A stretch of DNA of 64,000 bases from Butyricimonas faecalis (lineage in GTDB: Bacteria; Bacteroidota; Bacteroidia; Bacteroidales; Marinifilaceae): positions 124,001 through 188,000 of the forward strand of contig NZ_CP032819.1 in assembly GCF_003991565.1 (NCBI RefSeq). The letters run 5' to 3'. The translations under genes were made by a program, and so were the position numbers. This document shows, piece after piece, positions 1-64,000 of the stretch (its first letter is position 1; each line of letters opens with the position of its first letter). The notes beneath the pieces were generated by a model, which was given only the letters and a program-made list of their open reading frames with translations, ran no database searches and was not told the origin of the DNA.

Positions 1-357
1 ACGAGGGCGATGCGTCAACCACTCCTTTGTCGTGCCTTATTTCTCCTTGAATTCCCGCTTAACTCTTTTCGGGTTGTCGGGTATCTCGTGATTTTCTGTT
101 GACAAAGGTAAGGCGTACCGGGGCGGGTAGCATGACGGTAACGTGCTGACAATTCGTGCCAAAGTGAGACAATTTTGCTGTTTGAATGAAATAGTTGATA
201 TGATATTGTGAAATTTGATGGATGTGGAGGTAAATGGGTGATGAGGAGACGTGGAGGATGGTGTTGCTATGGTACATGTAGTGATCCGGCAGGGGAAGGC
301 AGAATGGGGGTAAGCCCGCCGGGTCACTATATTTGAAAAGGGAGTAATATCGTGTGA
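1..357. other. Non-coding stretch at the window edge
   Basis: I see no convincing gene here. A 96-codon open frame on the minus strand has low-complexity Ser/Thr/Pro/His content and no recognisable domain. On the minus strand positions 110-103 read TACCTTTG, which fits the Bacteroidetes -7 element TAnnTTTG, but I found no matching -33 TTG at 19-21 bases. If it is real, it would drive a gene beyond the left edge. The stretch lies downstream of the transglutaminase-like gene and no strong terminator is visible. Confidence 0.4.
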
Positions 358-2499
358 TTAAAAATGAGTTTTAACGTGATAAAATTCTGTATCCCGTGGC
401 ACGATGGTATCGTGGTAGATAAATAGTTGTTTCCCGTCCTTGTACAAAAAGGGATGTTCTTCTCTTCCGGCGGTTAGGTCTCGCAGCCAGTAGATGCGGT
501 CAAGCGGCACGTTGTCAAATTGCAGGAAATTGTAGCGAGCCGATCGGATGCCCGCGTTTTTCCAGCCGTTATCCCAGTACATGAGTTGATAGGTATGACC
601 CGCGACGATGTGGTTTTCCGCGTTTGCCGGGGCGTAGCGTATCTTTTTCACTTTCATGGGGCGTTTTAAGGGCATCAGGTCGATTTTTTCGTGTGAGGAG
701 TATTGCATGCTGGCATAGTAGGCGTAGGTGTATCGTAGGCGACGGTATTTGCTGGTGTCGGCCTGTAATTTGCAATAGCGTATTTCTGTCCGCTCGCGGT
801 CGGTTTCCCCGGGAGAGCGTACGGGGAGTGCCGTGGCCGGTTTCAAGGAATCTTCGGGTGTGTACTCGTCGGTGAGGAATTCCAGGAGTCCCATGTTGCT
901 CCTGGGGAAGGAGTCGGGGGCCACGTACCGGTAGTAGCGGAATGGCCTGCACGTTTCCGGGGTTATTTCCTGCACGTTGAGGATGGGGGTGGTGGTGATC
1001 GTGCCGAGTAACACGGAGTCCTTGAAATCTTCCCGGTTGGCTGCTTCGAAACGTCCCCCGATCATCTGGCTTGCCCGGTATTTTAAAGCTTTTTTCTCCG
1101 GGTATTTGCGTTGCAAGAGGAGTTGTCCCCTTTTTTCCGGCTGTTCGGGTGAAACGGGTACGAGCGTGGCGGACGTGTAGAGCGTGTCGGGGGAGGTGAT
1201 GTAGAAGGGGGAGGCAAACGGGATGATGCTGTCGCCTTTCAGGTAGACGGGAAAATAGAGGACGTTATAAACCGCGTTTTTAAACCGGGCTTTCCGGTGT
1301 TGATGATCCACGGTTCCCCACGTGGCCGGGATAAGGCCTTGCGAGGCGTTGAACGTGTACAGGTAGACCAGGTTGTTGGATAGTTCTTTCCCTATCGGGA
1401 GTTGTACCGGGGTTACCCGGTAGTTCTCGTCGGTCACTTCCCGGATGCAGGGGGTGTCGAAATAGTCCGGCAGGGTTTCTCCTTCCGCTTTTAGCATGAA
1501 GGGACTGTCGTCTTGCGCGCCGAACGTGTTTCTGAAGAAGCTGGGAGAAGCGGAGGTTGAAGGTTCGCTGGCCGCGTGGTTCGTGGTTTGGTTGTATTTG
1601 GAACGTTTTCCGGTGCTGTCCAGCAGGGTACAGTGGAAATGTCTCCCGCTCTTTTCCCGGTAAGAAAGGTTACAATCGACGGCGGTCGGGATCCCGTAGG
1701 CCCTGAACACGTGACAAAAGTTATCCGCCATGGATATGCAGTCGTAGTTTTGTCCGATAAACATGTCATAGGTCCCCACGTGTTGTATTTGCCGGTAGTA
1801 GGGGAACATCTGATGGATGCCGTTTTTGTAAAGGTTGTAGCGATTGATGATTTTGGCATAGGTTTTCTCGTCGCTTTGGTCAAGGTGTTTACGGAACATA
1901 TCGTTTAACCTTTGCCCGTTTTCGTAAAAAGGATACCCGGTTACGGCCCGGTAGGGGAGGATCATTTCCTTGAATTGCTCGAACGTGAGGTAGGAGGCAT
2001 AAGGGGAGGTGTGCCACGCGCGGAAAGCGTTTTCAATGTGCGAGATCAAAAACGCTGAAGAAATACATCGCGGGTCGGGGAATGTTCCTTTGACGATCGT
2101 GGGGGTGTCGGGTGGAAAGACGCTTGCCACTTGCCGGGCCACGTAGGAATGTTGCCAGTATCTCTCCCGGTTACGATCGGTGTGCAAGGAGGAATCCGGG
2201 ATTCCGAGCATCATGTTCGTGTACAGGCTGTCAAAACGGGTGTGCCATTCGAACAGGGAGGAGTCGGGAAAAACGGCTTGCTCGGTTGATAGGTGCCATT
2301 TCATGTTATCAATCAGGAAGCAGGCGGCTTGGTATTTCAAGGAGTCTTCCGGGTGTTCCAGGTAGTGGTTCAGCACTTTTTTCAACTCTCCCCGGTTTCT
2401 CCCGGCTTGTGAGAGTGTTTCTTCCACTCCCGCCGGATAGCGGGTACAGGCGAGTATTAGGGTGCAGATGAGGGAAAAGTATAGTATTGATTTTGTCAT
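358..2499 (-). CDS. Transglutaminase-like domain lipoprotein
   Basis: A 713-residue predicted lipoprotein: the N-terminal hydrophobic stretch ends in the lipobox LILAC, with the lipidated Cys at residue 18. The middle part carries a transglutaminase-core pattern, with Cys254 in YDCISMA, a following RAYGIPTAVDC segment, His287/His289 in RHFHC and Asp294 in LLDSTG, a plausible Cys-His-Asp triad. The C-terminal half is rich in beta strands and not recognised. Proteins of this class are found in Bacteroidetes envelopes. The substrate is unknown, and protease-like or structural roles are both possible. It is the last gene of the minus-strand propeller array, 41 bases after a family C propeller gene. 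A damaged second copy of its 5' end lies at 12935-13059. Confidence 0.75.
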   Translation of the reverse strand: MTKSILYFSLICTLILACTRYPAGVEETLSQAGRNRGELKKVLNHYLEHPEDSLKYQAACFLIDNMKWHLSTEQAVFPDSSLFEWHTRFDSLYTNMMLGIPDSSLHTDRNRERYWQHSYVARQVASVFPPDTPTIVKGTFPDPRCISSAFLISHIENAFRAWHTSPYASYLTFEQFKEMILPYRAVTGYPFYENGQRLNDMFRKHLDQSDEKTYAKIINRYNLYKNGIHQMFPYYRQIQHVGTYDMFIGQNYDCISMADNFCHVFRAYGIPTAVDCNLSYREKSGRHFHCTLLDSTGKRSKYNQTTNHAASEPSTSASPSFFRNTFGAQDDSPFMLKAEGETLPDYFDTPCIREVTDENYRVTPVQLPIGKELSNNLVYLYTFNASQGLIPATWGTVDHQHRKARFKNAVYNVLYFPVYLKGDSIIPFASPFYITSPDTLYTSATLVPVSPEQPEKRGQLLLQRKYPEKKALKYRASQMIGGRFEAANREDFKDSVLLGTITTTPILNVQEITPETCRPFRYYRYVAPDSFPRSNMGLLEFLTDEYTPEDSLKPATALPVRSPGETDRERTEIRYCKLQADTSKYRRLRYTYAYYASMQYSSHEKIDLMPLKRPMKVKKIRYAPANAENHIVAGHTYQLMYWDNGWKNAGIRSARYNFLQFDNVPLDRIYWLRDLTAGREEHPFLYKDGKQLFIYHDTIVPRDTEFYHVKTHF

Positions 2500-2540
2500 G
2501 GGGATAGATTATATATTGTTATTTATGGTTGGGGGTGTGA

Positions 2541-3677
2541 TTAATAATATTCCAGAATTACCGGGTTGTCATTTTCATTTATCTTGGAGATGATTCTTTG
2601 AGAATCACTTCCTCTTTTTATTTGTCGAATGTCTTGGACCGAAGGTTCCAAGATAAGAAGTATGCTATCATCACTTTCTCCCATATTTAGTGATGAGATA
2701 AAATTCAAGTTATTGTCAGATGAAAAAATATCATTTATGATTCTGGTGTTAGGTGCAAATTGTATGGTTTGTTGTTTTGAATTAGAGAGGATGTGTAAAT
2801 AACGTTTTTTGTCTTTGTGGGACACGATATATAGTTTTTTGTTCATGTACCGGAGGGTTTTTATGAAAGTGTAGTTTTTCAGGTATTTAAGGAAACCATA
2901 TTCGTGCTCTTGGAACAGTGCATCATATTGTAGCTCGCTCAACCAGTTATTTTCCGTGTTGACGATGAATTTTTCCTGAAATTGTTTGTGTTCCGGATCG
3001 TAGGATACGCAACTGTTTGTCAGGTCGATTTGGTAGATGAATTTATCTTTGTAAGGGATGAATTGCACGGGTTTGAGCATCGTGTTGGTTACTTTCGTGT
3101 TTACGCATGAATCGATGATATTTCCAGACGGGTCGGATAGGGAGATGAGGCTTTTGTTCTGTCCCGTCATAAGTAGTATGTAATTATCCGGTGTTTTCTT
3201 GAACTTGTTGACAACAAACGGGTAATAGATGCTTTTCACGTGTTGCATGGTTTCGGCGTTGTATATTTTGATGCAATTCATGTCACATAGCCATATCTCT
3301 TTCTGGCCGTTTTTCGAGTAAACATCAAAATCCCCGATGTACGTGTATTCGTCCGGCCCTCGTCCTATTTTTTCCAACGTGGACAAGTGTTTGCCTTCCT
3401 GGTTGAATGTTTCTATTTTTCTCTCGTTTGATAATATATAGAATACGCTGTCCCGTTTTATGATCTTGTCGATCTTGCCAACCAGGCATTTTGCTTTTGT
3501 TTCGAGAGGGATGACGCGGTAGTGTCGGGTAATTATTTCGGATAGTTTTATTTTAGAGTTTACCCCGTTGTCCGTCAGTAGGTATGGAACAAGCGTGTTG
3601 TTTTGATTTTTAGGCGTGACGTTACAAGCGGAAAGAAGGTAACCTAGTAAAATGATGATTTGTATTTTGTTGTTCAT
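2541..3677 (-). CDS. 6-bladed beta-propeller lipoprotein, family C
   Basis: A 378-residue lipoprotein: the signal peptide ends in LLSAC (Cys18). It carries the diagnostic glycine-rich loop IGRGPDEYTYIGDF (about residues 102-115) of the Bacteroidetes 6-bladed propeller families (DUF5128/NHL-like folds), and repeats of strands ending in polar turns as expected of a propeller. The C-terminus reads ENDNPVILEYY and matches the tails of the family C proteins at 6953-8110 and 11642-12721. No catalytic motif is visible. Propellers of this type are usually binding or scaffold modules on the outer membrane or in the periplasm; the ligand is unknown. It is packed head-to-tail with the family B gene upstream (20-base gap), so co-transcription is likely. 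Confidence 0.8.
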   Translation of the reverse strand: MNNKIQIIILLGYLLSACNVTPKNQNNTLVPYLLTDNGVNSKIKLSEIITRHYRVIPLETKAKCLVGKIDKIIKRDSVFYILSNERKIETFNQEGKHLSTLEKIGRGPDEYTYIGDFDVYSKNGQKEIWLCDMNCIKIYNAETMQHVKSIYYPFVVNKFKKTPDNYILLMTGQNKSLISLSDPSGNIIDSCVNTKVTNTMLKPVQFIPYKDKFIYQIDLTNSCVSYDPEHKQFQEKFIVNTENNWLSELQYDALFQEHEYGFLKYLKNYTFIKTLRYMNKKLYIVSHKDKKRYLHILSNSKQQTIQFAPNTRIINDIFSSDNNLNFISSLNMGESDDSILLILEPSVQDIRQIKRGSDSQRIISKINENDNPVILEYY

Positions 3678-3697
3678 AAGGGGTGATTTTATAGGTA

Positions 3698-4699
3698 TTA
3701 ATAGTTGAATCTTTTAATTTCAACCAATTCACTTTTGGGGGAATCTACTCCGCCTAGGAATTGTCTATTTGCTTCGTCAACAATGATAAAGTTTACAAAA
3801 AAGTCAAATTGATAAACTTTTTCCAGCATCCCATTCCAAGTAAATACTAGGAGATAAGGATGGTGGTTATATATTTTATTTGCTGGGAAGCCTGTCCATA
3901 GTATGTAACAAAAATGGGGGGTACTATACATTTTATATGACGTGACAAGCATATCCTCTGATAATTGAAATTCGGAGTAGTCAATTTCATCATTTGCGAG
4001 GTCAAGGGAAAGGCTTTTTTGTAGAGAGCCGTCAGAGTGATAAAAATTAATCAAATTAATATATTTGAATGCCGCAATGATGCTGTTATGTTGGGCATTT
4101 GCTGAAAGTATATGGGCGTAGGCATCACTTTTATTCCCTCTTCTTGATACGTAAAATTGAGGTTCGTAATCAATTTTTTTTATAATCTTGGCGTGTTTGT
4201 CGTAAAGGTAAAATAGTACGCTGTCTTCGCCTATGGGAGATAGGACAAAGGTTGAATCTATGATATTTAAATTTTGCGAGCGGGTTAGTTCGGGGGGTAA
4301 TATCGTGTTATGGATAGAGGTGTCGTTTTTTAAGTAAAACCGGGTTAAACGATTATGTATTAAATCATGGATTAATAGGGACGAGGTGTTTGTATCACTC
4401 TTGATGATCAACGGAAATTGAAATTCATTAGGTCCTCTGCCGGTAGCACCAAATTCGTATAGCATGTTTTTGGAGTTATTGCTGAAGATTTGAAATTGTT
4501 TTTCAGAGCAGCTATTTTGTAAACACAGGAATGTATCTTTTATGATTCCTTCCATGTAACATCCTGCCGGGATTTGAGAAATGGTTTCTCCTTTTATTTG
4601 AATGATATTATCGATGTGTAATTTTTCAATTTGAGTTGTTGACTGATTTTTGCAAGATAGGATGGAGAAAATGATAAAGGGTAAATAGATTAATTTCAT
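3698..4699 (-). CDS. 6-bladed beta-propeller lipoprotein, family B (TolB-like)
   Basis: A 333-residue lipoprotein with lipobox ILSC at residues 13-16. The early segment AGCYMEGIIKDTFLCLQ and the loop TGRGPNEFQFPL place it with the TolB-like 6-bladed propeller family. The last blade has the shared FTWNGMLEK motif, which in all A and B members follows the pattern W-[NDE]-G near the C-terminus. There are no catalytic residues. It sits between a family A gene (40 bases upstream) and a family C gene (20 bases downstream), so one transcript is likely. The role is unknown; ligand binding at the cell surface is an inference from the fold and the lipid anchor. Confidence 0.8.
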   Translation of the reverse strand: MKLIYLPFIIFSILSCKNQSTTQIEKLHIDNIIQIKGETISQIPAGCYMEGIIKDTFLCLQNSCSEKQFQIFSNNSKNMLYEFGATGRGPNEFQFPLIIKSDTNTSSLLIHDLIHNRLTRFYLKNDTSIHNTILPPELTRSQNLNIIDSTFVLSPIGEDSVLFYLYDKHAKIIKKIDYEPQFYVSRRGNKSDAYAHILSANAQHNSIIAAFKYINLINFYHSDGSLQKSLSLDLANDEIDYSEFQLSEDMLVTSYKMYSTPHFCYILWTGFPANKIYNHHPYLLVFTWNGMLEKVYQFDFFVNFIIVDEANRQFLGGVDSPKSELVEIKRFNY

Positions 4700-4739
4700 A
4701 AGTTGGGTAATTAGGGGTGTTATGTTTTATATATATGGT

Positions 4740-5774
4740 TTATTTGAGATAATTGCGAATATCGTATTTATAAATTTCTTCGTCATAAGGATTTAATCCA
4801 TAGATGTATCCGTTATTTTGATCAATGTCAAAAAAGCGGATATAGTTTGGTATGATAATTTTGTATATAGGTTCTCCATTCCAATCGAATACATGTATTT
4901 CAACACTTTTGTTTGCCTCTCGAATTTCTTTTGTTGAATGATTTATGTATAGAGCAAAAATGAATTTATCTACGGTTCTAATGTCTGAATAGAATATTTT
5001 CCTGTCCATGAAATCCTGTTGTGAAATTTCGTGTGGTGTATTTGATGTATGGTATATTGTTAAGGGGATAATTTCATCACCGTTAGTTGAATGAATAATG
5101 ATGTGATTCATATTAAACATGGCTAGTGCCATTTTTGTTTTATCCGGCGATATTGTCCCGATTATGTCGTAAATTGAAGCATCAAATTTTATATCTTTAG
5201 TGAAGATATTTTTTTGCGTTACAAGTTGTTGTTGTTTTAAATTGTATACGGTATAGTAAAGATTGTCCGTTGACGGGTAGGTGGCGAAAATGGAGTCATT
5301 TATATTGAACCAGTATGAATCAGTGATAGAGTCTAAAAAAAATCTTTTTTCAAACACGACTTTTTGTTCTTTTATAGATGATGTTAAATTTATTTCGGAC
5401 ACTTCACGGGTTAGATGGCTCGATATCCATATTTTCGCGTTTGACGAATCGATTGCAAATTGTTTGTTATAGGTTAAGGTTAAAAACTCATCGGCACCTC
5501 TTCCTGCAGATATATAATTTCCTAAGAATTTGAAATTAGGTAAAGAATAACACGTGAAGAATCCATCCTCTCCTTTTACTTTGAAACCGAGTAAAATGGT
5601 GTCTACGATGTACAAATTATTAATACCTATTATTTCGATATCTATTTTTTCAGCTGATGGGGTGATTGTTTTAGGAAAATGTGATATTTGTATGGGCTCA
5701 TTCGTAAAAATGGTTCTTTCTTTACATGCTATTATAGAAATAGTGCAAAGAATTATTGTAATTATTTTTTTCAT
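4740..5774 (-). CDS. 6-bladed beta-propeller lipoprotein, family A
   Basis: A 344-residue lipoprotein with lipobox IIAC (Cys17). Family A features are all present: a start reading ISHFPKTITPSAEKIDI, the glycine loop SAGRGADEFLTLTY, the penultimate-blade motif FDWNGEPIYK and the tail DEEIYKYDI. It is closest to the genes at 8341-9405, 9481-10512 and 13609-14637. Unlike the copy at 13609-14637, its tail does not open a second frame for a thioredoxin-like gene, because the ATG is ACG here. A family B gene follows after 40 bases, so the Trx and C members of the module seem to be lost at this place. Function unknown. Confidence 0.8.
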   Translation of the reverse strand: MKKIITIILCTISIIACKERTIFTNEPIQISHFPKTITPSAEKIDIEIIGINNLYIVDTILLGFKVKGEDGFFTCYSLPNFKFLGNYISAGRGADEFLTLTYNKQFAIDSSNAKIWISSHLTREVSEINLTSSIKEQKVVFEKRFFLDSITDSYWFNINDSIFATYPSTDNLYYTVYNLKQQQLVTQKNIFTKDIKFDASIYDIIGTISPDKTKMALAMFNMNHIIIHSTNGDEIIPLTIYHTSNTPHEISQQDFMDRKIFYSDIRTVDKFIFALYINHSTKEIREANKSVEIHVFDWNGEPIYKIIIPNYIRFFDIDQNNGYIYGLNPYDEEIYKYDIRNYLK

Positions 5775-5794
5775 TATAATATGTTTTTCATGTT

Positions 5795-6826
5795 TTAGAT
5801 ATCAAATTCGACTAAATAGGCATATTCCGGATCGCTGGTGTTAGGATATATAGAAAATAATTTCGTGTTGTCTTCATTGACAACTAAAGGAGTTATAAAG
5901 AATGGTATTTGCAATACGTTCTTTAGGTTTCCCTCCCAATCCATAATAAGAATTTGACAAGGATGATCTTGGGTAGCATTAAGTTGTTCGATGGGCATGT
6001 TCGCTCTTAATAAATAACAATATTCAGGGGTTGCATACATATCTATGATATAGATGGGATTGTCGTATGATATCCCTGTATGTTGCTTGGATTGGAATGG
6101 TTTTTTCAACATGGAAAATTGAATGTTTTTTAATAATGTTCCATTTGTATCATATAATTGGATAAGATCGAGGAATCTATATCCAACATATAAAACTTTT
6201 TTTTGAGAATTTGCGCAGGTGATGTTTTTATGGGCTGCAAATCTAATCTCGGGATTTTTAAAATAAAGTCCTGTATTATAATTAACCCAATGTATGGAAT
6301 CTGTGTCATAGTTGTAAATGAAGAATATGCCATCATTTATTTCTATCGTATTGCCAATGATGGTATTATTATCAATTTGGTTGAGATTTTCTGAAAAATA
6401 TAACTTTGATGGAAGGTTTCTCCCATTGATGAAATCATAAGCCGTGTTGACAAGTTGTTCATTCAAATATTTTTCATGGAATAGGTTAAGGTCATATATC
6501 TGAATGAGCGAATCTTTTTCGTGTAGTTTACAGTTCCTGTAAAAAAAAGGCATGTTGAATTCGTTGAATAACCGACCTTTTTCTCCATAACGGGAAATTT
6601 CTTGGAGAGAATCGTTGAACATGTAAATGTAACGATCTTCAGGAGAACATTCTGCAATAAAAAATAAAACAGAATCACGATATATTCCATTTGAGAAACA
6701 TTTTTCTTGTATTTGAATTTTTCTTGATGGTTGAATATCTCGTGAGATGTTCAATGGTGTGATTGTTTCTTTTCTACCACATGCTAATAGAAAAAATAAA
6801 GAAAATGTATATATAGTTTTTTCCAT
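5795..6826 (-). CDS. 6-bladed beta-propeller lipoprotein, family B
   Basis: A 343-residue lipoprotein with lipobox FLLAC (Cys16). The glycine loop is divergent (YGEKGRLFNEFNMPF, not GRGPxEF), but the position and the FNEF end are kept. The last blade has MDWEGNLKNVLQIPFF and the protein ends in YLVEFDI, as expected for family B. Its leader just before the ATG (an ACAATGACATATAA element followed by AT-rich bases) closely resembles the leader of the family B gene at 10579-11601, which supports this start. The 126 bases upstream hold worn tails of thioredoxin-like and family C genes. The A gene downstream begins after 20 bases. Confidence 0.78.
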   Translation of the reverse strand: MEKTIYTFSLFFLLACGRKETITPLNISRDIQPSRKIQIQEKCFSNGIYRDSVLFFIAECSPEDRYIYMFNDSLQEISRYGEKGRLFNEFNMPFFYRNCKLHEKDSLIQIYDLNLFHEKYLNEQLVNTAYDFINGRNLPSKLYFSENLNQIDNNTIIGNTIEINDGIFFIYNYDTDSIHWVNYNTGLYFKNPEIRFAAHKNITCANSQKKVLYVGYRFLDLIQLYDTNGTLLKNIQFSMLKKPFQSKQHTGISYDNPIYIIDMYATPEYCYLLRANMPIEQLNATQDHPCQILIMDWEGNLKNVLQIPFFITPLVVNEDNTKLFSIYPNTSDPEYAYLVEFDI

Positions 6827-6842
6827 ATTTGTTATTTATATG

Positions 6843-6950
6843 TCATTGTTTTGAAGAAGGGTATCTGTTTTCTTTTTCATACTTGGATTTCCAACTAAAA
6901 AAAAGAATTGTAATACAAATAAATAATATAGTGGAACCTAATGTATTCAT
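6843..6950 (-). pseudogene. Composite scar: Trx-like tail joined to a family C propeller tail
   Basis: On the minus strand, positions 6895-6878 read VGNPSM, matching the GSPIG end of the thioredoxin-like lipoprotein at 13071 and the GNPIM remnant at 10520. The next bases, about 6877-6846, align with the KETDNPILF coding end of the family C gene at 11642, but with small indels. A leader like that of the other family B gene then runs into the ATG at 6826. In a different frame the same stretch encodes a 35-residue peptide with one membrane segment. I favour a decayed scar over a real micropeptide because two unrelated tails are recognisable in it. Confidence 0.5.
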
Positions 6951-6952
6951 GG

Positions 6953-8110
6953 CTATTTTGTATAAATGAATAATAAATGTGGATTATTGTTTTCAAGATT
7001 TTCTTGAGAGACTAATGGCGTATATATTAATTTGATATGATTCGTAGTATCTTGATGAAGTTTTAAAAGTGTATGAAGATGATCTTCATCAGCAATCGTA
7101 AAAATGAAATAATTGTTTTTTGCATATTTGGGATTGGAATATATAGATGCGAATTTTTCGGGTAAAGTTTCTGCGTTAAATAGATAAGGTCGTTGTTGTT
7201 GTTTGTTATAGTATAACTCGTAAAATTTCCCTCCTTTAAAAAAATTGCAGTAAATATATTTATCATTTTCAAGTAAATAGTCTGGTTCAGAAATGTAATT
7301 GTCTCGTCGGATATAAGCGATGCTAGTTTCGATTTTTCCATCAAAAGATTCAAATGAAATATTGTATTTTTTAAAATCAAACTGATATTGCGGGATGATG
7401 CTATCCGGTGTTATTTGAAACACGTTGTAATCAAATATGGATTTAAACAACACGGATTTTTTATATTTTGTAAATGTTTGATTTAATTCCGACTGGCTGT
7501 GTTGGGCGTAATGGGGAATATTTAATAATAATTTTTTTATTTCATGACTTCCGATGTTTAAGATAGAAATGCATGAATTTTTATCTGAATATCCTGTGAA
7601 TAGGGCGAGATGATCATTATCGATATTTGAAATGTTATCGATATTAATATTTCGATCAATTTTAATTTCTTGAATAAGATCTCCTAAAAGATTGTAGAAG
7701 ATGATTTTTCCTCCCAGGTTATCTAATATCACGATAGTATTGTCTTCTAATGTCGTAAAATCTGTAATAGACAGAAATTCTCCCGGTCCTCGTCCTTTCC
7801 TTGCTATTTTAGATATTCCATTTCCATGTATATCATATATATATATACATTGAGATAGAGGATCATTTAAAAAGAAATATGGATCATTAAAATATAAATT
7901 ATTTATTCCTCCAATTATAAAAATTGAATCTGTTTTTAGTGAAACTATTTTTATGCTATCGATAGAATTTGATAATTCAAGTGATTGATTTTTATATTTA
8001 TCGAAATCTATTGATAATGTTTTTCTGAACTTGATATTTTCTACTTTTCCTTTTTGGCATGAAGAAAAAAAGATTAGACACATTGAAATTAATATATAGT
8101 GTATTTGCAT
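6953..8110 (-). CDS. 6-bladed beta-propeller lipoprotein, family C
   Basis: A 385-residue lipoprotein with a signal peptide ending in FFSSC (Cys19). The loop RKGRGPGEFLSITDF is an intact copy of the propeller signature. It is followed by blades with I-Y-D and F-Y-N repeats. The C-terminus NNPHLLFIYTK corresponds to DNPILFIYNSK of the 11642 gene. The gene is strongly AT-rich, like its neighbours. Upstream lies the truncated family B remnant (8117-8338) with 6 bases between, and downstream a scar of Trx and C tails. Function unknown; a surface or periplasmic binding role is inferred only from fold and lipidation. Confidence 0.8.
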   Translation of the reverse strand: MQIHYILISMCLIFFSSCQKGKVENIKFRKTLSIDFDKYKNQSLELSNSIDSIKIVSLKTDSIFIIGGINNLYFNDPYFFLNDPLSQCIYIYDIHGNGISKIARKGRGPGEFLSITDFTTLEDNTIVILDNLGGKIIFYNLLGDLIQEIKIDRNINIDNISNIDNDHLALFTGYSDKNSCISILNIGSHEIKKLLLNIPHYAQHSQSELNQTFTKYKKSVLFKSIFDYNVFQITPDSIIPQYQFDFKKYNISFESFDGKIETSIAYIRRDNYISEPDYLLENDKYIYCNFFKGGKFYELYYNKQQQRPYLFNAETLPEKFASIYSNPKYAKNNYFIFTIADEDHLHTLLKLHQDTTNHIKLIYTPLVSQENLENNNPHLLFIYTK

Positions 8111-8116
8111 AGTGTT

Positions 8117-8338
8117 TTATATTTCGTATGTCACAATGCAGAAATCTAAATCGATCCCTATTGCATATAATGTATTAGAATCTCCTTTTGCTGCAATGCG
8201 TAGGATGGGCATACTCATGTTTATAATCTTTTTTAAATTGAAATTATAATCATATACAAATATGGTATTAGGAACCTTTGATAAATCTCGAATTCCTCCA
8301 GTTTGTTTTATACTTTTAAATATAATTGCTGATATCAT
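8117..8338 (-). pseudogene. Truncated family B propeller: C-terminal 60 residues fused to a Trx-like start
   Basis: The 73-codon frame has no signal peptide. From residue 12 it matches the last 61 residues of the family B protein at 10579-11601 almost throughout (GGIRDLSKVPNTIFVYDYNF against AGIRDLSQVPNTIFVYDYDF, and the same DFCIVTYEI end). The first residues, MISAIIFK, match the frame that starts the thioredoxin-like gene inside a family A tail (compare MISAITFK at 9432-9521). The same bases, 8339-8316, read YDISNYI-stop in the family A frame. This is a deletion joint of A/Trx-start to B-tail. It is probably not a functional protein, though the frame stays open. Confidence 0.7.
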
Positions 8339-8340
8339 AA

Positions 8341-9405
8341 TTATAATATTTCTTCAAGATTGTATTTATAAACTTCTTCTTCTAGAGTTAAGCCATACAT
8401 TATTTTTTCTTTTTCATTAATGGCAATTTTAGAAAGTTTTTCTTGAATGTTTAGTTTAAATTTAGGAATTCCTTCCCAGTCAATAACATGAATTTCTGTT
8501 GTGATATTGTCTTTTAGAGCCCAATCTTTTCGTGTTTGATTTGCATAAAGTCCGAAAAGTAGTTTCGTTGTAGATGTAAAATCCACATAATAGGTATACT
8601 TTTCAGGCATAGGACATTCTTCTACTTTTTTTAGATCAGATATATTGCCATTATATACTAAACTGATCGCTTTCTTTTGAGATAAGGAATATAAATTGAT
8701 TTGATTTAAAAATTCCATGGCTGTTGCATATTTTTGTTCTCTTAAATTGTAACAACTATGGGTAGTCCATAGGAAAATATTTCCAATATTATTTATTGAA
8801 TGTCTATAAATAGAATCTTGTTGTATGAATGTATTGGTTTTTCTATTGTAAATAGAATAATATTCGTTTCTATTACTAAAACTGAAGTAATGATAAAATA
8901 ATGAAGAATCATTAAGTAAAAAAGCTCCTTTTATTTCTGGTTCAATATTCAGATCGATTGTATTGCTATCTAATATCGTAGTAAGGTTTTGAAGTGATTT
9001 TGTGAGATTCAAAGTACTTATACATGAATGGGTTCTATCAAAAAGATAAATTTTCATACAATTTGAATCAATACAATTAAATAAAGGACTATTGGCATTA
9101 CTAAACTCATTAATACCACGGCCTTTAGGTAAGAGATTTACAATATGTTTCTCCGTTTTTGTGGAATAAACAGAATAAAAGGTATCTATTTTAGAACTAA
9201 TGAATATTAAAAATGTATCAATAGAATACATGGATTCAGCCCCTAAGCTAGTGAGAGAAATGTATTCTCCTTTCAGAGAAAGATCTAAAGGAAACTTGTC
9301 AATAAAAATAGTTTCGCCAATAAAAATATTTTCATTACTTTTTCCTTCATTTTGGCAATTATATGCTAATACTAATATTAGTATGATGTATATGATTTTT
9401 TTCAT
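8341..9405 (-). CDS. 6-bladed beta-propeller lipoprotein, family A
   Basis: A 354-residue lipoprotein. The hydrophobic signal ends in LAYNC (Cys17), a less usual but acceptable lipobox. Family A marks are IDKFPLDLSLKGEYI near the start, the loop LPKGRGINEF, IDWEGIPKFK in the last blade and EEEVYKYN close to the end. The final residues, LEEIL, break the family pattern. The bases right after the stop read as a second family A tail (YDISNYI-stop), so the 3' end seems to have been duplicated and reset. It lies downstream of another family A gene with only a 75-base scar between them. Confidence 0.78.
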   Translation of the reverse strand: MKKIIYIILILVLAYNCQNEGKSNENIFIGETIFIDKFPLDLSLKGEYISLTSLGAESMYSIDTFLIFISSKIDTFYSVYSTKTEKHIVNLLPKGRGINEFSNANSPLFNCIDSNCMKIYLFDRTHSCISTLNLTKSLQNLTTILDSNTIDLNIEPEIKGAFLLNDSSLFYHYFSFSNRNEYYSIYNRKTNTFIQQDSIYRHSINNIGNIFLWTTHSCYNLREQKYATAMEFLNQINLYSLSQKKAISLVYNGNISDLKKVEECPMPEKYTYYVDFTSTTKLLFGLYANQTRKDWALKDNITTEIHVIDWEGIPKFKLNIQEKLSKIAINEKEKIMYGLTLEEEVYKYNLEEIL

Positions 9406-9431
9406 TTTATTTATTTGATATGATAATTGTA

Positions 9432-9521
9432 CTATAAAAGAATGGGGTTATCTGTTTCTTTTTCATTATATATTAATACTTTAAATGTAATTGCTGATAT
9501 CATATTTATAGATTTCTTCAT
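9432..9521 (-). pseudogene. Scar: Trx-like signal start joined in frame to a family C tail
   Basis: An ATG lying inside the EEIYKYDI coding tail of the family A gene, read in the +1 frame, gives MKKSINMISAITFK. This matches the start of the thioredoxin-like lipoprotein at 13649 (MKKYTNMILACVY), which begins at the same place in its own family A neighbour. The frame runs without a break into NEKETDNPILL-stop, the tail of a family C propeller (compare KETDNPILF at 11642). The 29-codon product is best read as what is left after a deletion that removed the body of a Trx gene and a C gene. Confidence 0.6.
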
Positions 9522-10512
9522 TGTCTTTAAAACCATATATGTATTTATGTTTTTGGTCTAAAGTAAAATAAATAATATCATTAGGTATTGTGAATTTACG
9601 AACAGGAGTGCCATTCCATGTAAATTCTTGTATCTCAATACTCTTTTCGTGTTCTCTCCATATTAATGTCGGTTTGTTGATATATAAAGCGTAGATCGAT
9701 GAATTCGTTACAAAAACATTAGAGTAATATCGAATTCTTTCAATATCAGGAGTTAAACTAATTTCTTTTATTGATATGGTTGGTTTATAAATGGATAAAG
9801 TTGTAATATCTGTAAAGTTGGGAGAGAATATATTTATTTGATTAAAGTTTGACATTGCTGATATGAATTTTGTGCGATTAGGATGTATTTGAATATTCAT
9901 ACCAAAAATGTATTCTTGGATATTTTTTAAAGGATCACGAAACATTATAATTGGCTGTTCTAAAGGGGAATCCTTTTGTAAATTGTAAGAACTCAAAAAT
10001 AGATCTGAAGAGGAATTTACAATACTTATGAGTGTATCTCCAATAATATAATTATTACCAATACAAGAGTTAGATAAATATATGCAACTATCTATAATTG
10101 TTTTTTGTTGTTTTACGGATTCCGTTAGATTAAATAAGGTAAGTTTCATTAAGGCTTCATCTTTTATCCACATATAGGTATTTGATGAATCTTTGAAATG
10201 TTGGCCCATGTATGTTGCGTTTAAGAATTCATTTGGACCTCTGCCCGGGGAGAGAAATTTTCCTAGAGATTGATAAGTGTTTGTACTATAAATATCGAAA
10301 AACTCATCAAGTCCCATTGCTTTATAGCATATAAGAAATGTATCGACAACAAATATATTGTTTACCCCGATACTTGTAATATCGAGTTTTTCCCCGCTAA
10401 GATTGATTTCTTGGGGAAACTCTTTTATGAGAATATTCCTCCCAATCATTATATCTTGTTGGGTACAGGATATGATGATTAAAATGATGATGGGGCAAAT
10501 TAACGATTTCAT
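9481..10512 (-). CDS. 6-bladed beta-propeller lipoprotein, family A
   Basis: A 343-residue lipoprotein with lipobox IISC (Cys16). It has the family A opening LIKEFPQEINLSGEKLDI, the loop SPGRGPNEFLNATY, the last-blade FTWNGTPVRKF and the tail NEEIYKYDISNYI. It is the closest relative of the 13609-14637 protein: both share IWxKDxA, LFNLTESxKQxKTIIDSCIYL and the STNTxxxLG stretch. Its tail contains the start codon of the worn Trx-like frame. Upstream, the 66-base gap to the family B gene holds a Trx-like tail. No catalytic residues are visible. Confidence 0.82.
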   Translation of the reverse strand: MKSLICPIIILIIISCTQQDIMIGRNILIKEFPQEINLSGEKLDITSIGVNNIFVVDTFLICYKAMGLDEFFDIYSTNTYQSLGKFLSPGRGPNEFLNATYMGQHFKDSSNTYMWIKDEALMKLTLFNLTESVKQQKTIIDSCIYLSNSCIGNNYIIGDTLISIVNSSSDLFLSSYNLQKDSPLEQPIIMFRDPLKNIQEYIFGMNIQIHPNRTKFISAMSNFNQINIFSPNFTDITTLSIYKPTISIKEISLTPDIERIRYYSNVFVTNSSIYALYINKPTLIWREHEKSIEIQEFTWNGTPVRKFTIPNDIIYFTLDQKHKYIYGFKDNEEIYKYDISNYI

Positions 10513-10519
10513 TTATTCA

Positions 10520-10582
10520 TTATTGTTTGTAGAGATTCCATACTTGTTTATTCATAATAGGATTTCCAAAAAGAAGTATTAT
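10520..10582 (-). pseudogene. C-terminal remnant of a thioredoxin-like lipoprotein gene
   Basis: The 21 codons read IILLFGNPIMNKQVWNLYKQ and a stop. They line up with KILLIGSPIGNHHIWNLYKQ, the end of the intact thioredoxin-like lipoprotein at 13071-13649. The frame overlaps the stop codon of the upstream family B gene by a few bases and ends just before the ATG of the next family A gene. No start codon or body is left. It explains the otherwise empty gap and shows that a Trx gene once stood here. Confidence 0.65.
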
Positions 10583-11601
10583 ATTTCGTATGTCACAATG
10601 CAGAAATCTAAATCAATGCCTACTGCATATATTGTGTTAGAGTTTCCTTTAGTTTCGATACGCAAAATAGGCATTCCCATATCAATGATTTTTTTAAGAT
10701 TAAAATCGTAATCATATACAAATATTGTATTAGGAACTTGAGAAAGATCCCGAATACCTGCTGTACGTTTGGTAGAGGAAGGAGCATTTTCTTCCTTTTG
10801 TAATGTGATAATATAATCTTTTGTAAGAATTATTTCGTGAGGAACTAGAGCTTCTTCAATAAAGTGAATATCTCCGTTTTTGATTTCATAAAAGTTTTTA
10901 GAAGATGTTTTTTCCCATTTTAATTGGAAATTATTTCCTTCTTTTTCGTATAAAGCAATGTAAGGGAATAATCTTGCACTATAAATTAATTTTTGATTAT
11001 ATGGATTATAAGATAAAGTTCCTTGTCGAGAGTTATAGTAGTCTTTGAGTTTTTCTTTTATTGGACTCTTGCCAAAAAAGGATACAGTTGAATCTTGATG
11101 AATCCATTGAAAGAGTTGTTCGTTTTGAGGATGTGTTGAAATAAATTCTCCTTCTGCTATTTGAACGATATCTAGGCAATCTTCGATGGGTAAAGACGGA
11201 AGTAGAATGAAAGGATCTTTCATTACTAGTAAGCTGTCAATAGAGTAGTAGGCTTGTTTGTCTTGATTAAGATCATAGGTGAATATTTTATTTCCTATAG
11301 ACTTAATGGATAGAGGGGTGATAAATTCCTTTGGACCTCGTCCAAACTCTCCTATAGCTTTAATTTCTCTTCTAGTATTTATATCGATAATGTGTAAAAA
11401 TTTTTCTGGATTAAAAGGATCTTCCCAAACTAGATAATGATCGCCACACAAAATTAATGCTCCTGGTATCTGTGTGAAAAGAGTATCTTGGATGATAGAT
11501 GAAGGAGTTAGGGATAAATGTTGAACTTTGGAAGAGTTATTTTTGCAAGCAGAAAATGTTAGGATGCAATATAACCATAAAAATGTATTTATTAGTTTCA
11601 T
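10579..11601 (-). CDS. 6-bladed beta-propeller lipoprotein, family B
   Basis: A 340-residue lipoprotein with a signal ending in TFSAC (Cys19). It contains the loop FGRGPKEFITPL and a C-terminal blade YDYDFNLKKIIDMGMPI that ends in DFCIVTYEI. This C-terminal region is duplicated as the fragment at 8117-8338. The segment after the glycine loop (KIFTYDLNQDKQAYYSIDSL) is typical of the TolB-like propellers of Bacteroidetes. The leader before the ATG resembles that of the family B gene at 5795-6826. The upstream family C gene ends 40 bases before, which gives the C-B order that I take as ancestral. Confidence 0.8.
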   Translation of the reverse strand: MKLINTFLWLYCILTFSACKNNSSKVQHLSLTPSSIIQDTLFTQIPGALILCGDHYLVWEDPFNPEKFLHIIDINTRREIKAIGEFGRGPKEFITPLSIKSIGNKIFTYDLNQDKQAYYSIDSLLVMKDPFILLPSLPIEDCLDIVQIAEGEFISTHPQNEQLFQWIHQDSTVSFFGKSPIKEKLKDYYNSRQGTLSYNPYNQKLIYSARLFPYIALYEKEGNNFQLKWEKTSSKNFYEIKNGDIHFIEEALVPHEIILTKDYIITLQKEENAPSSTKRTAGIRDLSQVPNTIFVYDYDFNLKKIIDMGMPILRIETKGNSNTIYAVGIDLDFCIVTYEI

Positions 11602-11641
11602 AATGAGATTATTAATGTTGTTATTTCTTATATGTCATTGT

Positions 11642-12721
11642 TTATTTAGAATTGTATATGAAAAGAATGGGGTTATCTGTTTCTTTTAGATCGTGTAATA
11701 TAGGGTTTTCTTGAACAACATGTGGAAAGTATTCTATAAGTGATGCAGCATCTATCCAATCGATGATTTTATTGTCTTTTACAATTTGTGGGAAAAAGCG
11801 AAAGTCTGTTATTAAATCATTTGTGATATATCCGTTTTGAGACTTGTGCGAGTTCATATCATACAAATAAAAATTGCGTTTATCTTGATACACGTAATCG
11901 ATTAGCAGATAATTATTGCATAAGAATATATTTCTTCTTACGATGTAAGGGAATTTGTTGTCATTAATATCGTATTTTGTGATGTTTGTTCGTTCTTCTG
12001 GAAATGTTTTGTCTCTAAAGTTAAGAGTATATATGGGAGTTGCGATTGTATCGTGTAGGGTGTATAATGTATTATTGAATCTTGGTGCAAAAATGAATGA
12101 ATTATTGTTTTGGGTGAAAACATTGGAGGTTATAAATGTGTTATTCCCCCAATTGTTGTTCCTTGGTAGATATCTGTTTAGAATTTTACCGCAGTTGTCT
12201 GCGAGATAAAATTGATAATCTTCTTTTTCTCCATTTCTTTCGGTATAAAGCATTATTTTGTCATGAATACAGTTTATTTCAGAAACGTAAAACGGGAAAT
12301 AAAGATCTTTCTGGAATTTCCAATCGTAATCGTAATGAAGAATTTTTTGTTGGGTGTAATCTAAAAGATATATGCCTTGTGAGTTCGTTGCTATGTCGTT
12401 AAGGTATAAATATTCTCCAGGGCCACGTCCTAAATTAGATAATTGGTGAATAAACTCTCCTTTTTGATTGAATACTTGAGCGGTATTGTTTTTTTTATCG
12501 AGTATTATAATATTATTTTCATGAAATTCAATATCAGAGATATCTCCAGTTAGAATTGAATCTGATGTTTCTAGTTTAACAATATTGCAATTGGTAATAA
12601 AATTTGATAGTGGGTAATTACAAGTTTTATCATAATTGATAATAATGGTGTTGATATCTTTCGTGGAAGAGTTTGAACATGAAAGTGTGATTATGATGAA
12701 TAATAAATGGTAGAATTTCAT
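11642..12721 (-). CDS. 6-bladed beta-propeller lipoprotein, family C
   Basis: A 359-residue lipoprotein with lipobox TLSC (Cys15). The glycine loop LGRGPGEYLYLNDI is followed by the blade motif NSQGIYLLDYTQQKI. The protein ends in KETDNPILFIYNSK. This tail is the reference for the C-type remnants at 9432-9467 and about 6846-6877. The product is probably anchored in the outer membrane or facing the periplasm; no enzyme motif is seen. The upstream gap holds a broken transglutaminase-like start, a Cys-rich peptide tail and a hairpin, so this gene may follow a partial transcription stop. Confidence 0.8.
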   Translation of the reverse strand: MKFYHLLFIIITLSCSNSSTKDINTIIINYDKTCNYPLSNFITNCNIVKLETSDSILTGDISDIEFHENNIIILDKKNNTAQVFNQKGEFIHQLSNLGRGPGEYLYLNDIATNSQGIYLLDYTQQKILHYDYDWKFQKDLYFPFYVSEINCIHDKIMLYTERNGEKEDYQFYLADNCGKILNRYLPRNNNWGNNTFITSNVFTQNNNSFIFAPRFNNTLYTLHDTIATPIYTLNFRDKTFPEERTNITKYDINDNKFPYIVRRNIFLCNNYLLIDYVYQDKRNFYLYDMNSHKSQNGYITNDLITDFRFFPQIVKDNKIIDWIDAASLIEYFPHVVQENPILHDLKETDNPILFIYNSK

Positions 12722-12790
12722 GATTACTTTTTAGGGGGATGTTTAATATACTTTTTGTGTTTGGATAGTGATTGGGTATTTCATATCCTC

Positions 12791-12811
12791 CCCCTCTTGA
12801 AAAAAGAGGGG
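12791..12811 (-). terminator. Hairpin after a Cys-rich peptide remnant
   Basis: CCCCTCTT pairs perfectly with AAGAGGGG around a short A-rich loop. No long U-tract follows on the minus strand, so termination may be weak. An analogous hairpin follows the intact NVEALA-type gene at 14653-14672, which suggests that both came with such a peptide gene. Confidence 0.45.
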
Positions 12812-12850
12812 AAGTGTTTGTGACAAGCTCTAAAATTATCCATTTGAAAT

Positions 12851-12922
12851 TTAGCATTCTTGTGGAGTACAAGTAGGTTCTGTTTCAGGGTGAACACATT
12901 GAATATGTATTTTACCTTTTGC
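12851..12922 (-). pseudogene. C-terminal remnant of a Cys-rich NVEALA-type peptide gene
   Basis: Read on the minus strand in the frame ending at 12851, the bases encode AKGKIHIQCVHPETEPTCTP followed by QEC and a stop. A short chain with three Cys residues and a Cys next to the end resembles the Cys-rich ends of NVEALA-type peptides; the intact 99-residue peptide at 14676 ends in CTCSNY. The body and start are gone, replaced by the transglutaminase-like fragment. The hairpin about 40 bases downstream supports the reading. The identification rests on the Cys pattern and context, not on an alignment. Confidence 0.45.
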
Positions 12923-12934
12923 CGGACTACGTAG

Positions 12935-13059
12935 GAATATTGCCAGTGTCCTCCCCGGTTTCTCCCGGCTTGTGATAGGGTTTCTTCCACTCCTGCCGGG
13001 TAACGGGAGCAGGCGAGTATTGAGGTACAAATTAAGATGGTGTATAAAATGGGTTTCAT
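12935..13059 (-). pseudogene. Truncated duplicate of the transglutaminase-like lipoprotein gene
   Basis: The frame starts with a lipoprotein signal ending in ILAC and continues RYPAGVEETLSQAGRNRG, the same as residues 20-37 of the 713-residue protein at 358-2499. It then jumps to GHWQYSYVVRQ, which matches YWQHSYVARQ at residues 114-123 of that protein. The missing part equals 225 bases in the intact gene, bounded by the direct repeat CCCGGTT (2166-2172 and 2391-2397), so it is an in-frame deletion. After VVRQ the similarity ends and the frame runs on to a stop at 12781. Not expected to be functional. Confidence 0.75.
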
Positions 13060-13070
13060 GGTGAAGAGTT

Positions 13071-13649
13071 TTATGTATTATAAGGACATATTTCAGATTC
13101 TTTTTTTATAATTTGTTTGTATAGATTCCAAATGTGGTGATTGCCGATAGGAGATCCTATTAATAGAATTTTATTATCCTTATCTAACAAAAATGTTTGA
13201 TATTGAGGATTTTTAGGAAATTTGTTTAATGTATTCATTTTATTTGTATAGTCATAAAATATTGGATAACTGAATTTATTCTTTTTGATCCATGAATTGA
13301 CAATATCGTAATCTTTAGCATGTACAACGAAAAGAAAAGACGTGTTTTGAGAGATCGTATCTATTTCTCGAATTAATTTTCCCCAATCATATAATTTTAA
13401 TCTACATTCAGTACATATATTTGTATCTATTACTGTTAGAATTTTGAATTCTTTTTTTAACATAAATTGCCAAAGAGAATCTTGACTTGTTGTATTGATT
13501 GAATCAGGAAATGTAATTTCTTGATTAAGCCACCTTTTTACAATTGTTCTTGCATCTTCTTTTGATTCTAGGTAAGAACAGGAGAATAATATAATGTAGA
13601 TCATCATATTATATACACATGCTAATATCATATTTGTATATTTCTTCAT
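13071..13649 (-). CDS. Thioredoxin-fold lipoprotein
   Basis: A 192-residue protein. The first 24 residues form a lipoprotein signal: Lys2/Lys3, a hydrophobic core, then LFSC with Cys24. A C-x-x-C pair in NICTECRLKLYDW (Cys79, Cys82) after a beta strand, and a later YPIFYD and QTFLLDKDNKILLIGSPIG segment, give a thioredoxin/TlpA-like fold. It probably acts on disulfides in the envelope, perhaps of the Cys-containing peptides or of propellers in the same operon (inference). The start lies inside the 3' end of the family A gene (41-base overlap, +1 frame), so translation is likely coupled. Remnants of sister copies lie at 9432-9521, 10520-10582 and 6843-6950. Confidence 0.75.
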   Translation of the reverse strand: MKKYTNMILACVYNMMIYIILFSCSYLESKEDARTIVKRWLNQEITFPDSINTTSQDSLWQFMLKKEFKILTVIDTNICTECRLKLYDWGKLIREIDTISQNTSFLFVVHAKDYDIVNSWIKKNKFSYPIFYDYTNKMNTLNKFPKNPQYQTFLLDKDNKILLIGSPIGNHHIWNLYKQIIKKESEICPYNT

Positions 13650-14637
13650 CGGATGTGATTCCTAATAGTTGTTTATGTTTTTCGTCTATTGTAAAGTATA
13701 TGATATTTTGGGGAATTATTAATTTTTGGATGGATATACCATCCCAGTCAAAAATATGTATTTCAATTTTTCTAGGTGTGTCCCAAGAGGAATTGGGTTG
13801 GTTGATATATAAAGCATATATATATTTCATGGTAGATCCTACCAAAGAATAATATACTATTCGTTCTTCACGGGGGGTATTTAGAACTTGTTTAATGGAA
13901 GGAGTTGGAGTATATATAGAAAGAGATTTTCTATATTTAAAATTTGACGAATAAATATTTATTTGATTAAAAAAAATCATTGAAGATGCAAAGCGTTTAT
14001 TATTAGGACGCAAAGTTGTTGTCATGGCGAATATTTGGTCTTGATAACTATGATTGGGATATGGGTTTTTGAACATTTTGATCGGTTCTAAAAGTTTATC
14101 AGTAGATAATTCGTATGTTTTGAAAAACACGTTTTCGGGATATGGGTCAATATTTATTAATGTATCGTTAATTAGAAAACCGTATCCTTCTTGAACCCTG
14201 TCTAGATATATACAAGAATCTATTATGGTTTTTTCTTGTTTAATTGATTCAGTTAGATTGAATAAACTTATTCTTAAATTTGCATCATCTTTGAGCCACA
14301 TGCGAATGCCTAAAGAATCATTGAAATATTGGCCATTATATTGTATCGAAAGAAATTCGTTTGGACCTCTTCCTGTAGTTAAACAAGCTCCAAGTTTGTT
14401 TAGGGTGTTTGTACTATATATGTCGAAATAATTATCTACTCCTTGAGCTTTAAAACATATAAGTAAAGTGTCTATAATTATTAAATAGTTCGTACCTATA
14501 CTTTCAATATTAATTTTTTCTCCAAAGAGCGTGGTGTCTTTAGGAAATTTATCAATAATAATGTTCTTACTATTGAAAAAATTACTTGTTGTACAACAAG
14601 TGAAAGAGAGTGTAAAAAATAGTAATATATATTTCAT
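13609..14637 (-). CDS. 6-bladed beta-propeller lipoprotein, family A
   Basis: A 342-residue lipoprotein with a signal ending in SFTC (Cys14). Family A marks are all there: IDKFPKDTTLFGEKINI, TTGRGPNEFLSIQY, LFNLTESIKQEKTIID, FDWDGISIQK and the tail DEEIYKYDISMCI. Its 3' end doubles as the coding start of the thioredoxin-like gene in the next frame. The gene follows the NVEALA-type peptide gene and its hairpin by a short gap. As the least disturbed member of an A-Trx pair, it shows the probable ancestral order. Confidence 0.82.
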   Translation of the reverse strand: MKYILLFFTLSFTCCTTSNFFNSKNIIIDKFPKDTTLFGEKINIESIGTNYLIIIDTLLICFKAQGVDNYFDIYSTNTLNKLGACLTTGRGPNEFLSIQYNGQYFNDSLGIRMWLKDDANLRISLFNLTESIKQEKTIIDSCIYLDRVQEGYGFLINDTLINIDPYPENVFFKTYELSTDKLLEPIKMFKNPYPNHSYQDQIFAMTTTLRPNNKRFASSMIFFNQINIYSSNFKYRKSLSIYTPTPSIKQVLNTPREERIVYYSLVGSTMKYIYALYINQPNSSWDTPRKIEIHIFDWDGISIQKLIIPQNIIYFTIDEKHKQLLGITSDEEIYKYDISMCI

Positions 14638-14652
14638 AATTTATTTATTAGA

Positions 14653-14672
14653 AGAGGGGAAAACTCCCCTCT
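14653..14672 (-). terminator. Stem-loop just after the NVEALA-type gene
   Basis: On the minus strand AGAGGGGA pairs with TCCCCTCT around a GTTT loop, four bases after the stop codon of the peptide gene. The sequence after it is U/A-rich (TCTAATAAATAAATT) but has no clean U-run. It could work as a partial terminator or as a 3' end stabiliser that raises peptide mRNA over the propeller mRNA. Confidence 0.5.
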
Positions 14673-14675
14673 GAT

Positions 14676-14975
14676 TTAATAATTACTGCAAGTACACACT
14701 TCTGATGCAGGGTAATAATTGGGCCATTTGGAACATTTACAACCAGCATCATCATATATTTTGTAAGCAGTAAACCCCGCTCTAGGCGTACAACCATATG
14801 TGCCTTTAGGCTTTGATTTATCTCCACCAGGAGTTTCACCTCTTGCCAGTGCTTCGATGTTTTTCAAAGCAAGTCCACTTTTGGACTGATCTTTAGATAG
14901 GTTGATACTCACGTTCATTGCAAAAAACAATGCAATACAAATGCTTGCTAATAGTACGAAAATACTCTTCTTCAT
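14676..14975 (-). CDS. NVEALA-type Cys-rich peptide
   Basis: A 99-residue protein starting MKKSIFVLLASICIALFF, a single hydrophobic leader. A more upstream ATG would place a non-hydrophobic extension before this leader, so I chose the inner start. The segment LALKNIEALARGE is the NVEALA-family core (consensus N-[VI]-E-A-L-A). The mature part after GG at residues 50-51 is short, with five Cys residues (GCTP, GCKC, VCTC). Members of the NVEALA family are small exported Bacteroidetes proteins of unknown function, found beside beta-propeller genes. Processing after the leader is inferred. The Cys residues and the nearby Trx-fold lipoprotein and DUF1573 protein suggest disulfide chemistry. Confidence 0.8.
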   Translation of the reverse strand: MKKSIFVLLASICIALFFAMNVSINLSKDQSKSGLALKNIEALARGETPGGDKSKPKGTYGCTPRAGFTAYKIYDDAGCKCSKWPNYYPASEVCTCSNY

Positions 14976-15101
14976 AGCTGTTATTATTTTTATAATTTTA
15001 AATTCTTTCCGTCCTTTTTCAAGTATATATCCTTTCAACGAGAGAGATGACGTGTGTCTCAAAATTTTTTATCTTTACACTTTCTTCTTTTTAGGAGAGG
15101 A

Positions 15102-15156
15102 GGTGGTGTCGGAGGTTTTCTTGCAAGGATTGTTCCGGCACCGCCATTTTTCTCCC
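15102..15156 (+). terminator. Terminator-like hairpin on the plus strand, inside the minus-strand operon
   Basis: GGTGGTGTCGGA (15102-15113) pairs with TCCGGCACCGCC (15134-15145) through 12 base pairs, two of them G-U on the plus-strand RNA, and is followed by ATTTTTCTCCCTTTT. On the minus strand the same arms have two C-A mismatches and no U-run. No plus-strand gene precedes it. It could stop antisense transcripts, or be a structured piece of the leader of the peptide gene downstream on the minus strand. Confidence 0.4.
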
Positions 15157-15185
15157 TTTTATTATTTTTATAGGGTTAAACTTTC

Positions 15186-15605
15186 TTATTCTGTCACGAA
15201 ACCTACTAGCCTTAGGTCGTGCAACTTGAGCGTGGTGTTACATAACACCTGTATTTTTTTCGTAAAACGTCCTAGCGAGTTGGGCTTGAACGTGACAATG
15301 ATTTCTCTTGTTTGTCCGGGTAGGACGGGGCGTTTCTCCCATTGTGGGTTGGTGCAACCGCAGGTGGTAAGCACGTTTTTTATGAGGAGGGGATGCGAAC
15401 CCGTGTTCTTTAGAGTAAATATAGCCTGTGGTTTTTCGTCATAACGGATTGTTTTCAGGTTGATAGAATCTTGTGGGATTTCGATGGTCGTGAGGGGCGC
15501 ACTGCTAAAGTTGTCAGGTTGAGTGGCGAACGCGAACCAAGTGGCGATAATACCCAAAGAGGTTATCAGTAACACGATGAATAATATGAAGTGTTTCTTT
15601 TTCAT
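15186..15605 (-). CDS. DUF1573 domain membrane-anchored protein
   Basis: A 139-residue protein with one N-terminal membrane segment (about residues 6-27) and an Ig-like DUF1573 domain: FTLKNTGSHPLLIKNV, then TTCGCTNPQW, then PGQTREIIVTFKP. The CGC motif in TTCGCT is the usual mark of this family. DUF1573 proteins are common in Bacteroidetes envelopes; their function is unknown, though the Ig-like fold suggests binding. It lies 10 bases after the family B-like propeller gene in the same operon. The gap downstream (15061-15185) separates it from the peptide gene. Confidence 0.82.
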   Translation of the reverse strand: MKKKHFILFIVLLITSLGIIATWFAFATQPDNFSSAPLTTIEIPQDSINLKTIRYDEKPQAIFTLKNTGSHPLLIKNVLTTCGCTNPQWEKRPVLPGQTREIIVTFKPNSLGRFTKKIQVLCNTTLKLHDLRLVGFVTE

Positions 15606-15615
15606 GATTCTATGC

Positions 15616-16638
15616 CTATATATTATAGCGAACTAGTTGAGCGTCGGGAGTTGTCCCGTAGAGTGCGTTTTCTTCCAGGTCGTAAGAGATGAATGTTGCC
15701 ATTTGAGGGAGAGTGCGAGTTTCGAGTAATGTACCGTCCCAATCGAAAACGAGCAGGGTTGAACAGTTTGCTATGTTTTGTTTTTCATCTTTGTATGTTT
15801 TTCCGGAATAAAGCACAAAAATGCGGTCATTTGAAACGGCAACATCCTGAAATCCTGCGAGGTTATCCATGTAGTATGCCACTGGGCCATGAGCCTTTGG
15901 GTCTATGTCGACATGAGGGTAATAATAACAATGACGGCAAACTAATGAAATGGAGTGTTCTTCGATGTTGCAAATATCGATTTGTCCGCTACGAATGTCA
16001 GTACAGACGAATGCTTTATTATCTGGGCGAAGACATAAAACCGTACTGGCCCAAAGAATACTTTGCAGGTGTTGGGATAGGTCAGGATACTGTGGATGTT
16101 CGGGATACGAGACAAAATAGGTCGTCTGATTATTGTCTAAAGAATAGAATCGGTAACGACCTTGTTTGTAGAGCCCGGTTGAGATGATAAAATTATCTCC
16201 TTGTATGACGGAAAGATGTTTTTCTTCTCCGGTTAATGCAAGGGGGTGTGTGGCAGAACGACTCGATGTAGTCGGGTTGTGGCGATGGAGTATTCCTGTA
16301 TAGAAATCGAAAGCTGCAAGTTCTCCCCGTTGATTTACAGAAAGATTGTAAATGGAATAGGCCTCGTTTGGACCACTGCCGAAGGGTAACCACTGATTCG
16401 TTGTATGTGTGATTAAATCAATAAGGCTGACATTGGCTTCTCCATGCGGTTGGCCTATGGCAAGGATATCTCCGTGTTTGGTTATTTTGGTCGGCCGAGA
16501 AATACCATAGTCGGAAAGGTCTGCAACGAAATCAACATGGACTTCGTTACCGGAAGTTTGAAATTCTTGTGGTATGTTCAAGTCGTTGGTCTTGGAACAT
16601 GCTGCAAAAAATATAGCGATATAGATTATTTTCTTCAT
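15616..16638 (-). CDS. 6-bladed beta-propeller lipoprotein (B-like)
   Basis: A 340-residue lipoprotein with lipobox FAAC (Cys14). The loop is FGSGPNEAYSIYNL, a relaxed form of GRGPxEF. The later part has FDWDGTLLETRTLP and the end ALYGTTPDAQLVRYNI, so it joins the propeller set but is the most divergent member. Its base composition is also richer in G+C than that of the array below 14.7 kb. It directly follows the first NVEALA-type peptide gene (7-base gap), with no hairpin between. I therefore take the peptide, this propeller and the DUF1573 gene as the promoter-proximal unit. Function unknown. Confidence 0.78.
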   Translation of the reverse strand: MKKIIYIAIFFAACSKTNDLNIPQEFQTSGNEVHVDFVADLSDYGISRPTKITKHGDILAIGQPHGEANVSLIDLITHTTNQWLPFGSGPNEAYSIYNLSVNQRGELAAFDFYTGILHRHNPTTSSRSATHPLALTGEEKHLSVIQGDNFIISTGLYKQGRYRFYSLDNNQTTYFVSYPEHPQYPDLSQHLQSILWASTVLCLRPDNKAFVCTDIRSGQIDICNIEEHSISLVCRHCYYYPHVDIDPKAHGPVAYYMDNLAGFQDVAVSNDRIFVLYSGKTYKDEKQNIANCSTLLVFDWDGTLLETRTLPQMATFISYDLEENALYGTTPDAQLVRYNI

Positions 16639-16645
16639 AATAGAT

Positions 16646-16876
16646 TTATTTATTTGTGTTTACACGCATTCCTCCATATGCAATTCCATCATTGTCAACA
16701 CAAAATCCACCTCCTTCTACACATTTCCGTTTTGTCTCGTTTTCTCCCCGAGAGAGCATTTCGATATTGCGGAGTTTTAAATCATTTTCTTTTTCCTGAT
16801 AAATAAAACTGTAAAGTAAGCATAATATTATGCACAAGCATACGAATTTCGCATTTTTTTTGAAAATTGTTTTCAT
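16646..16876 (-). CDS. NVEALA-type short peptide, first gene of the array
   Basis: A 76-residue protein: basic start MKTIFKKNAK, one hydrophobic segment (about residues 11-25), then LRNIEMLSRGE, a variant of the NVEALA core (compare LKNIEALARGE in the peptide at 14676). The short mature part has two Cys residues (RKCVEGGGFC). It is the first gene downstream of the divergent promoter, 40-50 bases after the predicted start of transcription. A secreted or surface peptide is the family expectation; receptor, partner and protease are unknown. It could be the substrate or signal on which the propellers act (inference). Confidence 0.7.
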   Translation of the reverse strand: MKTIFKKNAKFVCLCIILCLLYSFIYQEKENDLKLRNIEMLSRGENETKRKCVEGGGFCVDNDGIAYGGMRVNTNK

Positions 16877-16923
16877 GTGATCATTATTTTAATTAATATT
16901 GTAATTAGTATTTCTTCCTTGAA

Positions 16924-16954
16924 CAAAGTTAGGGTGTGGGTGTTGTATAAACAA
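16924..16954 (-). promoter_or_regulatory. Bacteroidetes-type promoter of the peptide/propeller array
   Basis: On the minus strand TTG (16954-16952) is followed after 20 bases by TAACTTTG (16931-16924), matching the TTG-N19/21-TAnnTTTG promoter. The transcript would begin near 16917 and reach the peptide ATG at 16876. The 111-base gap is shared with the divergent histidine kinase gene, a natural place for the partner response regulator to bind. Confidence 0.6.
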
Positions 16955-16987
16955 TAACTTTTATGCTAATAAAATGAGAAAAATAGA

Positions 16988-18367
16988 ATGATAGAACAAT
17001 TGAAAAATATACGGGAAAAGTTATCCAATATGAGTGAGGTAATAGCAATAATAGTGATTATTGTCCTTGTTCTTATTTTACAATTTTGGAGTATAAAATC
17101 TGTTTATCAGAAAGATAAATTTTTGATAGAAAAAGAATTGTATGACAATGTTCGATGGCAGGTCGAGGATTGGAATCATAAAGGGTTTATGCTTTGTGGT
17201 GGAGGCGTGCGTGCCTATTATTTTCAAGAAGGAGGACGTGAGTTGGTGTTGATGTTGGGAGATTCTTTGTATGTTTTTAAAGTGGATACGAAAAATGTGA
17301 TGGATGATGTTTATTTGAGGATTGCTTGCGACTTGAACGTGTTGAAACCAATAACTTTGCAGATATTGGATAGCATGGTGGGGCTGAATTTAAATAGCCG
17401 ATTGAGTGAATTGTTGATTGTTTTCCAACGTGTGGATTCCACGGGAAAGGTCTTGGAAGTTTTTCCCGATAGAGGACGTCTGCCCGAAAGAATGAATTGG
17501 GTCTGGAGTATTCAATTGGGGTTTCTTAGTGGTGAGAGTATAAATATCTACTATTTGTTTCCTCGTGGGTATTATAAACAATATATAGAATTGGTCGTAT
17601 GGATTTTTATAGTTGGAGCGGTTTTGGCCGGGTTTGCTATTATGTTTGTGTTGGCTTATCACCGGCAAAAGAAGAGACGGAAATGTCAGATAAAATGGAT
17701 TGGGGATGACTTGCATAGTTTGAAGACTCCGGTGGAACAACTAGGCGGTATTATGCAATGGTTCGAACTGAAATGTTCGGAGCCGGCGTATGGGAAAATA
17801 AAAGCGGAACGGGCTTGTGCGTGTTTAAATGAAATTTTACAAAATATGGATGAGTGTATACTTGCCTGTTCTATATTGCATAAGACAAAGTTAAAATTGA
17901 CGGATGTAAATTTGAAGACATTGTTGTTGGATTTGATAGATCAGCAGAGAGAAGCTCATCAAGGGGAAAAGGTTCCAAAAATAGAATTGGATTATCGATT
18001 GCCGAATTATGTGGTTTACTCGTCAGCGGAATGTTTGACATTGATTGTTCGTAATTTGTTGGATAATGCGGTGAAGTATTCGAAGGATGAAATCCGGGTG
18101 TGGGTGCGTGCATACCAAGCAGACAATAAGATGGTGATAGAAGTGGAAGATCGCGGGATAGGAATAAGTGATAAAGACCAGAAGGTTATATTTAACGAAT
18201 ATTACCGGGTGGAAGGGACTGGAAAGAAAGGATGTGGGAGAGGCTTACCTTATGTGATTGAAATTGTAGAAAAGATGCGGGGCAAGATAGAAGTTAAAAG
18301 TGAATTGGGAAAAGGTAGTTGTTTTAAAATATTGATACCTATATGGGAAAAGAAGGACGAAAAATAA
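16988..18367 (+). CDS. Sensor histidine kinase
   Basis: A 459-residue membrane kinase. Two membrane segments (about 17-37 and 201-223) enclose a periplasmic sensor domain of about 160 residues without a recognised fold. The phosphoacceptor is His243 in DDLHSLKTP. The catalytic ATP-binding domain follows, with the N box NLLDNAVKYS, the G1 box VEDRGIGIS and the G2 box GRGLPYVIEIV. It passes phosphate to the response regulator encoded next to it, with which it overlaps by 25 bases. It is divergent from the peptide/propeller array, so it most likely senses an envelope signal and controls that array; this last point is inference from position. Confidence 0.9.
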   Translation: MIEQLKNIREKLSNMSEVIAIIVIIVLVLILQFWSIKSVYQKDKFLIEKELYDNVRWQVEDWNHKGFMLCGGGVRAYYFQEGGRELVLMLGDSLYVFKVDTKNVMDDVYLRIACDLNVLKPITLQILDSMVGLNLNSRLSELLIVFQRVDSTGKVLEVFPDRGRLPERMNWVWSIQLGFLSGESINIYYLFPRGYYKQYIELVVWIFIVGAVLAGFAIMFVLAYHRQKKRRKCQIKWIGDDLHSLKTPVEQLGGIMQWFELKCSEPAYGKIKAERACACLNEILQNMDECILACSILHKTKLKLTDVNLKTLLLDLIDQQREAHQGEKVPKIELDYRLPNYVVYSSAECLTLIVRNLLDNAVKYSKDEIRVWVRAYQADNKMVIEVEDRGIGISDKDQKVIFNEYYRVEGTGKKGCGRGLPYVIEIVEKMRGKIEVKSELGKGSCFKILIPIWEKKDEK

Positions 18368-19050
18368 AGATTTTGTACGCGGAGGATAATGCTGAGACCA
18401 GGGAACTTTATCTGGATATTCTAATCGCGATGGGGTATGACGTGTGTACGGTTAATGATGGAGATGAAGCCGTAAGAATGTGTAAATATGGAAATTTTGA
18501 TTTGTTATTGTTGGATGTGATTTTACCCGGTAAACGGGGGGATGAAATATTAAGATGGATGAGGTCAAGAGGAGATCGAACTCCGGTCGTGATATTAAGT
18601 TCAACAAATAGACATACCCTGTTGACAGATGAAGGATACGAGGCGGATGAATATATTGATAAAGCGATTTCTAACAGCGAGTTTGAAATTCGTTTGAAAA
18701 AAGTATTGTGCCGAGCTTGGGGAAATGGTATGGAGGACCAACTGACAGATCGAGTAAGTTTTAACAGGCAGACTTATATATTGACCATCGATGGTAAAGC
18801 TCATCTCTTAAATTATATGCACGGATGTATTTTATCTATCATTTGTGCTAATAAAGATAGAGGCGTTTCCCCGGAAGATTTGTGTATGCAGCTATGGAAT
18901 CGAAACCTGCATGAAGAAAAAAATAATCGTTTATTAGAAGAACTTCGTTCATATATCTCGTACATAAGGAAACTTCTAGAAAAGGACCCGAGAATAAAAT
19001 TGAAAAAGATACGGGGTGGGAATTATATTTTGAGTATTATGGCGGATTGA
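18343..19050 (+). CDS. Response regulator, OmpR-like
   Basis: A 235-residue two-domain regulator. The receiver domain (about 8-120) has the acidic pair in AEDN, the phosphoacceptor Asp58 in LLLLDVILPG, Ser/Thr in LSSTN and Lys107 in YIDKAI. The C-terminal part (about 140-235) has a winged-helix look, with SPEDLCMQLWNRN, SYISYIRKLLEKDP and the closing hairpin KKIRGGNYIL, which fits the OmpR/PhoB DNA-binding domain. The start overlaps the kinase gene. It probably binds the 111-base divergent promoter gap. The DNA-binding part is shorter and less typical than in E. coli OmpR, so the subfamily is less sure than the receiver. Confidence 0.85.
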   Translation: MGKEGRKIKILYAEDNAETRELYLDILIAMGYDVCTVNDGDEAVRMCKYGNFDLLLLDVILPGKRGDEILRWMRSRGDRTPVVILSSTNRHTLLTDEGYEADEYIDKAISNSEFEIRLKKVLCRAWGNGMEDQLTDRVSFNRQTYILTIDGKAHLLNYMHGCILSIICANKDRGVSPEDLCMQLWNRNLHEEKNNRLLEELRSYISYIRKLLEKDPRIKLKKIRGGNYILSIMAD

Positions 19051-19057
19051 AAATATA

Positions 19058-19076
19058 ATATAACGGGGTTATATTT
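19058..19076 (+). terminator. Weak hairpin after the response regulator gene
   Basis: ATATAAC and GTTATAT pair around GGG, followed by TT and, a little later, a run of five T. It lies eight bases after the stop codon, between convergent genes. The remaining gap up to 19194 shows no other feature. Confidence 0.35.
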
Positions 19077-19194
19077 CGTACCGCCCTTTTTCTCGTATAG
19101 AGCCAAATAGGGAAGGCGGCTTGCGCTATACACTAATTCCTTTAAGAGGTTGAACAGGCTCCCAATAGGAGCGTTAAAGCGAAACAGATGAATT

Positions 19195-20979
19195 TTATTC
19201 GTTGCATGAGGAGGGGTTTTGAAGATTTCTAATTAGTTTTTGCATGTCTCGTTTCATCTCTTCGGTGGCGGAAGAGGGGACTTTGGGGGCTTTTTCGAGC
19301 AGTAGGCGGGCGGTCGTGATGGCTTTGTCAATTTGGCCGCTTTCGTTGTACATCTGGGCGAGTAGGTAGAGCGGGTAGAGACGATTGGGAACCATGTGGG
19401 CGGCTTTGAGGAAGGAGGCTTCCGCTTGGGTATATTGTTTCATGGTTTGGTAGTTTTTGCCCATGATGTTGCGGATCATCGGATCGGAAGACAGGCGGGA
19501 GGCTTCTTCAAGGATGAGATTACTGGCCGCGGGTTGTCCCGTGCGGGAGAGGCATTGACCGTATTCAAAGAGAAAGGCGGGTTGGTCCTTCAAGAGAGGG
19601 TAGAGTTTTTTGTAATTATCGACGGTACGTTCGAATATCTGCATGTTGAAGTAGATTTGCTCGGATTGCCAGCGTTTATAGGTTTGTTCTTGTTCCTGTT
19701 GTCCGGTGGCAAGGAAATAGACGGGGAGAAACAGGAGCGCGTAGAAGATGCCGGAAAGCCAGCGGGAACCGGGTTGGGCGGGTATGCATTGGGCCAAGAG
19801 TAACGTGAAGAGGACGAGAAGGGGCAACACGTTGAACGGGTAGGAGAAGCAGGCAAAAACGAGGAAGGCGGCTAACGAGCCGAGCACCCCCGTCGCGGCC
19901 TTGTTGTTGGAGTGCCGGGCAGCTTGGGAGGCTCCAATTATGATTGTCAGGAAAAGTAATAAACCGATGATTCCGGTTTCTGTCGTGATTTGCACGAATT
20001 CGTTGAAGGCCGCCTCGGGAGCATCGGCCACGAGTTCTTCTGCCGCTGGACGTTGCTTGGCGGCAAAATAGGTCGCTTGAGCATCCCCGTATGCTCCGGC
20101 AAAATGTCCGAACCCGACACCTGTTATCGGGTGGGAGGCAACGAGGGTGGAGGAAACTTTCCAGATGAGCCAGCGTCCGTCGGCAGATTCTTTTTTTAAC
20201 TGGTATATCCCGATGAGTGTCCCGGTTGTAAGAAGGAGCATGCAGGCGGTTGTGATGGAAAGTGTGAGTTTGTGTTTTTGAAACAGGGCTTTTAGTCGGC
20301 TGTATAGATGGAAGTTGTTGCCTAGTACGATGGCACATCCCGCGAGGGCGGCTAACCATGCCCCGCGGCTTAACGTGGCAGGCAGGACGAGTAGGAGAAG
20401 TACGAGTACCGCACCTGACAGGATGCGGGCTGTGCGGCAGGCGGTAAGCGTGTAGTGTAAGGCTAACGGTAGGATGGCTACAAGAAAGCCGGAATAGGGG
20501 CCGGGGTTAAAGAATGATCCGGTCAATTCGAAGCGGCTGTGTTGGGAGGGGGCGAAGCCGTAGAGCTGGGTGAGTCCCCAGAGGGCTTCTATTGCCCCGG
20601 AGAGAAGAAGTGCCGCGTGCGTGAAACCGACAGGGGCGAAGGTGGTCAGCCGTCGGAATATGAAATACGTGACGATGATCAATAGGAAGAGACCCGTCCG
20701 GGTGGGAGTGATCGAACCTGTGTAATGATCGTTGCAGAGGGAGTAGCCCGCGTATAGAAGAACCAGTAGGTCAGGCACCGAAAAACGAAAAGGACGTGTC
20801 CACGCCAGCGGGATGCAGGCTATACCGGCCACGATGATGACTTTGTAGAACCAGAAAATTTTAGCTACCCGGTTACCCAAACTCTCGTCCAGGACAAATG
20901 CCGTTGATAACAAAAGCAGGGGCAGCGTGAAGACCGCGATGCCTGATAAGTAGAGAGTGAGGTTTTTCCGGAGTTGCAT
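19195..20979 (-). CDS. O-antigen ligase family membrane protein with C-terminal TPR
   Basis: A 594-residue protein. About ten membrane segments fill residues 1-420. The periplasmic loop WLIWKVSSTLVASHPITGVG, then GHFAGAY and EAAFNEFVQITTETGIIG, are typical of the Wzy/O-antigen-ligase superfamily (PF04932). From about residue 460 to the end there are tetratricopeptide repeats (FEYGQCLSRTG, NIMGKNYQTMKQYTQAEASF, YLLAQMYNESGQIDKAITTA). Members join or polymerise surface glycans on the periplasmic side; the TPR part may bind partner proteins. The substrate cannot be told, and no glycan cluster surrounds it. The gene is GC-rich compared with the array next to it. Confidence 0.82.
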   Translation of the reverse strand: MQLRKNLTLYLSGIAVFTLPLLLLSTAFVLDESLGNRVAKIFWFYKVIIVAGIACIPLAWTRPFRFSVPDLLVLLYAGYSLCNDHYTGSITPTRTGLFLLIIVTYFIFRRLTTFAPVGFTHAALLLSGAIEALWGLTQLYGFAPSQHSRFELTGSFFNPGPYSGFLVAILPLALHYTLTACRTARILSGAVLVLLLLVLPATLSRGAWLAALAGCAIVLGNNFHLYSRLKALFQKHKLTLSITTACMLLLTTGTLIGIYQLKKESADGRWLIWKVSSTLVASHPITGVGFGHFAGAYGDAQATYFAAKQRPAAEELVADAPEAAFNEFVQITTETGIIGLLLFLTIIIGASQAARHSNNKAATGVLGSLAAFLVFACFSYPFNVLPLLVLFTLLLAQCIPAQPGSRWLSGIFYALLFLPVYFLATGQQEQEQTYKRWQSEQIYFNMQIFERTVDNYKKLYPLLKDQPAFLFEYGQCLSRTGQPAASNLILEEASRLSSDPMIRNIMGKNYQTMKQYTQAEASFLKAAHMVPNRLYPLYLLAQMYNESGQIDKAITTARLLLEKAPKVPSSATEEMKRDMQKLIRNLQNPSSCNE

Positions 20980-21054
20980 ATCTTATTATTTTTCACAAAT
21001 GTACGTAATATGTTATGAACTGTATCAGGGAATTCTGAGAAGATTGTGAGAATC

Positions 21055-21085
21055 TTTGATTGTTTTACAAAATTGAATACCTTTG
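21055..21085 (+). promoter_or_regulatory. Bacteroidetes-type promoter of the lone receiver gene
   Basis: TTTG (21055-21058) is followed after exactly 19 bases by TACCTTTG (21078-21085), an excellent match to TTTG-N19-TAnnTTTG. Transcription would begin near 21092, about 50 bases before the preferred start codon at 21144 and only 13 before the upstream ATG. Confidence 0.7.
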
Positions 21086-21143
21086 CTCAAAATTCTAGCT
21101 TAGGATGTGCGAAAATACTTGTAGAGAAAATGGGGGATATGAT

Positions 21144-21533
21144 ATGGAAAATAACGAGACGAAAGAAACTATAAGCGCAAGGAGAACAATTTTAGTGGTG
21201 GAGGATGTGGAGAGTAATTTTCTTTTATTGAAAGCAATTATCGGGAAGATTTACACGTTGCTTCACGCTTGGAATGGAAGGGAAGCTGTTGAGATGTATG
21301 AACAATCCCAACCTGATCTTATCCTGATGGATATAAAAATGCCGGAAATGGACGGGCTAGAGGCAACTCGAATCATTCGTGAAATTTCCCGTGAAATTCC
21401 GATTATTGCTTTAACAGCGTTTGCCTTTGATGATGATCGGGTAAAAGCATTAGAGGCCGGTTGTAATGATTATTTGACTAAGCCGTTGTCGGCTCCTTTG
21501 TTAAAGGAAACGATTGTCAAGTATTTAATTTGA
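21144..21533 (+). CDS. Single-domain response regulator
   Basis: A receiver domain almost alone: VVEDVESN with the acidic pair, LILMDIKMPEMDG with the phosphoacceptor Asp, LTAF with the conserved Thr and YLTKPL with Lys. The start at 21144 (MENNETKE) leaves a leader of normal length; an ATG at 21105 would add 13 residues but sits too close to the promoter. It has no output domain, so it must act through a partner, as in CheY- or Spo0F-like relays or as target of a hybrid kinase. No kinase is adjacent; the genes around it are unrelated. It ends at a strong terminator. Confidence 0.85.
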   Translation: MENNETKETISARRTILVVEDVESNFLLLKAIIGKIYTLLHAWNGREAVEMYEQSQPDLILMDIKMPEMDGLEATRIIREISREIPIIALTAFAFDDDRVKALEAGCNDYLTKPLSAPLLKETIVKYLI

Positions 21534-21669
21534 TGCATGGATTTGATCAATCATTCTTGTTTTTGTGGCAAAGATAATTATTTCAAAGAACTAGTGGTTG
21601 TATCTTTTTTCGTAGAACTTAACAGTCCTGCCCCGAAGGGGGAGGGTGTTGGAATATAGAGTTTTGATA

Positions 21670-21716
21670 CTCCCTCTTGGATGCGGTAGTGATTGCTCTC
21701 CTAGAGGGAGTTTTTT
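21670..21716 (+). terminator. Intrinsic terminator after the receiver gene
   Basis: CTCCCTCT (21670-21677) pairs with AGAGGGAG (21703-21710) and is followed at once by six T. The loop is long (25 bases) and may hold a further small stem. The next gene is convergent, so the element may serve both strands. Confidence 0.65.
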
Positions 21717-21724
21717 ATCTCTTT

Positions 21725-23590
21725 TTATTCGATTTCACTGAGTTCCAGCCAGCGCATTTCCTTTTCGTCCAGGAGGTCAATAATCTCGGCTATTCGTTGG
21801 GAAGATTTCACCAGCTCGTTCGTATCCAGTGTTCCGGAGTTCAAGGCGGTTTCCAGGGTTGTTTTTTCCGTGTTCAGGTTTTCCATGTCTGATTCCAGTT
21901 GTTGCATTTCCTGTCTTTCCTTGAAGGTCAGTTTGCGGATTTTCTCCTTTTCTCTCACGGGTTTGGGGGTAGCAGGGATTTTCTTCTCTTCTTGTTTCCG
22001 CAATAGTTCCTCTTCTTCTTTTTTGTTCTTATACTGGGTGTAATTGCCGGGAAAGTCTTTCACCACGCCGTTCCCCTCGAAAGCGAACACCCGATCCACC
22101 ACTTTGTCCGTGAAGAAGCGGTCGTGCGACACGATAATCAAGCAGCCTTGGAAAGATTTCAGGTAATCTTCCAGCACGTTCAGTGTCATGATGTCGAGGT
22201 CGTTCGTCGGCTCGTCAAGAATCAGGAAATTGGGGTTGCTCATGAGGACGGTCAGCAGGTAAAGTCTCCGGCGTTCGCCTCCGCTAAGTTTTGCCACGAG
22301 GGAATATTGTAGTTTGTCCGGGAAAAGGAAGTACTCGAGGAATTGCGATGCCGACATCACCCGTCCGTTACCAAGGTCGATTTTCTCGGAAATGTTTTTC
22401 ACGATGTCGATGGGACGGTCGTCTTCCTTGAAGCTGATCCCGTCTTGTTTATAGTAACCGTAAACCACGGTTTCACCGATTTCGATGGTTCCGCTGTCCG
22501 GTTCTATTTGGCGGGTGATGATGTTCAGGAAGGTCGATTTCCCAACCCCGTTTTTCCCGATAATCCCAATCTTTTCTCCCCGAATGAATTTGTAGGAGAA
22601 ATCCCGTAGCACGCAGAAATCACCGTAGCTCTTGTTCACGTGTTCCAGTTCGAGAATCTTTTTACCCAGGCGTTGGCCTTTAATGTCGAGTTCCAGTTGC
22701 TGCTCCGTCGTGTTTTGTGAGGCCACTTCTTTTATTTTATAGAAGTTGTCGATCCGGTATTTTGCCTTGTGTCCGCGGGCTTGCGGCATCCGGCGCATCC
22801 ATTCCTGTTCCGTGCGCAACAGGTTCTTGGCTTTGTCGATCGAGGCGTTGCGGGCTTCGATTCGTTCGTTTCTTTTTTCAAGATAGTAGGAGTAGTTTCC
22901 TTCGTAAGCGAACAACCCGAAATCGTCGATCTCTATGATCTTGTCGCATACCCGGTCCAGAAAGTAACGGTCGTGTGTCACCATGAGCAACGTGGCATTT
23001 GTTTTTTCGAGGTATTCTTCCAACCATTCGGTCATTTCCACGTCCAGATGGTTGGTCGGCTCGTCAAGGATCAGGAAATCGGGGTTGCTGATCAATATCT
23101 TGGCCAGCCCGACTCGTTTGCGCTGTCCCCCGGATAGTTCCTTGATACGCAGGCTATACTTGTCCACCTTGAGTTCCGATAGGATTTGTTTCACTTGCGT
23201 GTCATAGTCCCACGCGGCGAGGGCATCCATTTGCGGGATGAGTTCTTCGAGTGCCGACGTGTCATTGTCTTTCACGGCTTGTTCGTATGTTTTTATTAAT
23301 TTCAAGGTCGGGTTCTCCGAGTTGAAGACCTCTTCGAACACGTAATTTTCCGGATCGAGTTCCGGGTCTTGGTCCAGAATACCGATTGAAATGTCATTGC
23401 GGAAGATGACGGTTCCGGTGTCGGCGGAGTCTTTGCCCGCTATGATACGTAGCAGGGTGGATTTGCCCATCCCGTTTTTGGCAATTAAAGCGACCTTTTG
23501 ATTTTTGCCGATCCCGAAAGTTATATTTTCAAACAGGAGTTGTTCCCCGAAGCGTTTACTAAGATTTTCGACTTGTAAAAAACTAATCAT
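21725..23590 (-). CDS. ABC-F family ATPase, Uup-like
   Basis: A 621-residue soluble protein with two ABC cassettes in one chain and no membrane part. Cassette 1 has Walker A with Lys43, signature LSGGQ at 152-156 and Walker B FLILDEPTNHLD. Cassette 2 has Walker A GKNGVGKST with Lys351, a later LSGGE and FLILDEPTNDLD. The linker with EQEWMRRMPQARG and the C-terminal coiled coil (about 555-621) fit the Uup branch. ABC-F proteins act at the ribosome on stalled or special translation states; Uup members are also linked to DNA handling in E. coli. It is a single gene between convergent and same-strand neighbours. Confidence 0.93.
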   Translation of the reverse strand: MISFLQVENLSKRFGEQLLFENITFGIGKNQKVALIAKNGMGKSTLLRIIAGKDSADTGTVIFRNDISIGILDQDPELDPENYVFEEVFNSENPTLKLIKTYEQAVKDNDTSALEELIPQMDALAAWDYDTQVKQILSELKVDKYSLRIKELSGGQRKRVGLAKILISNPDFLILDEPTNHLDVEMTEWLEEYLEKTNATLLMVTHDRYFLDRVCDKIIEIDDFGLFAYEGNYSYYLEKRNERIEARNASIDKAKNLLRTEQEWMRRMPQARGHKAKYRIDNFYKIKEVASQNTTEQQLELDIKGQRLGKKILELEHVNKSYGDFCVLRDFSYKFIRGEKIGIIGKNGVGKSTFLNIITRQIEPDSGTIEIGETVVYGYYKQDGISFKEDDRPIDIVKNISEKIDLGNGRVMSASQFLEYFLFPDKLQYSLVAKLSGGERRRLYLLTVLMSNPNFLILDEPTNDLDIMTLNVLEDYLKSFQGCLIIVSHDRFFTDKVVDRVFAFEGNGVVKDFPGNYTQYKNKKEEEELLRKQEEKKIPATPKPVREKEKIRKLTFKERQEMQQLESDMENLNTEKTTLETALNSGTLDTNELVKSSQRIAEIIDLLDEKEMRWLELSEIE

Positions 23591-23597
23591 GCTATTT

Positions 23598-23699
23598 GTT
23601 GATTTTGGATTTCTTGATTTTTGATTTTAGATTTTCCTGCTTGAAACAATCGCTTTTGGATGATAGATCATAAATCAAAAATGAATAAGATTGTAAATT
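23598..23699. repeat. A+T-rich direct repeat cluster (GATTTTAGATT type)
   Basis: The gap carries repeats of the type TGATTTTTGATTTTAGATTTT and a reversed set ATCATAAATCAAAAATGA. The same words recur in six other gaps of this window between core genes, not in the AT-rich array. Confidence 0.6.
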
Positions 23700-23701
23700 G
23701 A

Positions 23702-24415
23702 TTAAACTTTTGAATGCAGGAAGGCTTTCCGTTTCCCTTCCTCGAAACGTTCGATGGCGTACCGTAGCATGGTACGGGGCATCTCCTTGTAGCGAGGTGT
23801 GAGGTAATCGACGAGGAGTTGCTCGTTCTCTTTGCCGATTTCACGGAGAATCCAGCCCACGGCTTTGTGGATCAGATCGTGAGGGTGGTGTTGAAGAAGG
23901 TCGGCGATGGCGAGCGCATCCTTGAATTCGCCTTGTTTCACGAAATGCATACAGGTGATCATGGCGATGCGTTGTTTCCAGAGGTGATTCTCTTTTGCCC
24001 AGTCGTAAAGGAGTTGTTTGTCCTTGTCGAAGAGCCAGTGGCCCAGAATCTTGTAACAGCTAAGGTCTACGAGATCCCAGTTGTTGATGGCATCCACCTG
24101 ACTCACGTAGAAATTCACGCAAGCTTCTCTGGACGCGAGGTCTTTGAATTTGGCGTAACGATAGGTCAAGGCTAGAAGTGCCGTCAGGCGATACTCGTGG
24201 TACGGGGAGGCGAGCAGTTCCCGGAGCGTGTCGAAGTCCGCGTCGAAGTGTTTTTTAGCAACGACGCGTAAATTCGGAACGACCACCCCGATGAATAGAT
24301 CCCCTTCACCGTACTCTCCTTTACCCGTTTTAAAAAAACGGGGCAGAAAAGCCGCTTTCGCTTCGTCCCGGTATGTATTTATTTCATTTATAATTTCTTT
24401 CGTTGAATTTTTCAT
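23702..24415 (-). CDS. DNA alkylation repair protein, AlkD-like
   Basis: A 237-residue, all-helical HEAT-like repeat protein of the AlkD family (PF08713). Marks are IGVVVPNLR near residue 42, the signature INNWDLVDLS with Trp113 and Asp117, and KAVGWILREIGK, LTPRYKEMPRTMLRYAIERF near the end. AlkD glycosylases remove N3- and N7-alkylated bases without flipping them out; the Trp and the Asp of the signature are the residues used in Bacillus AlkD. Length and motifs suggest an active enzyme. It is divergent from the parAB genes and stands alone. Confidence 0.9.
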   Translation of the reverse strand: MKNSTKEIINEINTYRDEAKAAFLPRFFKTGKGEYGEGDLFIGVVVPNLRVVAKKHFDADFDTLRELLASPYHEYRLTALLALTYRYAKFKDLASREACVNFYVSQVDAINNWDLVDLSCYKILGHWLFDKDKQLLYDWAKENHLWKQRIAMITCMHFVKQGEFKDALAIADLLQHHPHDLIHKAVGWILREIGKENEQLLVDYLTPRYKEMPRTMLRYAIERFEEGKRKAFLHSKV

Positions 24416-24558
24416 CTTACCCTCGGTTCTTTAGTTCCCGGTGTAAAGGTAATTATTGTTAGTAAAAAAGTAGGCGTTGTTATTAAAAAATTGAACAAAA
24501 ATGGGGGACGTATTCTTTTTAATTGTATTTTTACCACATAATCGAAAAACGTGAATTT

Positions 24559-25326
24559 ATGTCAAAAATTATAGCTATCGCGAACCAAAAAGGAGGTGTT
24601 GGAAAGACAACGACGTCTGTGAACTTGGCGGCTAGTTTGGCTGTACTGGAACAAAAGGTGTTGTTGGTTGATGCTGATCCTCAAGGAAACGCGACAACAG
24701 GTGTAGGATATGATTTAAAGGAATTGAAGGCGACTATTTACGAATGTCTGGTGGATGGATTGGAGCCGAAAGAGGCGATTCTGTCAACGGATATCGAGAA
24801 ATTGTTTTTGTTGCCTTCCAATATAGATTTGGTAGGAGCCGAGTTGGAGATGTTGAATTTCGAGGAGAAGGAGAGTGTCATGGCAAAGGTGTTGTCAAAG
24901 GTGAAAGACGACTACGATTATATATTAATCGATTGTTCGCCTTCACTGGGTTTGTTGACCGTGAATTCATTGGCCGCGGCCAATTCGGTGATGATTCCCG
25001 TGCAATGCCAGTATTTTGCATTGGAGGGATTGGGTAAATTGTTAAATACGATCAAGATTATCCAGAAACGGCTGAACACGTCTCTGGAAATTGAGGGGTT
25101 CGTGCTGACCATGTATGATGGGCGTGTTCGTCTGTCGAACCAAGTGGTTGCCGAGGTCCGGAAGCATTTCGAGGATATGGTTTTCGACACGTTGATTCAA
25201 CAGAACGTGAAGCTGGCAGAGGCCCCGAGTTATGGGCAACCGGTTGTTCTTTATGATGCAGAGTGTCGCGGTTCCGTGAATTATTTGAGTTTGGCAAACG
25301 AATTATTGGAGAAAAATAAGAAATAG
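24559..25326 (+). CDS. parA: Chromosome partition ATPase ParA (Soj)
   Basis: A 255-residue ATPase starting MSKIIAIANQKGGVGKTT; the deviant Walker A with signature Lys11 and Lys16 is complete. It also has LLVDADPQGN, DYILIDCSPSLGLLTVN and QCQYFALEGLGKL, all typical of chromosomal ParA. A start 12 codons earlier would add an extension not seen in the family, so I chose the inner ATG. ParA drives separation of the origin regions with ParB, encoded 98 bases downstream. Such genes are often near the replication origin; I did not find parS or oriC in the window. Confidence 0.95.
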   Translation: MSKIIAIANQKGGVGKTTTSVNLAASLAVLEQKVLLVDADPQGNATTGVGYDLKELKATIYECLVDGLEPKEAILSTDIEKLFLLPSNIDLVGAELEMLNFEEKESVMAKVLSKVKDDYDYILIDCSPSLGLLTVNSLAAANSVMIPVQCQYFALEGLGKLLNTIKIIQKRLNTSLEIEGFVLTMYDGRVRLSNQVVAEVRKHFEDMVFDTLIQQNVKLAEAPSYGQPVVLYDAECRGSVNYLSLANELLEKNKK

Positions 25327-25413
25327 TTTAGCATTTAGAGTTTAGAATTTAGAGTAGGAAAGAGGGGGTGTTTGTGCGGCTGAAATCTAAAATCTAAAAT
25401 CATTAAATCTAAA
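25326..25413. repeat. A+T-rich direct repeats between parA and parB
   Basis: It holds TTTAGCATTTAGAGTTTAGA and a second group AAATCTAAAATCTAAAATC. The words are the same as those at 39737, 47388 and 63166. A transcript through parA-parB would carry them. Confidence 0.6.
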
Positions 25414-25424
25414 ATTAATAAGAG

Positions 25425-26318
25425 ATGGCGAAAAAGAGTGCATTGGGTAAAGGTTTGGGTGCGTTGTTGTCGGATGCGGCAGAGGAGGCAAAGCCAAGAG
25501 GGACGGCCTCGTCGGCGTTACAGGAGGAATTGAAATTAAGTGATATCCGCCCGAATCCGAGCCAACCGAGAACCGTTTTTGATGAAGAAGCCTTGCACGA
25601 ACTGGCAGCTTCAATCAAGGCGATCGGTATCGTGCAACCCATTACCGTGAGGGAAGTGGAAGACGGGAAGTATGAGATTGTTGCCGGGGAACGTCGCTAC
25701 CGGGCATCTAAGTTAGCAGGATTGGAAACTATTCCCGCTTATATTCGTAAAGTGGAAGAGGAGTCCGTGCTTGAATTGGCATTGATTGAAAATATCCAGC
25801 GGGAGGATTTGAACGCTATCGAGATTGCGATTTCGTACGAGCGTTTGATCGACGAGTGTAACTTGACGCAGGACGCGTTGAGTGAACGAGTCGGTAAGAA
25901 ACGAACGACGATTTCTAATTATTTGCGTTTGTTGAAATTGCCCGCTCCGATACAGTTAGCGATCAAGGAACGGAAAATCAGTATGGGACACGCCCGTGCT
26001 ATTATTAATATAGAAGATCCGGAAACCCAATACATGGTTTTCGAGCAGATCATGAAATACGATTTCTCCGTGCGGAAGGTCGAGGAAATCGTTCGTGAGT
26101 TGATGAAGCCCGAAGAGGAAAAAGAGAAGAAGGCCGAGAGGAAACGTCAGCCTATTGAGGATTACATGGAGTTACAGACTCATTTGGCTCGTTATTTTGG
26201 CACAAAGGTCGACTTGAAACGAAACGAGAAGGGACGGGGAAAGATCGTGATTTCTTTTAAATCGGATAGTGATCTGGAACGAATTGTTGAATTATTGGAT
26301 AAAGTGGATAAGAAATAG
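25425..26318 (+). CDS. parB: Chromosome partition protein ParB
   Basis: A 297-residue ParB/Spo0J. The N-terminal domain carries the CTP-binding box GERRYR (88-93) and ENIQRED (122-128). A helix-turn-helix with LTQDALSERVGKKRTTISNY (148-167) binds parS. A charged linker (about 222-238) leads to the C-terminal dimerisation segment ending in ELLDKVDKK. ParB loads and spreads at parS as a CTP-dependent clamp and stimulates ParA. It is followed after 8 bases by the DUF5683 gene, so they may share a transcript. Confidence 0.95.
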   Translation: MAKKSALGKGLGALLSDAAEEAKPRGTASSALQEELKLSDIRPNPSQPRTVFDEEALHELAASIKAIGIVQPITVREVEDGKYEIVAGERRYRASKLAGLETIPAYIRKVEEESVLELALIENIQREDLNAIEIAISYERLIDECNLTQDALSERVGKKRTTISNYLRLLKLPAPIQLAIKERKISMGHARAIINIEDPETQYMVFEQIMKYDFSVRKVEEIVRELMKPEEEKEKKAERKRQPIEDYMELQTHLARYFGTKVDLKRNEKGRGKIVISFKSDSDLERIVELLDKVDKK

Positions 26319-26326
26319 ACTTTGTA

Positions 26327-27046
26327 GTGAGAAATATTTTAGTGAAAATAGTTTTGATTATCCCGGTTTTGCTTGTTTGTACGGGAGTGACGGCATCGGA
26401 ATATCGTTCGGACTTTCCTGTATTTTTGCAAGACACGATCATTCATTCGGATTCTTTGACATTCACGGGGAAAGAGGAAGTGTTGAAAAGGAGAGCTAGA
26501 AAAAGAGATAACGAAAAACCTCATTCTCCCCATCGGGCCACGATCATGGCGATGATTTTACCGGGTTCCGGGCAGATTTATAACCGGCAATGGTGGAAGT
26601 TGCCGATTTTGTACGGGGGTATCGGGGCTACCGTGTACGGGTTGTCGTGGAATATGAAGTATTACAAGAAATACCGTACGGCATTCGTGGACTACACGGC
26701 TTATCTGAACGCTTTGGAGGCTGATCCGGAAACGCCTTACCCGGCCCATTCGAGCTGGGACAATTTGATGTTGCCGGGTAAAACGGCAGAGAATTACAAC
26801 GCGTCCATGCGAAAGCGTTTACAGGAACAGTTGAAAACGAAGAAAGATAATTATAAACGGAATCGGGATTTGTTGTATATCGTATCCGGTGCTATATATG
26901 CGATACAAATCATTGATGCTACGGTATTTGCACATTTTTATGATTTTGAGATCAACGACGATTTGTCTATGAATCTTCGTCCCTCAACCGGATTCTCGCC
27001 CGTCAGTGGGGGAACCGTAGGTTTAACATTAACTTTTAATTTTTAA
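26327..27046 (+). CDS. DUF5683 domain membrane protein
   Basis: A 239-residue protein starting at a GTG (an alternative GTG lies five codons later). An N-terminal hydrophobic segment (about 5-20) can be a signal. The DUF5683 signature ATIMAMILPGSGQIYNRQWW (67-86) precedes two membrane-like segments, and KLPILYGGIGATVYG is clear. A second hydrophobic patch near 182-198 ends in DATVFAHF. The protein finishes in a beta-like tail (GGTVGLTLTFNF), as often seen in envelope proteins. The gene is conserved between parB and lytic transglycosylase genes in Bacteroidales; its function is not known. Confidence 0.85.
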   Translation: MRNILVKIVLIIPVLLVCTGVTASEYRSDFPVFLQDTIIHSDSLTFTGKEEVLKRRARKRDNEKPHSPHRATIMAMILPGSGQIYNRQWWKLPILYGGIGATVYGLSWNMKYYKKYRTAFVDYTAYLNALEADPETPYPAHSSWDNLMLPGKTAENYNASMRKRLQEQLKTKKDNYKRNRDLLYIVSGAIYAIQIIDATVFAHFYDFEINDDLSMNLRPSTGFSPVSGGTVGLTLTFNF

Positions 27047-27056
27047 AGGAGTGAAC

Positions 27057-28634
27057 ATGCGTTTTGTGTTTTTGTGGCTTTGTGTGATTTTATTTTCAGA
27101 TGTAGTATATGGAGAGAGCGATCGGGATTCGTTGAAAGTGCGATTGGGTGCTCCCCGCTTGAATACCGGGGCTCCGGTGTTGTTGACGGATTCTATTCCG
27201 GGGGCTTTCATCGAGCGATTGGATGAGTTGTATAGTAAATGGTATGTTAACAGGCTGGGAGAAGGGGATTATGTGGATTCGGTTTATTTGACAGAGATGG
27301 TGACAGGGCCCTCCGTGCCTGATTCTGTTTATTTGCAGCGTTTGGATAGATTGAATTCTGCGATAAAGCTTTCCTATAACGATATTGTGCGAAACTATAT
27401 TGAATTATATACCGTGAGACGTCGTGCTCAAGTGGGGACGATGTTGGGCTTGAGTTCTTATTATTTCCCTATTTTTGAAGAGATTCTGGATCGGGAGGGA
27501 TTACCGCAGGAGTTGAAGTTTTTGCCCGTGATCGAGAGCGCTTTGAACCCGCGGGCGTTTTCCCGTGCGGGGGCTTGCGGATTGTGGCAATTTATGTACG
27601 GGACAGGAAAGATGTACAAATTGGAAATCAATTCTTTCATTGACGAACGTCGTGATCCGGTGAGATCCACGGAGGCTGCCGTGTGTTTTTTGAAGGACCT
27701 GTATAGTATTTACGAAGATTGGATTCTGGTGATCGCTGCCTATAATTGCGGACCGGGTAACGTGAACAAGGCCATACGGCGGTCGGGAAGTAAAAAGAAT
27801 TATTGGGATATTTATTTCCATTTGCCGAAAGAGACCCGCGGTTATGTACCGGCTTTTATCGCTGCCATGTACACGTTTAATTATCACAAAGAGCATAATA
27901 TTTTCCCGTTGGAGAATGAATTACCCACAATGTGCGACACGATCATGATTTCCGATGCCTTGCATTTCGAGCAGGTGTCTAAGTTGGTGGATATATCCGT
28001 GGAACAAATCCGGGATTTGAATCCGCAGTATCGTTCGGATATCGTACCTGCCGGTTTTGGAAAGAGTTATGCCTTGCGGGTTCCTTATAATTATGTAGGA
28101 GAGTTTATCGATAAACAAGATACGATTTTTGCTTATAACCGGAAGACGTATTTTAATGATAGTGACCGTACGGCCGATCCGAAAAGCCGTTTTAAGAAAT
28201 ACGCCCATGCCCACGCTGTTCCCAGCAATAAAGCCAAATTGGTTTACACGGTGAAGAGCGGGGATGTGATCGGGAAGATTGCCGAGAGGTTTAACGTGCG
28301 TTTGTCCGATTTGAAATACTGGAACGGGATGACGAGAGATCGTATTAATATCGGGCAGAAACTTACGGTTTACGTGCCTCATAACAAGGTGGATTACTAC
28401 AAGTCGAAAGTGAATGCCAAATATGCGGGGGTGGCCGCAAATGCGGAGGTGGAGGCAGAACCTTTGGCTGAAGGAGAGTTTTTTTACTACACGATTAAAC
28501 GGGGTGAAAATTTGTGGTCGATTGCCAAGAAATACCCGGGCGTGTCTAACCGGGATATCATGAAGTGGAATGGTTTGACAGATCGATCGGCAAGTAATTT
28601 GAAACCGGGGCAAAAGTTAAAGATTAAGATTTAA
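27057..28634 (+). CDS. mltD: Membrane-bound lytic transglycosylase D-like with LysM domains
   Basis: A 525-residue secreted protein; the ATG at 27057 stands after AAAGGAG and I prefer it to the GTG two codons earlier. Signal peptide 1-19. The SLT domain (about 140-260) has catalytic Glu160 in VIESALNPRAFS, GLWQFM and AAYNCGPGNV. Next come a degenerate LysM-like piece (about 300-343) and two clear LysM repeats (396-440, 477-525; YTVKSGD and YTIKRGEN). It cuts peptidoglycan glycan strands to 1,6-anhydro ends; LysM repeats bind the wall. There is a strong terminator after the stop codon. Confidence 0.92.
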   Translation: MRFVFLWLCVILFSDVVYGESDRDSLKVRLGAPRLNTGAPVLLTDSIPGAFIERLDELYSKWYVNRLGEGDYVDSVYLTEMVTGPSVPDSVYLQRLDRLNSAIKLSYNDIVRNYIELYTVRRRAQVGTMLGLSSYYFPIFEEILDREGLPQELKFLPVIESALNPRAFSRAGACGLWQFMYGTGKMYKLEINSFIDERRDPVRSTEAAVCFLKDLYSIYEDWILVIAAYNCGPGNVNKAIRRSGSKKNYWDIYFHLPKETRGYVPAFIAAMYTFNYHKEHNIFPLENELPTMCDTIMISDALHFEQVSKLVDISVEQIRDLNPQYRSDIVPAGFGKSYALRVPYNYVGEFIDKQDTIFAYNRKTYFNDSDRTADPKSRFKKYAHAHAVPSNKAKLVYTVKSGDVIGKIAERFNVRLSDLKYWNGMTRDRINIGQKLTVYVPHNKVDYYKSKVNAKYAGVAANAEVEAEPLAEGEFFYYTIKRGENLWSIAKKYPGVSNRDIMKWNGLTDRSASNLKPGQKLKIKI

Positions 28635-28641
28635 TAATAGG

Positions 28642-28668
28642 AAGTGAGATTTTATCTCACTTTTCTTT
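28642..28668 (+). terminator. Intrinsic terminator after mltD
   Basis: AAGTGAGAT and ATCTCACTT form a perfect 9-bp stem around TTT, followed by TTCTTTT. It ends the parA-parB-DUF5683-mltD group. Confidence 0.75.
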
Positions 28669-28704
28669 TATATTTGTGTTGGTATAACCCAATATCGATG
28701 ATTC

Positions 28705-29256
28705 ATGCTCGATAATTTGCATATAGAACGAGTGGCTAAAGGAGATCGTGTAGCTTTTAAGGAGTTACACGAGGAGTTGTATCAACGAATGTTTTACTAC
28801 GTGTACAAGATGCTACATGATAAAGAGCAGACGGAAGATGTTATTCAGGAAGCTTTTGTTCTATATTGGAAGAATCGTGTGAATTTTAATAATTTGTTGG
28901 CAGTGAAGACCTACCTGTTTACAGTTGTCAGAAATAAGGTTATGGTTCAACTCCGGGACGAGGCTATTCATAAGCGTATTTTAGAGGCAATGGAATGGGA
29001 TGAGTATGAAGTGGAGGACCATTTGTTGGTCTCTGCGGAAATTTGTGGGGAGGTGCAACAGGCCGTGAAAGGATTGCCTGCCCAAACTCGTCGAGTTATC
29101 GAGTTAAGCATGGAGGATATGACCGTGGAAAAGATCGCTGTTGCCATGCAAATTTCTCCCAACACGGTTAAGACGTTGAAAAAAGCGGGATATCAAGTTC
29201 TGAGAGAGAAATTGAAACACTTGCGGGTTTTATTGCCATTTTTATTTGTCGGATAA
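28705..29256 (+). CDS. RNA polymerase ECF sigma factor
   Basis: A 183-residue sigma-70 factor of the ECF class. Region 2 includes MFYYVYKMLHDKEQTEDVIQEAFVLYWKNR; region 4 (about 115-165) includes LPAQTRRVIELSMEDMTVEKIAVAMQISPNTVKTLKK. It directs transcription of the SusC/SusD operon downstream once released by its FecR-type anti-sigma factor, encoded 83 bases later. The C-terminal tail LKHLRVLLPFLFV is hydrophobic, which is common in Bacteroidetes ECF factors. This is the standard sigma/FecR/STN-SusC surface signalling set. Confidence 0.93.
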   Translation: MLDNLHIERVAKGDRVAFKELHEELYQRMFYYVYKMLHDKEQTEDVIQEAFVLYWKNRVNFNNLLAVKTYLFTVVRNKVMVQLRDEAIHKRILEAMEWDEYEVEDHLLVSAEICGEVQQAVKGLPAQTRRVIELSMEDMTVEKIAVAMQISPNTVKTLKKAGYQVLREKLKHLRVLLPFLFVG

Positions 29257-29339
29257 TTTTTTTGCAAAAAATCGTTTTTTTATTCACCCGTTTTCTAGAC
29301 TTGTGAAATTATAGGATGTAGTTTAGAAAATAGTGTGTT

Positions 29340-30506
29340 ATGGATCATATAGAAAAAGAGATAAAGGTTGCTGACGTTATTACCCGGAAATTACTTGTCG
29401 GAGAAGAAATTTCGGAGCAGGAGGAAGCGGCGCTACGGGGATGGCTGGAAGAGTCTGAAAGACATCGGGCGTGGTTTCGGGAATACCGGGAGAAATTGCC
29501 GTTGGGTGAGTTTGAGGAGGTCGTGCAGATTTCAGATGTAAAGGAGCAATGGCAAAAATTAGATCAATTGACGAAAGAACGGAAGCATATCGGGTGGAGG
29601 AAATGGAGTGCTTATGCCGCGGGAGTTGCTTTGTTGCTGTCTGTTGGACTCTGGTGGGGAATACAACGGGAAAAGGTGGAAGAGCCTGTTACGAGAATGG
29701 CCGTAATTGAACCGGGTACGGCACAAGCTGTATTGATCTTGAACGATGGCGAGAAGATTGCCTTAAAAGATCGTGATACTCTGGTGAACACGAAATCCTC
29801 AAGTATTAATATTCAGACGGGATTGGTGAAGTATGATGTAAAACCGACGGAAAGTGTTGAGGTTGAATATAACACGATAGAAGTCCCTCGTGGAGGTATT
29901 TATTCGTTAGTGTTGAGTGATGGGACAAAAGTTTTCTTGAATTCCGATTCTAGGTTAAAGTATCCGGTAACGTTTAATGGAGAGGACAGGAGGGTGGAAT
30001 TGAGTGGAGAAGCCTTTTTCGAGGTGGTTTCGGATTCTTTGCATCCTTTTATAGTACACACGCGGGATATGGAGACCCATGTACTGGGAACTACGTTTGA
30101 TATTCAAGCTTATCCGGATGAATTGACAACAAAGACTACATTGCTTACCGGACGAGTGCTGGTGAGCGTGAATCATTTGTCTTTAACGGAAACATTGAAG
30201 CCGGGATTGCAGGCTAGTTGGACGAAAGGGACGGATAAGATTACCGTGAAGAAGGTAAATGTGGCAACACAGGCTTTGTGGCGGGATGGAATTATCATGC
30301 TGGATGATGATGAGTTGGACGATGTGATGAGGATGTTGGCTCGGTGGTACAATGTGACGTATAAATTTAAAGGAGATCGGAGTGTAAAGCATACTTTTAC
30401 AGGGAAAATTGATCGGAATGAGGATTTGGAGAGTGTGTTGAAAACGTTGACATTGTTGGGAGGACCCAAATTTGAAATAAGAGGAACGGTGGTTTATATT
30501 CTTTAA
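29340..30506 (+). CDS. FecR-type anti-sigma factor
   Basis: A 388-residue inner membrane protein: cytoplasmic N-terminus (1-88) that binds the sigma factor, one membrane segment (89-107) and a periplasmic part. The FecR domain has VEVEYNTIEVPRGGIYSLVL, LSDGTKVFLNSDSRLKYPV and the GEAFFEV motif. The C-terminal 70 residues, from DDELDDVMRMLARWY to TVVYIL, fit DUF4974, which contacts the signalling domain of the transporter. It holds the sigma factor inactive until the SusC STN domain signals that substrate is bound. Confidence 0.92.
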   Translation: MDHIEKEIKVADVITRKLLVGEEISEQEEAALRGWLEESERHRAWFREYREKLPLGEFEEVVQISDVKEQWQKLDQLTKERKHIGWRKWSAYAAGVALLLSVGLWWGIQREKVEEPVTRMAVIEPGTAQAVLILNDGEKIALKDRDTLVNTKSSSINIQTGLVKYDVKPTESVEVEYNTIEVPRGGIYSLVLSDGTKVFLNSDSRLKYPVTFNGEDRRVELSGEAFFEVVSDSLHPFIVHTRDMETHVLGTTFDIQAYPDELTTKTTLLTGRVLVSVNHLSLTETLKPGLQASWTKGTDKITVKKVNVATQALWRDGIIMLDDDELDDVMRMLARWYNVTYKFKGDRSVKHTFTGKIDRNEDLESVLKTLTLLGGPKFEIRGTVVYIL

Positions 30507-30513
30507 AAAAATA

Positions 30514-30566
30514 ACCGAAAACATGTGGAAGATGTTTCCGGTCATTCAAACCTTGATAGATCAAGG
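30514..30566 (+). promoter_or_regulatory. Two hairpins in the leader of the SusC gene
   Basis: ACCGAAAACAT pairs imperfectly with ATGTTTCCGGT (30514-30542), and CCTTGAT pairs perfectly with ATCAAGG (30551-30566). They sit between the FecR stop and the SusC ATG. They may stabilise SusC mRNA or partly end the FecR message; this is inference. Confidence 0.45.
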
Positions 30567-30582
30567 TATATTTAATAATTAA

Positions 30583-33500
30583 ATGTTTTACAAATCTATG
30601 AAAAAGAATCGTAAAATGGAACATCTGAAGATGTTTTCTACTTTCGGTAGGCGATGGCTATGGATTAGCATGAACATGTTGATCTGGATGATCGTGGTCC
30701 TGCCAAATGTTTATGGACAACAATCTGAAAAATTGATTTCTTTAAACGTGAATCAAGTTTCGGTTTTGGAAGCTATTCAGCAAATTAATCTATTAAGTGA
30801 CAATTCGATTAGTTACAAGCGGGAGGAGTTGGAAAAGGAAGTCAAGAAAGTAACATTGAATTTGACTGATGTGAAAGTGTTGACTGCAGTGCGAGCCGTA
30901 TTGAATGGTTCTCGTTTGGAGGCTATGGTTCATGGGGAAGTTATTTTAATTGTTCCTCAAAAAGACGCGAGAACTTCAATGCAGATGATTAATGTGAAAG
31001 GAGTGGTTACTGATAAAAATAAGATTCCGATGCCGGGAGTTACGGTGAAATTGGTCGGTGCTTCTATAGGTACGGCTACTAATGTAAAAGGATTTTTCTC
31101 ATTACAGTTGCCAGCGCAGAATGGAATGTTGGAGTTTTCTTTCGTGGGATATAAATCAAGAAAAATTGATTTTGCAACCAACATGAGGGATACGATTCGG
31201 GTTGTTTTGGAGGAGGATATACAATCGATGGATGAGGTGATTGTTACCGGATACCAAAATATTGACAAGCGGATGAACACGAGTGCCGTACAGACGTTGA
31301 AAATGGATGAAATAAGAGTGGCAGGAGTACAAACGGTTGACCAGTTATTGGAGTCGAGAGTTCCTGGAATGATTTTTATGCAAAATTCGGGACAAGTGGG
31401 AGCAACTCCGAAAATTCGAGTACGAGGGACTTCTACCGTGTTGGGAAATCAAGAGCCGGTATGGGTGTTAGATGGGATTGTATTGCATGATCCCGTGAAC
31501 GTGAATGCTTCTCTAGCGAATAGTCTGGATTTTGTAAATTTGGTAGGGAATGCGATTTCCGGTATTAATCCGGAAGATATTGAGCGAATCGATATTTTAA
31601 AAGATGCATCAGCCACCGCGCTGTATGGAGCTAAGGCCGCTAATGGAGTTATCGTGATCACAACGAAGAAAGGTAAAGTGGGAACCCCGGCTTTGTCATA
31701 TAGTATGTCTGGAACTTTTACGGCTCGTCCGAGATATACGGATAAAAGTATTTATTTGATGAATTCCAAGGAGCGTATCGCTTATTCCCGAGAAATTATG
31801 GAAAAAGGACTATCGTATCCTTCTATTACGAATTGGGTGGGATATGAAGGTGTTTTGAACGATTTTTACCAGGGGAATATTACCGGGGAACAGATGCTAC
31901 AGGAAATCGATCGCTTGGAAACCGTTAATACTGATTGGTTTGATTTGATGATGCGTGATGCTTTTTCTCATAGCCATACTTTAAGTCTTTCCGGGGGAAC
32001 AGATAATATTCGTTATTATGCTTCGTTGGGATATTCAGATGAAGTGGGCGTTATTCGGAAAGAAGGAAACAAGCGATACACGACGAATATGAATATAAAT
32101 GGTACGTTTAATAAATTTTCTTTTCAGTTCTCTTTAACTGCTAATAAAGGCGAGCGAAATTATGCCAATAGTGAAATAGATATATTGAATTATGCTTATT
32201 ATACTTCCAGGGCAATTCCAGCTTACAATGAGGATGGAACACTATTCTATTATAATAGGGAAGGTGGTCCTGGAAGTACAAAGGTCGGACTGGCATTTAA
32301 TGCCTTGAATGAGATGAATAATTGTCGGGATGAATACACGAACTCGGGTATTACATTAACGTCAAATTTAAATTACAGTTTGAATGAAAGTTTGAAAGGG
32401 CAGTTTATATTTTCGTATGCTATCAACAACAATTTGCAGGAGAGTTTTCTACTTGCAAATACATGGTATGCCGCTAACTTGAGGGGAACGAATTATGGGG
32501 AAGAGATGCTCTTGGCGACGAAGGCTTTTTCGAAGATGCCTTATGGAGGTGAATATAGACAGACAACCACGCGTAACGAAAGTTATACAACCCGGTTACA
32601 ACTGGATTTTAATAAATTTTTAGATAAGGATCAGAAGCATTTGATAAATGCTGCAATTGGTTTCGAGGCTTCTTCAAGTACATATAAGGGACTTCAACGA
32701 ACAGCTCGGGGATATATTCCCGAACGGGGAAAAATGTTTGTTTCCGTGGATTATAACCAATTCCCGGCTTATGCAGAATGGGCATTAACAAATGAGACAG
32801 CTAAAGGGATAATGACGGATAATGTCACGAACGAACTTTCCGGTTATTTTACCTTATCTTATACTTATAATAATGCTTACACGGTTAATTTTAATACGCG
32901 GGCGGATGCTTCTAATAAATTTGGAAGTCGCAGTAATGAAAAATTGCTGCCGGTGTGGTCTGTGTCTGGAACATGGGATATGAAAGCTAATTTATTGAAG
33001 AATGTGCATTGGATAGATGTTCTTTCTCCTCGTGCTTCATTCGGATACCAAGGAAATATGTTGGATTCCCAAACACCGGAATTGATTATCAAGAAAGGGG
33101 ATATGAATGAATATTTCGAAGAATATATGTCTACGATTGCTCATTACCCGAATCCGAACTTACGTTGGGAGAAAACCGGTACGTTGAATGTTTCGCTTGA
33201 TTTTTCACTTTTTCAAAATCGGTTGAGAGGTACTGTCTCTTATTTCTATAAGAAGACGAAAGACGCTTTTCTTTCTAAACAAGTGTCGGATATTAACGGA
33301 AGAGATGAATATGTTATTAATTCAGGAACTATTGAAAATAAAGGATTTGAGTTGAGTTTTAATTTTACTCCAATCAAGTCTTCAGGAGAAATTGGTGCAT
33401 TTCGTTGGGATATAGATCCTCAGTTAGGGCAGGTTGTGAATAATTTATTAACGAAAGCTGTAAATGGGAATAACTTTGAGAAGACAGAAAATGAAATATT

Positions 33501-34284
33501 TTATACGGATTATTTGAACGGTACGGCCTTGGTGAAAGGGAAACCATTGAATACGTTCTACTCGTATTGTTTTGATGGATTGTCTCCGGAAGACGGACGT
33601 CCAATGTTTAAAGGAATTAACAAAGACGAGGTAGCAGAAAAATATTTGAAGATGGATCGCGAACAAGTATATATGGAGGTAATGAGACATTCCGGTACGC
33701 GTGTTCCTGTGATTCAGGGGGGTATTTCGAATACTTTCTCTTACAAACATTTTTCATTGAATGTTTATTTAGGGTATTCTATCGGGTCTAAAATTCGTTT
33801 GTTGAAGTTATATGGTAATCAAAACAGTTCTACGATAGCACCCCTTCCGGAGAATAATGTGCGTCGGGAGTTCGTGCATCGTTGGCAACGACCGGGCGAT
33901 GAAAAGCATACTAATATTCCCGGATTGTTACCCAATAATTCGTATCACGAGACAATAGGATATGGATTATGGTGGAATGGCAATGATTATGCTTCAATCC
34001 GTTTTGCTGATAATTTGTGGCAAATGTACGATAATTCTGATTTGAGGGTTGTTAGTGGTAATTATTTGAAATTACAGTCTTTTTCGTTTAATTATTCCTT
34101 GTCAGAAAAATTGTGTCAGAAAATGCACATGAAAGCGGCTAGTATCGGTTTAACGGGACATAATGTACATACATGGTGTAATTCTAAATTGAAAGGACAA
34201 GATCCCTCACAATCCGGATCGTCGGATAAATTGAATCTTTCTTTACGTCCGTCTTATTCTATAAGTTTACGTGTTTCATTTTAA
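30583..34284 (+). CDS. SusC/RagA TonB-linked outer membrane transporter with STN domain
   Basis: A 1233-residue TonB-dependent transporter. Signal region to about 45; STN domain (about 46-115; LISLNVNQVSVLEAIQQI); carboxypeptidase-like regulatory domain (about 137-212; VKGVVTDKNKIPMPGVTVKL); TonB box and plug from DEVIVTGYQNIDKRM with KIRVRGTSTV, WVLDGI, ERIDILKDASATALYGAKAA; then a long beta barrel ending in YSISLRVSF with terminal Phe. The STN domain marks it as a signal transducer acting on the FecR gene upstream. With SusD it imports a glycan or peptide; no glycosidase is in the operon, so the substrate is not clear. Confidence 0.95.
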   Translation: MFYKSMKKNRKMEHLKMFSTFGRRWLWISMNMLIWMIVVLPNVYGQQSEKLISLNVNQVSVLEAIQQINLLSDNSISYKREELEKEVKKVTLNLTDVKVLTAVRAVLNGSRLEAMVHGEVILIVPQKDARTSMQMINVKGVVTDKNKIPMPGVTVKLVGASIGTATNVKGFFSLQLPAQNGMLEFSFVGYKSRKIDFATNMRDTIRVVLEEDIQSMDEVIVTGYQNIDKRMNTSAVQTLKMDEIRVAGVQTVDQLLESRVPGMIFMQNSGQVGATPKIRVRGTSTVLGNQEPVWVLDGIVLHDPVNVNASLANSLDFVNLVGNAISGINPEDIERIDILKDASATALYGAKAANGVIVITTKKGKVGTPALSYSMSGTFTARPRYTDKSIYLMNSKERIAYSREIMEKGLSYPSITNWVGYEGVLNDFYQGNITGEQMLQEIDRLETVNTDWFDLMMRDAFSHSHTLSLSGGTDNIRYYASLGYSDEVGVIRKEGNKRYTTNMNINGTFNKFSFQFSLTANKGERNYANSEIDILNYAYYTSRAIPAYNEDGTLFYYNREGGPGSTKVGLAFNALNEMNNCRDEYTNSGITLTSNLNYSLNESLKGQFIFSYAINNNLQESFLLANTWYAANLRGTNYGEEMLLATKAFSKMPYGGEYRQTTTRNESYTTRLQLDFNKFLDKDQKHLINAAIGFEASSSTYKGLQRTARGYIPERGKMFVSVDYNQFPAYAEWALTNETAKGIMTDNVTNELSGYFTLSYTYNNAYTVNFNTRADASNKFGSRSNEKLLPVWSVSGTWDMKANLLKNVHWIDVLSPRASFGYQGNMLDSQTPELIIKKGDMNEYFEEYMSTIAHYPNPNLRWEKTGTLNVSLDFSLFQNRLRGTVSYFYKKTKDAFLSKQVSDINGRDEYVINSGTIENKGFELSFNFTPIKSSGEIGAFRWDIDPQLGQVVNNLLTKAVNGNNFEKTENEIFYTDYLNGTALVKGKPLNTFYSYCFDGLSPEDGRPMFKGINKDEVAEKYLKMDREQVYMEVMRHSGTRVPVIQGGISNTFSYKHFSLNVYLGYSIGSKIRLLKLYGNQNSSTIAPLPENNVRREFVHRWQRPGDEKHTNIPGLLPNNSYHETIGYGLWWNGNDYASIRFADNLWQMYDNSDLRVVSGNYLKLQSFSFNYSLSEKLCQKMHMKAASIGLTGHNVHTWCNSKLKGQDPSQSGSSDKLNLSLRPSYSISLRVSF

Positions 34285-34295
34285 AAAGAGACAAT

Positions 34296-35822
34296 ATGAG
34301 AAAATTTTGTAAATATATATGTTGTGTGATCTTGTTTGGATGTGCTTCTTGTAGTGATTTTTTAGAAGAGTATTCACAAGATTTGACTTATGCGCGGACT
34401 GCAGCAGATTTAGATGAGATTTTGGTGGGGGAAGGGTATATGCCTGTAGCAAAACAGAGTGAGCTTGTCTCTTTACAAGGAGCTTATTATTTCCCTTGGA
34501 TTCATTTGATGACAGATGATGTGTTGGAGCATGTGTATTATGGTAATCTTCAGCGGGAAGGATTAAGTGCCTTTTATACTTGGGCTCCTTATCCTTATAC
34601 GAACGAAGAGGGTGAAATGGTAAAAGATAATACCTGGGAGCGTTTATACAAACATATCAGTGTGGTTAACGTGATCTTGAAAAAGAGTGAAGGAATTCAT
34701 GATTTTCCCGAAGAGATAGAGCGGATTCAAGGTGAATGTTACTTCCTGCGTGCGGTGTATTATTATTATCTGGTAAATTTTTATGCAAAACCTTACGCGA
34801 AAGCAACGGCTGATACTGATTTGGGAGTAACGATAAAGACAACTGAATATATTGAGGATATATATTTTACTCGTAATACGGTAGCAGAAGTTTACAAACA
34901 AATTTTAGAGGATTTAGCGTCGGCCAAAAGATTATTGCAAGGAAAGAAAAAGAAAACCGTGTATCGGGCAGATTATCATGCCGTACAGGCTTTTTTAAGC
35001 CGTATTTATCTTTACATGGAAGAGTATGATAACGTTATTTCTGCTGCAGATAGTGTGTTGGCTGCGAATTATGGTTTGTTGGATTATAATACGCTTAGCT
35101 TGTCAACGGATACATGGGGTACGCTTCAACCAACGAGTACAACCTATAAGGATTCTCCCGAGATCATATTTTCCCAAGGAGGAAATGCAATCAATGATTT
35201 GATGAAGGGAGATATGTATCAGATTTCTACCGATTTGTTGGAGTTGTTTCAGAAAGATGCTAATGATTTACGACAGAAGTTTTGTATATATGAAACGATG
35301 TACTATGAGACGTTATATGTTCCCCGTAAATTGGCGAAACCAGAAGATGGAATGGTTTCTTCCGAGTGTTTGATTCGTTTACCCGAAGTGTTGTTGAATA
35401 AAGCAGAGGCGTTGGCATTGATAGGAAAAGATGTGGAGGCTCGGGCCGTACTTGAGAGATTACGGGAAAAAAGAATCGTTGCAGCAAATTATACCCCGGT
35501 CAATTATTCGGGAAATGAATTGATTCATTTTATTCGGGATGAACGTCGTCGGGAGTTGTGTTTTGAAGGGCATCGTTGGTTTGATTTGCGTCGTTACGCG
35601 GTAAATTCACGTTGTCCTTTCCAGACAGAGGTATTGCATGACAAGTACGAAGTAAATGCTAATTGGGAAGTAGAATACCAAGGGACTTATCGTTTGAAAC
35701 GGTATAATGAAAATTCGGCATCTTACGTTTTGCCCGTACCTCAACATGTTATAGAATTTAACCGGGGGGAAATAAAAGATAATGATCCCCGACCGGAAAT
35801 TGAAGTTTTTTATAATAAATAG
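34296..35822 (+). CDS. SusD/RagB nutrient-binding lipoprotein
   Basis: A 508-residue lipoprotein with the signal ending in CASC. SusD family marks: the TPR-rich N-half with RIQGECYFLRAVYYYYLVNFYAKPY, YHAVQAFLSRIYLYMEEYD, and the C-terminal segment LIHFIRDERRRELCFEGHRWFDLRRY, then YVLPVPQHVIEFNRG. It forms the lid on the SusC barrel. The gap to SusC is only 11 bases. No carbohydrate-binding residues can be named from sequence alone. Confidence 0.94.
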   Translation: MRKFCKYICCVILFGCASCSDFLEEYSQDLTYARTAADLDEILVGEGYMPVAKQSELVSLQGAYYFPWIHLMTDDVLEHVYYGNLQREGLSAFYTWAPYPYTNEEGEMVKDNTWERLYKHISVVNVILKKSEGIHDFPEEIERIQGECYFLRAVYYYYLVNFYAKPYAKATADTDLGVTIKTTEYIEDIYFTRNTVAEVYKQILEDLASAKRLLQGKKKKTVYRADYHAVQAFLSRIYLYMEEYDNVISAADSVLAANYGLLDYNTLSLSTDTWGTLQPTSTTYKDSPEIIFSQGGNAINDLMKGDMYQISTDLLELFQKDANDLRQKFCIYETMYYETLYVPRKLAKPEDGMVSSECLIRLPEVLLNKAEALALIGKDVEARAVLERLREKRIVAANYTPVNYSGNELIHFIRDERRRELCFEGHRWFDLRRYAVNSRCPFQTEVLHDKYEVNANWEVEYQGTYRLKRYNENSASYVLPVPQHVIEFNRGEIKDNDPRPEIEVFYNK

Positions 35823-35830
35823 GAATAACG

Positions 35831-36793
35831 ATGAGAAGCGTAATATATTTAATGTTCTTATGTTTCTTTTTTACCGGATGTGGTAAAGAGGATAATTTAT
35901 ATCCTTCAAAAGAGGATAGAGATTGGTTTGTAATTACAGATGATTCGGATTTTTCTGTAGATCAGGCTGTTTACAGTTTATATAAAAAGTGGGGAATACC
36001 TGTTTTTTATAATGATACGATTGGTCGGGAAGAGCGGGGGGTGGATTATGATGGAAATCCTATTATTTATTATCGCGTATTGGATTTGAATTATTCGATA
36101 AATGGTGCGAATAATACAAATTTTGTTGAAAAACGAATTTCGTTAATTAAATCTGAGGAAAATTTATTGGCAGGTGTTCGATTTGTCGATGAAATGTTGT
36201 TGCCTAAAATGCCGAAAGTTTTTCACCAGACTTCTATACTGTTATTGGATTCGCTATATAATTTTCAATATGGAATGCCGGTACTTCCCCTTCTTGAAGT
36301 TTATCAAGGAATGGAAACCTTGGCTATAGGTAACATTCCTGCGATTGCAGAAATGGGGCAGGGTGAATGTGAAGAAGTTGTTAATCGGATTCTTGTTTAC
36401 CTAACAACAAATTATCTGGCAACGAAAACTCCTGTAAAAATGAATGATTTTCAGAAAGTAAGCTACAATCATGAACAACAGTGGACGTATTATAAGGTTA
36501 ATGTGAAGCCTGCCCCTAGTTATCCGGGACAGACCTATCTTCCGTCGGCTCGATGGGAAACATACGGATTTTTGGATTATGATCATTCGAAATATTCAAA
36601 ATTGGAACCGAATCCCATAGAAGAATGGTGGTATTGGTTACCTGATGTTGATGCTGATATAGAGGATTTTGTTTTAGCTGTATTGACATATACGCCAGAA
36701 GAATTTGAAATAAAATATCAAGAGTATCCTAAAGTAAAAGAAAAATATACTTTAATGCGAGAAATTCTTGTCGATCAAGGAATTGTGGAATAA
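35831..36793 (+). CDS. Lipoprotein of unknown function in the SusCD operon
   Basis: A 320-residue lipoprotein with lipobox FTGC (Cys17). I do not recognise it surely. The place (third after SusC and SusD) and the pattern of Tyr/Trp-rich segments recall the putative zinc-binding metallopeptidase family often encoded there, but there is no HExxH; the nearest His-Glu is NHEQQW, where a second His is absent. It could be a surface glycan- or peptide-binding partner. It starts 8 bases after SusD and ends 16 before the TlpA-like gene, so it is in the same operon. The function is not known. Confidence 0.6.
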   Translation: MRSVIYLMFLCFFFTGCGKEDNLYPSKEDRDWFVITDDSDFSVDQAVYSLYKKWGIPVFYNDTIGREERGVDYDGNPIIYYRVLDLNYSINGANNTNFVEKRISLIKSEENLLAGVRFVDEMLLPKMPKVFHQTSILLLDSLYNFQYGMPVLPLLEVYQGMETLAIGNIPAIAEMGQGECEEVVNRILVYLTTNYLATKTPVKMNDFQKVSYNHEQQWTYYKVNVKPAPSYPGQTYLPSARWETYGFLDYDHSKYSKLEPNPIEEWWYWLPDVDADIEDFVLAVLTYTPEEFEIKYQEYPKVKEKYTLMREILVDQGIVE

Positions 36794-36809
36794 TGTAATT
36801 ATCAGATAA

Positions 36810-38186
36810 ATGAAAATATTATTTGTCTTTTTTTATTTGTGTTGTCTTTATGCTTGTAATACATCAGAAAAGGCAGAGGTCGTTTTGAAAGATCATTATA
36901 CATTTGAACGTTATATGCCGGTTTTGAGTCGGGAATCGGAATATTTGTTGGTTAATTTAGCAGATACCATTCAGCCTGATTATCGTTTGGATAATGGGGA
37001 TTGGCATTTTTCTGTTGAAGTACGAGATAATAAGGGTGAATTTTTTTACTTACAAGATATGGTTTTATATTTAAAACCTGGAGAAAAATTGAAAGTAGAA
37101 TGTAATCATCGCCATAAATACAATTCCGTGTTTGAAGGAGGGGTAAAGAATGAAAATTCTTGGTTGAATCAAAAGATGTTAAGAGGAGGGAATATATTAT
37201 CGCCTGTGACGTTTTGGGAATTTCTTTCATTTGAAGACTATTGCAAACAAGTAGATCGCGTGGCAGATTCGTTGAGGTTGGATTTGGATAAAGTGAGTAA
37301 AAATCGAAAATTTATTCACGATACTCGTGTGCGTTTGGAATTAATACGGGCTACGGCTTATAGTATGTATGTGGACCGAATTTTAAATTCACAGCGATAC
37401 GGTGAATCTTTTGAAAGTCAAGGGGATTTTGAAAAATGGAAAAGTGAAAGAATGGCAGAGATCGTCCCGAAGATTGTTTGTAAAATGACTGATGTGTTAG
37501 GAAAATATGCTGAAAATGAAATTATCCAGTATGTCCATGGACAAACGGCATTGATCGTTTTGGAAAATTTACAAGAGGGTTGTTTGAGCCGTCTGCATTT
37601 TGACCGGTTTTTAGAGTTATATGATTATTATCGGACAAAGTTGGAAGATCCTAATTTTGAATATAGTGCAGCAGTGAAAGCATATGCACACCAGTTGTCG
37701 GATCCTCGTTTACAAAAATTCATGTTGGATGTTGTGGATAAAAATCGATATGTGACAGAGGGGGTTGAGATGAAAGATTTTGAGTTCGAAGATGTCGACG
37801 GGGAAAAACATCGCTTGTCGGATTATAAAGGAATGCCGATTTACTTGGATATTTGGGCAACTTGGTGTAATCCCTGTAAAGCGATAGCGCCTAATTTTGC
37901 CGCATTAGCTGAAACATATAAGAAGGAAAATATTAAATTTATCGCAATTTCAATAGATAAAAACGTGAAAGTATGGCGGGATTATGTGAAGCAAGACGGA
38001 AAGCATGAGAATGTGGAGGAATGGCTTTGTACGAATAAGGAATTTTTAGAGATATATAGAATTTCAAGTATCCCGCGTTTTTTGTTGATAGATAAAGATT
38101 TTAAAATTCGAATGACTTTTGCGTATAAACCGATAGAAGTTGATATGCAAAATTTGAGCATGCTTCTTGATGAGGTTATTCGATAG
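36810..38186 (+). CDS. TlpA-like thioredoxin-domain lipoprotein
   Basis: A 458-residue lipoprotein (YACNTSE, Cys16). The first 315 residues form a beta-rich piece and a helical piece without a named domain. The C-terminal thioredoxin domain (about 318-458) has IYLDIWATWCNPCKAIAPNF with Cys353 and Cys356 and the cis-Pro region SSIPRFLLIDKD. It probably reduces disulfides in the periplasm or at the surface. Such proteins are common at the end of SusCD operons of Bacteroidetes; their link to substrate use is unclear. It closes the operon and is followed by a strong terminator. Confidence 0.85.
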   Translation: MKILFVFFYLCCLYACNTSEKAEVVLKDHYTFERYMPVLSRESEYLLVNLADTIQPDYRLDNGDWHFSVEVRDNKGEFFYLQDMVLYLKPGEKLKVECNHRHKYNSVFEGGVKNENSWLNQKMLRGGNILSPVTFWEFLSFEDYCKQVDRVADSLRLDLDKVSKNRKFIHDTRVRLELIRATAYSMYVDRILNSQRYGESFESQGDFEKWKSERMAEIVPKIVCKMTDVLGKYAENEIIQYVHGQTALIVLENLQEGCLSRLHFDRFLELYDYYRTKLEDPNFEYSAAVKAYAHQLSDPRLQKFMLDVVDKNRYVTEGVEMKDFEFEDVDGEKHRLSDYKGMPIYLDIWATWCNPCKAIAPNFAALAETYKKENIKFIAISIDKNVKVWRDYVKQDGKHENVEEWLCTNKEFLEIYRISSIPRFLLIDKDFKIRMTFAYKPIEVDMQNLSMLLDEVIR

Positions 38187-38276
38187 TTATTCATGATGGT
38201 GCCGCTGTATTCAAATTTTTGTCATGTACTTAAACTTGTATATAAGTTCCAAAGAAAATAGCTAGTTATAAAGATA

Positions 38277-38316
38277 ATTCCCTCTCTTTACGCACAAGAG
38301 AGGGAATCTTTTTGTT
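38277..38316 (+). terminator. Intrinsic terminator of the SusCD operon
   Basis: ATTCCCTCTCTT (38277-38288) pairs with AAGAGAGGGAAT (38296-38307), followed by CTTTTTGTTTT. The next gene is convergent and may use the other side of the hairpin. Confidence 0.8.
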
Positions 38317-38330
38317 TTAGGTGAATATTA

Positions 38331-39734
38331 TTATCTGCGATGTAGCAATACAATATTCTCCACGTGATGCGTGTGCGGGAACATATCTACGGCTTGTACG
38401 GCCATAACCTTGTAATCTGCATCCATAAGGGCTAAATCCCTAGCTTGGGTAGCAGAATTGCAACTCACGTAAACAATGCGTTCAGGAGCTGCTTTTAGAA
38501 TGGTATCCACGACATCTTTATGCATACCGGACCGGGGAGGATCGGTGATGATCACGTTGGGGTGACCGTGGCGACGGATGAACTCTTCGTTTAGCACGTC
38601 TTTCATATCTCCAGCATAGAATAGCGTGTTGTGGATATTGTTGAGAGCCGAATTGATTTTGGCATCTTCAATGGCTTCCGGAACGTATTCGATCCCGATG
38701 ACCTTTTGTGCGTTACGGGCCACGAAGTTGGCTATGGTTCCGGTCCCGGTGTAAAGGTCATATACTACCTCGTTTCCGGTTAATCCTGCCAACTCTCTTG
38801 TTCTCGCGTACAAGTTGTAAGCTTGTTCGGAGTTGGTCTGGTAGAAGGATTTCGGGCCGATCTTGAATTTTAGATCTTCCATTTGTTCGAAAATGTGGTC
38901 GTTCCCATGGAAACAGATCACTTCCTGATCGGTGATCGTATCGTTCATCTTTTCATTGATGACGTACATGAGAGAGGTGATTTCGGGGAATTGTTGCACG
39001 AGGGCATTCAATAAACCTTCCCGAGCCTCTCTATTCTCTTCACCAAACGTAACGATGACCATGACTTCTCCCGTGGAAGAGGTACGGATGATCAAGGTGC
39101 GTAAAAATCCGGCTTGTTCACGGATGTCATAAAAATTGAATTCATGCTCGATGGCATAGTCCCGGATAAAATTACGCACGGCATTCGACGGTTCGGCTTG
39201 CAGATAGCATTTCTTTATGTCGATCACCTTATCGAATAGTCCGGGGACGTGAAAACCTACGGCCGGAGTCCGGTCGATGTCTTGACCGTTGGCGATTTCT
39301 TCCCGTGTCAGAAAGCGTTTATTGCAAAAGGTATATTCCAGCTTATTCCGGTAGTAGGTAGTCTTGGGTGAGCTGATAATCGGGGATACATTTTGCAATT
39401 CAACCTTACCGATTCGTTGCAGGTTGTCAACGATTTCCTGTTGTTTAAATTCAGTCTGCAACTGATAGGGGAGGTTTTGCCATTTACATCCGCCACATAC
39501 TCCGAAATGCGCGCAAAAAGGTTCCGTGCGGATATCAGAGAATTTTCGCACGTTAACGATAAAGCCTTCCAGAAAACTTTTACGTTTCCGGGTGACTTGT
39601 ACGTCGACGATGTCACCGGGTACGGTGTTCGGCACGAATAATACTTTTTCATCCACGTAAGCGATGGATTTGCCTTCTGCGGCGATTTTTTTGATTTCTA
39701 TATTTTCCAGTAGGGGCTTTTTACCGCGGGCCAT
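38331..39734 (-). CDS. rlmD: 23S rRNA (uracil-C5)-methyltransferase RlmD
   Basis: A 467-residue TrmA-family methyltransferase. N-terminal TRAM domain (about 1-65); four Cys for a [4Fe-4S] cluster (Cys74, Cys80, Cys83, Cys176; CAHFGVCGGCKWQ); SAM domain with YDLYTGTGTIANFVA and GIEYVPEAI; catalytic Cys in YVSCNSATQARDL. It makes m5U in 23S rRNA (U1939 in E. coli). In Bacteroidetes one such enzyme may serve more than one position, so the exact site is inferred from the family. It is a single gene with repeats upstream. Confidence 0.9.
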   Translation of the reverse strand: MARGKKPLLENIEIKKIAAEGKSIAYVDEKVLFVPNTVPGDIVDVQVTRKRKSFLEGFIVNVRKFSDIRTEPFCAHFGVCGGCKWQNLPYQLQTEFKQQEIVDNLQRIGKVELQNVSPIISSPKTTYYRNKLEYTFCNKRFLTREEIANGQDIDRTPAVGFHVPGLFDKVIDIKKCYLQAEPSNAVRNFIRDYAIEHEFNFYDIREQAGFLRTLIIRTSSTGEVMVIVTFGEENREAREGLLNALVQQFPEITSLMYVINEKMNDTITDQEVICFHGNDHIFEQMEDLKFKIGPKSFYQTNSEQAYNLYARTRELAGLTGNEVVYDLYTGTGTIANFVARNAQKVIGIEYVPEAIEDAKINSALNNIHNTLFYAGDMKDVLNEEFIRRHGHPNVIITDPPRSGMHKDVVDTILKAAPERIVYVSCNSATQARDLALMDADYKVMAVQAVDMFPHTHHVENIVLLHRR

Positions 39735-39736
39735 AA

Positions 39737-39866
39737 ATTAATTTTAGATTTTAGATTTTAAATTTTAGATTCCAGTCACTTACGAATTTTAGATTTACGA
39801 TTTATGATTTTAGATTCCTGCCGCACGGGCGGACGCTTTTGGGCAATCGTAAATCGTAATTCATAA
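39737..39866. repeat. A+T-rich repeat cluster with a GC-rich core
   Basis: Direct copies of TTTTAGATTTTAGATTTTAA and GATTTACGATTTATGATT flank a GC core, CCTGCCGCACGGGCGG (39817-39832). The reverse set AATCGTAAATCGTAATTC follows, so the ends form an inverted repeat around the core. The core is like that at 63191-63208. Confidence 0.6.
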
Positions 39867-39867
39867 A

Positions 39868-40554
39868 TCATAAATTACTCAGTTTTTCTTTCAGGATTTT
39901 AACTCCTTCGGAGGCTCCTTTTTCAATGAATTCAATTTTGCTGTTTTTGACACTTTCTGGTATTTTCGGATCGATTAGTAGGATACGACAACCGGCAGGT
40001 GCATAATGCAACAGGCTGGCTGCCGGGTACACGGCTAGCGAAGTCCCGATGATCACGAGAATGTCGGCTTGTTGGACGAGCTCTATGGCCGGTTCGATAT
40101 TTGGAACGGATTCACCAAACCAAACAATGTGAGGACGTAGGATGGCTCCATCCTCGGCTTTCGTGCCTAGCTTTAATTCCCAACCGTCAAGGTCGTATAT
40201 CAAGTTCGGGTTCCGGCTGCTTCTGACTTTTTTGAGTTCTCCATGTAGGTGTAAAACCTTCGTACTTCCGGCACGTTCGTGTAAGTCGTCGATGTTTTGC
40301 GTGATGATCTGGACGTCGAAGTCTTTTTCGAGTTCCGCGAGTCCAAAATGTCCGGCGTTGGGTTGTGCTTCGTAGAGCTGCTTGCGACGCTCGTTGTAAA
40401 ATCGGTTCACTAATTCCGGGTCACGTTGCCATGCTTCCGGGGTACAAACGTCCATGACATTGTATTCTTCCCATAGACCGTCGCTGTCCCTGAAGGTACG
40501 AATTCCACTTTCGGCACTCATCCCGGCTCCTGTTAAAACGACTAACTTCTTCAT
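39868..40554 (-). CDS. cobB: NAD-dependent protein deacylase (sirtuin), no zinc site
   Basis: A 228-residue sirtuin. NAD-binding GAGMSAESGIRTFRDSDGLW (9-28), TQNIDDLHERAG (85-96) and active-site His104 in LHLHGEL are complete. The Y-x-x-R pair (Tyr53, Arg56 in FYNERR) fits class III (SIRT5/CobB-like) enzymes that prefer acidic acyl groups such as succinyl. The usual four zinc Cys are absent: the whole region from HGELKKV to PHIVWFGE has no Cys. It removes acyl groups from Lys with NAD. It is encoded alone, divergent from the NlpC/P60-like gene. Confidence 0.88.
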   Translation of the reverse strand: MKKLVVLTGAGMSAESGIRTFRDSDGLWEEYNVMDVCTPEAWQRDPELVNRFYNERRKQLYEAQPNAGHFGLAELEKDFDVQIITQNIDDLHERAGSTKVLHLHGELKKVRSSRNPNLIYDLDGWELKLGTKAEDGAILRPHIVWFGESVPNIEPAIELVQQADILVIIGTSLAVYPAASLLHYAPAGCRILLIDPKIPESVKNSKIEFIEKGASEGVKILKEKLSNL

Positions 40555-40635
40555 AATCAGATTGTATTTTAATCATTGAATTCGATTGCAAGTTAGATAA
40601 AAAAACTCTATTTTCGTAACTTTCAATTTTCAATT

Positions 40636-41430
40636 TTGTACGGTATGACTTTTGGTATAGCGGATTTAAGTGTTATCCCCATGCGACGGGAAAAATCGGA
40701 ACGGAGCGAAATGGTTTCTCAGTTGTTGTTCGGGGAGGTGTACGAGGTACTGGAAGAGGAGGATAAATGGCTTAATATCCGCTTGTTACATGATAATACT
40801 TGTGGGTGGATTGATCGTAAAATATACAAGGAGGTAAGTGAAGAGTTCGTGAAAAAGTATCAGGCCTCCGATCAAATGGTCATGAGTGAGGTTTTTAATC
40901 TGGTGGTTAAAAAGGGAGATTGGGAAAACAAGTTGGTGGTGGCTGGGAGTGTGCTGCCGTTCTATGATGCCTACGCGAAAAAGTTGATGATCGGGGAGGA
41001 GGAGTATGCTGTGAAGGGCTTTTTACGGGAGGTCGGGATTGAAAGTCTACGGGAATTACTCATTCAATACGCGTTGATGTATTACAATGCTCCTTATCGT
41101 TGGGGGGGACGGACTCCCAATGGTGTCGACAATGCCGGATTAGTACAAATGGTGTATCGTCTGGCGGGGATTACGCTTCCGCGCTATATCGAGCAACAGG
41201 CCTGTGAAGGGCTGACGTTGTCCTTTTTAGAAGAGGCACAGCCGGGAGATCTTGCATTTTTCGGTGATTCTTTAGGTGCCGTTACTCATGTCGGTATTTT
41301 ATGGGAACAGGGGCGAATTATCCATGCCTCCGGAAAAGTCCGGGTGGATAAAATCGATCATCACGGTATTTTCAATGAAGATTTAAAGCGTTACACGCAT
41401 ACGCTGAAGGTGGTGAAACAGATTTTTTAA
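40636..41430 (+). CDS. SH3 / NlpC-P60-like protein with catalytic Cys replaced by Asn
   Basis: A 264-residue protein without a signal peptide; a start at 40645 (MTFGIADLS) is also possible. Bacterial SH3 domains fill about 4-65 and 80-130. The NlpC/P60 part has YRWGGRTPNGVDNAGLVQMVY where the family has a D-C-S-G-[FL] box: the catalytic Cys is Asn166 (codon AAT). The rest is kept: LPRYIEQQ, PGDLAFFG, His218 in THVGILWEQ and the IIHASG segment. Without Cys it should not cut cell-wall peptides by the usual way; it may bind them or serve as a scaffold. No frameshift or stop is present, so it is under some constraint. Confidence 0.85.
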   Translation: MYGMTFGIADLSVIPMRREKSERSEMVSQLLFGEVYEVLEEEDKWLNIRLLHDNTCGWIDRKIYKEVSEEFVKKYQASDQMVMSEVFNLVVKKGDWENKLVVAGSVLPFYDAYAKKLMIGEEEYAVKGFLREVGIESLRELLIQYALMYYNAPYRWGGRTPNGVDNAGLVQMVYRLAGITLPRYIEQQACEGLTLSFLEEAQPGDLAFFGDSLGAVTHVGILWEQGRIIHASGKVRVDKIDHHGIFNEDLKRYTHTLKVVKQIF

Positions 41431-41630
41431 TTCGTCTTCAGCGAATTAAAAAGTTGCAGGTTACAAGTTCATTAAAAGTTACAAGTTTAAAAATTGACGT
41501 TTAGAGTTAAATCAAAAGCGTGAACTTCTCTTTGGAATACGCTGTAGCTCGGTTTTATGGATTCGATTGCGAAAATGTTGACAAATCAAGGGTGTACTTG
41601 GTTGGATGTTGTGGGTGCATGGGTAACTAG
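41431..41630. other. Non-coding gap before the Rhs remnant
   Basis: It holds short direct repeats (GTTACAAGTT twice, near 41458-41488) and no gene or clear terminator. The change from this stretch to the Rhs fragment looks like an old insertion/deletion boundary. Confidence 0.4.
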
Positions 41631-41846
41631 TTGACGGGATTAACCGAGAATATCCGGACATCCCCCACGGGAGATATTTATTTACCGGGTTCCACGGCAA
41701 CTTCCACCTATACTTACGACAAAAACGGCAACTTGACAAATGATAGTCGCCGTGCTTTGAATTTATCGTACAATGTCTTAAATTTGTTGAGTGAGGTCAA
41801 GACCACGGGCGGGGAATTGAAAGCGAGGTACGATTACCTTACTTGA
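41631..41846 (+). pseudogene. Remnant of an Rhs/YD-repeat protein gene
   Basis: The open frame of 71 codons reads TYTYDKNGNLTNDSRRALNL, then SYNVLNLLSEVKTTGG and KARYDYL. The Y-x-Y-D-x-x-G-N-L and the following YN-x-L-N-x-L motifs are the YD repeat of Rhs toxins and wall-associated proteins. There is no start, no signal peptide, no second repeat and a stop right after RYDYLT, so this is a fragment from the C-terminal part of a large gene. Rhs tips encode toxins whose immunity genes lie directly downstream, which fits the orphan gene that follows. Confidence 0.7.
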
Positions 41847-41937
41847 TTCTTATAGATTTAGATTCTTGCGTGCAGGTATAAAATCTGAAGTAGGTTGGTT
41901 TAAACAATATAATTGGTTTACAAATTTTTAGTTGATT

Positions 41938-42603
41938 ATGTGGAAAAGATTGTTTCGTAGGAAAGGAAGGAGGAGAATAGAACAATGGGAAATGGATTTG
42001 TTGAAAAATACACTACAAAAACTACCTTGTCAATATCACTATTTGTTAGAACAAATAGATGCAAATCTATTAGAAACAGTTTTGAGTGGTTTGGGGGATT
42101 TACCACACTGGAAAACTTTTGGTTATAATTCGAAAATAGTGGATAGGTATGATAAACCTGATGAAGCTTCATATTTATTAGTTAATATTCAAGTTTTTGA
42201 TAAAAAATCAGGAAAGTATCTCGAGTACACGATCGGATGTACATCAGGTACATTAGCTGGTTACTCTATTAATTGTGATAATGAATTTGATATTGATGTA
42301 GTTAATATTGATACTAGATATTTTAAAAAAAAGATGATAGTTTCTAATGATTATTTTCGAATAGAAAAATTACTTACATTTGAAGAACGAAAGTTGATTA
42401 TTCCCTCAAATGTTTATGAGGTTAAATTGGAGCAAAAGACCTTTTATCATTTAGTTGATTTAGAAAATGGAGATTTTATTGCTATTGATTTGAGTAAAAA
42501 TGTATATTGTATAACTCATGATCCATACGAGATAAAATTATTAAATTCTTCTCTTGAGGAGATATTAATTACAGATTCTTGTTCTAGAAAAATTGATTGT
42601 TAA
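41938..42603 (+). CDS. Hypothetical protein, SUKH-like immunity candidate
   Basis: A 221-residue acidic, AT-rich protein without signal or membrane segments. I do not recognise it firmly. The end, GDFIAIDLSKNVYCITHDPY, then EIKLLNSSLEEIL, follows the SMI1/KNR4 (SUKH) pattern of a Gly-Asp, a strand, V-Y, H-D and a final helix. SUKH proteins often are immunity proteins to Rhs/polymorphic toxins. It stands 91 bases after the Rhs remnant. It could thus be an orphan immunity gene that outlived its toxin. Confidence in the gene is fair, in the function low. Confidence 0.6.
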   Translation: MWKRLFRRKGRRRIEQWEMDLLKNTLQKLPCQYHYLLEQIDANLLETVLSGLGDLPHWKTFGYNSKIVDRYDKPDEASYLLVNIQVFDKKSGKYLEYTIGCTSGTLAGYSINCDNEFDIDVVNIDTRYFKKKMIVSNDYFRIEKLLTFEERKLIIPSNVYEVKLEQKTFYHLVDLENGDFIAIDLSKNVYCITHDPYEIKLLNSSLEEILITDSCSRKIDC

Positions 42604-42700
42604 AATTGAAGGTGTATATTTAGTGGGAACACGGTTTTGGTGGATTTGGTTCAATTAAACAATAATATTGTTTCTTTCAACATCATATGGTTTCTTCGAT

Positions 42701-43270
42701 TTATTTTGAAGATAAATTCTTAATGATAGGAATACCATAAAGACCGTTAACTATGGAAACTCTTACCATATCACCTTGATTGAATTTTTTGTAAGCTTTT
42801 GGATCATCCAAATCAAATAATTCTTTGCTGTTTGAAAATTTTAAGTACACATTGTATTCTGGAAGATTAAAATGGCGACGACCACCCGTAGCTCCCTTAT
42901 GATATTTCTTTCCTATAACGTATGCGTCAAGACGGTATTCCTGGGAACTGGCGAACCAATAATTTGTTGTATAGAATAAAACGATTATTATACCTGTAAT
43001 AAGAATTCCCAAACAACCTCCCAAAATAATACTCAAAAATACAGTTATTCTCTTAATTCTATTGTTCAGCAATAATACGATAATTGTTATCACTGGAATG
43101 ACACCCCACATCCACACAGGGAAGTGAATGATGGTATGTGCAATGATACTGTGAATATAACAATACGTCGTGAAAAAAGCAACTGCACAAATGATATATG
43201 ATAACCACCTGTATATCTTATTCTTCCGAATGCGTTTCATAAACATACTTAATTCCACCAAAAATACCAT
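42701..43270 (-). CDS. Hypothetical membrane protein
   Basis: A 189-residue protein with four hydrophobic segments (about 22-42, 50-66, 75-90 and 94-114) and a C-terminal soluble domain with DAYVIGKKYHKG, YNVYLKFSNSKELFDL and QGDMVRVSIVNGLYGIPII. This domain may be a small beta barrel. The likely true start is Met11 (MKRIRKNK), because the upstream codons overlap the preceding frame. It is not recognised. It belongs to a minus-strand group of four AT-rich genes (42701-44298), all without known function, next to the Rhs remnant. Confidence 0.6.
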   Translation of the reverse strand: MVFLVELSMFMKRIRKNKIYRWLSYIICAVAFFTTYCYIHSIIAHTIIHFPVWMWGVIPVITIIVLLLNNRIKRITVFLSIILGGCLGILITGIIIVLFYTTNYWFASSQEYRLDAYVIGKKYHKGATGGRRHFNLPEYNVYLKFSNSKELFDLDDPKAYKKFNQGDMVRVSIVNGLYGIPIIKNLSSK

Positions 43271-43482
43271 ATTGAAGATTTTTTAAGTTGAGAAGCAAGT
43301 GATGTGAGATTGTTACCTTGTAAAATATCTTCACTATATCCCAAATGCTCCTCTGCAATGGACATTGTATCACCTGTCACAGGACTTGACAGATAATACT
43401 CAATCACATCATTTGAAATATACGCTATACATGCACCATAAATGCAAACATAAAGCCCAATCCAATTGTAACAAAACTCCAT
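43249..43482 (-). CDS. Short hypothetical frame, possibly the shifted end of the next gene upstream
   Basis: The 77-codon frame overlaps the 3' end of the upstream membrane-protein gene by 58 bases, so its first 20 residues are coded in another frame of that gene. The distinct part reads ISNDVIEYYLSSPVTGDTMS and on to SSIWYFWWN; it is not recognised. A -1 shift or a small deletion would join it to the upstream gene to give one protein of about 160 residues. It could also be a separate overlapping gene. It further overlaps the downstream gene by 22 bases. Confidence 0.4.
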   Translation of the reverse strand: MEFCYNWIGLYVCIYGACIAYISNDVIEYYLSSPVTGDTMSIAEEHLGYSEDILQGNNLTSLASQLKKSSIWYFWWN

Positions 43483-43739
43483 GTTAAGAAACGCTTATAT
43501 TGGTTTTTTATTAAACGCCTAATCGCAAAAACGTATGTTATATTAGAATACCATGCCAAGAAGTATATTTTCAAAAATCCTTCATGAAATAGTATTCCAG
43601 CCCATCCGAAGAGTAAACAAAATATGCTACCTAAGAAATAATCATCGTCAGCCATACCAAAATAGTAGAATGGTGTAAATACACATGCCATAAGATAGCA
43701 CAAAATGCTAAGTGCTATGAATTTCATATCTTCTACCAT
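43425..43739 (-). CDS. Hypothetical small membrane protein
   Basis: A 104-residue protein with three hydrophobic segments: about 6-22 (IALSILCYLMACVFTPF), 35-50 (LGSIFCLLFGWAGILF) and 87-103. No family is recognised. Met5 (43727) is an alternative start. The protein ends abruptly in FMVHV, inside what looks like the third membrane helix. This supports the idea that a frameshift separates it from the next frame. It lies 13 bases after the 181-residue gene. Confidence 0.5.
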   Translation of the reverse strand: MVEDMKFIALSILCYLMACVFTPFYYFGMADDDYFLGSIFCLLFGWAGILFHEGFLKIYFLAWYSNITYVFAIRRLIKNQYKRFLTWSFVTIGLGFMFAFMVHV

Positions 43740-43752
43740 GTTTTAATATGTT

Positions 43753-44298
43753 CTATCTTGGGTCAAGATACAAAGAATGTTTGTTGGCAATGCTCTTTAA
43801 CATCCCATTATCCAAATCACTTTCAATACTCATGTAATAATCATACCCGAAAATGATTCGCAGCCGATAATTTATGTCAACAAATTCTCCATAAAGATAT
43901 TCTCTTAAGCATAATCTCGCAACTTCGGAAAACTCGCTTATACTTAACCTGTCTCCTTGTTTCACCTTTAATGCTGTTGGCAAAAGTAACAAATCTTGCT
44001 CTCTTATTTTTGAAGTCTTCATCCGTTGTTCTATCCATAGTTCATCTTTTTCAAGATATTCCACTGTCATGTGAGCAGAGCCTGTTACACGAATTATCTC
44101 ACACATAGCTAATATATAATTATTTTCTGTTGTGAAGTATTCTTCAGTAGTTAGTTTCTTACCATCAAAACTTTTCCCGATTTCACTACAAGAAGTCCAT
44201 TCATTTTTATGGAACACACCATTGGCATCGTAAAAAAGAGGGGAGTATTTTACGATTTCATGCATAGATTGATAATTTTTAGAGTTGTTGATCGGCAT
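43753..44298 (-). CDS. Hypothetical cytoplasmic protein
   Basis: A 181-residue soluble protein, rich in Glu, Lys and Tyr, without signal or membrane parts. I do not recognise a domain. Helical-looking segments include EYFTTENNYILAMCEIIR, ISEFSEVARLCLREYLYG and MSIESDLDNGMLKSIANKH. Size, composition and place next to small membrane proteins and an Rhs remnant would fit an immunity or toxin-accessory protein, but this is a guess from context. It is the first gene of the minus-strand group. Confidence 0.6.
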   Translation of the reverse strand: MPINNSKNYQSMHEIVKYSPLFYDANGVFHKNEWTSCSEIGKSFDGKKLTTEEYFTTENNYILAMCEIIRVTGSAHMTVEYLEKDELWIEQRMKTSKIREQDLLLLPTALKVKQGDRLSISEFSEVARLCLREYLYGEFVDINYRLRIIFGYDYYMSIESDLDNGMLKSIANKHSLYLDPR

Positions 44299-44424
44299 AA
44301 TACTGAAAGATTAGATTATTAACAAAGATAGTGCTTTATAGCCGTGATTATACTTTAATAATTTTAGATGAAAATAAAATTCCCCACGTCAATAGCTAAA
44401 GCCCCTCAGGGAACTAAAGCATTG

Positions 44425-44463
44425 ATAGAATCGCAAATCACCAATCACCAATCATAAATCATA
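44425..44463. repeat. Short A+T-rich direct repeats
   Basis: CAAATCACCAATCACCAATC and ATAAATCATAAATA are arranged in tandem just after the WbqC-family gene. They are of the same type as the larger clusters at 39737 and 47388. Confidence 0.5.
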
Positions 44464-45076
44464 AATATTCTAGGCTTTCCGGCCCCATATTGAATAATAG
44501 GTCGAGGATGCTAAGATTGGGAGCGAAAGGGAATCTTTCGGCAAAGGTTTGGTGATAAGGTTTGGCGATAAACGGGTCTTCAGCCCGGCGGCGGGAAGGT
44601 TTCGGGTGGATAACATCCCGCAAATCGGTGAGCGTGTCGTATGTCGGGTAATAATCTTCCGTGAATTTGATCGGGCGGTGGAGTTGCAGGTTATCCATGA
44701 GCTCTTGTAGAATTTTGGTGTTGAGATCCAACAGAAACTTCTCCTTCCGTTCAAAAAAATGCATGAAGTTGTCGATGTAGTAATCGTAATACGGGGAATT
44801 TTTGTAAGCCGACTCGATCCCTTTGAAGTGGAGCTTTTGCCAGTTCGTGGAATAGTCAACTTGCACGTCTTTGGTCAACATCTTTACAGACGAGCCTTTC
44901 ATGACAGGTACAGATAGCGTCATAACCCCGTTGGCAGTCATAATGTCACATCGATTACGGTAGCTTTGTTTACCATAGCTTTCGTATTGTTCAATCCATA
45001 TTTCAGTACACTCCTCTATTTTTGCAACGTACTGAACGGGAGGGAAATATGCCGTGTTAACTAATATATTGCTCAT
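44459..45076 (-). CDS. WbqC-family protein
   Basis: A 205-residue protein of the WbqC family (PF08889). Marks: TAYFPPVQYVAKI near the start with the family's Y-x-P-[PC]-x-[EQ]-[YW]; SYRNRCDIMTANGVMTLSVPV; WQKLHFKGIESAYKNSPYYDYYID; and a long helix with FFERKEKFLLDLNTKIL. Members are found in O-antigen and other glycan clusters and also alone in Bacteroidetes; the activity is not defined, with an acyl/amino-sugar modifying role proposed from context. It ends in SLEYL with repeats downstream. It is a lone gene here. Confidence 0.85.
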   Translation of the reverse strand: MSNILVNTAYFPPVQYVAKIEECTEIWIEQYESYGKQSYRNRCDIMTANGVMTLSVPVMKGSSVKMLTKDVQVDYSTNWQKLHFKGIESAYKNSPYYDYYIDNFMHFFERKEKFLLDLNTKILQELMDNLQLHRPIKFTEDYYPTYDTLTDLRDVIHPKPSRRRAEDPFIAKPYHQTFAERFPFAPNLSILDLLFNMGPESLEYL

Positions 45077-45404
45077 ACTCGATTTGCATTAGGTGAGCAA
45101 AGATAAGAAATTTTCAAAAGATTGAAAAATTGTAATATTTTACATGATTAACAAATTTATATTCAAAAAGAATGATTTGTGGTTCAAAAGTTGTATATTG
45201 TAGCAGAATAGAAGGTTGTTGTATTCGACTCAAACTACTGTAGGTCGATTTTATAGAAAGGGGGAGGATTTATAGACCTGCAAGAGAACAAAAGCCGCGA
45301 TTCTACGTAACTTATTAGTAATAGTATCACAACCGGAACGTAACATAAAAATAGTTCATTTGGGATATATATTATTAGATGAAGAATAGAAATAAAATAG
45401 ATAT
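45077..45404. other. Divergent non-coding gap before the glycogen cassette
   Basis: It should hold promoters of the WbqC-family gene and of glgB. On the minus strand TATCTTTG (45105-45098) fits a -7 element, but no TTG stands at the right distance. On the plus strand no clear match was found. The stretch is AT-rich, with no hairpin or small gene that I would support. Confidence 0.4.
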
Positions 45405-47387
45405 ATGATGCTAAAACTCGTAGAAGACGATAAATTATTAAGGCCATTTGCTGGAATTATAGAAAAAAGACACCGGCAAGTGTTGGCGATGGAACGGGAA
45501 TTTACTTACCGGACAACTCGCTTGTCCGATTCATGTAATTCTTATTTGTATTATGGGTTGCATCGAACGAATGAGGGATGGGTGTTTCGGGAATGGGCAC
45601 CGAATGCCACGGCCATCTACCTGTTAGGGGAATTTAATGACTGGAGGAAACATCCTGACTATGCATTGACCAAAGTGGGGAACGGAAATTGGGAAATCAA
45701 ACTGCCTCAAGAGACGTTGGAGCATAAAATGCTTTACCGTTTGCTCGTGGAGTGGAACGGGGGAAGTGGGGAACGCTTGCCTTCCCATGTACGACGGGTC
45801 ATTCAGGATGAATACACGAAAATATACAGCGCGCAGGTGTGGGATCCGTTAAATCCTTACCAGATGCGTCACGAAAGCCCCAAACGATCAGAATATCCGT
45901 TAATTTACGAGGCCCACATCGGCATGTCCACGGAGCATCGGAGAGTGTCAACTTTCACGGAATTCCGTTTGTTCGTGTTGCCGCGTATTGTTGATTTGGG
46001 ATACAATACCATACAATTGATGGCCGTGCAGGAACATCCGTATTATGGTTCCTTTGGCTATCAGGTGGCAAATTTCTTCGCCGTGAGTTCGCGTTTCGGG
46101 ACTCCGGATGAGTTAAAAGCCTTGATTGACACGGCTCATGGCATGGGTATCCGGGTGATTATGGACATTGTTCATTCTCATGCGGTAAATAATGAAGTGG
46201 AAGGCTTAAGTCGTTTTGACGGTAGTTACGATCAATACTTCTACCCCGGAAATCGGGGATTCCATTCCTTGTGGGGATCTCGATGCTTTGACTATGGAAA
46301 ACATGAAGTGCTTAATTTTTTGCTCTCGAATTGTAAATATTGGTTAGAGGAATTTCATTTTGATGGTTATCGTTTTGACGGGATTACCAGTATGTTATAC
46401 TGGGATCATGGCCTCGACAAAGACTTCACGGAATATAACTTGTATTATGACGGGAATCAAGATGAGAATGCAATTACTTACCTGGCACTAGCTAACCGGG
46501 TGATTCACCAGGTTGATCCGGAGGCAATCACGATTGCCGAAGACATGAGCGGTATGCCGGGTGTTGCCAGCCCGATAGAGGATGGCGGCATGGGATTCGA
46601 TTACCGGATGAACATGGGAACACCGGATTACTGGATTAAATTACTGAAAGAGAAACGGGATGAGGAATGGCATGTCGGCGATCTTTTTTACGAGTTGACC
46701 AACAAACGGGAAGAAGAGCATACGATCAGTTACGCGGAAAGTCATGATCAGGCATTGGTGGGAGACAAGACCATATTTTTTCGTCTGGTAGATAAGGCCA
46801 TATATACTTCGATGGGCGTGTTTGACAAGAATATACTTATCGAGCGGGGAATGGCACTTCATAAAATGATCCGTTTGGTGACTATCGGAACCGCGGCCGA
46901 CGGTTATCTGAACTTCATGGGAAATGAATGGGGGCACCCTGAATGGATCGATTTTCCGAGAGAGGGTAACGGGTGGAGTTACGACCATGCCCGGCGTTTA
47001 TGGAGTTTGGTGGATGATGAAAATCTTCGTTTCCGCTTTTTGAACGCGTTCGACAAGTCGATGATCCAGACCGTGAATGAAACACGTGTATTTCACTGGC
47101 GTCCGGAACCGTTGGTGCGGGACAACGAGCGTCAGGTGTTGATTTTTACCCGCGGAGACTATCTGTTCGTGTTCAACTTTAACCCGGAAAAGTCGTTCCC
47201 GGATTACGTTTTTGACGCTCCTTCCGGAAAATACACGATGCTGTTGGACACGGATAGCAAGAATTTTGACGGGCTGGGTAGAATTGACGAGAAAATGGAA
47301 CACTTTACCCGATACGTTTCTCCGGGTAGGGGACAACTGAGTTTGTATATACCCGCGAGGACGGGATTTGTATTAAAGCGTTCTTAA
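45405..47387 (+). CDS. glgB: 1,4-alpha-glucan branching enzyme
   Basis: A 660-residue GH13 enzyme. CBM48-like N-domain (about 55-150; WVFREWAPNATAIYLLGEFN), TIM barrel with IMDIVHSHA, DGYRFDGITSMLYW (nucleophile Asp325), ITIAEDMSG (acid Glu379) and YAESHDQALVG (Asp448), and an all-beta C-domain. The pattern GMSTEHRRVSTFTEF and the FDYRMNMGTPDYWI segment are those of the eukaryote-type branching enzymes, common in Bacteroidetes. It makes alpha-1,6 branches in glycogen. It is the first gene of the five-gene glycogen cassette; a repeat-bearing 80-base gap follows. Confidence 0.95.
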   Translation: MMLKLVEDDKLLRPFAGIIEKRHRQVLAMEREFTYRTTRLSDSCNSYLYYGLHRTNEGWVFREWAPNATAIYLLGEFNDWRKHPDYALTKVGNGNWEIKLPQETLEHKMLYRLLVEWNGGSGERLPSHVRRVIQDEYTKIYSAQVWDPLNPYQMRHESPKRSEYPLIYEAHIGMSTEHRRVSTFTEFRLFVLPRIVDLGYNTIQLMAVQEHPYYGSFGYQVANFFAVSSRFGTPDELKALIDTAHGMGIRVIMDIVHSHAVNNEVEGLSRFDGSYDQYFYPGNRGFHSLWGSRCFDYGKHEVLNFLLSNCKYWLEEFHFDGYRFDGITSMLYWDHGLDKDFTEYNLYYDGNQDENAITYLALANRVIHQVDPEAITIAEDMSGMPGVASPIEDGGMGFDYRMNMGTPDYWIKLLKEKRDEEWHVGDLFYELTNKREEEHTISYAESHDQALVGDKTIFFRLVDKAIYTSMGVFDKNILIERGMALHKMIRLVTIGTAADGYLNFMGNEWGHPEWIDFPREGNGWSYDHARRLWSLVDDENLRFRFLNAFDKSMIQTVNETRVFHWRPEPLVRDNERQVLIFTRGDYLFVFNFNPEKSFPDYVFDAPSGKYTMLLDTDSKNFDGLGRIDEKMEHFTRYVSPGRGQLSLYIPARTGFVLKRS

Positions 47388-47466
47388 TGATTTACGATTT
47401 GTGATTTACGATTTAGGTATAGAGATAATGGTTAATCATAAATCTAAAATTTAAAATCTAAAATTA
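47388..47466. repeat. A+T-rich direct repeats between glgB and the debranching gene
   Basis: GATTTACGATTTGTGATTTA and, later, AAATCTAAAATTTAAAATCT stand in tandem before the ATG. Same family as at 25326 and 39737. Confidence 0.6.
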
Positions 47467-47467
47467 G

Positions 47468-49426
47468 ATGATGAGTTATTTGAAATTCAACAAAGAAGAG
47501 TTGGTAAATCTGGAATATTCTTTGAAGCGAGAAGTTTTATCAACCAATAGAGCCGGGGGATATTCTTCGACAACGGTTGTATGTTGCAACACGAGGAAAT
47601 ATCACGGGTTACTTGTATTACCGATTTCGGAATTCGGGGGAGAGAATCATGTATTGTTATCCTCTTTGGACGAGACGATCGTTCAACACGGGCAATCTTT
47701 TAATTTGGGAATCCATAAATATCCCGGGGTGTATGAACCTAGAGGACATAAATATATCGTGGATCTGGCCTATGATCCCTTGTTCACGCTTACTTACCGG
47801 GTGGGGGGAGTTGTGCTGAAGAAAGAAATTTTGTTGGTGCACAACGAAACTCAATTAATGATTCGTTATACATTGGAGGACGCTCATTCGGAGACATTCT
47901 TGCGGTTGAAACCGTTTTTGGCTTATCGCAATGTTCATGCTTTAAGCAAGGCGAACATGATGGCAAACACCAAATTCGACCACGTGGAGAATGGCATCCG
48001 TTCAAAATTGTATGTCGGTTTTCCGGCATTGAACATGCAGTTGAGCAAGGAGAACGAGTTTGTGCCTGTGCCTGATTGGTATTATAATATAGAATACTTG
48101 GAGGAAAAGAACCGGGGCTATGACTACGAGGAAGATCTGTTTGTTCCCGGTTATTTCGAAGTCCCGATTAAAAAAGGAGAAAGCATCATATTTTCAGCTT
48201 CAACCGAAGAGGTAAAGACATCCGCGTTGAAACGTAAATTTCAGCAAATGGAAAATAAACGGGAGCGTCGGGATGACTTCGAAAGTTGTTTGACCTATTC
48301 TGCCTCCCAGTTTATCGTGCATGAAGGTAAAGATACGGAAGTTGTTGCCGGCTATCTGTGGTTCGGACGCTGGGGTCGCGACACATTCATTGCTTTGCCG
48401 GGATTGACGCTGGCTGCCGGGTCGGATCTGAAAACCTGTAAAGAGGTGCTTGATACCATGGCTCGCCAACTGCACAACGGTTTGTTCCCGAACATCGGTA
48501 AAGGCGATAAGGCGGCCTACAATTCGATAGATGCCCCGATGTGGTTCTTCTGGGCCGTTCAGGAGTACGATAAAGCCCAGGGAGAGCCGGGCGTCGTATG
48601 GAAAAATTATGGCGGTAAAATGAAATCAATCTTGACCGCTTTCCGGGATGGCGTGAACCCGGGCTTGAGAATGGATCCGAATGGATTGATCTGGGCCCGA
48701 CAACCTGGAAAAGCACTGACATGGATGGATGCCGTCGTGCGGGGAGTACCCGTGACACCGAGGTCGGGATATGCCGTGGAGATCAACGCTCTTTGGTATA
48801 ATGCGGTTTGTTACATGCTGAGGTTGGCTGAAGAGGCAAAAGACAATGCTTTCATTCAAGAATGGCAGGATATGCCCGAATTGATTCGTAAATCATTCGT
48901 GGAAACGTTCTGGAATGATGAGAAGGGGTATTTGGCAGACTACGCGGATGAGAAAGGACAGAATCTGGATGTGAGACCCAATCAGGTGTTTGCCTGTTCT
49001 TTAACTTATTTTCCGGTCACGGATGATATGAAGGAACGGGTGCTGAAAGTGATTACCAGAGAGCTGCTCACGCCTAAAGGATTACGGACATTATCTCCCA
49101 AAAATCCGAAATATCGCGGGCATTACGAGGGTAATCAGGAGGAGCGGGATAACGCTTACCATCAAGGAACCGTATGGCCTTGGTTGATCGGGGCATATAT
49201 CGAGGCTAACCTTAAACTTTACGGGAAGCAGTTCTTGCCGGAAGCTAAAGAATTATTGGATGGATACGAGGATGACATGACACTTTACGGCCTGTGTTCA
49301 ATTGCAGAAGTGTATGATGGCGATCCACCACATCATCCGAATGGAAGTATTTCTCAGGCCTGGAGTGTCGGGGAGGTACTTCGAAGTATGAAATTAATCA
49401 GGAAATATGAAAATGAATCGAATTAG
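47468..49426 (+). CDS. Glycogen debranching enzyme (amylo-alpha-1,6-glucosidase)
   Basis: A 652-residue enzyme. The N-terminal domain (about 15-230; GGYSSTTVVCCNTRKYHGLLV) and the (alpha/alpha)6 GH133-type C-domain (about 280-640) fit the GDE family. Marks include GYLWFGRWGRDTFIALPGLT, GLFPNIGKGDKAAYNSIDAP, GKALTWMDAVVRGVPVTPR and YHQGTVWPWLIGAY. These contain the acidic residues expected for catalysis. It removes alpha-1,6 branches, so that phosphorylase can go on. The next gene begins 30 bases after. Confidence 0.93.
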   Translation: MMSYLKFNKEELVNLEYSLKREVLSTNRAGGYSSTTVVCCNTRKYHGLLVLPISEFGGENHVLLSSLDETIVQHGQSFNLGIHKYPGVYEPRGHKYIVDLAYDPLFTLTYRVGGVVLKKEILLVHNETQLMIRYTLEDAHSETFLRLKPFLAYRNVHALSKANMMANTKFDHVENGIRSKLYVGFPALNMQLSKENEFVPVPDWYYNIEYLEEKNRGYDYEEDLFVPGYFEVPIKKGESIIFSASTEEVKTSALKRKFQQMENKRERRDDFESCLTYSASQFIVHEGKDTEVVAGYLWFGRWGRDTFIALPGLTLAAGSDLKTCKEVLDTMARQLHNGLFPNIGKGDKAAYNSIDAPMWFFWAVQEYDKAQGEPGVVWKNYGGKMKSILTAFRDGVNPGLRMDPNGLIWARQPGKALTWMDAVVRGVPVTPRSGYAVEINALWYNAVCYMLRLAEEAKDNAFIQEWQDMPELIRKSFVETFWNDEKGYLADYADEKGQNLDVRPNQVFACSLTYFPVTDDMKERVLKVITRELLTPKGLRTLSPKNPKYRGHYEGNQEERDNAYHQGTVWPWLIGAYIEANLKLYGKQFLPEAKELLDGYEDDMTLYGLCSIAEVYDGDPPHHPNGSISQAWSVGEVLRSMKLIRKYENESN

Positions 49427-49456
49427 ACCATTTCCGAATTTGCAAATGAATATATT

Positions 49457-50746
49457 ATGAGCATAAGAGTATTGATGTTTGGGTGGGAATTTCCACCGCA
49501 TATTGCAGGGGGCTTGGGAACGGCCAGTTACGGGTTGACGAAAGGCTTGGCTAAACATGGAGTCAAAGTGATGTTCGTCATGCCGAAAGCCGGGGGTGAT
49601 GAAGATCAAAGTGTCGTGAAAATCATTAATGCGAGTGATGTCGAAATGATGAGCGAGTATTCCACCTTGGATGAATACTGGCAGAATGTAAACTTTATGG
49701 AAATCGGTTCGAATCTTGTTCCTTATCTGGATCCGGAAACCTTCGAAAGAACGGTAACGGAGACGATCAAGACGGGCGAACATTCCGAGCATATCGTTTT
49801 TCGTAACAAGTTCCAATTTTCCGGTAAATACGGGAGCAACCTGATGGAAGAAGTGGCCCGTTACGCCATGGTGGCGGGGACAATAGCGGCACAACAGGAT
49901 TTTGATATTATCCACGCGCATGACTGGCTGACCTATTCGGCCGGGATCGTGGCGAAAAAAGTTTCGGGAAAGCCGTTGGTCATCCATGTACATGCCACGG
50001 AATTTGACCGGAGCGGGGAAAATGTCAACCCGCAGGTGTTTGATATAGAGAAACGCGGCATGGAAGCTGCCGACCGGGTCATTACCGTGAGCAACCTGAT
50101 ACGAAACATCGTGATCAATCGTTACGGGATCAATCCGGACAAAGTGGTGACGGTTCATAATGCCGTGGATTTTCAAACGCGTGAGGACATTGAAGTTGAT
50201 CGTGGCGTGAAAGAAAAAGTGGTTACTTTCTTGGGTAGAATTACATTCCAGAAAGGACCGGAATATTTTATCGAAGCGGCGAACAAGGTGTTGAAACGTT
50301 ACCCGAATGTCCGATTCGTGATGGCCGGTAGCGGGGATTTATTCAATCGCTCGGTTCGACGTGTGGCACAGTTAAAAATCGCCACGAAGTTTCACTTTAC
50401 CGGGTTCTTACGGGGTGATGATGTCCAGAAAATGTTCTCGTATAGTGACGTGTACGTGATGCCTTCCGTGTCCGAACCCTTCGGGATATCCCCGTTGGAG
50501 GCGATGCGTGCGGGGGTACCCACCATTATTTCCAAGCAGTCCGGGGTGGCGGAAGTCTTGAAACATTCCATAAAAGTAGATTACTGGGATGTTGACGCGC
50601 TGGCTGATGCCATATATGGGCTGCTGACTTATCCCGCTTTAGGCAAAATGGCCGGAAAAGAAGGATTGGACGAGGTGAACCAGTTGAAATGGGAGAATGC
50701 AGCGTTGAAAGTGGAGAACGTGTACAAGGACGTTTTGGGAATGTAG
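49457..50746 (+). CDS. GT4-type glycosyltransferase, glycogen synthase-like
   Basis: A 429-residue GT-B glycosyltransferase. N-half: LMFGWEFPPHIAGGLGTASY with the Gly-rich loop, then DIIHAHDWLTYSAG. C-half: VVTFLGRITFQKGPEYFIEA and the acidic motif EPFGISPLEAMRAG with the two Glu of the E-x7-E box. Genes of this kind lie between debranching enzyme and GH57 amylase in many Bacteroidetes and are taken to extend alpha-glucan chains. The sugar-nucleotide donor cannot be told from the sequence. Confidence 0.9.
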   Translation: MSIRVLMFGWEFPPHIAGGLGTASYGLTKGLAKHGVKVMFVMPKAGGDEDQSVVKIINASDVEMMSEYSTLDEYWQNVNFMEIGSNLVPYLDPETFERTVTETIKTGEHSEHIVFRNKFQFSGKYGSNLMEEVARYAMVAGTIAAQQDFDIIHAHDWLTYSAGIVAKKVSGKPLVIHVHATEFDRSGENVNPQVFDIEKRGMEAADRVITVSNLIRNIVINRYGINPDKVVTVHNAVDFQTREDIEVDRGVKEKVVTFLGRITFQKGPEYFIEAANKVLKRYPNVRFVMAGSGDLFNRSVRRVAQLKIATKFHFTGFLRGDDVQKMFSYSDVYVMPSVSEPFGISPLEAMRAGVPTIISKQSGVAEVLKHSIKVDYWDVDALADAIYGLLTYPALGKMAGKEGLDEVNQLKWENAALKVENVYKDVLGM

Positions 50747-50771
50747 AATGTAAAATTTAAAATGTAAAATT
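50745..50771. repeat. Short AATGTAAAATT-type repeat before the GH57 gene
   Basis: The 25-base gap reads AATGTAAAATTTAAAATGTA and goes on to the ATG, two and a half copies of one word. It fits the gap-repeat family of this window. Confidence 0.45.
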
Positions 50772-52076
50772 ATGAAAAAGACATTGTGTTTTTATTTCCA
50801 GATACATCAACCCGTAAGATTAAGAAGGTATCGTTTTTTTGATATAGGTAAACGTCATGATTACTTTGACGAATACGTGAATCGTTCCACCATACGGCGA
50901 ATCGCTGAAAGATGTTATCTGCCGATGAATCATTTGATCATGGATTTGATCAAGCGCTATGGAACGAATTTTAAAGTGAGTTTTTCCATATCCGGCTCGG
51001 CATTGGAACAATTCGCTCTTCATGCCCCGGAAGTGATTGAAAGTTTTCAAGAATTGGCAAAGACCGGTTGCGTGGAATTTTTGGCGGAAACCTATGCCCA
51101 TTCTTTGGCATCTTTGTCGGATACCGATGAATTCGAGAGGCAAGTACGACGACATGCCGCTAAAATGGAAGAGTTGTTCGGGCAAAAACCCGTGACGTTG
51201 CGAAATAGTTCGTTGATATATTCCGATCAGATCGGGGAACGTGTGGCTGCCATGGGCTTTGAGTCCATGCTGACCGATGGGGCAAAGCATGTGTTGGGGT
51301 GGAAGAGTCCGAATTTCGTTTACACGAACGTGATGAATCCCCGGTTGAAACTGTTATTGAAAAATTCCCGGTTAAGCGACGACTTGACCCTGCGTTTTTC
51401 AGATCATAGCTGGCATGAATGGCCTCTTACGGCAGATAAATATGCCCGTTGGTTAAAAGATAGTACGCGGGATAGCGAGATCGTGAATTTGTTTATGAAC
51501 TACGAGACGTTTGGTGAAAACCAATTGGCGGAAACCGGAATTTTCGAGTTTATGCGTTCTCTGCCTGAATACATATTCTCGACCACCGATTTTGAATTCC
51601 TGACCCCCGGTGAGGCGGTGAAAAAACATCAGCCGGTGGCTCCTTTGCATGTGCCTTACCCCATTTCTTGGGCGGATGAAGAAAAAGATATTACCGGGTG
51701 GCTGGGAAATGAATTGCAAAATGAAGCCTTTGAAGAGTTGTTCAAAATACAGCCTAAAGTGGAAGCATTAAATGATCCGGAGTTGAACGAAGACTACTCT
51801 CGCCTGCAGGCTAGCGACCATTTCTACTATATGCGGACGAAACTGTTCTCCGATAACGACTATCATCGTTATGTTTCACCTTATGAAACCCCGTACGAAG
51901 CATTCATAAACTATATGAATGTGCTGAGTGACTTTATAGCACGTGTGGAAGATATGGAAAAAATGCGTAATATCGCGAGCGACAACATCACCGAAGAAGA
52001 AAAAAGTCCAGAAAAAAAGAAACGGGCTCCTCGTGCAAAGAATGAGGGGAGTGCTGCGAAGACAACGAAAAGGTGA
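50772..52076 (+). CDS. GH57 family alpha-amylase / glucanotransferase
   Basis: A 434-residue GH57 enzyme. Region 1 is HQP (12-14); FSISGSALEQF and FLAETYAHSLASL with a Glu that fits the nucleophile; MLTDGAKHVLGW and SRLSDDLTLRFS with an Asp of the acid/base region. The last 40 residues are charged (EEEKSPEKKKRAPRAK) and probably disordered. GH57 members cut or rearrange alpha-1,4-glucans inside the cell; amylase against transferase cannot be decided here. It is followed after 44 bases by the synthase-phosphorylase fusion. Confidence 0.9.
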   Translation: MKKTLCFYFQIHQPVRLRRYRFFDIGKRHDYFDEYVNRSTIRRIAERCYLPMNHLIMDLIKRYGTNFKVSFSISGSALEQFALHAPEVIESFQELAKTGCVEFLAETYAHSLASLSDTDEFERQVRRHAAKMEELFGQKPVTLRNSSLIYSDQIGERVAAMGFESMLTDGAKHVLGWKSPNFVYTNVMNPRLKLLLKNSRLSDDLTLRFSDHSWHEWPLTADKYARWLKDSTRDSEIVNLFMNYETFGENQLAETGIFEFMRSLPEYIFSTTDFEFLTPGEAVKKHQPVAPLHVPYPISWADEEKDITGWLGNELQNEAFEELFKIQPKVEALNDPELNEDYSRLQASDHFYYMRTKLFSDNDYHRYVSPYETPYEAFINYMNVLSDFIARVEDMEKMRNIASDNITEEEKSPEKKKRAPRAKNEGSAAKTTKR

Positions 52077-52120
52077 GTGCCGGGGAGAAACAAGTTAAGT
52101 CAAAACATTAAACATTAAAT

Positions 52121-55100
52121 ATGAGCAATTTGGAATTGAAAGATCCTGCCTATTTGTTCGAGGTAAGTTGGGAAATATGTAACAAGGTTGGAGGAATTCA
52201 CACGGTAATTTCGACAAAAGTGTTGAGTTTAGCCGGAGAATTCAAAAACAATCATATATTAATCGGTCCGGACGTGTGGCGGTACAATGAGCCGAACCCG
52301 GAATTCACGGAAGATGCCCATTTGTTTAAATCATGGCGGGTGAAAGCGGCGCAGGAGGGTTTGCGAATAAAGGTCGGGCGATGGAACGTGGCTGGTAACC
52401 CCGTGGCTATATTGGTCGATTTCACCTCTTTTATACCCCAGAAGAATCAGATATTGACCTCTTTTTGGGAGAAATTTCAAGTGGATTCGTTGACCGGACA
52501 ATGGGATTACATCGAACCCGTGTTATTCGGTTATGCGGCAGGAAAAGTGATCGAGAGCTTTGTTCGTTACCATATATCTCCTCGTCAGCGTATTATAGCC
52601 CAATTCCACGAGTGGATGACGGGAAGTGGTATGTTGTACTTGAAAAATGCCCTTCCGCAAGTGGGATGCGTGTTCACCACTCATGCCACCGTGTTAGGAC
52701 GTAGTATTGCCGGGAACGGCCTGCCCCTTTATGACCCGATGAAAGAGTATAACCCGCGGGAAACGGCCCATCGTTTCGGGGTGGATTCCAAACAATCCCT
52801 GGAAAGTAAGGCGGCAGAGTGGGCGGATTGCTTCACGACGGTCAGTGACATTACAGCGAAAGAGTGTGAGCACTTTTTGGGTAAGCAAGTGGATCTCGTA
52901 ACACCGAATGGATTCGAGAACAGTTTCACGCCCAGCGAGGAAAATTATCCCGTGAAACGTCAACAAGGACGGGAAAAATTGTTGAAAGTGGCTCAGGCCC
53001 TTTTGGGACGGACGGTTGCTGAAGATGCCTTGATCGTGGGAATCAGTGGACGTTACGAATTTAAAAACAAAGGACTGGACGTATTTATCGAGGCGTTGGG
53101 ACGTCTGAACCGCGACGCGGATAACAAACGGGATATCTTGGCATTTATTTTGGTTCCGGCCGGTCACAAGGGCGTCAATGGAGAATTGCTGAATAACCTG
53201 GAACGTCCCTACCAGGCAATCGAAATCACGCATCCTTACGTGACGCATGAATTGTCTGACCCGCAAAACGATCCGGTGTTGTGCAAAATCGGGGAACAAC
53301 GCTTGTCGAATCGACCGGAGGATCGGGTGAAAGTCTTTTTCTCACCGAGTTATTTGAATGGAAATGACGGCGTGTTTAATATGCCTTATTACGATTTGCT
53401 CGTGGGGATGGATTTAACGGTTTTCCCTTCTTACTACGAACCTTGGGGCTACACACCTCTGGAGAGTTTGGCGTTTAAAGTGCCAACAATCACGACTACC
53501 TTGGCTGGTTTCGGTTTATGGGTAGAATCCTATTATAAAAAAGCACATCCGGGCATTGAAGTCATTGCACGGGATGACCGGAATAATGAAGAGGTGGTCG
53601 AGAAAATCGCCGATAAAATCAAGGCGATTGCTGCCCTGAACCCCCAAGAGTATCAGGCCGTGGCCCAAAATGCCAAAGAGGTATCGAAAATTGCACTTTG
53701 GGAAAACTTGATCTCGTACTACAAAAAGGCTTACCAAATTGCACTCGATAAAGTGAACGAACGGGTGGATGAAATTCCGGTTATAGAAGAAGAACAATGG
53801 TCGTTTATCGAGAAGAAGACGGCAACGAATGTTCCGAACTGGATCAGCGTGATCATCCATCGCTCCATTCCTGCCAAATTAAGTGCCTTGGAAAAATTGG
53901 CGAATAACTTGTGGTGGTGTTGGAACGAGGAGGCCGTTGATCTGTTCAAAAGCATCGATCCTTCACAATGGATGCAGACCCGCCATAACCCGATAGCTCT
54001 TTTAGACAAAATCTCTTTAAATCGATACAAGGAGCTGGAAAATGACGAGGAATTTGTGGCTCGTCTGGCCGCCGTGTACGCTAAATTCTCCGAGTACATG
54101 GAAGAAAAGAAACAGATGAATAGCCCTTCCATTGCCTATTTCAGCATGGAGTACGGATTACACGCTTCACTGAAAATATATTCGGGAGGTCTTGGCGTGT
54201 TGGCCGGCGATTATCTGAAAGAGGCAAGTGATAAAAAAACAAAAATCACGGGTATCGGATTACTGTATCGTTACGGTTATTTCACGCAGAAATTCTCCGC
54301 CGCGGGAAATCAAGAGGCGGAATACGAGGCACAGGATTTCACGAAAATACCGGTATCTCCGGCACGGGATGCGGAAGGAAATTGGTTGACAATCAGTCTT
54401 TCATTCCCCGGACGTGAAGTGTATGCTCGAATCTGGCAGGTAAACGTCGGACGGGTCGAGTTGTACTTGTTGGATACGGATTTCGAGGATAATCAGGAAG
54501 GCGATCGGAGCATCACGCACTACCTCTATGGAGGCGATTGGGAAAATCGCTTGAAGCAGGAAATCTTGTTAGGCATTGGAGGTATCCGGGCCTTGCGGAA
54601 ATTGAACATTCAAGCAGACGTGTACCATTGTAACGAGGGACACGCGGCATTTACCGGGTTGGAAAGATTACGGGAATACGTGGCGGACGACCAACTTTCA
54701 TTTGCCGAGGCCATGGAAGTCGTTCGGGCGTCTTCGCTTTTCACGACACACACGCCGGTTCCGGCAGGACACGATTCATTTACCGAAAACTTGTTGAAAA
54801 ACTATTTCTGGTTTGAAGCCGATCGCTTGAAGATCACGTGGGAACAATTGTTAGGGCTGGGACGAGTAAACGCGAATGACCCGAACGAGAAATTCTCCAT
54901 GAGTTTCTTGGCCGCCAACTTGTCGCAGGAAATAAACGGGGTGAGCTGGTTACACGGAAAGGTGAGTCGGGACATATTCAAGAATTTATGGCCGGGATAC
55001 ATGCCGGAAGAGTTGCATATCAGTTATGTAACCAATGGCGTGCATTACCCGACGTGGACGGCCCCGGAATGGAAGAAAATACAGTTGAGCGTGTTTGGAG

Positions 55101-56365
55101 AGAAATTCAAAACGCATCATTACGATAAAACCTGTTTTGAAGGAATTTACCAGGTACCGGATCAAGTGATCAGAGAGGTGCGAATGATTCTGCGTAGTCG
55201 GCTGATCCGTCATATAAAGCATCGTTTGGCCAACGAGAAGAGCACGGCTTACTTCACGCCGCGGCAAATCGTGGAGATTCAAGACACCTTGCGGGATGAT
55301 ATCCTGACCATCGGTTTTGCCCGTCGTTTCGCCACGTACAAGCGAGCTCATTTGCTGTTCAGTAATCTGGATCGGTTGAACGAGATCGTGAATAACCCGG
55401 AGCGTCCCGTTCAGTTTATATTCGCGGGAAAAGCTCACCCGGCGGATCAGGCCGGTCAGGATTTGATCAAGCGGATCGTGGAGATTTCCAAATACCCGCA
55501 GTTCTTGGGTAAGATATTGTTCCTCCCGAATTATGACATGGACTTGGCCCGTCACATGGTGCAAGGCGTGGACGTGTGGATGAACACCCCGACTCGCCCG
55601 CAGGAGGCTTCCGGTACGAGCGGGGAGAAGGCCGCCATGAATGGTGTCATGCACTTCAGCGTGCTGGACGGCTGGTGGGTTGAAGGCTACCAAAAGGATG
55701 CCGGTTGGGCCTTACCGATGGAAAGGACTTACGAGAATCAGGAATTCCAAAATGAATTGGATGCCGAGTTGATTTATAATATCATCGAATCGGAAATTGC
55801 CCCGGCATTTTATGAACGGGATGCGAATGGTTTATCCGGTAAATGGGCTGGATACATCAAGAACACGATTGCTAAAGTGGCATCAAACTTCACGACTAAC
55901 CGGATGCTGACGGACTACGAGGACAAGTTCTATATACCGATGTCTCGCCGTTTTCACCGTTTGAGTGACAATCATTATGCTTTAGCCGCGCAGATTGCGG
56001 AGTGGAAACGAAAGGTCAGCCGGGAATGGGATTCCGTGCAGGTGGATGGTTTGATTCTTCCCGATAAATCGAAACAGATCATCTCTTTAGGTAGATCTTA
56101 CCAAGGAAAAGTGATACTTGATTTGGGTGAGTTATCGATTGATGACATCGGGGTAGAACTGGTTGCCATGATGAAAAAGGACGAGAAAATCGAGGTTTGT
56201 TTCACGCAGGAGTTCTTACCCGTCTCCTTCGAGAACGGAAAAGCCATGTATTCCATTGAAGTGACACCCGATGATCCCGGAATCTTCATGCTGGGTTTGA
56301 GAATCTTCCCGAAAAATACATTACTTCCTCACAGGCAGGATTTTGCTTTGGTGAAATGGGTGTAG
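52121..56365 (+). CDS. Fusion of GT3 glycogen synthase and GT35 alpha-glucan phosphorylase
   Basis: A 1414-residue chain. Residues 1 to about 545 are a eukaryote-type GT3 synthase: LFEVSWEICNKVGGIHTVIS, QFHEWMTGSGMLYLK, FTTHATVLGRS, TTVSDITAKECEHFL, VTPNGFE and YYEPWGYTPLESL. From about 560 there is a DUF3417 segment (LANNLWWCWNEEAVDLF), then the phosphorylase: IAYFSMEYGLHASLKIYSGG, HCNEGHAAF, TTHTPVPAGHD, EASGTSGEKAAMNG with the pyridoxal-phosphate Lys1170, and a C-terminal beta domain. GT3 enzymes use UDP-glucose to elongate glycogen; GT35 frees glucose-1-phosphate. Both active-site sets look complete. No frameshift joins them. Confidence 0.92.
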   Translation: MSNLELKDPAYLFEVSWEICNKVGGIHTVISTKVLSLAGEFKNNHILIGPDVWRYNEPNPEFTEDAHLFKSWRVKAAQEGLRIKVGRWNVAGNPVAILVDFTSFIPQKNQILTSFWEKFQVDSLTGQWDYIEPVLFGYAAGKVIESFVRYHISPRQRIIAQFHEWMTGSGMLYLKNALPQVGCVFTTHATVLGRSIAGNGLPLYDPMKEYNPRETAHRFGVDSKQSLESKAAEWADCFTTVSDITAKECEHFLGKQVDLVTPNGFENSFTPSEENYPVKRQQGREKLLKVAQALLGRTVAEDALIVGISGRYEFKNKGLDVFIEALGRLNRDADNKRDILAFILVPAGHKGVNGELLNNLERPYQAIEITHPYVTHELSDPQNDPVLCKIGEQRLSNRPEDRVKVFFSPSYLNGNDGVFNMPYYDLLVGMDLTVFPSYYEPWGYTPLESLAFKVPTITTTLAGFGLWVESYYKKAHPGIEVIARDDRNNEEVVEKIADKIKAIAALNPQEYQAVAQNAKEVSKIALWENLISYYKKAYQIALDKVNERVDEIPVIEEEQWSFIEKKTATNVPNWISVIIHRSIPAKLSALEKLANNLWWCWNEEAVDLFKSIDPSQWMQTRHNPIALLDKISLNRYKELENDEEFVARLAAVYAKFSEYMEEKKQMNSPSIAYFSMEYGLHASLKIYSGGLGVLAGDYLKEASDKKTKITGIGLLYRYGYFTQKFSAAGNQEAEYEAQDFTKIPVSPARDAEGNWLTISLSFPGREVYARIWQVNVGRVELYLLDTDFEDNQEGDRSITHYLYGGDWENRLKQEILLGIGGIRALRKLNIQADVYHCNEGHAAFTGLERLREYVADDQLSFAEAMEVVRASSLFTTHTPVPAGHDSFTENLLKNYFWFEADRLKITWEQLLGLGRVNANDPNEKFSMSFLAANLSQEINGVSWLHGKVSRDIFKNLWPGYMPEELHISYVTNGVHYPTWTAPEWKKIQLSVFGEKFKTHHYDKTCFEGIYQVPDQVIREVRMILRSRLIRHIKHRLANEKSTAYFTPRQIVEIQDTLRDDILTIGFARRFATYKRAHLLFSNLDRLNEIVNNPERPVQFIFAGKAHPADQAGQDLIKRIVEISKYPQFLGKILFLPNYDMDLARHMVQGVDVWMNTPTRPQEASGTSGEKAAMNGVMHFSVLDGWWVEGYQKDAGWALPMERTYENQEFQNELDAELIYNIIESEIAPAFYERDANGLSGKWAGYIKNTIAKVASNFTTNRMLTDYEDKFYIPMSRRFHRLSDNHYALAAQIAEWKRKVSREWDSVQVDGLILPDKSKQIISLGRSYQGKVILDLGELSIDDIGVELVAMMKKDEKIEVCFTQEFLPVSFENGKAMYSIEVTPDDPGIFMLGLRIFPKNTLLPHRQDFALVKWV

Positions 56366-56379
56366 TGTTGTATTAAGAC

Positions 56380-56466
56380 GACTACCCCTAACCCCTCTTA
56401 CACGGGATGGTGAACTGCTTGGTGATCAACACTCCCCCTGTGTAAGGGGGAGTGGGAGGGGGTAAG
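56380..56466. repeat. Hairpin-rich extragenic element with terminator-like stem
   Basis: ACTCCCCCT and AGGGGGAGT (56431-56453) form a perfect 9-bp stem around GTGTA. The outer arms, CTACCCCTAACCCCTCTTAC on the left and GTGTAAGGGGGAGTGGGAGG on the right, can pair imperfectly as an alternative fold, followed by TTTCTTTTTTT at 56467-56477. It lies between convergent genes, so it may end both. The form looks like a repeat family. Confidence 0.6.
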
Positions 56467-56475
56467 TTTCTTTTT

Positions 56476-56814
56476 TTATTTTGCCCGGTATTTATTGTCC
56501 CGGAGAATGGTCAACACTTTTTCTTTTACTTCCCCTTGGATGATAATTTCTCCATCCTTCACGGAACCACCCACGCCGCATTTGTTTTTCAGTAATTTAG
56601 CCAGTTCTTTCAGATCTTCTTCCGTGCCCACGAAACCTTGTACGAGGGTGACGGTTTTGCCTTTGCGCTGTTTGGAATCGAGGGTTACCCGCAGGTTCTG
56701 TTTTTCCGGGGCCAGGGTTTCCTGTTCCTCCTCTTGATTGTATTCGTACTGGTAATTGGGGTTCGTGGAGTAAACCACGTTGATCCGTTCCTTTTTATCG
56801 TTTTTATTGCCCAT
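56476..56814 (-). CDS. SUI1/eIF1-family translation factor (YciH-like)
   Basis: A 112-residue protein, start chosen at MGNKNDKKER because the upstream extension is hydrophobic and untypical. The SUI1 domain (about 43-112) has RVTLDSKQRKGKTVTLVQGF, LKELAKLLKNKCGVGGSVKD and GEIIIQGEVKEKVLTIL, as in YciH. The N-terminal 40 residues are charged and disordered. Bacterial SUI1 proteins help choose correct start codons under some conditions. It is a single gene convergent with the glycogen cassette. Confidence 0.9.
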   Translation of the reverse strand: MGNKNDKKERINVVYSTNPNYQYEYNQEEEQETLAPEKQNLRVTLDSKQRKGKTVTLVQGFVGTEEDLKELAKLLKNKCGVGGSVKDGEIIIQGEVKEKVLTILRDNKYRAK

Positions 56815-56871
56815 AATCTCTGTGTAATTTGTTTTCGGGAACAAAAATAGCAATATTACTCGGATTGTCAC

Positions 56872-57109
56872 GAAATGACATGAGTTTTCCGAAGTGCTGG
56901 TTCGTGGGAAGTTGCTTTACTTTGTGCGACCAGTTTGGTGCAAGTTAAGTGGGAAATAAGGGACGACAAACGAGGGACAGACGTGTCCTCTCCGGTTCAT
57001 AGCCGTTTGGTAACTGGCATTGCTATTTAGGGAACATGGCGATGTCATTCGGTGCGTGTCCGGTCTGTTGCCTACTTCTAACGGATCTTACCATTAATCG
57101 AAATAAAAG
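56872..57109. other. Non-coding gap before the Nfn-like gene
   Basis: No gene or hairpin of note. The stretch is relatively GC-rich for a gap. The promoter that I support lies just after it. Confidence 0.4.
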
Positions 57110-57139
57110 TTGTTTTTTCCGAGGGGTTCGTTATCTTTG
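57110..57139 (+). promoter_or_regulatory. Bacteroidetes-type promoter of the Nfn-like gene
   Basis: TTG (57110-57112) is followed after 19 bases by TATCTTTG (57132-57139), an exact TTG-N19-TAnnTTTG match. The start of transcription would lie near 57146, about 55 bases before the ATG. Confidence 0.7.
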
Positions 57140-57200
57140 CGGCTTGAAATCGAAAACGATAGCGGGGTTGAAATAAGTAGAATAGATTAACCTATAGACT

Positions 57201-59501
57201 ATGAATAAAATTTTAAGTAAGGCTTATTTTTCAGAAAAAGTTGTAAAGCTGGAAGTTGAGGCTCCATTGATAGCAAAGTCCCGTAAACCGGGTAATTTCG
57301 TGATTGTACGCGTGGGAGAGAAGGGCGAGCGGATGCCGTTGACCATTGCTGACGCTAATTTGGAAAGAGGAAGTATTACATTAGTGGTACAAGTGATGGG
57401 AGTATCTTCCCGTAAATTGTGCGCTTTGGAAGTGGGGGATTATATCACGGATTTGGTAGGACCCCTCGGTAAACCGACTCATATCGAGAAGGTGGGGACC
57501 GTGTTGGCTTGCGGTGGTGGTGTTGGCGTGGCTCCTTTACTGCCCATCGTGCGAGCTTTCAAGGAAGCCGGAAACAGGGTGGTTTCAGTGATTGCCGGAC
57601 GTAATAAGGATTTAGTGATTCTGGAGGACGAAATACGGGCTTCTTCGGACGAAGTGATTATCATGACGGATGACGGAAGCTATGGAAAAAAAGGTTTGAT
57701 CACGGAGGGGATGGAAGACGTGATCAAGCGTGAAAAAGTGGATTTGGCCGTGACCATCGGGCCGGCAATCATGATGAAGTTTTGCGAGAAACTGACTCGT
57801 AAATACGATATCCCGACGGTGGCCAGTTTGAACGCGTTGATGGTGGATGGAACCGGAATGTGTGGTGCTTGCCGGGTGACCGTGGGAGGAAAGACCCGCT
57901 TTACTTGCGTTGACGGACCGGAGTTTGATGCACACTTGATTGATTTTGACGAGATATTGTCCCGGTTAGGCGGATTCAAGGATGCCGAGGTGGCTAAGTT
58001 GCATGAGGTGGAGGAGAAGCAGGAGGAAGCTGAACACGCTCATGGCGTGAGCGACCGGAACGCTCCCTGGCGTCAGGAATTGCGTCAGCGGGTGGCAGGT
58101 AAAGATCGTACTTCGATAGAACGCGTTCGTATGCCTGAAGCAACCCCAGAGGAACGTATCAAGAGCCAGCGCATCGAGGTAAATCAAGGTTTGACGGCCG
58201 ATATGGCTATGCGGGAGGCTACCCGTTGTATGGATTGCGTGACCCCGACTTGCATGGGAGGTTGTCCCGTGGGTATTGATATTCCCGGATTCGTGAAAAA
58301 CATTGAGCGAGGAGAATTTTTGCAGGCCGCGGCCGTGCTGAAACGCACGAGTGCTTTACCGGCAGTTTGCGGTCGGGTTTGTCCTCAAGAAAAACAATGT
58401 GAATCCAAGTGTTTTTATTTACAAAAATTGAAGAAGCCATCGGTTGCCATCGGTTATCTGGAGCGTTTTGCATCGGATTTCGAGAGAGAATCCGGGCATA
58501 TTGCCGTGCCGGAAGTCGCTCATGCCAATGGAATTAAAGTGGCCGTTATCGGTTCCGGACCTTCCGGGTTGTCGTGTGCGGGCGATTTGGCAAAATTGGG
58601 TTACGATGTAACCGTGTTCGAGGCGTTGCACGAGATCGGCGGTGTATTGAAATACGGTATTCCCGAATTCCGTTTGCCGAATAGCGTGGTAGACGTGGAG
58701 ATCGAGAACCTGAAGAAGATCGGCGTGAAGTTCGTTACCAATTTTATCGTGGGTATGACGGATTCCGTGGAGGATTTGAAAGCGGAAGGTTTCCAGGCTT
58801 TCTACGTGGCTTCGGGTGCCGGACTTCCCCGGTTTATGAATATTCCCGGAGAAAACTATAACGGTATTCTTTCTTCCAACGAGTACCTGACCCGGGTAAA
58901 TCTGATGGGTGCCGATAGCGAGGATTCCGATACCCCGGTGTACCGCGGCAAGAACGTGGTTGTCGTGGGAGGTGGTAATACTGCGATGGATTCCGTGCGT
59001 ACGGCAAAACGGTTGGGCGCGGAGCGTGCCATGATCGTTTACCGTCGGAGCGAGGAGGAAATGCCTGCCCGTCTGGAAGAGGTAAAGCATGCCAAGGAAG
59101 AGGGATGTGAGTTTATCACGTTGACGAATCCGGTGGAATATATTGCCGATGAACGGGGACGCGTGAAACAGGTACGGGTGCAGAAGATGGCTTTGGGTGA
59201 ACCGGATGCCAGCGGACGCCGCAGTCCCGTGCCGGTGGAAGGTTCCGAGTACACGATTGATGCCGACGTGGTGGTTGTGGCCGTCGGAGTTTCTCCTAAC
59301 CCGATTGTTCCGAATTCCGTGAAAGGACTGGAAATTTCACGCAAGGGTACAATCGTGGTAAACGATGAAACGATGCAGTCAAACTTGTCAGAGTTCTTTG
59401 CCGGGGGAGATATCGTGAGAGGTGGAGCAACGGTGATTTTGGCTATGGGTGACGGTCGTCGGGCTGCCAAACATATTGACGAGATGTTTAAAGCAAAATA
59501 G
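57201..59501 (+). CDS. NfnA-NfnB-like fusion (ferredoxin-NADP oxidoreductase / glutamate-synthase-like)
   Basis: A 766-residue chain. Residues 1-280 match the small Nfn/SudB subunit: FAD part with RMPLTIAD, NAD part with LACGGGVGVAPLLPI, and a [2Fe-2S] site with Cys221, Cys224, Cys236, where Asp216 may be the fourth ligand as in Nfn enzymes. From about 300 on, it matches the large subunit/GltD: ATRCMDCVTPTCMGGCP and ALPAVCGRVCPQEKQCESKC for two [4Fe-4S] clusters, GSGPSGLSCAGDLAKLG for FAD, VVGGGNTAMDSVRTA for NADPH. Nfn couples NADH, NADPH and ferredoxin by electron bifurcation. The common database name is DHOD-B/glutamate synthase fusion. Confidence 0.9.
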   Translation: MNKILSKAYFSEKVVKLEVEAPLIAKSRKPGNFVIVRVGEKGERMPLTIADANLERGSITLVVQVMGVSSRKLCALEVGDYITDLVGPLGKPTHIEKVGTVLACGGGVGVAPLLPIVRAFKEAGNRVVSVIAGRNKDLVILEDEIRASSDEVIIMTDDGSYGKKGLITEGMEDVIKREKVDLAVTIGPAIMMKFCEKLTRKYDIPTVASLNALMVDGTGMCGACRVTVGGKTRFTCVDGPEFDAHLIDFDEILSRLGGFKDAEVAKLHEVEEKQEEAEHAHGVSDRNAPWRQELRQRVAGKDRTSIERVRMPEATPEERIKSQRIEVNQGLTADMAMREATRCMDCVTPTCMGGCPVGIDIPGFVKNIERGEFLQAAAVLKRTSALPAVCGRVCPQEKQCESKCFYLQKLKKPSVAIGYLERFASDFERESGHIAVPEVAHANGIKVAVIGSGPSGLSCAGDLAKLGYDVTVFEALHEIGGVLKYGIPEFRLPNSVVDVEIENLKKIGVKFVTNFIVGMTDSVEDLKAEGFQAFYVASGAGLPRFMNIPGENYNGILSSNEYLTRVNLMGADSEDSDTPVYRGKNVVVVGGGNTAMDSVRTAKRLGAERAMIVYRRSEEEMPARLEEVKHAKEEGCEFITLTNPVEYIADERGRVKQVRVQKMALGEPDASGRRSPVPVEGSEYTIDADVVVVAVGVSPNPIVPNSVKGLEISRKGTIVVNDETMQSNLSEFFAGGDIVRGGATVILAMGDGRRAAKHIDEMFKAK

Positions 59502-59514
59502 AATAAACAGGAAT

Positions 59515-59551
59515 AAAAAAATAGGGATGAAATTTTTCATCCCTATTTTTA
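59515..59551. terminator. Bidirectional terminator between convergent genes
   Basis: AAAATAGGGATGAAA pairs with TTTCATCCCTATTTT around a short T loop; A-run and T-run flank it on both sides. It can end the Nfn-like gene and the flavodiiron gene. Confidence 0.8.
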
Positions 59552-59571
59552 TTTATTCATATTTATTGAAA

Positions 59572-60768
59572 TCAACAGATTTCATCCAGTTTATCTGCCA
59601 TGGCGTAAGCGATGTTACGACACGTTTCGAAATCTTCGTCTTTCGGGCAACCGTAAGCTTCGCAAGCAGGAGCAACAACTTCCCATTTGATTTTTTCCGC
59701 GAATTGGTTGAAACGGGGCATTGCACCGCCAGCCCATGCTTTGCCACCGAAGAAGGCAACCACGTGGTTTTTCACGCCCATGTGTTCCAGTTCGAATAGC
59801 AGGGTTTCCATGGTCGGGAAGGCGTTGCCGTTGTAAGCACAACTTCCGAGAATAACTCCCTTGTAACGGAAGATATCGTTGATGATGTATGACGGGTGAG
59901 TTTTGGAGGCATCGTGGATACGGATTTTCTTGATGCCTTTCTCAGCTAAGAAACGGGCGATGATGTCTGCCATTTTCTCCGTGTTCCCGTACATGGAACT
60001 GAACACGATCACGACTCCTTTGTCCGTGTCGTACTTGCTCCATTTGTCGTATTTGGCCACGATGTCGGCAATGTGAGAACGACGGATCGGTCCGTGGGTT
60101 GCACATATCATCTGGATCGGAAGGCCACCGAGTTTTTTCAGTGCGGTTTGAGCCGGTTGGCCGTATTTTCCAACAATATTGGAGTAATAACGGCTGATTT
60201 CCTCTTCCAGGTAATCCAGGTCTACCTCGTCGTCAAAGATGCCTCCATCAAGCGTTCCGAATGCTCCGAAAATGTCACCGCTGAATAGGATGCCTTCGGT
60301 TGATTCGAAAGTAACCATCGTTTCCGGCCAGTGAAGCATGGGGGCCATGTAGAAATTCAATTTATGTTTTCCAAGGTCGAGAGAATCGCCTTCTTTTATT
60401 TCCATCAAGTTTTCGCAAACCCCGTAGAAGTTTTTCAGCATGGGGAAGGTTTTGGCGTTACCGATGATTTTTACATCCGGGTAGTGGCACAATAAAGCTT
60501 TGATGGCTCCGGTGTGATCCGGTTCCATGTGATTAATCACGAGATAATCGACTTTCCTTCCGTTCAGTAGCTGTTCGATGTTTTCCACGTAGTCATCCAT
60601 TTTGCTTCTTTCGATCGTGTCGATGACTACTACTTTTTCGTCCACGATGATATAAGAGTTATAAGCAACACCTTTGGGAAGAGGCCAGTAATTTTCGAAG
60701 ATATGTGTTCTTCTGTCGTTGACTCCAATCCAGTAAATGTCTTTTTTGATTTCTCTCGCTAGATTCAT
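59572..60768 (-). CDS. FprA-family A-type flavoprotein (flavodiiron protein)
   Basis: A 398-residue protein. The lactamase-like domain (1-250) has the diiron ligands in INHMEPDHTG (His80, Glu82, Asp84, His85), then LHWPETMVTFES with a further His and FSGDIFGAFG with Asp, and a His in CATHGPI. The flavodoxin domain (about 255-398) binds FMN: VVIFSSMYGNTEKMAD. It reduces O2 to water or NO to N2O in anaerobes, with electrons from rubredoxin or another donor; no rubredoxin is encoded nearby. The Nfn-like enzyme next door could supply reduced carriers (inference). Confidence 0.93.
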   Translation of the reverse strand: MNLAREIKKDIYWIGVNDRRTHIFENYWPLPKGVAYNSYIIVDEKVVVIDTIERSKMDDYVENIEQLLNGRKVDYLVINHMEPDHTGAIKALLCHYPDVKIIGNAKTFPMLKNFYGVCENLMEIKEGDSLDLGKHKLNFYMAPMLHWPETMVTFESTEGILFSGDIFGAFGTLDGGIFDDEVDLDYLEEEISRYYSNIVGKYGQPAQTALKKLGGLPIQMICATHGPIRRSHIADIVAKYDKWSKYDTDKGVVIVFSSMYGNTEKMADIIARFLAEKGIKKIRIHDASKTHPSYIINDIFRYKGVILGSCAYNGNAFPTMETLLFELEHMGVKNHVVAFFGGKAWAGGAMPRFNQFAEKIKWEVVAPACEAYGCPKDEDFETCRNIAYAMADKLDEIC

Positions 60769-60815
60769 ATCGGTTATGATTTTATATATTTCTTTTTCTT
60801 TCTCGCAAAATTATG

Positions 60816-60857
60816 AAAAAAAGGCCGTTAATCAGATGGATCAACGGCCTTTTTTTA
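60816..60857 (-). terminator. Intrinsic terminator after the C1 peptidase gene
   Basis: AAAAAAAGGCCGTT (60816-60829) and AACGGCCTTTTTTT (60843-60856) form a long perfect stem with a 13-base loop. Read on the minus strand the arm ends in seven T, so it closes the peptidase gene just before the flavodiiron gene. Confidence 0.8.
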
Positions 60858-60888
60858 TCGTTTTTCTCTATCCCTTGATAGAGTGAAT

Positions 60889-62094
60889 TTATTTGATTCC
60901 AAGTTTTTTGCGAATATCTTTCGGGATGGCATTCTTGTGGACGATGATGTTCATCGTTTTGTATTTCATGAAAGGTTCGGAAGCGTAGAAGTATCCGCCG
61001 AATTTGTTGTATTTATTCCAAGAGTTTTTCACGATGTAGTAAACCGTACCGTTCTGGTCTTTTGCTTTACCGATCACGTGCATACCGTGGTCGTCGGTAG
61101 TCAGGTAGTTGTCGAACTCTTGTTGTCTCATTTCCTGAGTAATCTCTTTTTCGGGAGCCGGGCCTTGTTTGAAAGCATCCGGGTTTTGGTTGCCTTTAGG
61201 CATTGCTTCCCATTTAGCGATCTCGGCGCCGCTCATTTCTTTCGTGTCGGTTGTCGGAACCACGGCAATTCCGGGGTGAGAGGTCTGGAAACCTTTTTCG
61301 CTCACGTCGGAAGCCCAAGCAAAAGTGTAGCCGTTGTCGATGGCGTTACTCATCACTTGTGCCAGTTCGTCTAGCGGTAAGTTGTAAGACATGCCCCACA
61401 ACCAGTTATCCGGAACTTCGATCGCGAATTGTGAGTAGAAGGGGTGGTGAGTGAATGAAGTCAAGCTCACGTAATCATCCATGTTTAATCCGACTACTTC
61501 GGCAGCGAAGGTTTTCGGGGTATATTCTTTACCGTTATACTCGAATTTTTCAGGCTCTTCTCCAAGGTAAGCATCCAGAATGCCGTCAAAGCCTTTTTTC
61601 CAAGCGGTACTTAATTTTTTGTTTGAGTTTTTGATAACAGCGTTAATGTAACCGGCCAACACGTCATCGATTTCACCGAAAGCGTGGTTGGGTTCACCGT
61701 AGTTCAATCCCTTGTACACGTCCATCGGAACGATACCGTAGTTTTGGATTACGTGCATCACGTCGCAGAAAGCTCCACCGACAGCGAAGTTCATGTTTCC
61801 GTGCAAACGAACAAATTTGGTTGCTTTGTCGCTGTAAGCGTGTCTTACGATATACATGGCTGAAAGATCGATAGGTTCTTTACCCATACGGATCATTTCT
61901 GACTCAAAGAAGGAGATCCCTGACCAGGCCCAGCAGGTACCTGCACGCGCTTGATCCTTTACGGAATTTGCCGGTAATCTCTTGATATCAGTGAATTGGT
62001 AACCTTTCGGTTGGTTGTTTTGAACATCCTGAGCATTAGCTAAGAAAGATAGCCCAAAGATGAGAGCGAACATTAAAGATGTAATTTTTCTCAT
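60889..62094 (-). CDS. Secreted C1 peptidase, bleomycin hydrolase/PepC-like
   Basis: A 401-residue papain-like protease with a type I signal peptide (1-21, ending in ANA). The active site has Gln48 in VKDQARAGTCWAW, Cys54, His in HGMHVIGKAKD and Asn in VKNSWNKY. The IDLSAMYIVRHAYSDKATKF segment and the QRQxF-like insertions follow the aminopeptidase C / bleomycin hydrolase family (peptidase C1B), which is mostly cytoplasmic; here the signal peptide sends it to the periplasm or surface. It may trim peptides. On the minus strand TATCTTTG (62160-62153) is a likely -7 element, though a good TTG partner is lacking. Confidence 0.9.
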   Translation of the reverse strand: MRKITSLMFALIFGLSFLANAQDVQNNQPKGYQFTDIKRLPANSVKDQARAGTCWAWSGISFFESEMIRMGKEPIDLSAMYIVRHAYSDKATKFVRLHGNMNFAVGGAFCDVMHVIQNYGIVPMDVYKGLNYGEPNHAFGEIDDVLAGYINAVIKNSNKKLSTAWKKGFDGILDAYLGEEPEKFEYNGKEYTPKTFAAEVVGLNMDDYVSLTSFTHHPFYSQFAIEVPDNWLWGMSYNLPLDELAQVMSNAIDNGYTFAWASDVSEKGFQTSHPGIAVVPTTDTKEMSGAEIAKWEAMPKGNQNPDAFKQGPAPEKEITQEMRQQEFDNYLTTDDHGMHVIGKAKDQNGTVYYIVKNSWNKYNKFGGYFYASEPFMKYKTMNIIVHKNAIPKDIRKKLGIK

Positions 62095-62152
62095 TTTTTT
62101 GAAACTTCGATTTATAAATTAATGTATTTGTTATCGCATTTTTGCTTTCGGT

Positions 62153-62160
62153 CAAAGATA
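62153..62160 (-). promoter_or_regulatory. Possible -7 element of the C1 peptidase gene
   Basis: TATCTTTG on the minus strand fits TAnnTTTG, 59 bases before the ATG. I could not find a -33 TTG at 19-21 bases, so this is only probable. Confidence 0.4.
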
Positions 62161-62221
62161 CTATTTTATTGGCAATGTTATGAAAGAGTCACGAGTATTA
62201 AGAAAATTTTAAGAATTTCGT

Positions 62222-63157
62222 TTACTCGATGACTTCCCATTTTATACTTTCCCGTTCTACTTTTCTCCACAAGTTGATTTTGGAGAAAAATTTGTATTTC
62301 CGGTTGCAAATCCAAAGGAAAATGATCCCGCAAACGAGCATTACCACGGTATCCGTGTGGGAAGCGGTGGGGGCCATGTCTTTGAACAGGGCGTGTGTTT
62401 GTAAAGCAGAGGCGTCGTGTGTTACCACGAGGGAAGAGATGACATTGTTGGCCAGGTGTAGTCCCAAGGCCAATTCCAGCCCGTCGTCCCAGATGGCTAC
62501 CAGTCCGAGGAGTAAACCCATCAAGATGTATTGCGGCATGGCAACCCAAAAGCCGAAGCGATCTACTTCGGGATTGGTGCCGTGGAGTAACCCGAAGGCC
62601 AAGCCGGTGAGCAGCAGGGCTACCCATCTGTATTTGAAAAGCAGGATACAGCCCTGCATCAGATAGCCCCGGAAGATGAATTCTTCGAATGCCACTTGGA
62701 AGGGGATGAAGATCAAAATGACGATGCACATCATGATGAAGTTGAATGGTTGGAATTGGAATACAAGATGGGAGGTGTCTCCGAATCCGTATTGTGCTCC
62801 CAGCAGGACAAGCGTTAAAAGGCCCCATACGGCGGCACCGAAAAATACCCGATTCACGTCAAAGCGATCTCTGCCCGTGAGTATGTCCGTTGTTTTTTTG
62901 TGATGAAGAAATTTCACGCATAATAGGAGGGCGACAACACCCCCGGCAAACGTGAATAGCAGGAGGGCCAAGCCTAGGTTGGTGTTCGTGACGGCCAGCA
63001 GATTATTCGTTCCGCCGCTGAGCATTTCGGGATGCATGATGATGCTATAAACGGCTAACGGAATTGACGTTACTTGAACCGCTGCAAACACGATGATGAG
63101 CGTGAGAATGTAAAAATACCATTTGTTGTTGCCTCTGTACGATTTTTCTAAAAACAT
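62222..63157 (-). CDS. CPBP-family intramembrane metalloprotease-like protein
   Basis: A 311-residue membrane protein with about eight membrane segments. CPBP (ABI/CAAX protease, PF02517) motifs: motif 1 FEEFIFRGYL with Glu158, Glu159 and Arg163; motif 2 AFGLLHG with His192; motif 3 in the later helix, LALGLHLANNV, with His and Asn. These are the residues of the glutamic-type active site of the Rce1 group. In bacteria such proteins may process peptides or give self-immunity to bacteriocins. Here it stands alone downstream of ftsK, with gap repeats between. The substrate is unknown. Confidence 0.88.
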   Translation of the reverse strand: MFLEKSYRGNNKWYFYILTLIIVFAAVQVTSIPLAVYSIIMHPEMLSGGTNNLLAVTNTNLGLALLLFTFAGGVVALLLCVKFLHHKKTTDILTGRDRFDVNRVFFGAAVWGLLTLVLLGAQYGFGDTSHLVFQFQPFNFIMMCIVILIFIPFQVAFEEFIFRGYLMQGCILLFKYRWVALLLTGLAFGLLHGTNPEVDRFGFWVAMPQYILMGLLLGLVAIWDDGLELALGLHLANNVISSLVVTHDASALQTHALFKDMAPTASHTDTVVMLVCGIIFLWICNRKYKFFSKINLWRKVERESIKWEVIE

Positions 63158-63165
63158 AACCTTAT

Positions 63166-63236
63166 TAATTTTAGATTTTAAATTTTAGATTTTAGATTCC
63201 AGCCGCACAGGGCTGGCGTTTTTAAATTTTGCGTTC
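63166..63236. repeat. A+T-rich direct repeats with a GC hairpin core
   Basis: TTAGATTTTAAATTTTAGAT and its tandem copy precede the hairpin CCAGCC-GCACAG-GGCTGG (about 63198-63215) and a TTTTTAAATTTT run. The core matches that in the cluster at 39737-39866. It separates ftsK from the CPBP gene. Confidence 0.6.
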
Positions 63237-64000
63237 TTAAAATTTTTCATCTACGGTTTTAAGAATGTGTTCCAGGCTATATTCATCGGGAATAAGCACT
63301 TGGCGGGCTTTACTCCCCTCGAACGGTCCCACGATTCCGGCCTTTTCCAGTTGGTCGATGATTCTTCCTGCCCGGTTGTAGCCGATAGAGAAGCGTCGCT
63401 GGATGGAGGAGGTTGAGCCTTGTTGGGTGTTTACAACCAAACGGGCGGCTTCTTCGAATAACGGGTCTTTTACTCCAAGATCCATATCTCCACTCACCCC
63501 GTTTTCCGTGTCGGAAACATATTCGGGAAGGGCGTATGCCTCCGGGTATCCCTGTTGGTCGGCGATGAATTTCGTGATGGCATCTACTTCCGGCGTATCG
63601 ACGAAGGCACATTGTACGCGCACCATTTCGCTATCCTTGGAGATCAACATGTCCCCGCGGCCGATCAGTTGATTGGCTCCCGGTGAGTCCAGAATGGTAC
63701 GGGAGTCAATCATGGAGGCCACCTTGAAGGCGATTCGTGCCGGGAAGTTGGCTTTGATGACTCCGGTAATGATGTTCGTGGAAGGTCGTTGCGTGGCAAT
63801 GATCATGTGAATTCCCACGGCACGGGCCAATTGGGCGATACGGGCAATCGGTTGTTCCACCTCTTTGCCAGCGGTCATGATCAGGTCGGCGAACTCGTCT
63901 ACCACTACTACAATATAAGGTAGGTAACGATGGCCGTTGTTCGGGTTCAGTTGCCGTTTCACGAATTTTTCGTTGTATTCTTTGATGTTTCTCACGTGAG
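63237..64000 (-). CDS. ftsK: DNA translocase FtsK, C-terminal part (cut by the window edge)
   Basis: At least 252 residues are seen; the gene goes on beyond the right edge. The motor part shows Walker B VVVVDEFADLIM, IARIAQLARAVGIHMIIATQRP, ARIAFKVASMIDSRTILDSPGANQLIGRGDML. The C-terminal gamma domain is a winged helix: STSSIQRRFSIGYNRAGRII, DQLEKAGIVGPFEGSKARQVL, which reads KOPS/XerCD signals in E. coli. FtsK pumps DNA at the division septum and activates dimer resolution. The N-terminal membrane part and Walker A are outside the window. Confidence 0.95.
   Translation of the reverse strand, partial: HVRNIKEYNEKFVKRQLNPNNGHRYLPYIVVVVDEFADLIMTAGKEVEQPIARIAQLARAVGIHMIIATQRPSTNIITGVIKANFPARIAFKVASMIDSRTILDSPGANQLIGRGDMLISKDSEMVRVQCAFVDTPEVDAITKFIADQQGYPEAYALPEYVSDTENGVSGDMDLGVKDPLFEEAARLVVNTQQGSTSSIQRRFSIGYNRAGRIIDQLEKAGIVGPFEGSKARQVLIPDEYSLEHILKTVDEKF

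Follow-up and report, generated by a model that had tools for sequence, protein, structure and literature searches.

Our data suggest that small Cys-rich peptides, lipid-anchored beta-propellers and, for one peptide type, a membrane sensor form a peptide-signal-controlled weapon or recognition system. The array analysed here lies in a 64,000-nucleotide stretch of Butyricimonas faecalis DNA, referred to here as the window. The reading we prefer, to which we give a probability of roughly 45%, is that of a system of secreted peptides equipped with a dedicated sensor for them, in which class I peptides are the signal, class II peptides are the effectors and the propellers are their matched partners.

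In the Bacteroidales that we sampled, a propeller lies on the same strand at most 420 bp downstream of 93 of 111 peptides; of the others, 2 run off their contigs and 16 lack one. The 20 random control regions (398 kb) contain no propeller. Chance co-location of peptide and propeller is ruled out by this difference, and the proposal of the preliminary description that both belong to one system held when their co-occurrence was checked. For a prediction set beforehand, 20 sensor-kinase regions were fetched for having no PF14055 match nearby. Eight of them hold a propeller, and in all eight inspection by eye shows a small ORF, unannotated and encoding a C-x6-C ring, between kinase and propeller. 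The other 12 show no ring ORF, peptide or propeller by eye (two end at a contig edge), and the sensor there may see something else. These data bear on whether there is a single system at all. The propellers could be a common Bacteroidales lipoprotein family undergoing tandem duplication, with the peptides hitch-hiking, as 98 of 191 propellers have no adjoining peptide and, of the 36 family genomes that lack an NVEALA match, 10 contain TolB_like propellers. We give this reading almost no credence, since propeller-less peptides are rare, random regions with a propeller number 0 of 20, and hidden peptides turned up where predicted, which already contradicts it. Ten propeller loci were fetched that have no PF14055 match; at 2 of them the propellers follow Cys-rich peptides with a double-glycine leader, and the locus also encodes a C39 exporter. 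A profile of 59 propellers matches a solved relative, 4raa (a putative exported protein), over positions 25-344 (E 2e-14). This profile scores higher against NHL propellers from animal proteins; these matches are partial.

Within the window, the eleven propeller lipoproteins first described are borne out as 11 intact ORFs on the minus strand (2541-16638). At curated cut-offs, 10 of the 11 match DUF5128/PF17170 (2541-3677, 6953-8110 and 11642-12721, the last with E 3e-42) or TolB_like/PF15869 (3698-4699, 4740-5774, 8341-9405, 9481-10512, 10579-11601, 13609-14637 and 15616-16638). The eleventh (5795-6826) has no Pfam match and is a BLAST relative of the propeller at 3698 (E 1.6e-29). Two further reading frames, both on the minus strand, are fragments rather than genes: 8117-8338 is a C-terminal propeller piece (82.5% over 63 aa to L057:4244-5260 of genome G127), and 12781-13059 is what is left of a transglutaminase-like lipoprotein gene, matching a G127 gene at 89% over 35 aa; its first approximately 36 residues resemble the product of 358-2499. 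The array extends past the left edge of the window, where eight further propellers and one more NVEALA peptide lie between minus 15.1 and minus 4.3 kb in window coordinates (C1:108933-119669).

We found that the peptides comprise two classes. Class I peptides carry a C-x6-C or C-x7-C ring and lie divergent to a membrane sensor. The form with two to three Cys and C-x6/7-C spacing is seen in 27 of 27 regulator-adjacent peptides versus 15 of 84 others (p 2e-15). All 22 kinase-adjacent peptides have a ring spacing of 6, and all 5 that adjoin a one-component regulator have a spacing of 7. Class II peptides have their leader in common with class I while their Cys-rich cores are unrelated, and no regulator was detected within 300 bp of any peptide of class II form. 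Across 53 same-genome pairs, leader identity is 79% and core identity 25%, compared with 23% for random cores. The window contains one of each class on the minus strand. The peptide at 14676-14975, a class II candidate effector, scores 38.4 bits against the PF14055 cut-off of 27 and has a NIEALARGE leader and a variable core with 5 Cys; the TolB_like propeller directly downstream (13609-14637, E 1e-9) is its putative cognate partner. The peptide at 16646-16876, the class I candidate signal, falls below the same cut-off (15.4 bits) and is matched by a profile built from relatives (E 1.7e-8); it has a hydrophobic N-terminus, a NIEMLS leader motif and a single C-x6-C ring (CVEGGGFC). The TolB_like propeller at 15616-16638 (E 2e-15) is the conserved partner of this peptide, and its class I counterparts share 67% identity in G127 and 62% in G126. 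Thus, two NVEALA peptides are present as first described, one by Pfam and one by the relatives' profile, but they are not of one kind, and only the 2-Cys peptide goes with the kinase.

The divergent kinase/regulator pair, also named in the preliminary description, is present by Pfam matches on the plus strand. The histidine kinase (16988-18367; HATPase_c E 4e-22), a candidate class I peptide receptor, has two predicted TM segments, the H-box LHSLKTP and a periplasmic sensor domain of family A1 (17090-17611). The OmpR-type response regulator (18343-19050; Response_reg E 1e-16) is RprY-like across its whole length, though this match is below cut-off, as is its Trans_reg_C score of 23.2 bits (cut-off 26.2). 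The divergent promoter region between peptide and kinase (16877-16987) contains TAACTTTG on the minus strand (16924-16931), which we take to fit the Bacteroidetes -7 box. We found that the same periplasmic sensor domain occurs within a histidine kinase in one family and on a DNA-binding domain in others; the two versions are homologous (E 3e-10; 10 of 10 column shuffles fail). A full-length kinase search at E 1e-40 finds only 3 of 56 family genomes, and its relatives among named genomes are three distant kinases with 25-28% identity. Neighbour clustering and a sensor-domain profile place the family near peptides in many genomes, which rules out a species-specific bystander and upholds the assignment of the pair to the peptide-propeller system, with kinase and regulator profiles that are mildly circular as they were built from families near peptides. 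In 27 held-out regions the kinase family occurs in none and the one-component type beside a peptide in three. Across 21 loci, co-variation of the class I core with the sensor persists once the kinase domain (partial r 0.39, p 0.001) or the response regulator (partial r 0.63) is accounted for. The core tracks the propeller nearly as well (partial r 0.36 with the kinase domain controlled for), and with the sensor controlled for it also tracks the kinase domain (partial r 0.21, p 0.007), so common descent accounts for much of the co-variation. Divergence is similar in the response regulator and the kinase (37% and 31%), which would fit replacement of both together as well.

We hypothesized that class I and class II precursors, which have in common a hydrophobic signal for export and, in the leader, a helix of the form N-[IV]-E-A-L-A-x-x-E, would be exported to the periplasm, that a type I signal peptidase would probably remove the leader at A-x-A, and that the Cys-rich cores would be oxidised with the help of the CxxC thioredoxin-like lipoprotein described below. 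The class I product, a ring peptide with one C-x6-C (or C-x7-C) bond, would be the signal. Its sensor would be the periplasmic domain of the kinase encoded divergently or, in other families, that of a one-component membrane regulator. Sensing would then switch on the peptide-propeller operon. The class II products would be variable secreted effectors with a putative killing function, and small Cys-rich peptides of this kind are probably secreted. The propeller directly downstream would be each peptide's matched partner, most probably a lipoprotein conferring immunity, with a receptor role less probable, and the peptide-less array could be a store of partners for the peptides of other strains. 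A rival reading involves pure cell-cell signalling or kin recognition, with no killing: all peptides would be signals, the propellers surface receptors, and the orphans would receive the signals of other strains. The tie between class I peptides and the sensor domain and the co-variation of propeller and class I core both agree with it. We regard it as unlikely, since no regulator was detected close to class II-form peptides, their cores resemble one another no more than random cores do, which is commoner for effectors, and single genomes contain up to nine PF14055 matches (eight in three others).

We compared the gene content of 76 peptide loci with that of the 20 control regions. A thioredoxin-like family with a CxxC motif is found in 39 of 76 peptide loci and 0 of 20 controls, and CxxC is kept in 42 of 43 members of at least 150 aa. 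The window member (13071-13649, minus strand), a lipoprotein reported at the outset, is present and scores just under its own Pfam cut-off (AhpC-TSA, 24.5 bits against 26); redox folding, as originally suggested, is plausible. The DUF1573 (Ig-like) protein of the preliminary description (15186-15605, minus strand; PF07610 E 3e-28) is likewise present, with DUF1573 in 13 of 76 loci. These two families would agree with class I peptides being internal periplasmic probes whose disulfide state or degradation is read by the kinase, with the propellers as chaperones or scavengers of misfolded Cys-rich peptides, and the entire pathway can be read as periplasmic. Such envelope or redox sensing leaves unexplained the hypervariability of the cores beside a constant leader and the match between ring size and regulator type, and we consider it distinctly unlikely.

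Returning to the secreted-peptide system, other families were compared in the same way. A Wzy_C + TPR family is enriched (24 of 76 versus 1 of 20, p 0.011); its window member, a membrane protein at 19195-20979 on the minus strand (PF04932 E 1e-20), is the regulator-side neighbour. SPase I occurs in 21 of 76 loci and 0 of 20 controls. A short SPase I is present in all six genus genomes and is not linked to NVEALA peptides in three of them; with the same paralogue unlinked in three congeners, the case for an SPase I dedicated to the window's cluster is weakened. The transglutaminase-like lipoprotein that was initially included in the array is present (358-2499, minus strand, 713 aa) but lies outside the interval 2541-16876 and has no Pfam match of its own. 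It is syntenic in G126 and G127, with counterparts at 62% in locus L050 and 83% in L057. The link of its family to the system is weak (23 of 76 versus 2 of 20, p 0.054). Two relatives match Transglut_core (PF01841) weakly (E 1e-3 and 4.5e-3), and a role as leader peptidase has no evidence beyond these matches.

Export through the RND/MFP pump beside the array is unsupported, as MFP (13 of 76 versus 2 of 20) and RND (6 of 76 versus 1 of 20) families are not enriched; the outer-membrane step is thus without a candidate, and no outer-membrane export route was found. NVEALA peptides have, by eye, a hydrophobic N-terminus instead of a double-glycine leader, such leaders being seen only at the two other propeller loci. 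A linked C39 transporter was rejected as exporter, with no PF03412 match in an NVEALA locus by coordinates (56 family genomes, many fragmented). The same pump enters a further reading, in which a metal or substrate bound by the Cys-rich peptides would be captured by the propeller lipoproteins, with the kinase as sensor of the load. Cys-rich cores, lipid-anchored propellers and an RND/MFP pump adjoining the window's array and present in one double-glycine-leader locus agree with a metallophore or nutrient-peptide role of this kind, as does a TonB-dependent receptor family in 6 of 55 first-set loci, five of which are one syntenic genus locus. In the part of the table available from PMC10434189, O-antigen ligase family and 6-bladed propeller genes of B. 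thetaiotaomicron (BT0662, BT0664) are listed in the iron stimulon, with second-column values of 0.132 and 0.353 that, taken as p-values, are not significant. SusD occurs in 3 of 55 first-set loci, and the TonB/SusD loci are nearly all one syntenic genus locus, with these genes 5-7 kb from the peptide. Since TonB and SusD are missing from the window's array and most loci, the pump families are not enriched, and the cores have no common metal motif by eye, we find little support for the nutrient-peptide role raised earlier and consider this reading very unlikely.

The window propellers from 2541 to 12721 are orphans, with no peptide adjoining. Their counterparts in congener G127 include peptide-adjacent propellers: the TolB_like propeller at 8341-9405 is 98.6% identical to one beside a class II peptide, and 5795-6826 is 91.8% identical to a peptide-adjacent propeller. 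The propeller at 11642-12721 has an orphan counterpart there (73%), and 6953-8110 has no counterpart of at least 45% among the other propellers compared. For unique cross-genome pairs that include a class II-adjacent propeller, the partner is an orphan in 7 of 7 (five such propellers; not significant alone), and class II-class II propeller pairs, expected from frequencies in approximately 2 of 16, were not observed, which is suggestive only. For an effector-immunity pair one would expect a partner gene beside the effector and orphan partners in relatives. The propeller gene does adjoin the peptide; orphans are seen in relatives, in numbers not significantly above chance. Some orphans may have a missed peptide. 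The toxin-antitoxin reading first put forward does not fit in its intracellular sense, because the parts are lipoproteins and leader peptides; a secreted effector with an immunity partner would fit better. No known toxin fold was found, PADLOC anti-phage defence models gave 0 matches for seven window proteins (class I peptide, 8 of 11 propellers, kinase and regulator left out), and plasmid carriage gave no match with one propeller as query. The mRNA of the class II peptide contains a two-part RNA hairpin in its 5' leader (15093-15156, minus strand). Rfam gave no family at gathering score and two matches at chance level (E 0.8-0.9).

We found no description of NVEALA or DUF5128 in the literature searched. 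There, Pfam accessions and protein-name phrases led only to papers matching the string pf14055, which by title and opening of the abstract concern Plasmodium or enzyme profiles. The peptide-propeller system is undescribed in the same literature, and one B. thetaiotaomicron propeller gene is listed in the table of PMC10434189. Peptide pheromones of this kind and propeller immunity arrays are likewise absent from the literature searched. Tentatively, we propose that Bacteroidales possess their own peptide pheromone system, in which a Sec-exported ring peptide matured by signal peptidase would act on a dedicated periplasmic domain carried by both histidine kinases and ToxR-like one-component regulators, and would control leader-sharing hypervariable Cys-rich effectors with immunity-giving beta-propeller lipoproteins in large orphan arrays. 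If true, Bacteroidales would talk and compete via peptides using parts that databases now annotate as domains of no assigned function, and PF14055, PF15869 and PF17170 would gain functions. Orphan arrays of candidate immunity proteins would record past competitors. A candidate receptor domain and a synthesisable candidate signal (core 30-40 residues) would make Bacteroidales peptide communication directly testable.

Pheromone-controlled class II bacteriocin loci of Gram-positive bacteria (blp, pln, sil) encode small leader peptides, one of them tied to a kinase/regulator pair, together with variable effector peptides, matched-partner genes and arrays of peptide-less partner genes. The loci studied here are similar in that a signal peptide gene adjoins histidine kinase/regulator genes (the divergent pair beside the class I peptide), and in their variable candidate effectors, matched partner genes and peptide-less partner arrays. 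They differ in that NVEALA peptides have a hydrophobic N-terminus and NVEALA motif in place of a double-glycine leader, with no C39 exporter near them in 56 family genomes, while the partners are propeller lipoproteins and sensing is ascribed to a periplasmic domain that in some cases is part of a one-component regulator. Polymorphic toxin and orphan-immunity loci (T6SS, CDI) combine a constant leader, a swapped C-terminal part, a matched downstream partner and orphan partners in relatives. The peptide-propeller loci are similar in these respects, with the propellers as putative partners, but their variable part is a short Cys-rich peptide (core approximately 30-90 residues), not an enzyme domain, and no marker of a secretion system was noticed. 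Such loci are treated in a review (PMC3482391) and a Bacteroidales study (PMC10470768), each available in part. By the partial descriptions at hand, the immunity protein Tsi1 resembles a fragmented propeller and in this respect the array propellers, from which it differs in being a partial one (PMC3391265), and the propeller protein TolB binds a colicin toxin peptide as a translocation portal, not as an immunity protein (PMC2821528). Bacteroidetocins are Cys-containing secreted Bacteroidales peptides with a double-glycine leader, and an ABC transporter with a double-glycine peptidase domain, and no immunity protein was found for them in the available part of the source (PMC6671954); the words propeller, two-component and histidine kinase are absent from that part. 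Unlike them, the NVEALA system is without the double-glycine leader, the corresponding peptidase transporter and the 42-residue, 4-Cys mature peptide. As in the Bacteroidetocin loci described there, Cys-containing Bacteroidales peptides are accompanied by a thiol oxidoreductase-type gene in the same locus.

The window (C1:124001-188000, in a genome of 4.98 Mb on two contigs) contains 11 intact propeller lipoproteins, two small peptides with NVEALA-type leaders, a CxxC thioredoxin-like lipoprotein and a DUF1573 protein, all on the minus strand at window positions 2541-16876. On the opposite strand, a histidine kinase is encoded together with an OmpR-type regulator, from 16988 to 19050. The propellers form about three or four sequence groups. 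Two remnants within the array, the end of a propeller (8117-8338) and the start of a transglutaminase-like gene (12781-13059), are signs of recombination or deletion. The array extends past the window edge, with eight additional propellers and one more NVEALA peptide on the same strand (C1:108933-119669), and the same contig has a further locus of this kind at approximately 2.42 Mb. Consecutive genes downstream of the extended array, outside the window's left edge (C1:100033-108296), encode signal peptidase I together with two RND pump proteins and a membrane fusion protein (MFP). A hypothetical protein of Butyricimonas faecihominis shares 70% identity with the class I peptide, whose relatives are named in the sources solely as hypothetical proteins. 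No NCBIfam model scored above cut-off for either window peptide or the three propellers tested, and PADLOC gave no match for the class II peptide or three window propellers.

Across 119 Bacteroidales genomes and 56 genomes of the window's own family, we found 65 distinct matches to PF14055, the NVEALA leader-peptide family. A same-strand propeller lies within 300 bp downstream of 52 of these matches, and 61 have some propeller within 3 kb. Of the four matches without a propeller, two appear to be spurious long proteins (G047 and G143), a third lies at the end of a contig and the fourth seems genuine. From another draw, of 393 genomes of the order with at most 15 candidates scored in each, came 15 previously unseen genomes with matches, from which 27 regions were fetched. 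Together the two sets yield 111 distinct peptides that have both a leader motif and at least 20 core residues; 12 motif-less profile matches of the second set (two being the same stretch), one of the first set and a few short cores were left out. A propeller follows within 420 bp for 93 of the 111 peptides, while two run off contigs and 16 have none (first set 66, 2 and 6; second set 27, 0 and 10).

We compared 76 peptide loci, some of which overlap one another and are thus not fully independent, with 20 random control regions of 19.9 kb from four of the genomes; six loci were excluded (two spurious loci, a control, two picked for their propellers and one that overlapped). The controls contained no propeller, NVEALA-like peptide, thioredoxin-like or signal-peptidase family member. 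Propellers occur at 71/76 peptide loci versus 0/20 controls (p 2e-16), thioredoxin-like proteins at 39/76 versus 0/20 (p 6e-6), signal peptidase I at 21/76 versus 0/20 (p 0.004), Wzy_C at 24/76 versus 1/20 (p 0.01), DUF1573 at 13/76 versus 0/20 (p 0.04) and transglutaminase-like proteins at 23/76 versus 2/20 (p 0.05). MFP (13/76 versus 2/20, p 0.35) and RND proteins (6/76 versus 1/20, p 0.55) are not enriched. A TonB-dependent receptor family lies 5-6 kb from the peptide at six first-set loci (L051:17376-19688, L058, L068, L070, L076 and L077), five of which are one syntenic class I locus of the genus.

Neighbour clustering recovered a kinase family in 15 genomes and 23 loci, on the opposite strand in 25/26 cases at a median distance of 169 bp, and also a regulator family. 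We found that every peptide with a detected regulator on the opposite strand no more than 300 bp upstream (27/111) has the class I form, defined as a core no longer than 41 residues, containing two cysteines (three in two cases) and a C-x6-C or C-x7-C spacing. This form occurs in only 15 of the 84 peptides without a detected regulator (Fisher p 2e-15), and in two or three of those 15 the regulator was probably missed only through contig ends or the ORF start called. The ring spacing is 6 beside kinases (22/22, all from the window's own family) and 7 beside the other regulator type (5/5). The latter, in genomes G095, G211 and G324, is a single protein with a transmembrane region, a periplasmic domain, a second transmembrane region and an end matching the regulator profile, interpreted as a DNA-binding domain of the winged-helix type. 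The periplasmic domains of this protein and of the kinases are homologous by hhalign (probability 96.7, E 3e-10), and a local run gave 97.2 versus 0.1-0.3 for 10 column-shuffled controls. Thus one sensor domain with two kinds of output stands beside the same kind of peptide. The one-component sensor is rare elsewhere (profile matches in 3/393 genomes of the order), and the H box is retained in the kinases, as judged by eye.

The sensor also led to putative peptides hidden from annotation, and a prediction made from it was borne out. Profile A1, built from 25 sensor domains (22 from peptide-adjacent kinases, three from other kinases of the same loci), was searched in 56 genomes of the family and matched in 20: 17/19 of those with real NVEALA matches versus 3/37 others, with 15 of the 17 present by construction since A1 rows derive from them. 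Several sensors away from any PF14055 match sit approximately 1 kb from a propeller; this observation was noted before 20 further sensor-kinase regions were fetched. All eight regions holding a propeller (L143, L146, L148, L149, L152, L154, L157 and L158) contain, by eye in the ORF list, a small, unannotated ORF between kinase and propeller whose product begins with a hydrophobic stretch and carries a C-x6-C ring. The NVEALA motif is not recognisable in L146, L152 and L158, and the ORFs of L152 and L149 have extra cysteines. Read in the same way, the 12 propeller-less regions (L144, L145, L147, L150, L151, L153, L155, L156 and L159-L162; two end at a contig edge) contain no such ring-peptide ORF; L145 has a divergent ORF with C-x7-C but without a hydrophobic start. 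A Wzy_C family gene lies near 6/12 of these propeller-less loci.

We found that the two peptide classes differ in how they associate with propellers. Reciprocal-best propeller pairs between genomes at 50% identity or more (59 rows including five repeats) comprise 38 class I-class I, nine orphan-orphan and seven class II-orphan pairs, the last involving five class II-adjacent propellers. No class II-class II pair was observed versus approximately 2 of 16 expected from class II and orphan frequencies, an absence that is suggestive only. The peptide-less window propeller at 8341-9405 is 98.6% identical to a propeller directly after a class II peptide in the congener G127, that at 5795-6826 is 91.8% identical to another such G127 propeller, and a peptide-adjacent propeller of the congener G126 is 56% identical to an orphan of the window's genome. 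On a FastTree phylogeny of 188 propellers, class I adjacency, assigned by peptide form with or without a regulator, requires 10 changes (shuffled mean 34, minimum 29), and 23/37 class I-adjacent propellers fall together in a single pure clade with good support. For class II adjacency, 45 changes are required (shuffled mean 48, minimum 42): class II peptides come and go beside propellers of many branches. When the leaders of two peptides of one genome are similar (53 pairs; mean 79% over 28 residues), the cores are scarcely more alike than random ones (25% versus 23%), and 48/53 fall below the random 95th percentile. Between genomes, the cores of 27 such pairs are 34% identical; 16/27 fall below that percentile, and the higher ones are class I.

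Identity between the window's genome and G127 is 83-95% for Wzy_C, DUF1573, transglutaminase-like, MFP and one RND protein, 43% for the thioredoxin-like protein, 31% for the kinase and 37% for the regulator; the class I peptide gave no BLAST match. The divergence of kinase and regulator among congeners looks as if the pair had been replaced or were under diversifying selection. When window genes including 16988-19050 are set against the G127 and G126 loci together (L057 and L050), kinase and regulator are 31-37% identical, Wzy_C, DUF1573, transglutaminase-like and MFP 58-89%, and the thioredoxin-like protein 43-57%. Over 21 loci, the class I core tracks the sensor with the kinase domain removed (partial r 0.39, p 0.001) or the regulator removed (0.63), the propeller with the kinase domain removed (0.36), and the kinase domain with the sensor removed (0.21, p 0.007).

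A two-part hairpin is common to the 5' mRNA leaders of all seven class II peptides compared from the window's genome, G126 and G127; it is located at window 15093-15156 (minus strand), L010:6538-6603, L056:7688-7752, L057:9673-9736 and 12511-12575, and L050:8613-8672 and 14535-14599. Three of its 14 consensus pairs are changed on both sides, the RNAalifold covariation term is slightly unfavourable (+0.25), and individual sequences fold more stably than their shuffled versions (z -2.8 to -3.8). In six genus genomes, the only full-strength matches to the hairpin model are these seven, besides reverse strands and weak partial matches. Weak forward matches among 46 sources, one in L089 (E 0.04) and one at a single place shared by L043/L044 (E 0.44), precede class II peptides from other genera. 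No Rfam family reached its gathering score for the hairpin. Strong local folds (z < -3), not all with the two-part shape, occur upstream of 22/74 class II peptides, some of them in other genera, 3/34 class I peptides and 3/70 other genes.

Propellers also accompany other exported peptides. In a sample of ten propeller loci without a PF14055 match, there are two (L163 of G148 and L164 of G170, both genomes lacking PF14055 matches) where DUF5128-type propellers directly follow Cys-rich peptides that carry double-glycine leaders (L163:1665-3190; L164:13857-17018) and where a C39 peptidase exporter is also encoded, which we read as a second type of export for the same partner family. These peptides match no Pfam family, and L164 also encodes an MFP, two RND proteins and an outer-membrane beta-barrel protein. 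Five loci (L165, L166, L167, L171 and L172) have an NVEALA-like or distant leader, three ending in A-x-A (partly by eye). At L169:4775-6088, the place of the leader peptide directly upstream of the propeller is taken by a Cys-rich protein whose domain is of the chitin-binding peritrophin-A type (CBM_14), and no peptide was found beside the propellers of L168 and L170. Leaders, with export signals assigned by eye, may be cut at A-x-A, because they take the forms EALA, EALT, EALG, EAFG, AYA and AMA and signal peptidase I is linked. The signal peptidase I argument is weaker for the window, since this paralogue occurs in all six genus genomes and is unlinked in three.

We infer that the class I peptide would be sensed by the kinase, which is the best supported step of the model. 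For the propellers, we favour an immunity role over a receptor role because class II peptides have no nearby regulator, their turnover is effector-like and orphan partners were apparently left behind. The immunity protein Tsi1 is described as like a fragmented propeller (PMC3391265), and the propeller protein TolB is reported to bind a colicin peptide (PMC2821528); these precedents indicate that propeller folds can act in such roles.

NVEALA and DUF5128 were not mentioned in the literature searched, outside which most subscription papers and all bioRxiv preprints fall, and searches of the same literature on Bacteroides peptide pheromones, Bacteroidales bacteriocins, propeller immunity and the Pfam numbers listed nothing on this system. 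Two genes separated by two locus numbers in a table of the B. thetaiotaomicron iron stimulon belong to the O-antigen ligase family and to the 6-bladed propellers, respectively (PMC10434189). Excerpts of a Bacteroidales RiPP survey (PMC10352776) and of the bacteroidetocin paper (PMC6671954) deal mainly with GG-leader peptides with C39 transporters. By its parts, the locus fits no known system compared. Pheromone-controlled bacteriocin loci are a known kind, and the proposed working of the present system resembles that kind.
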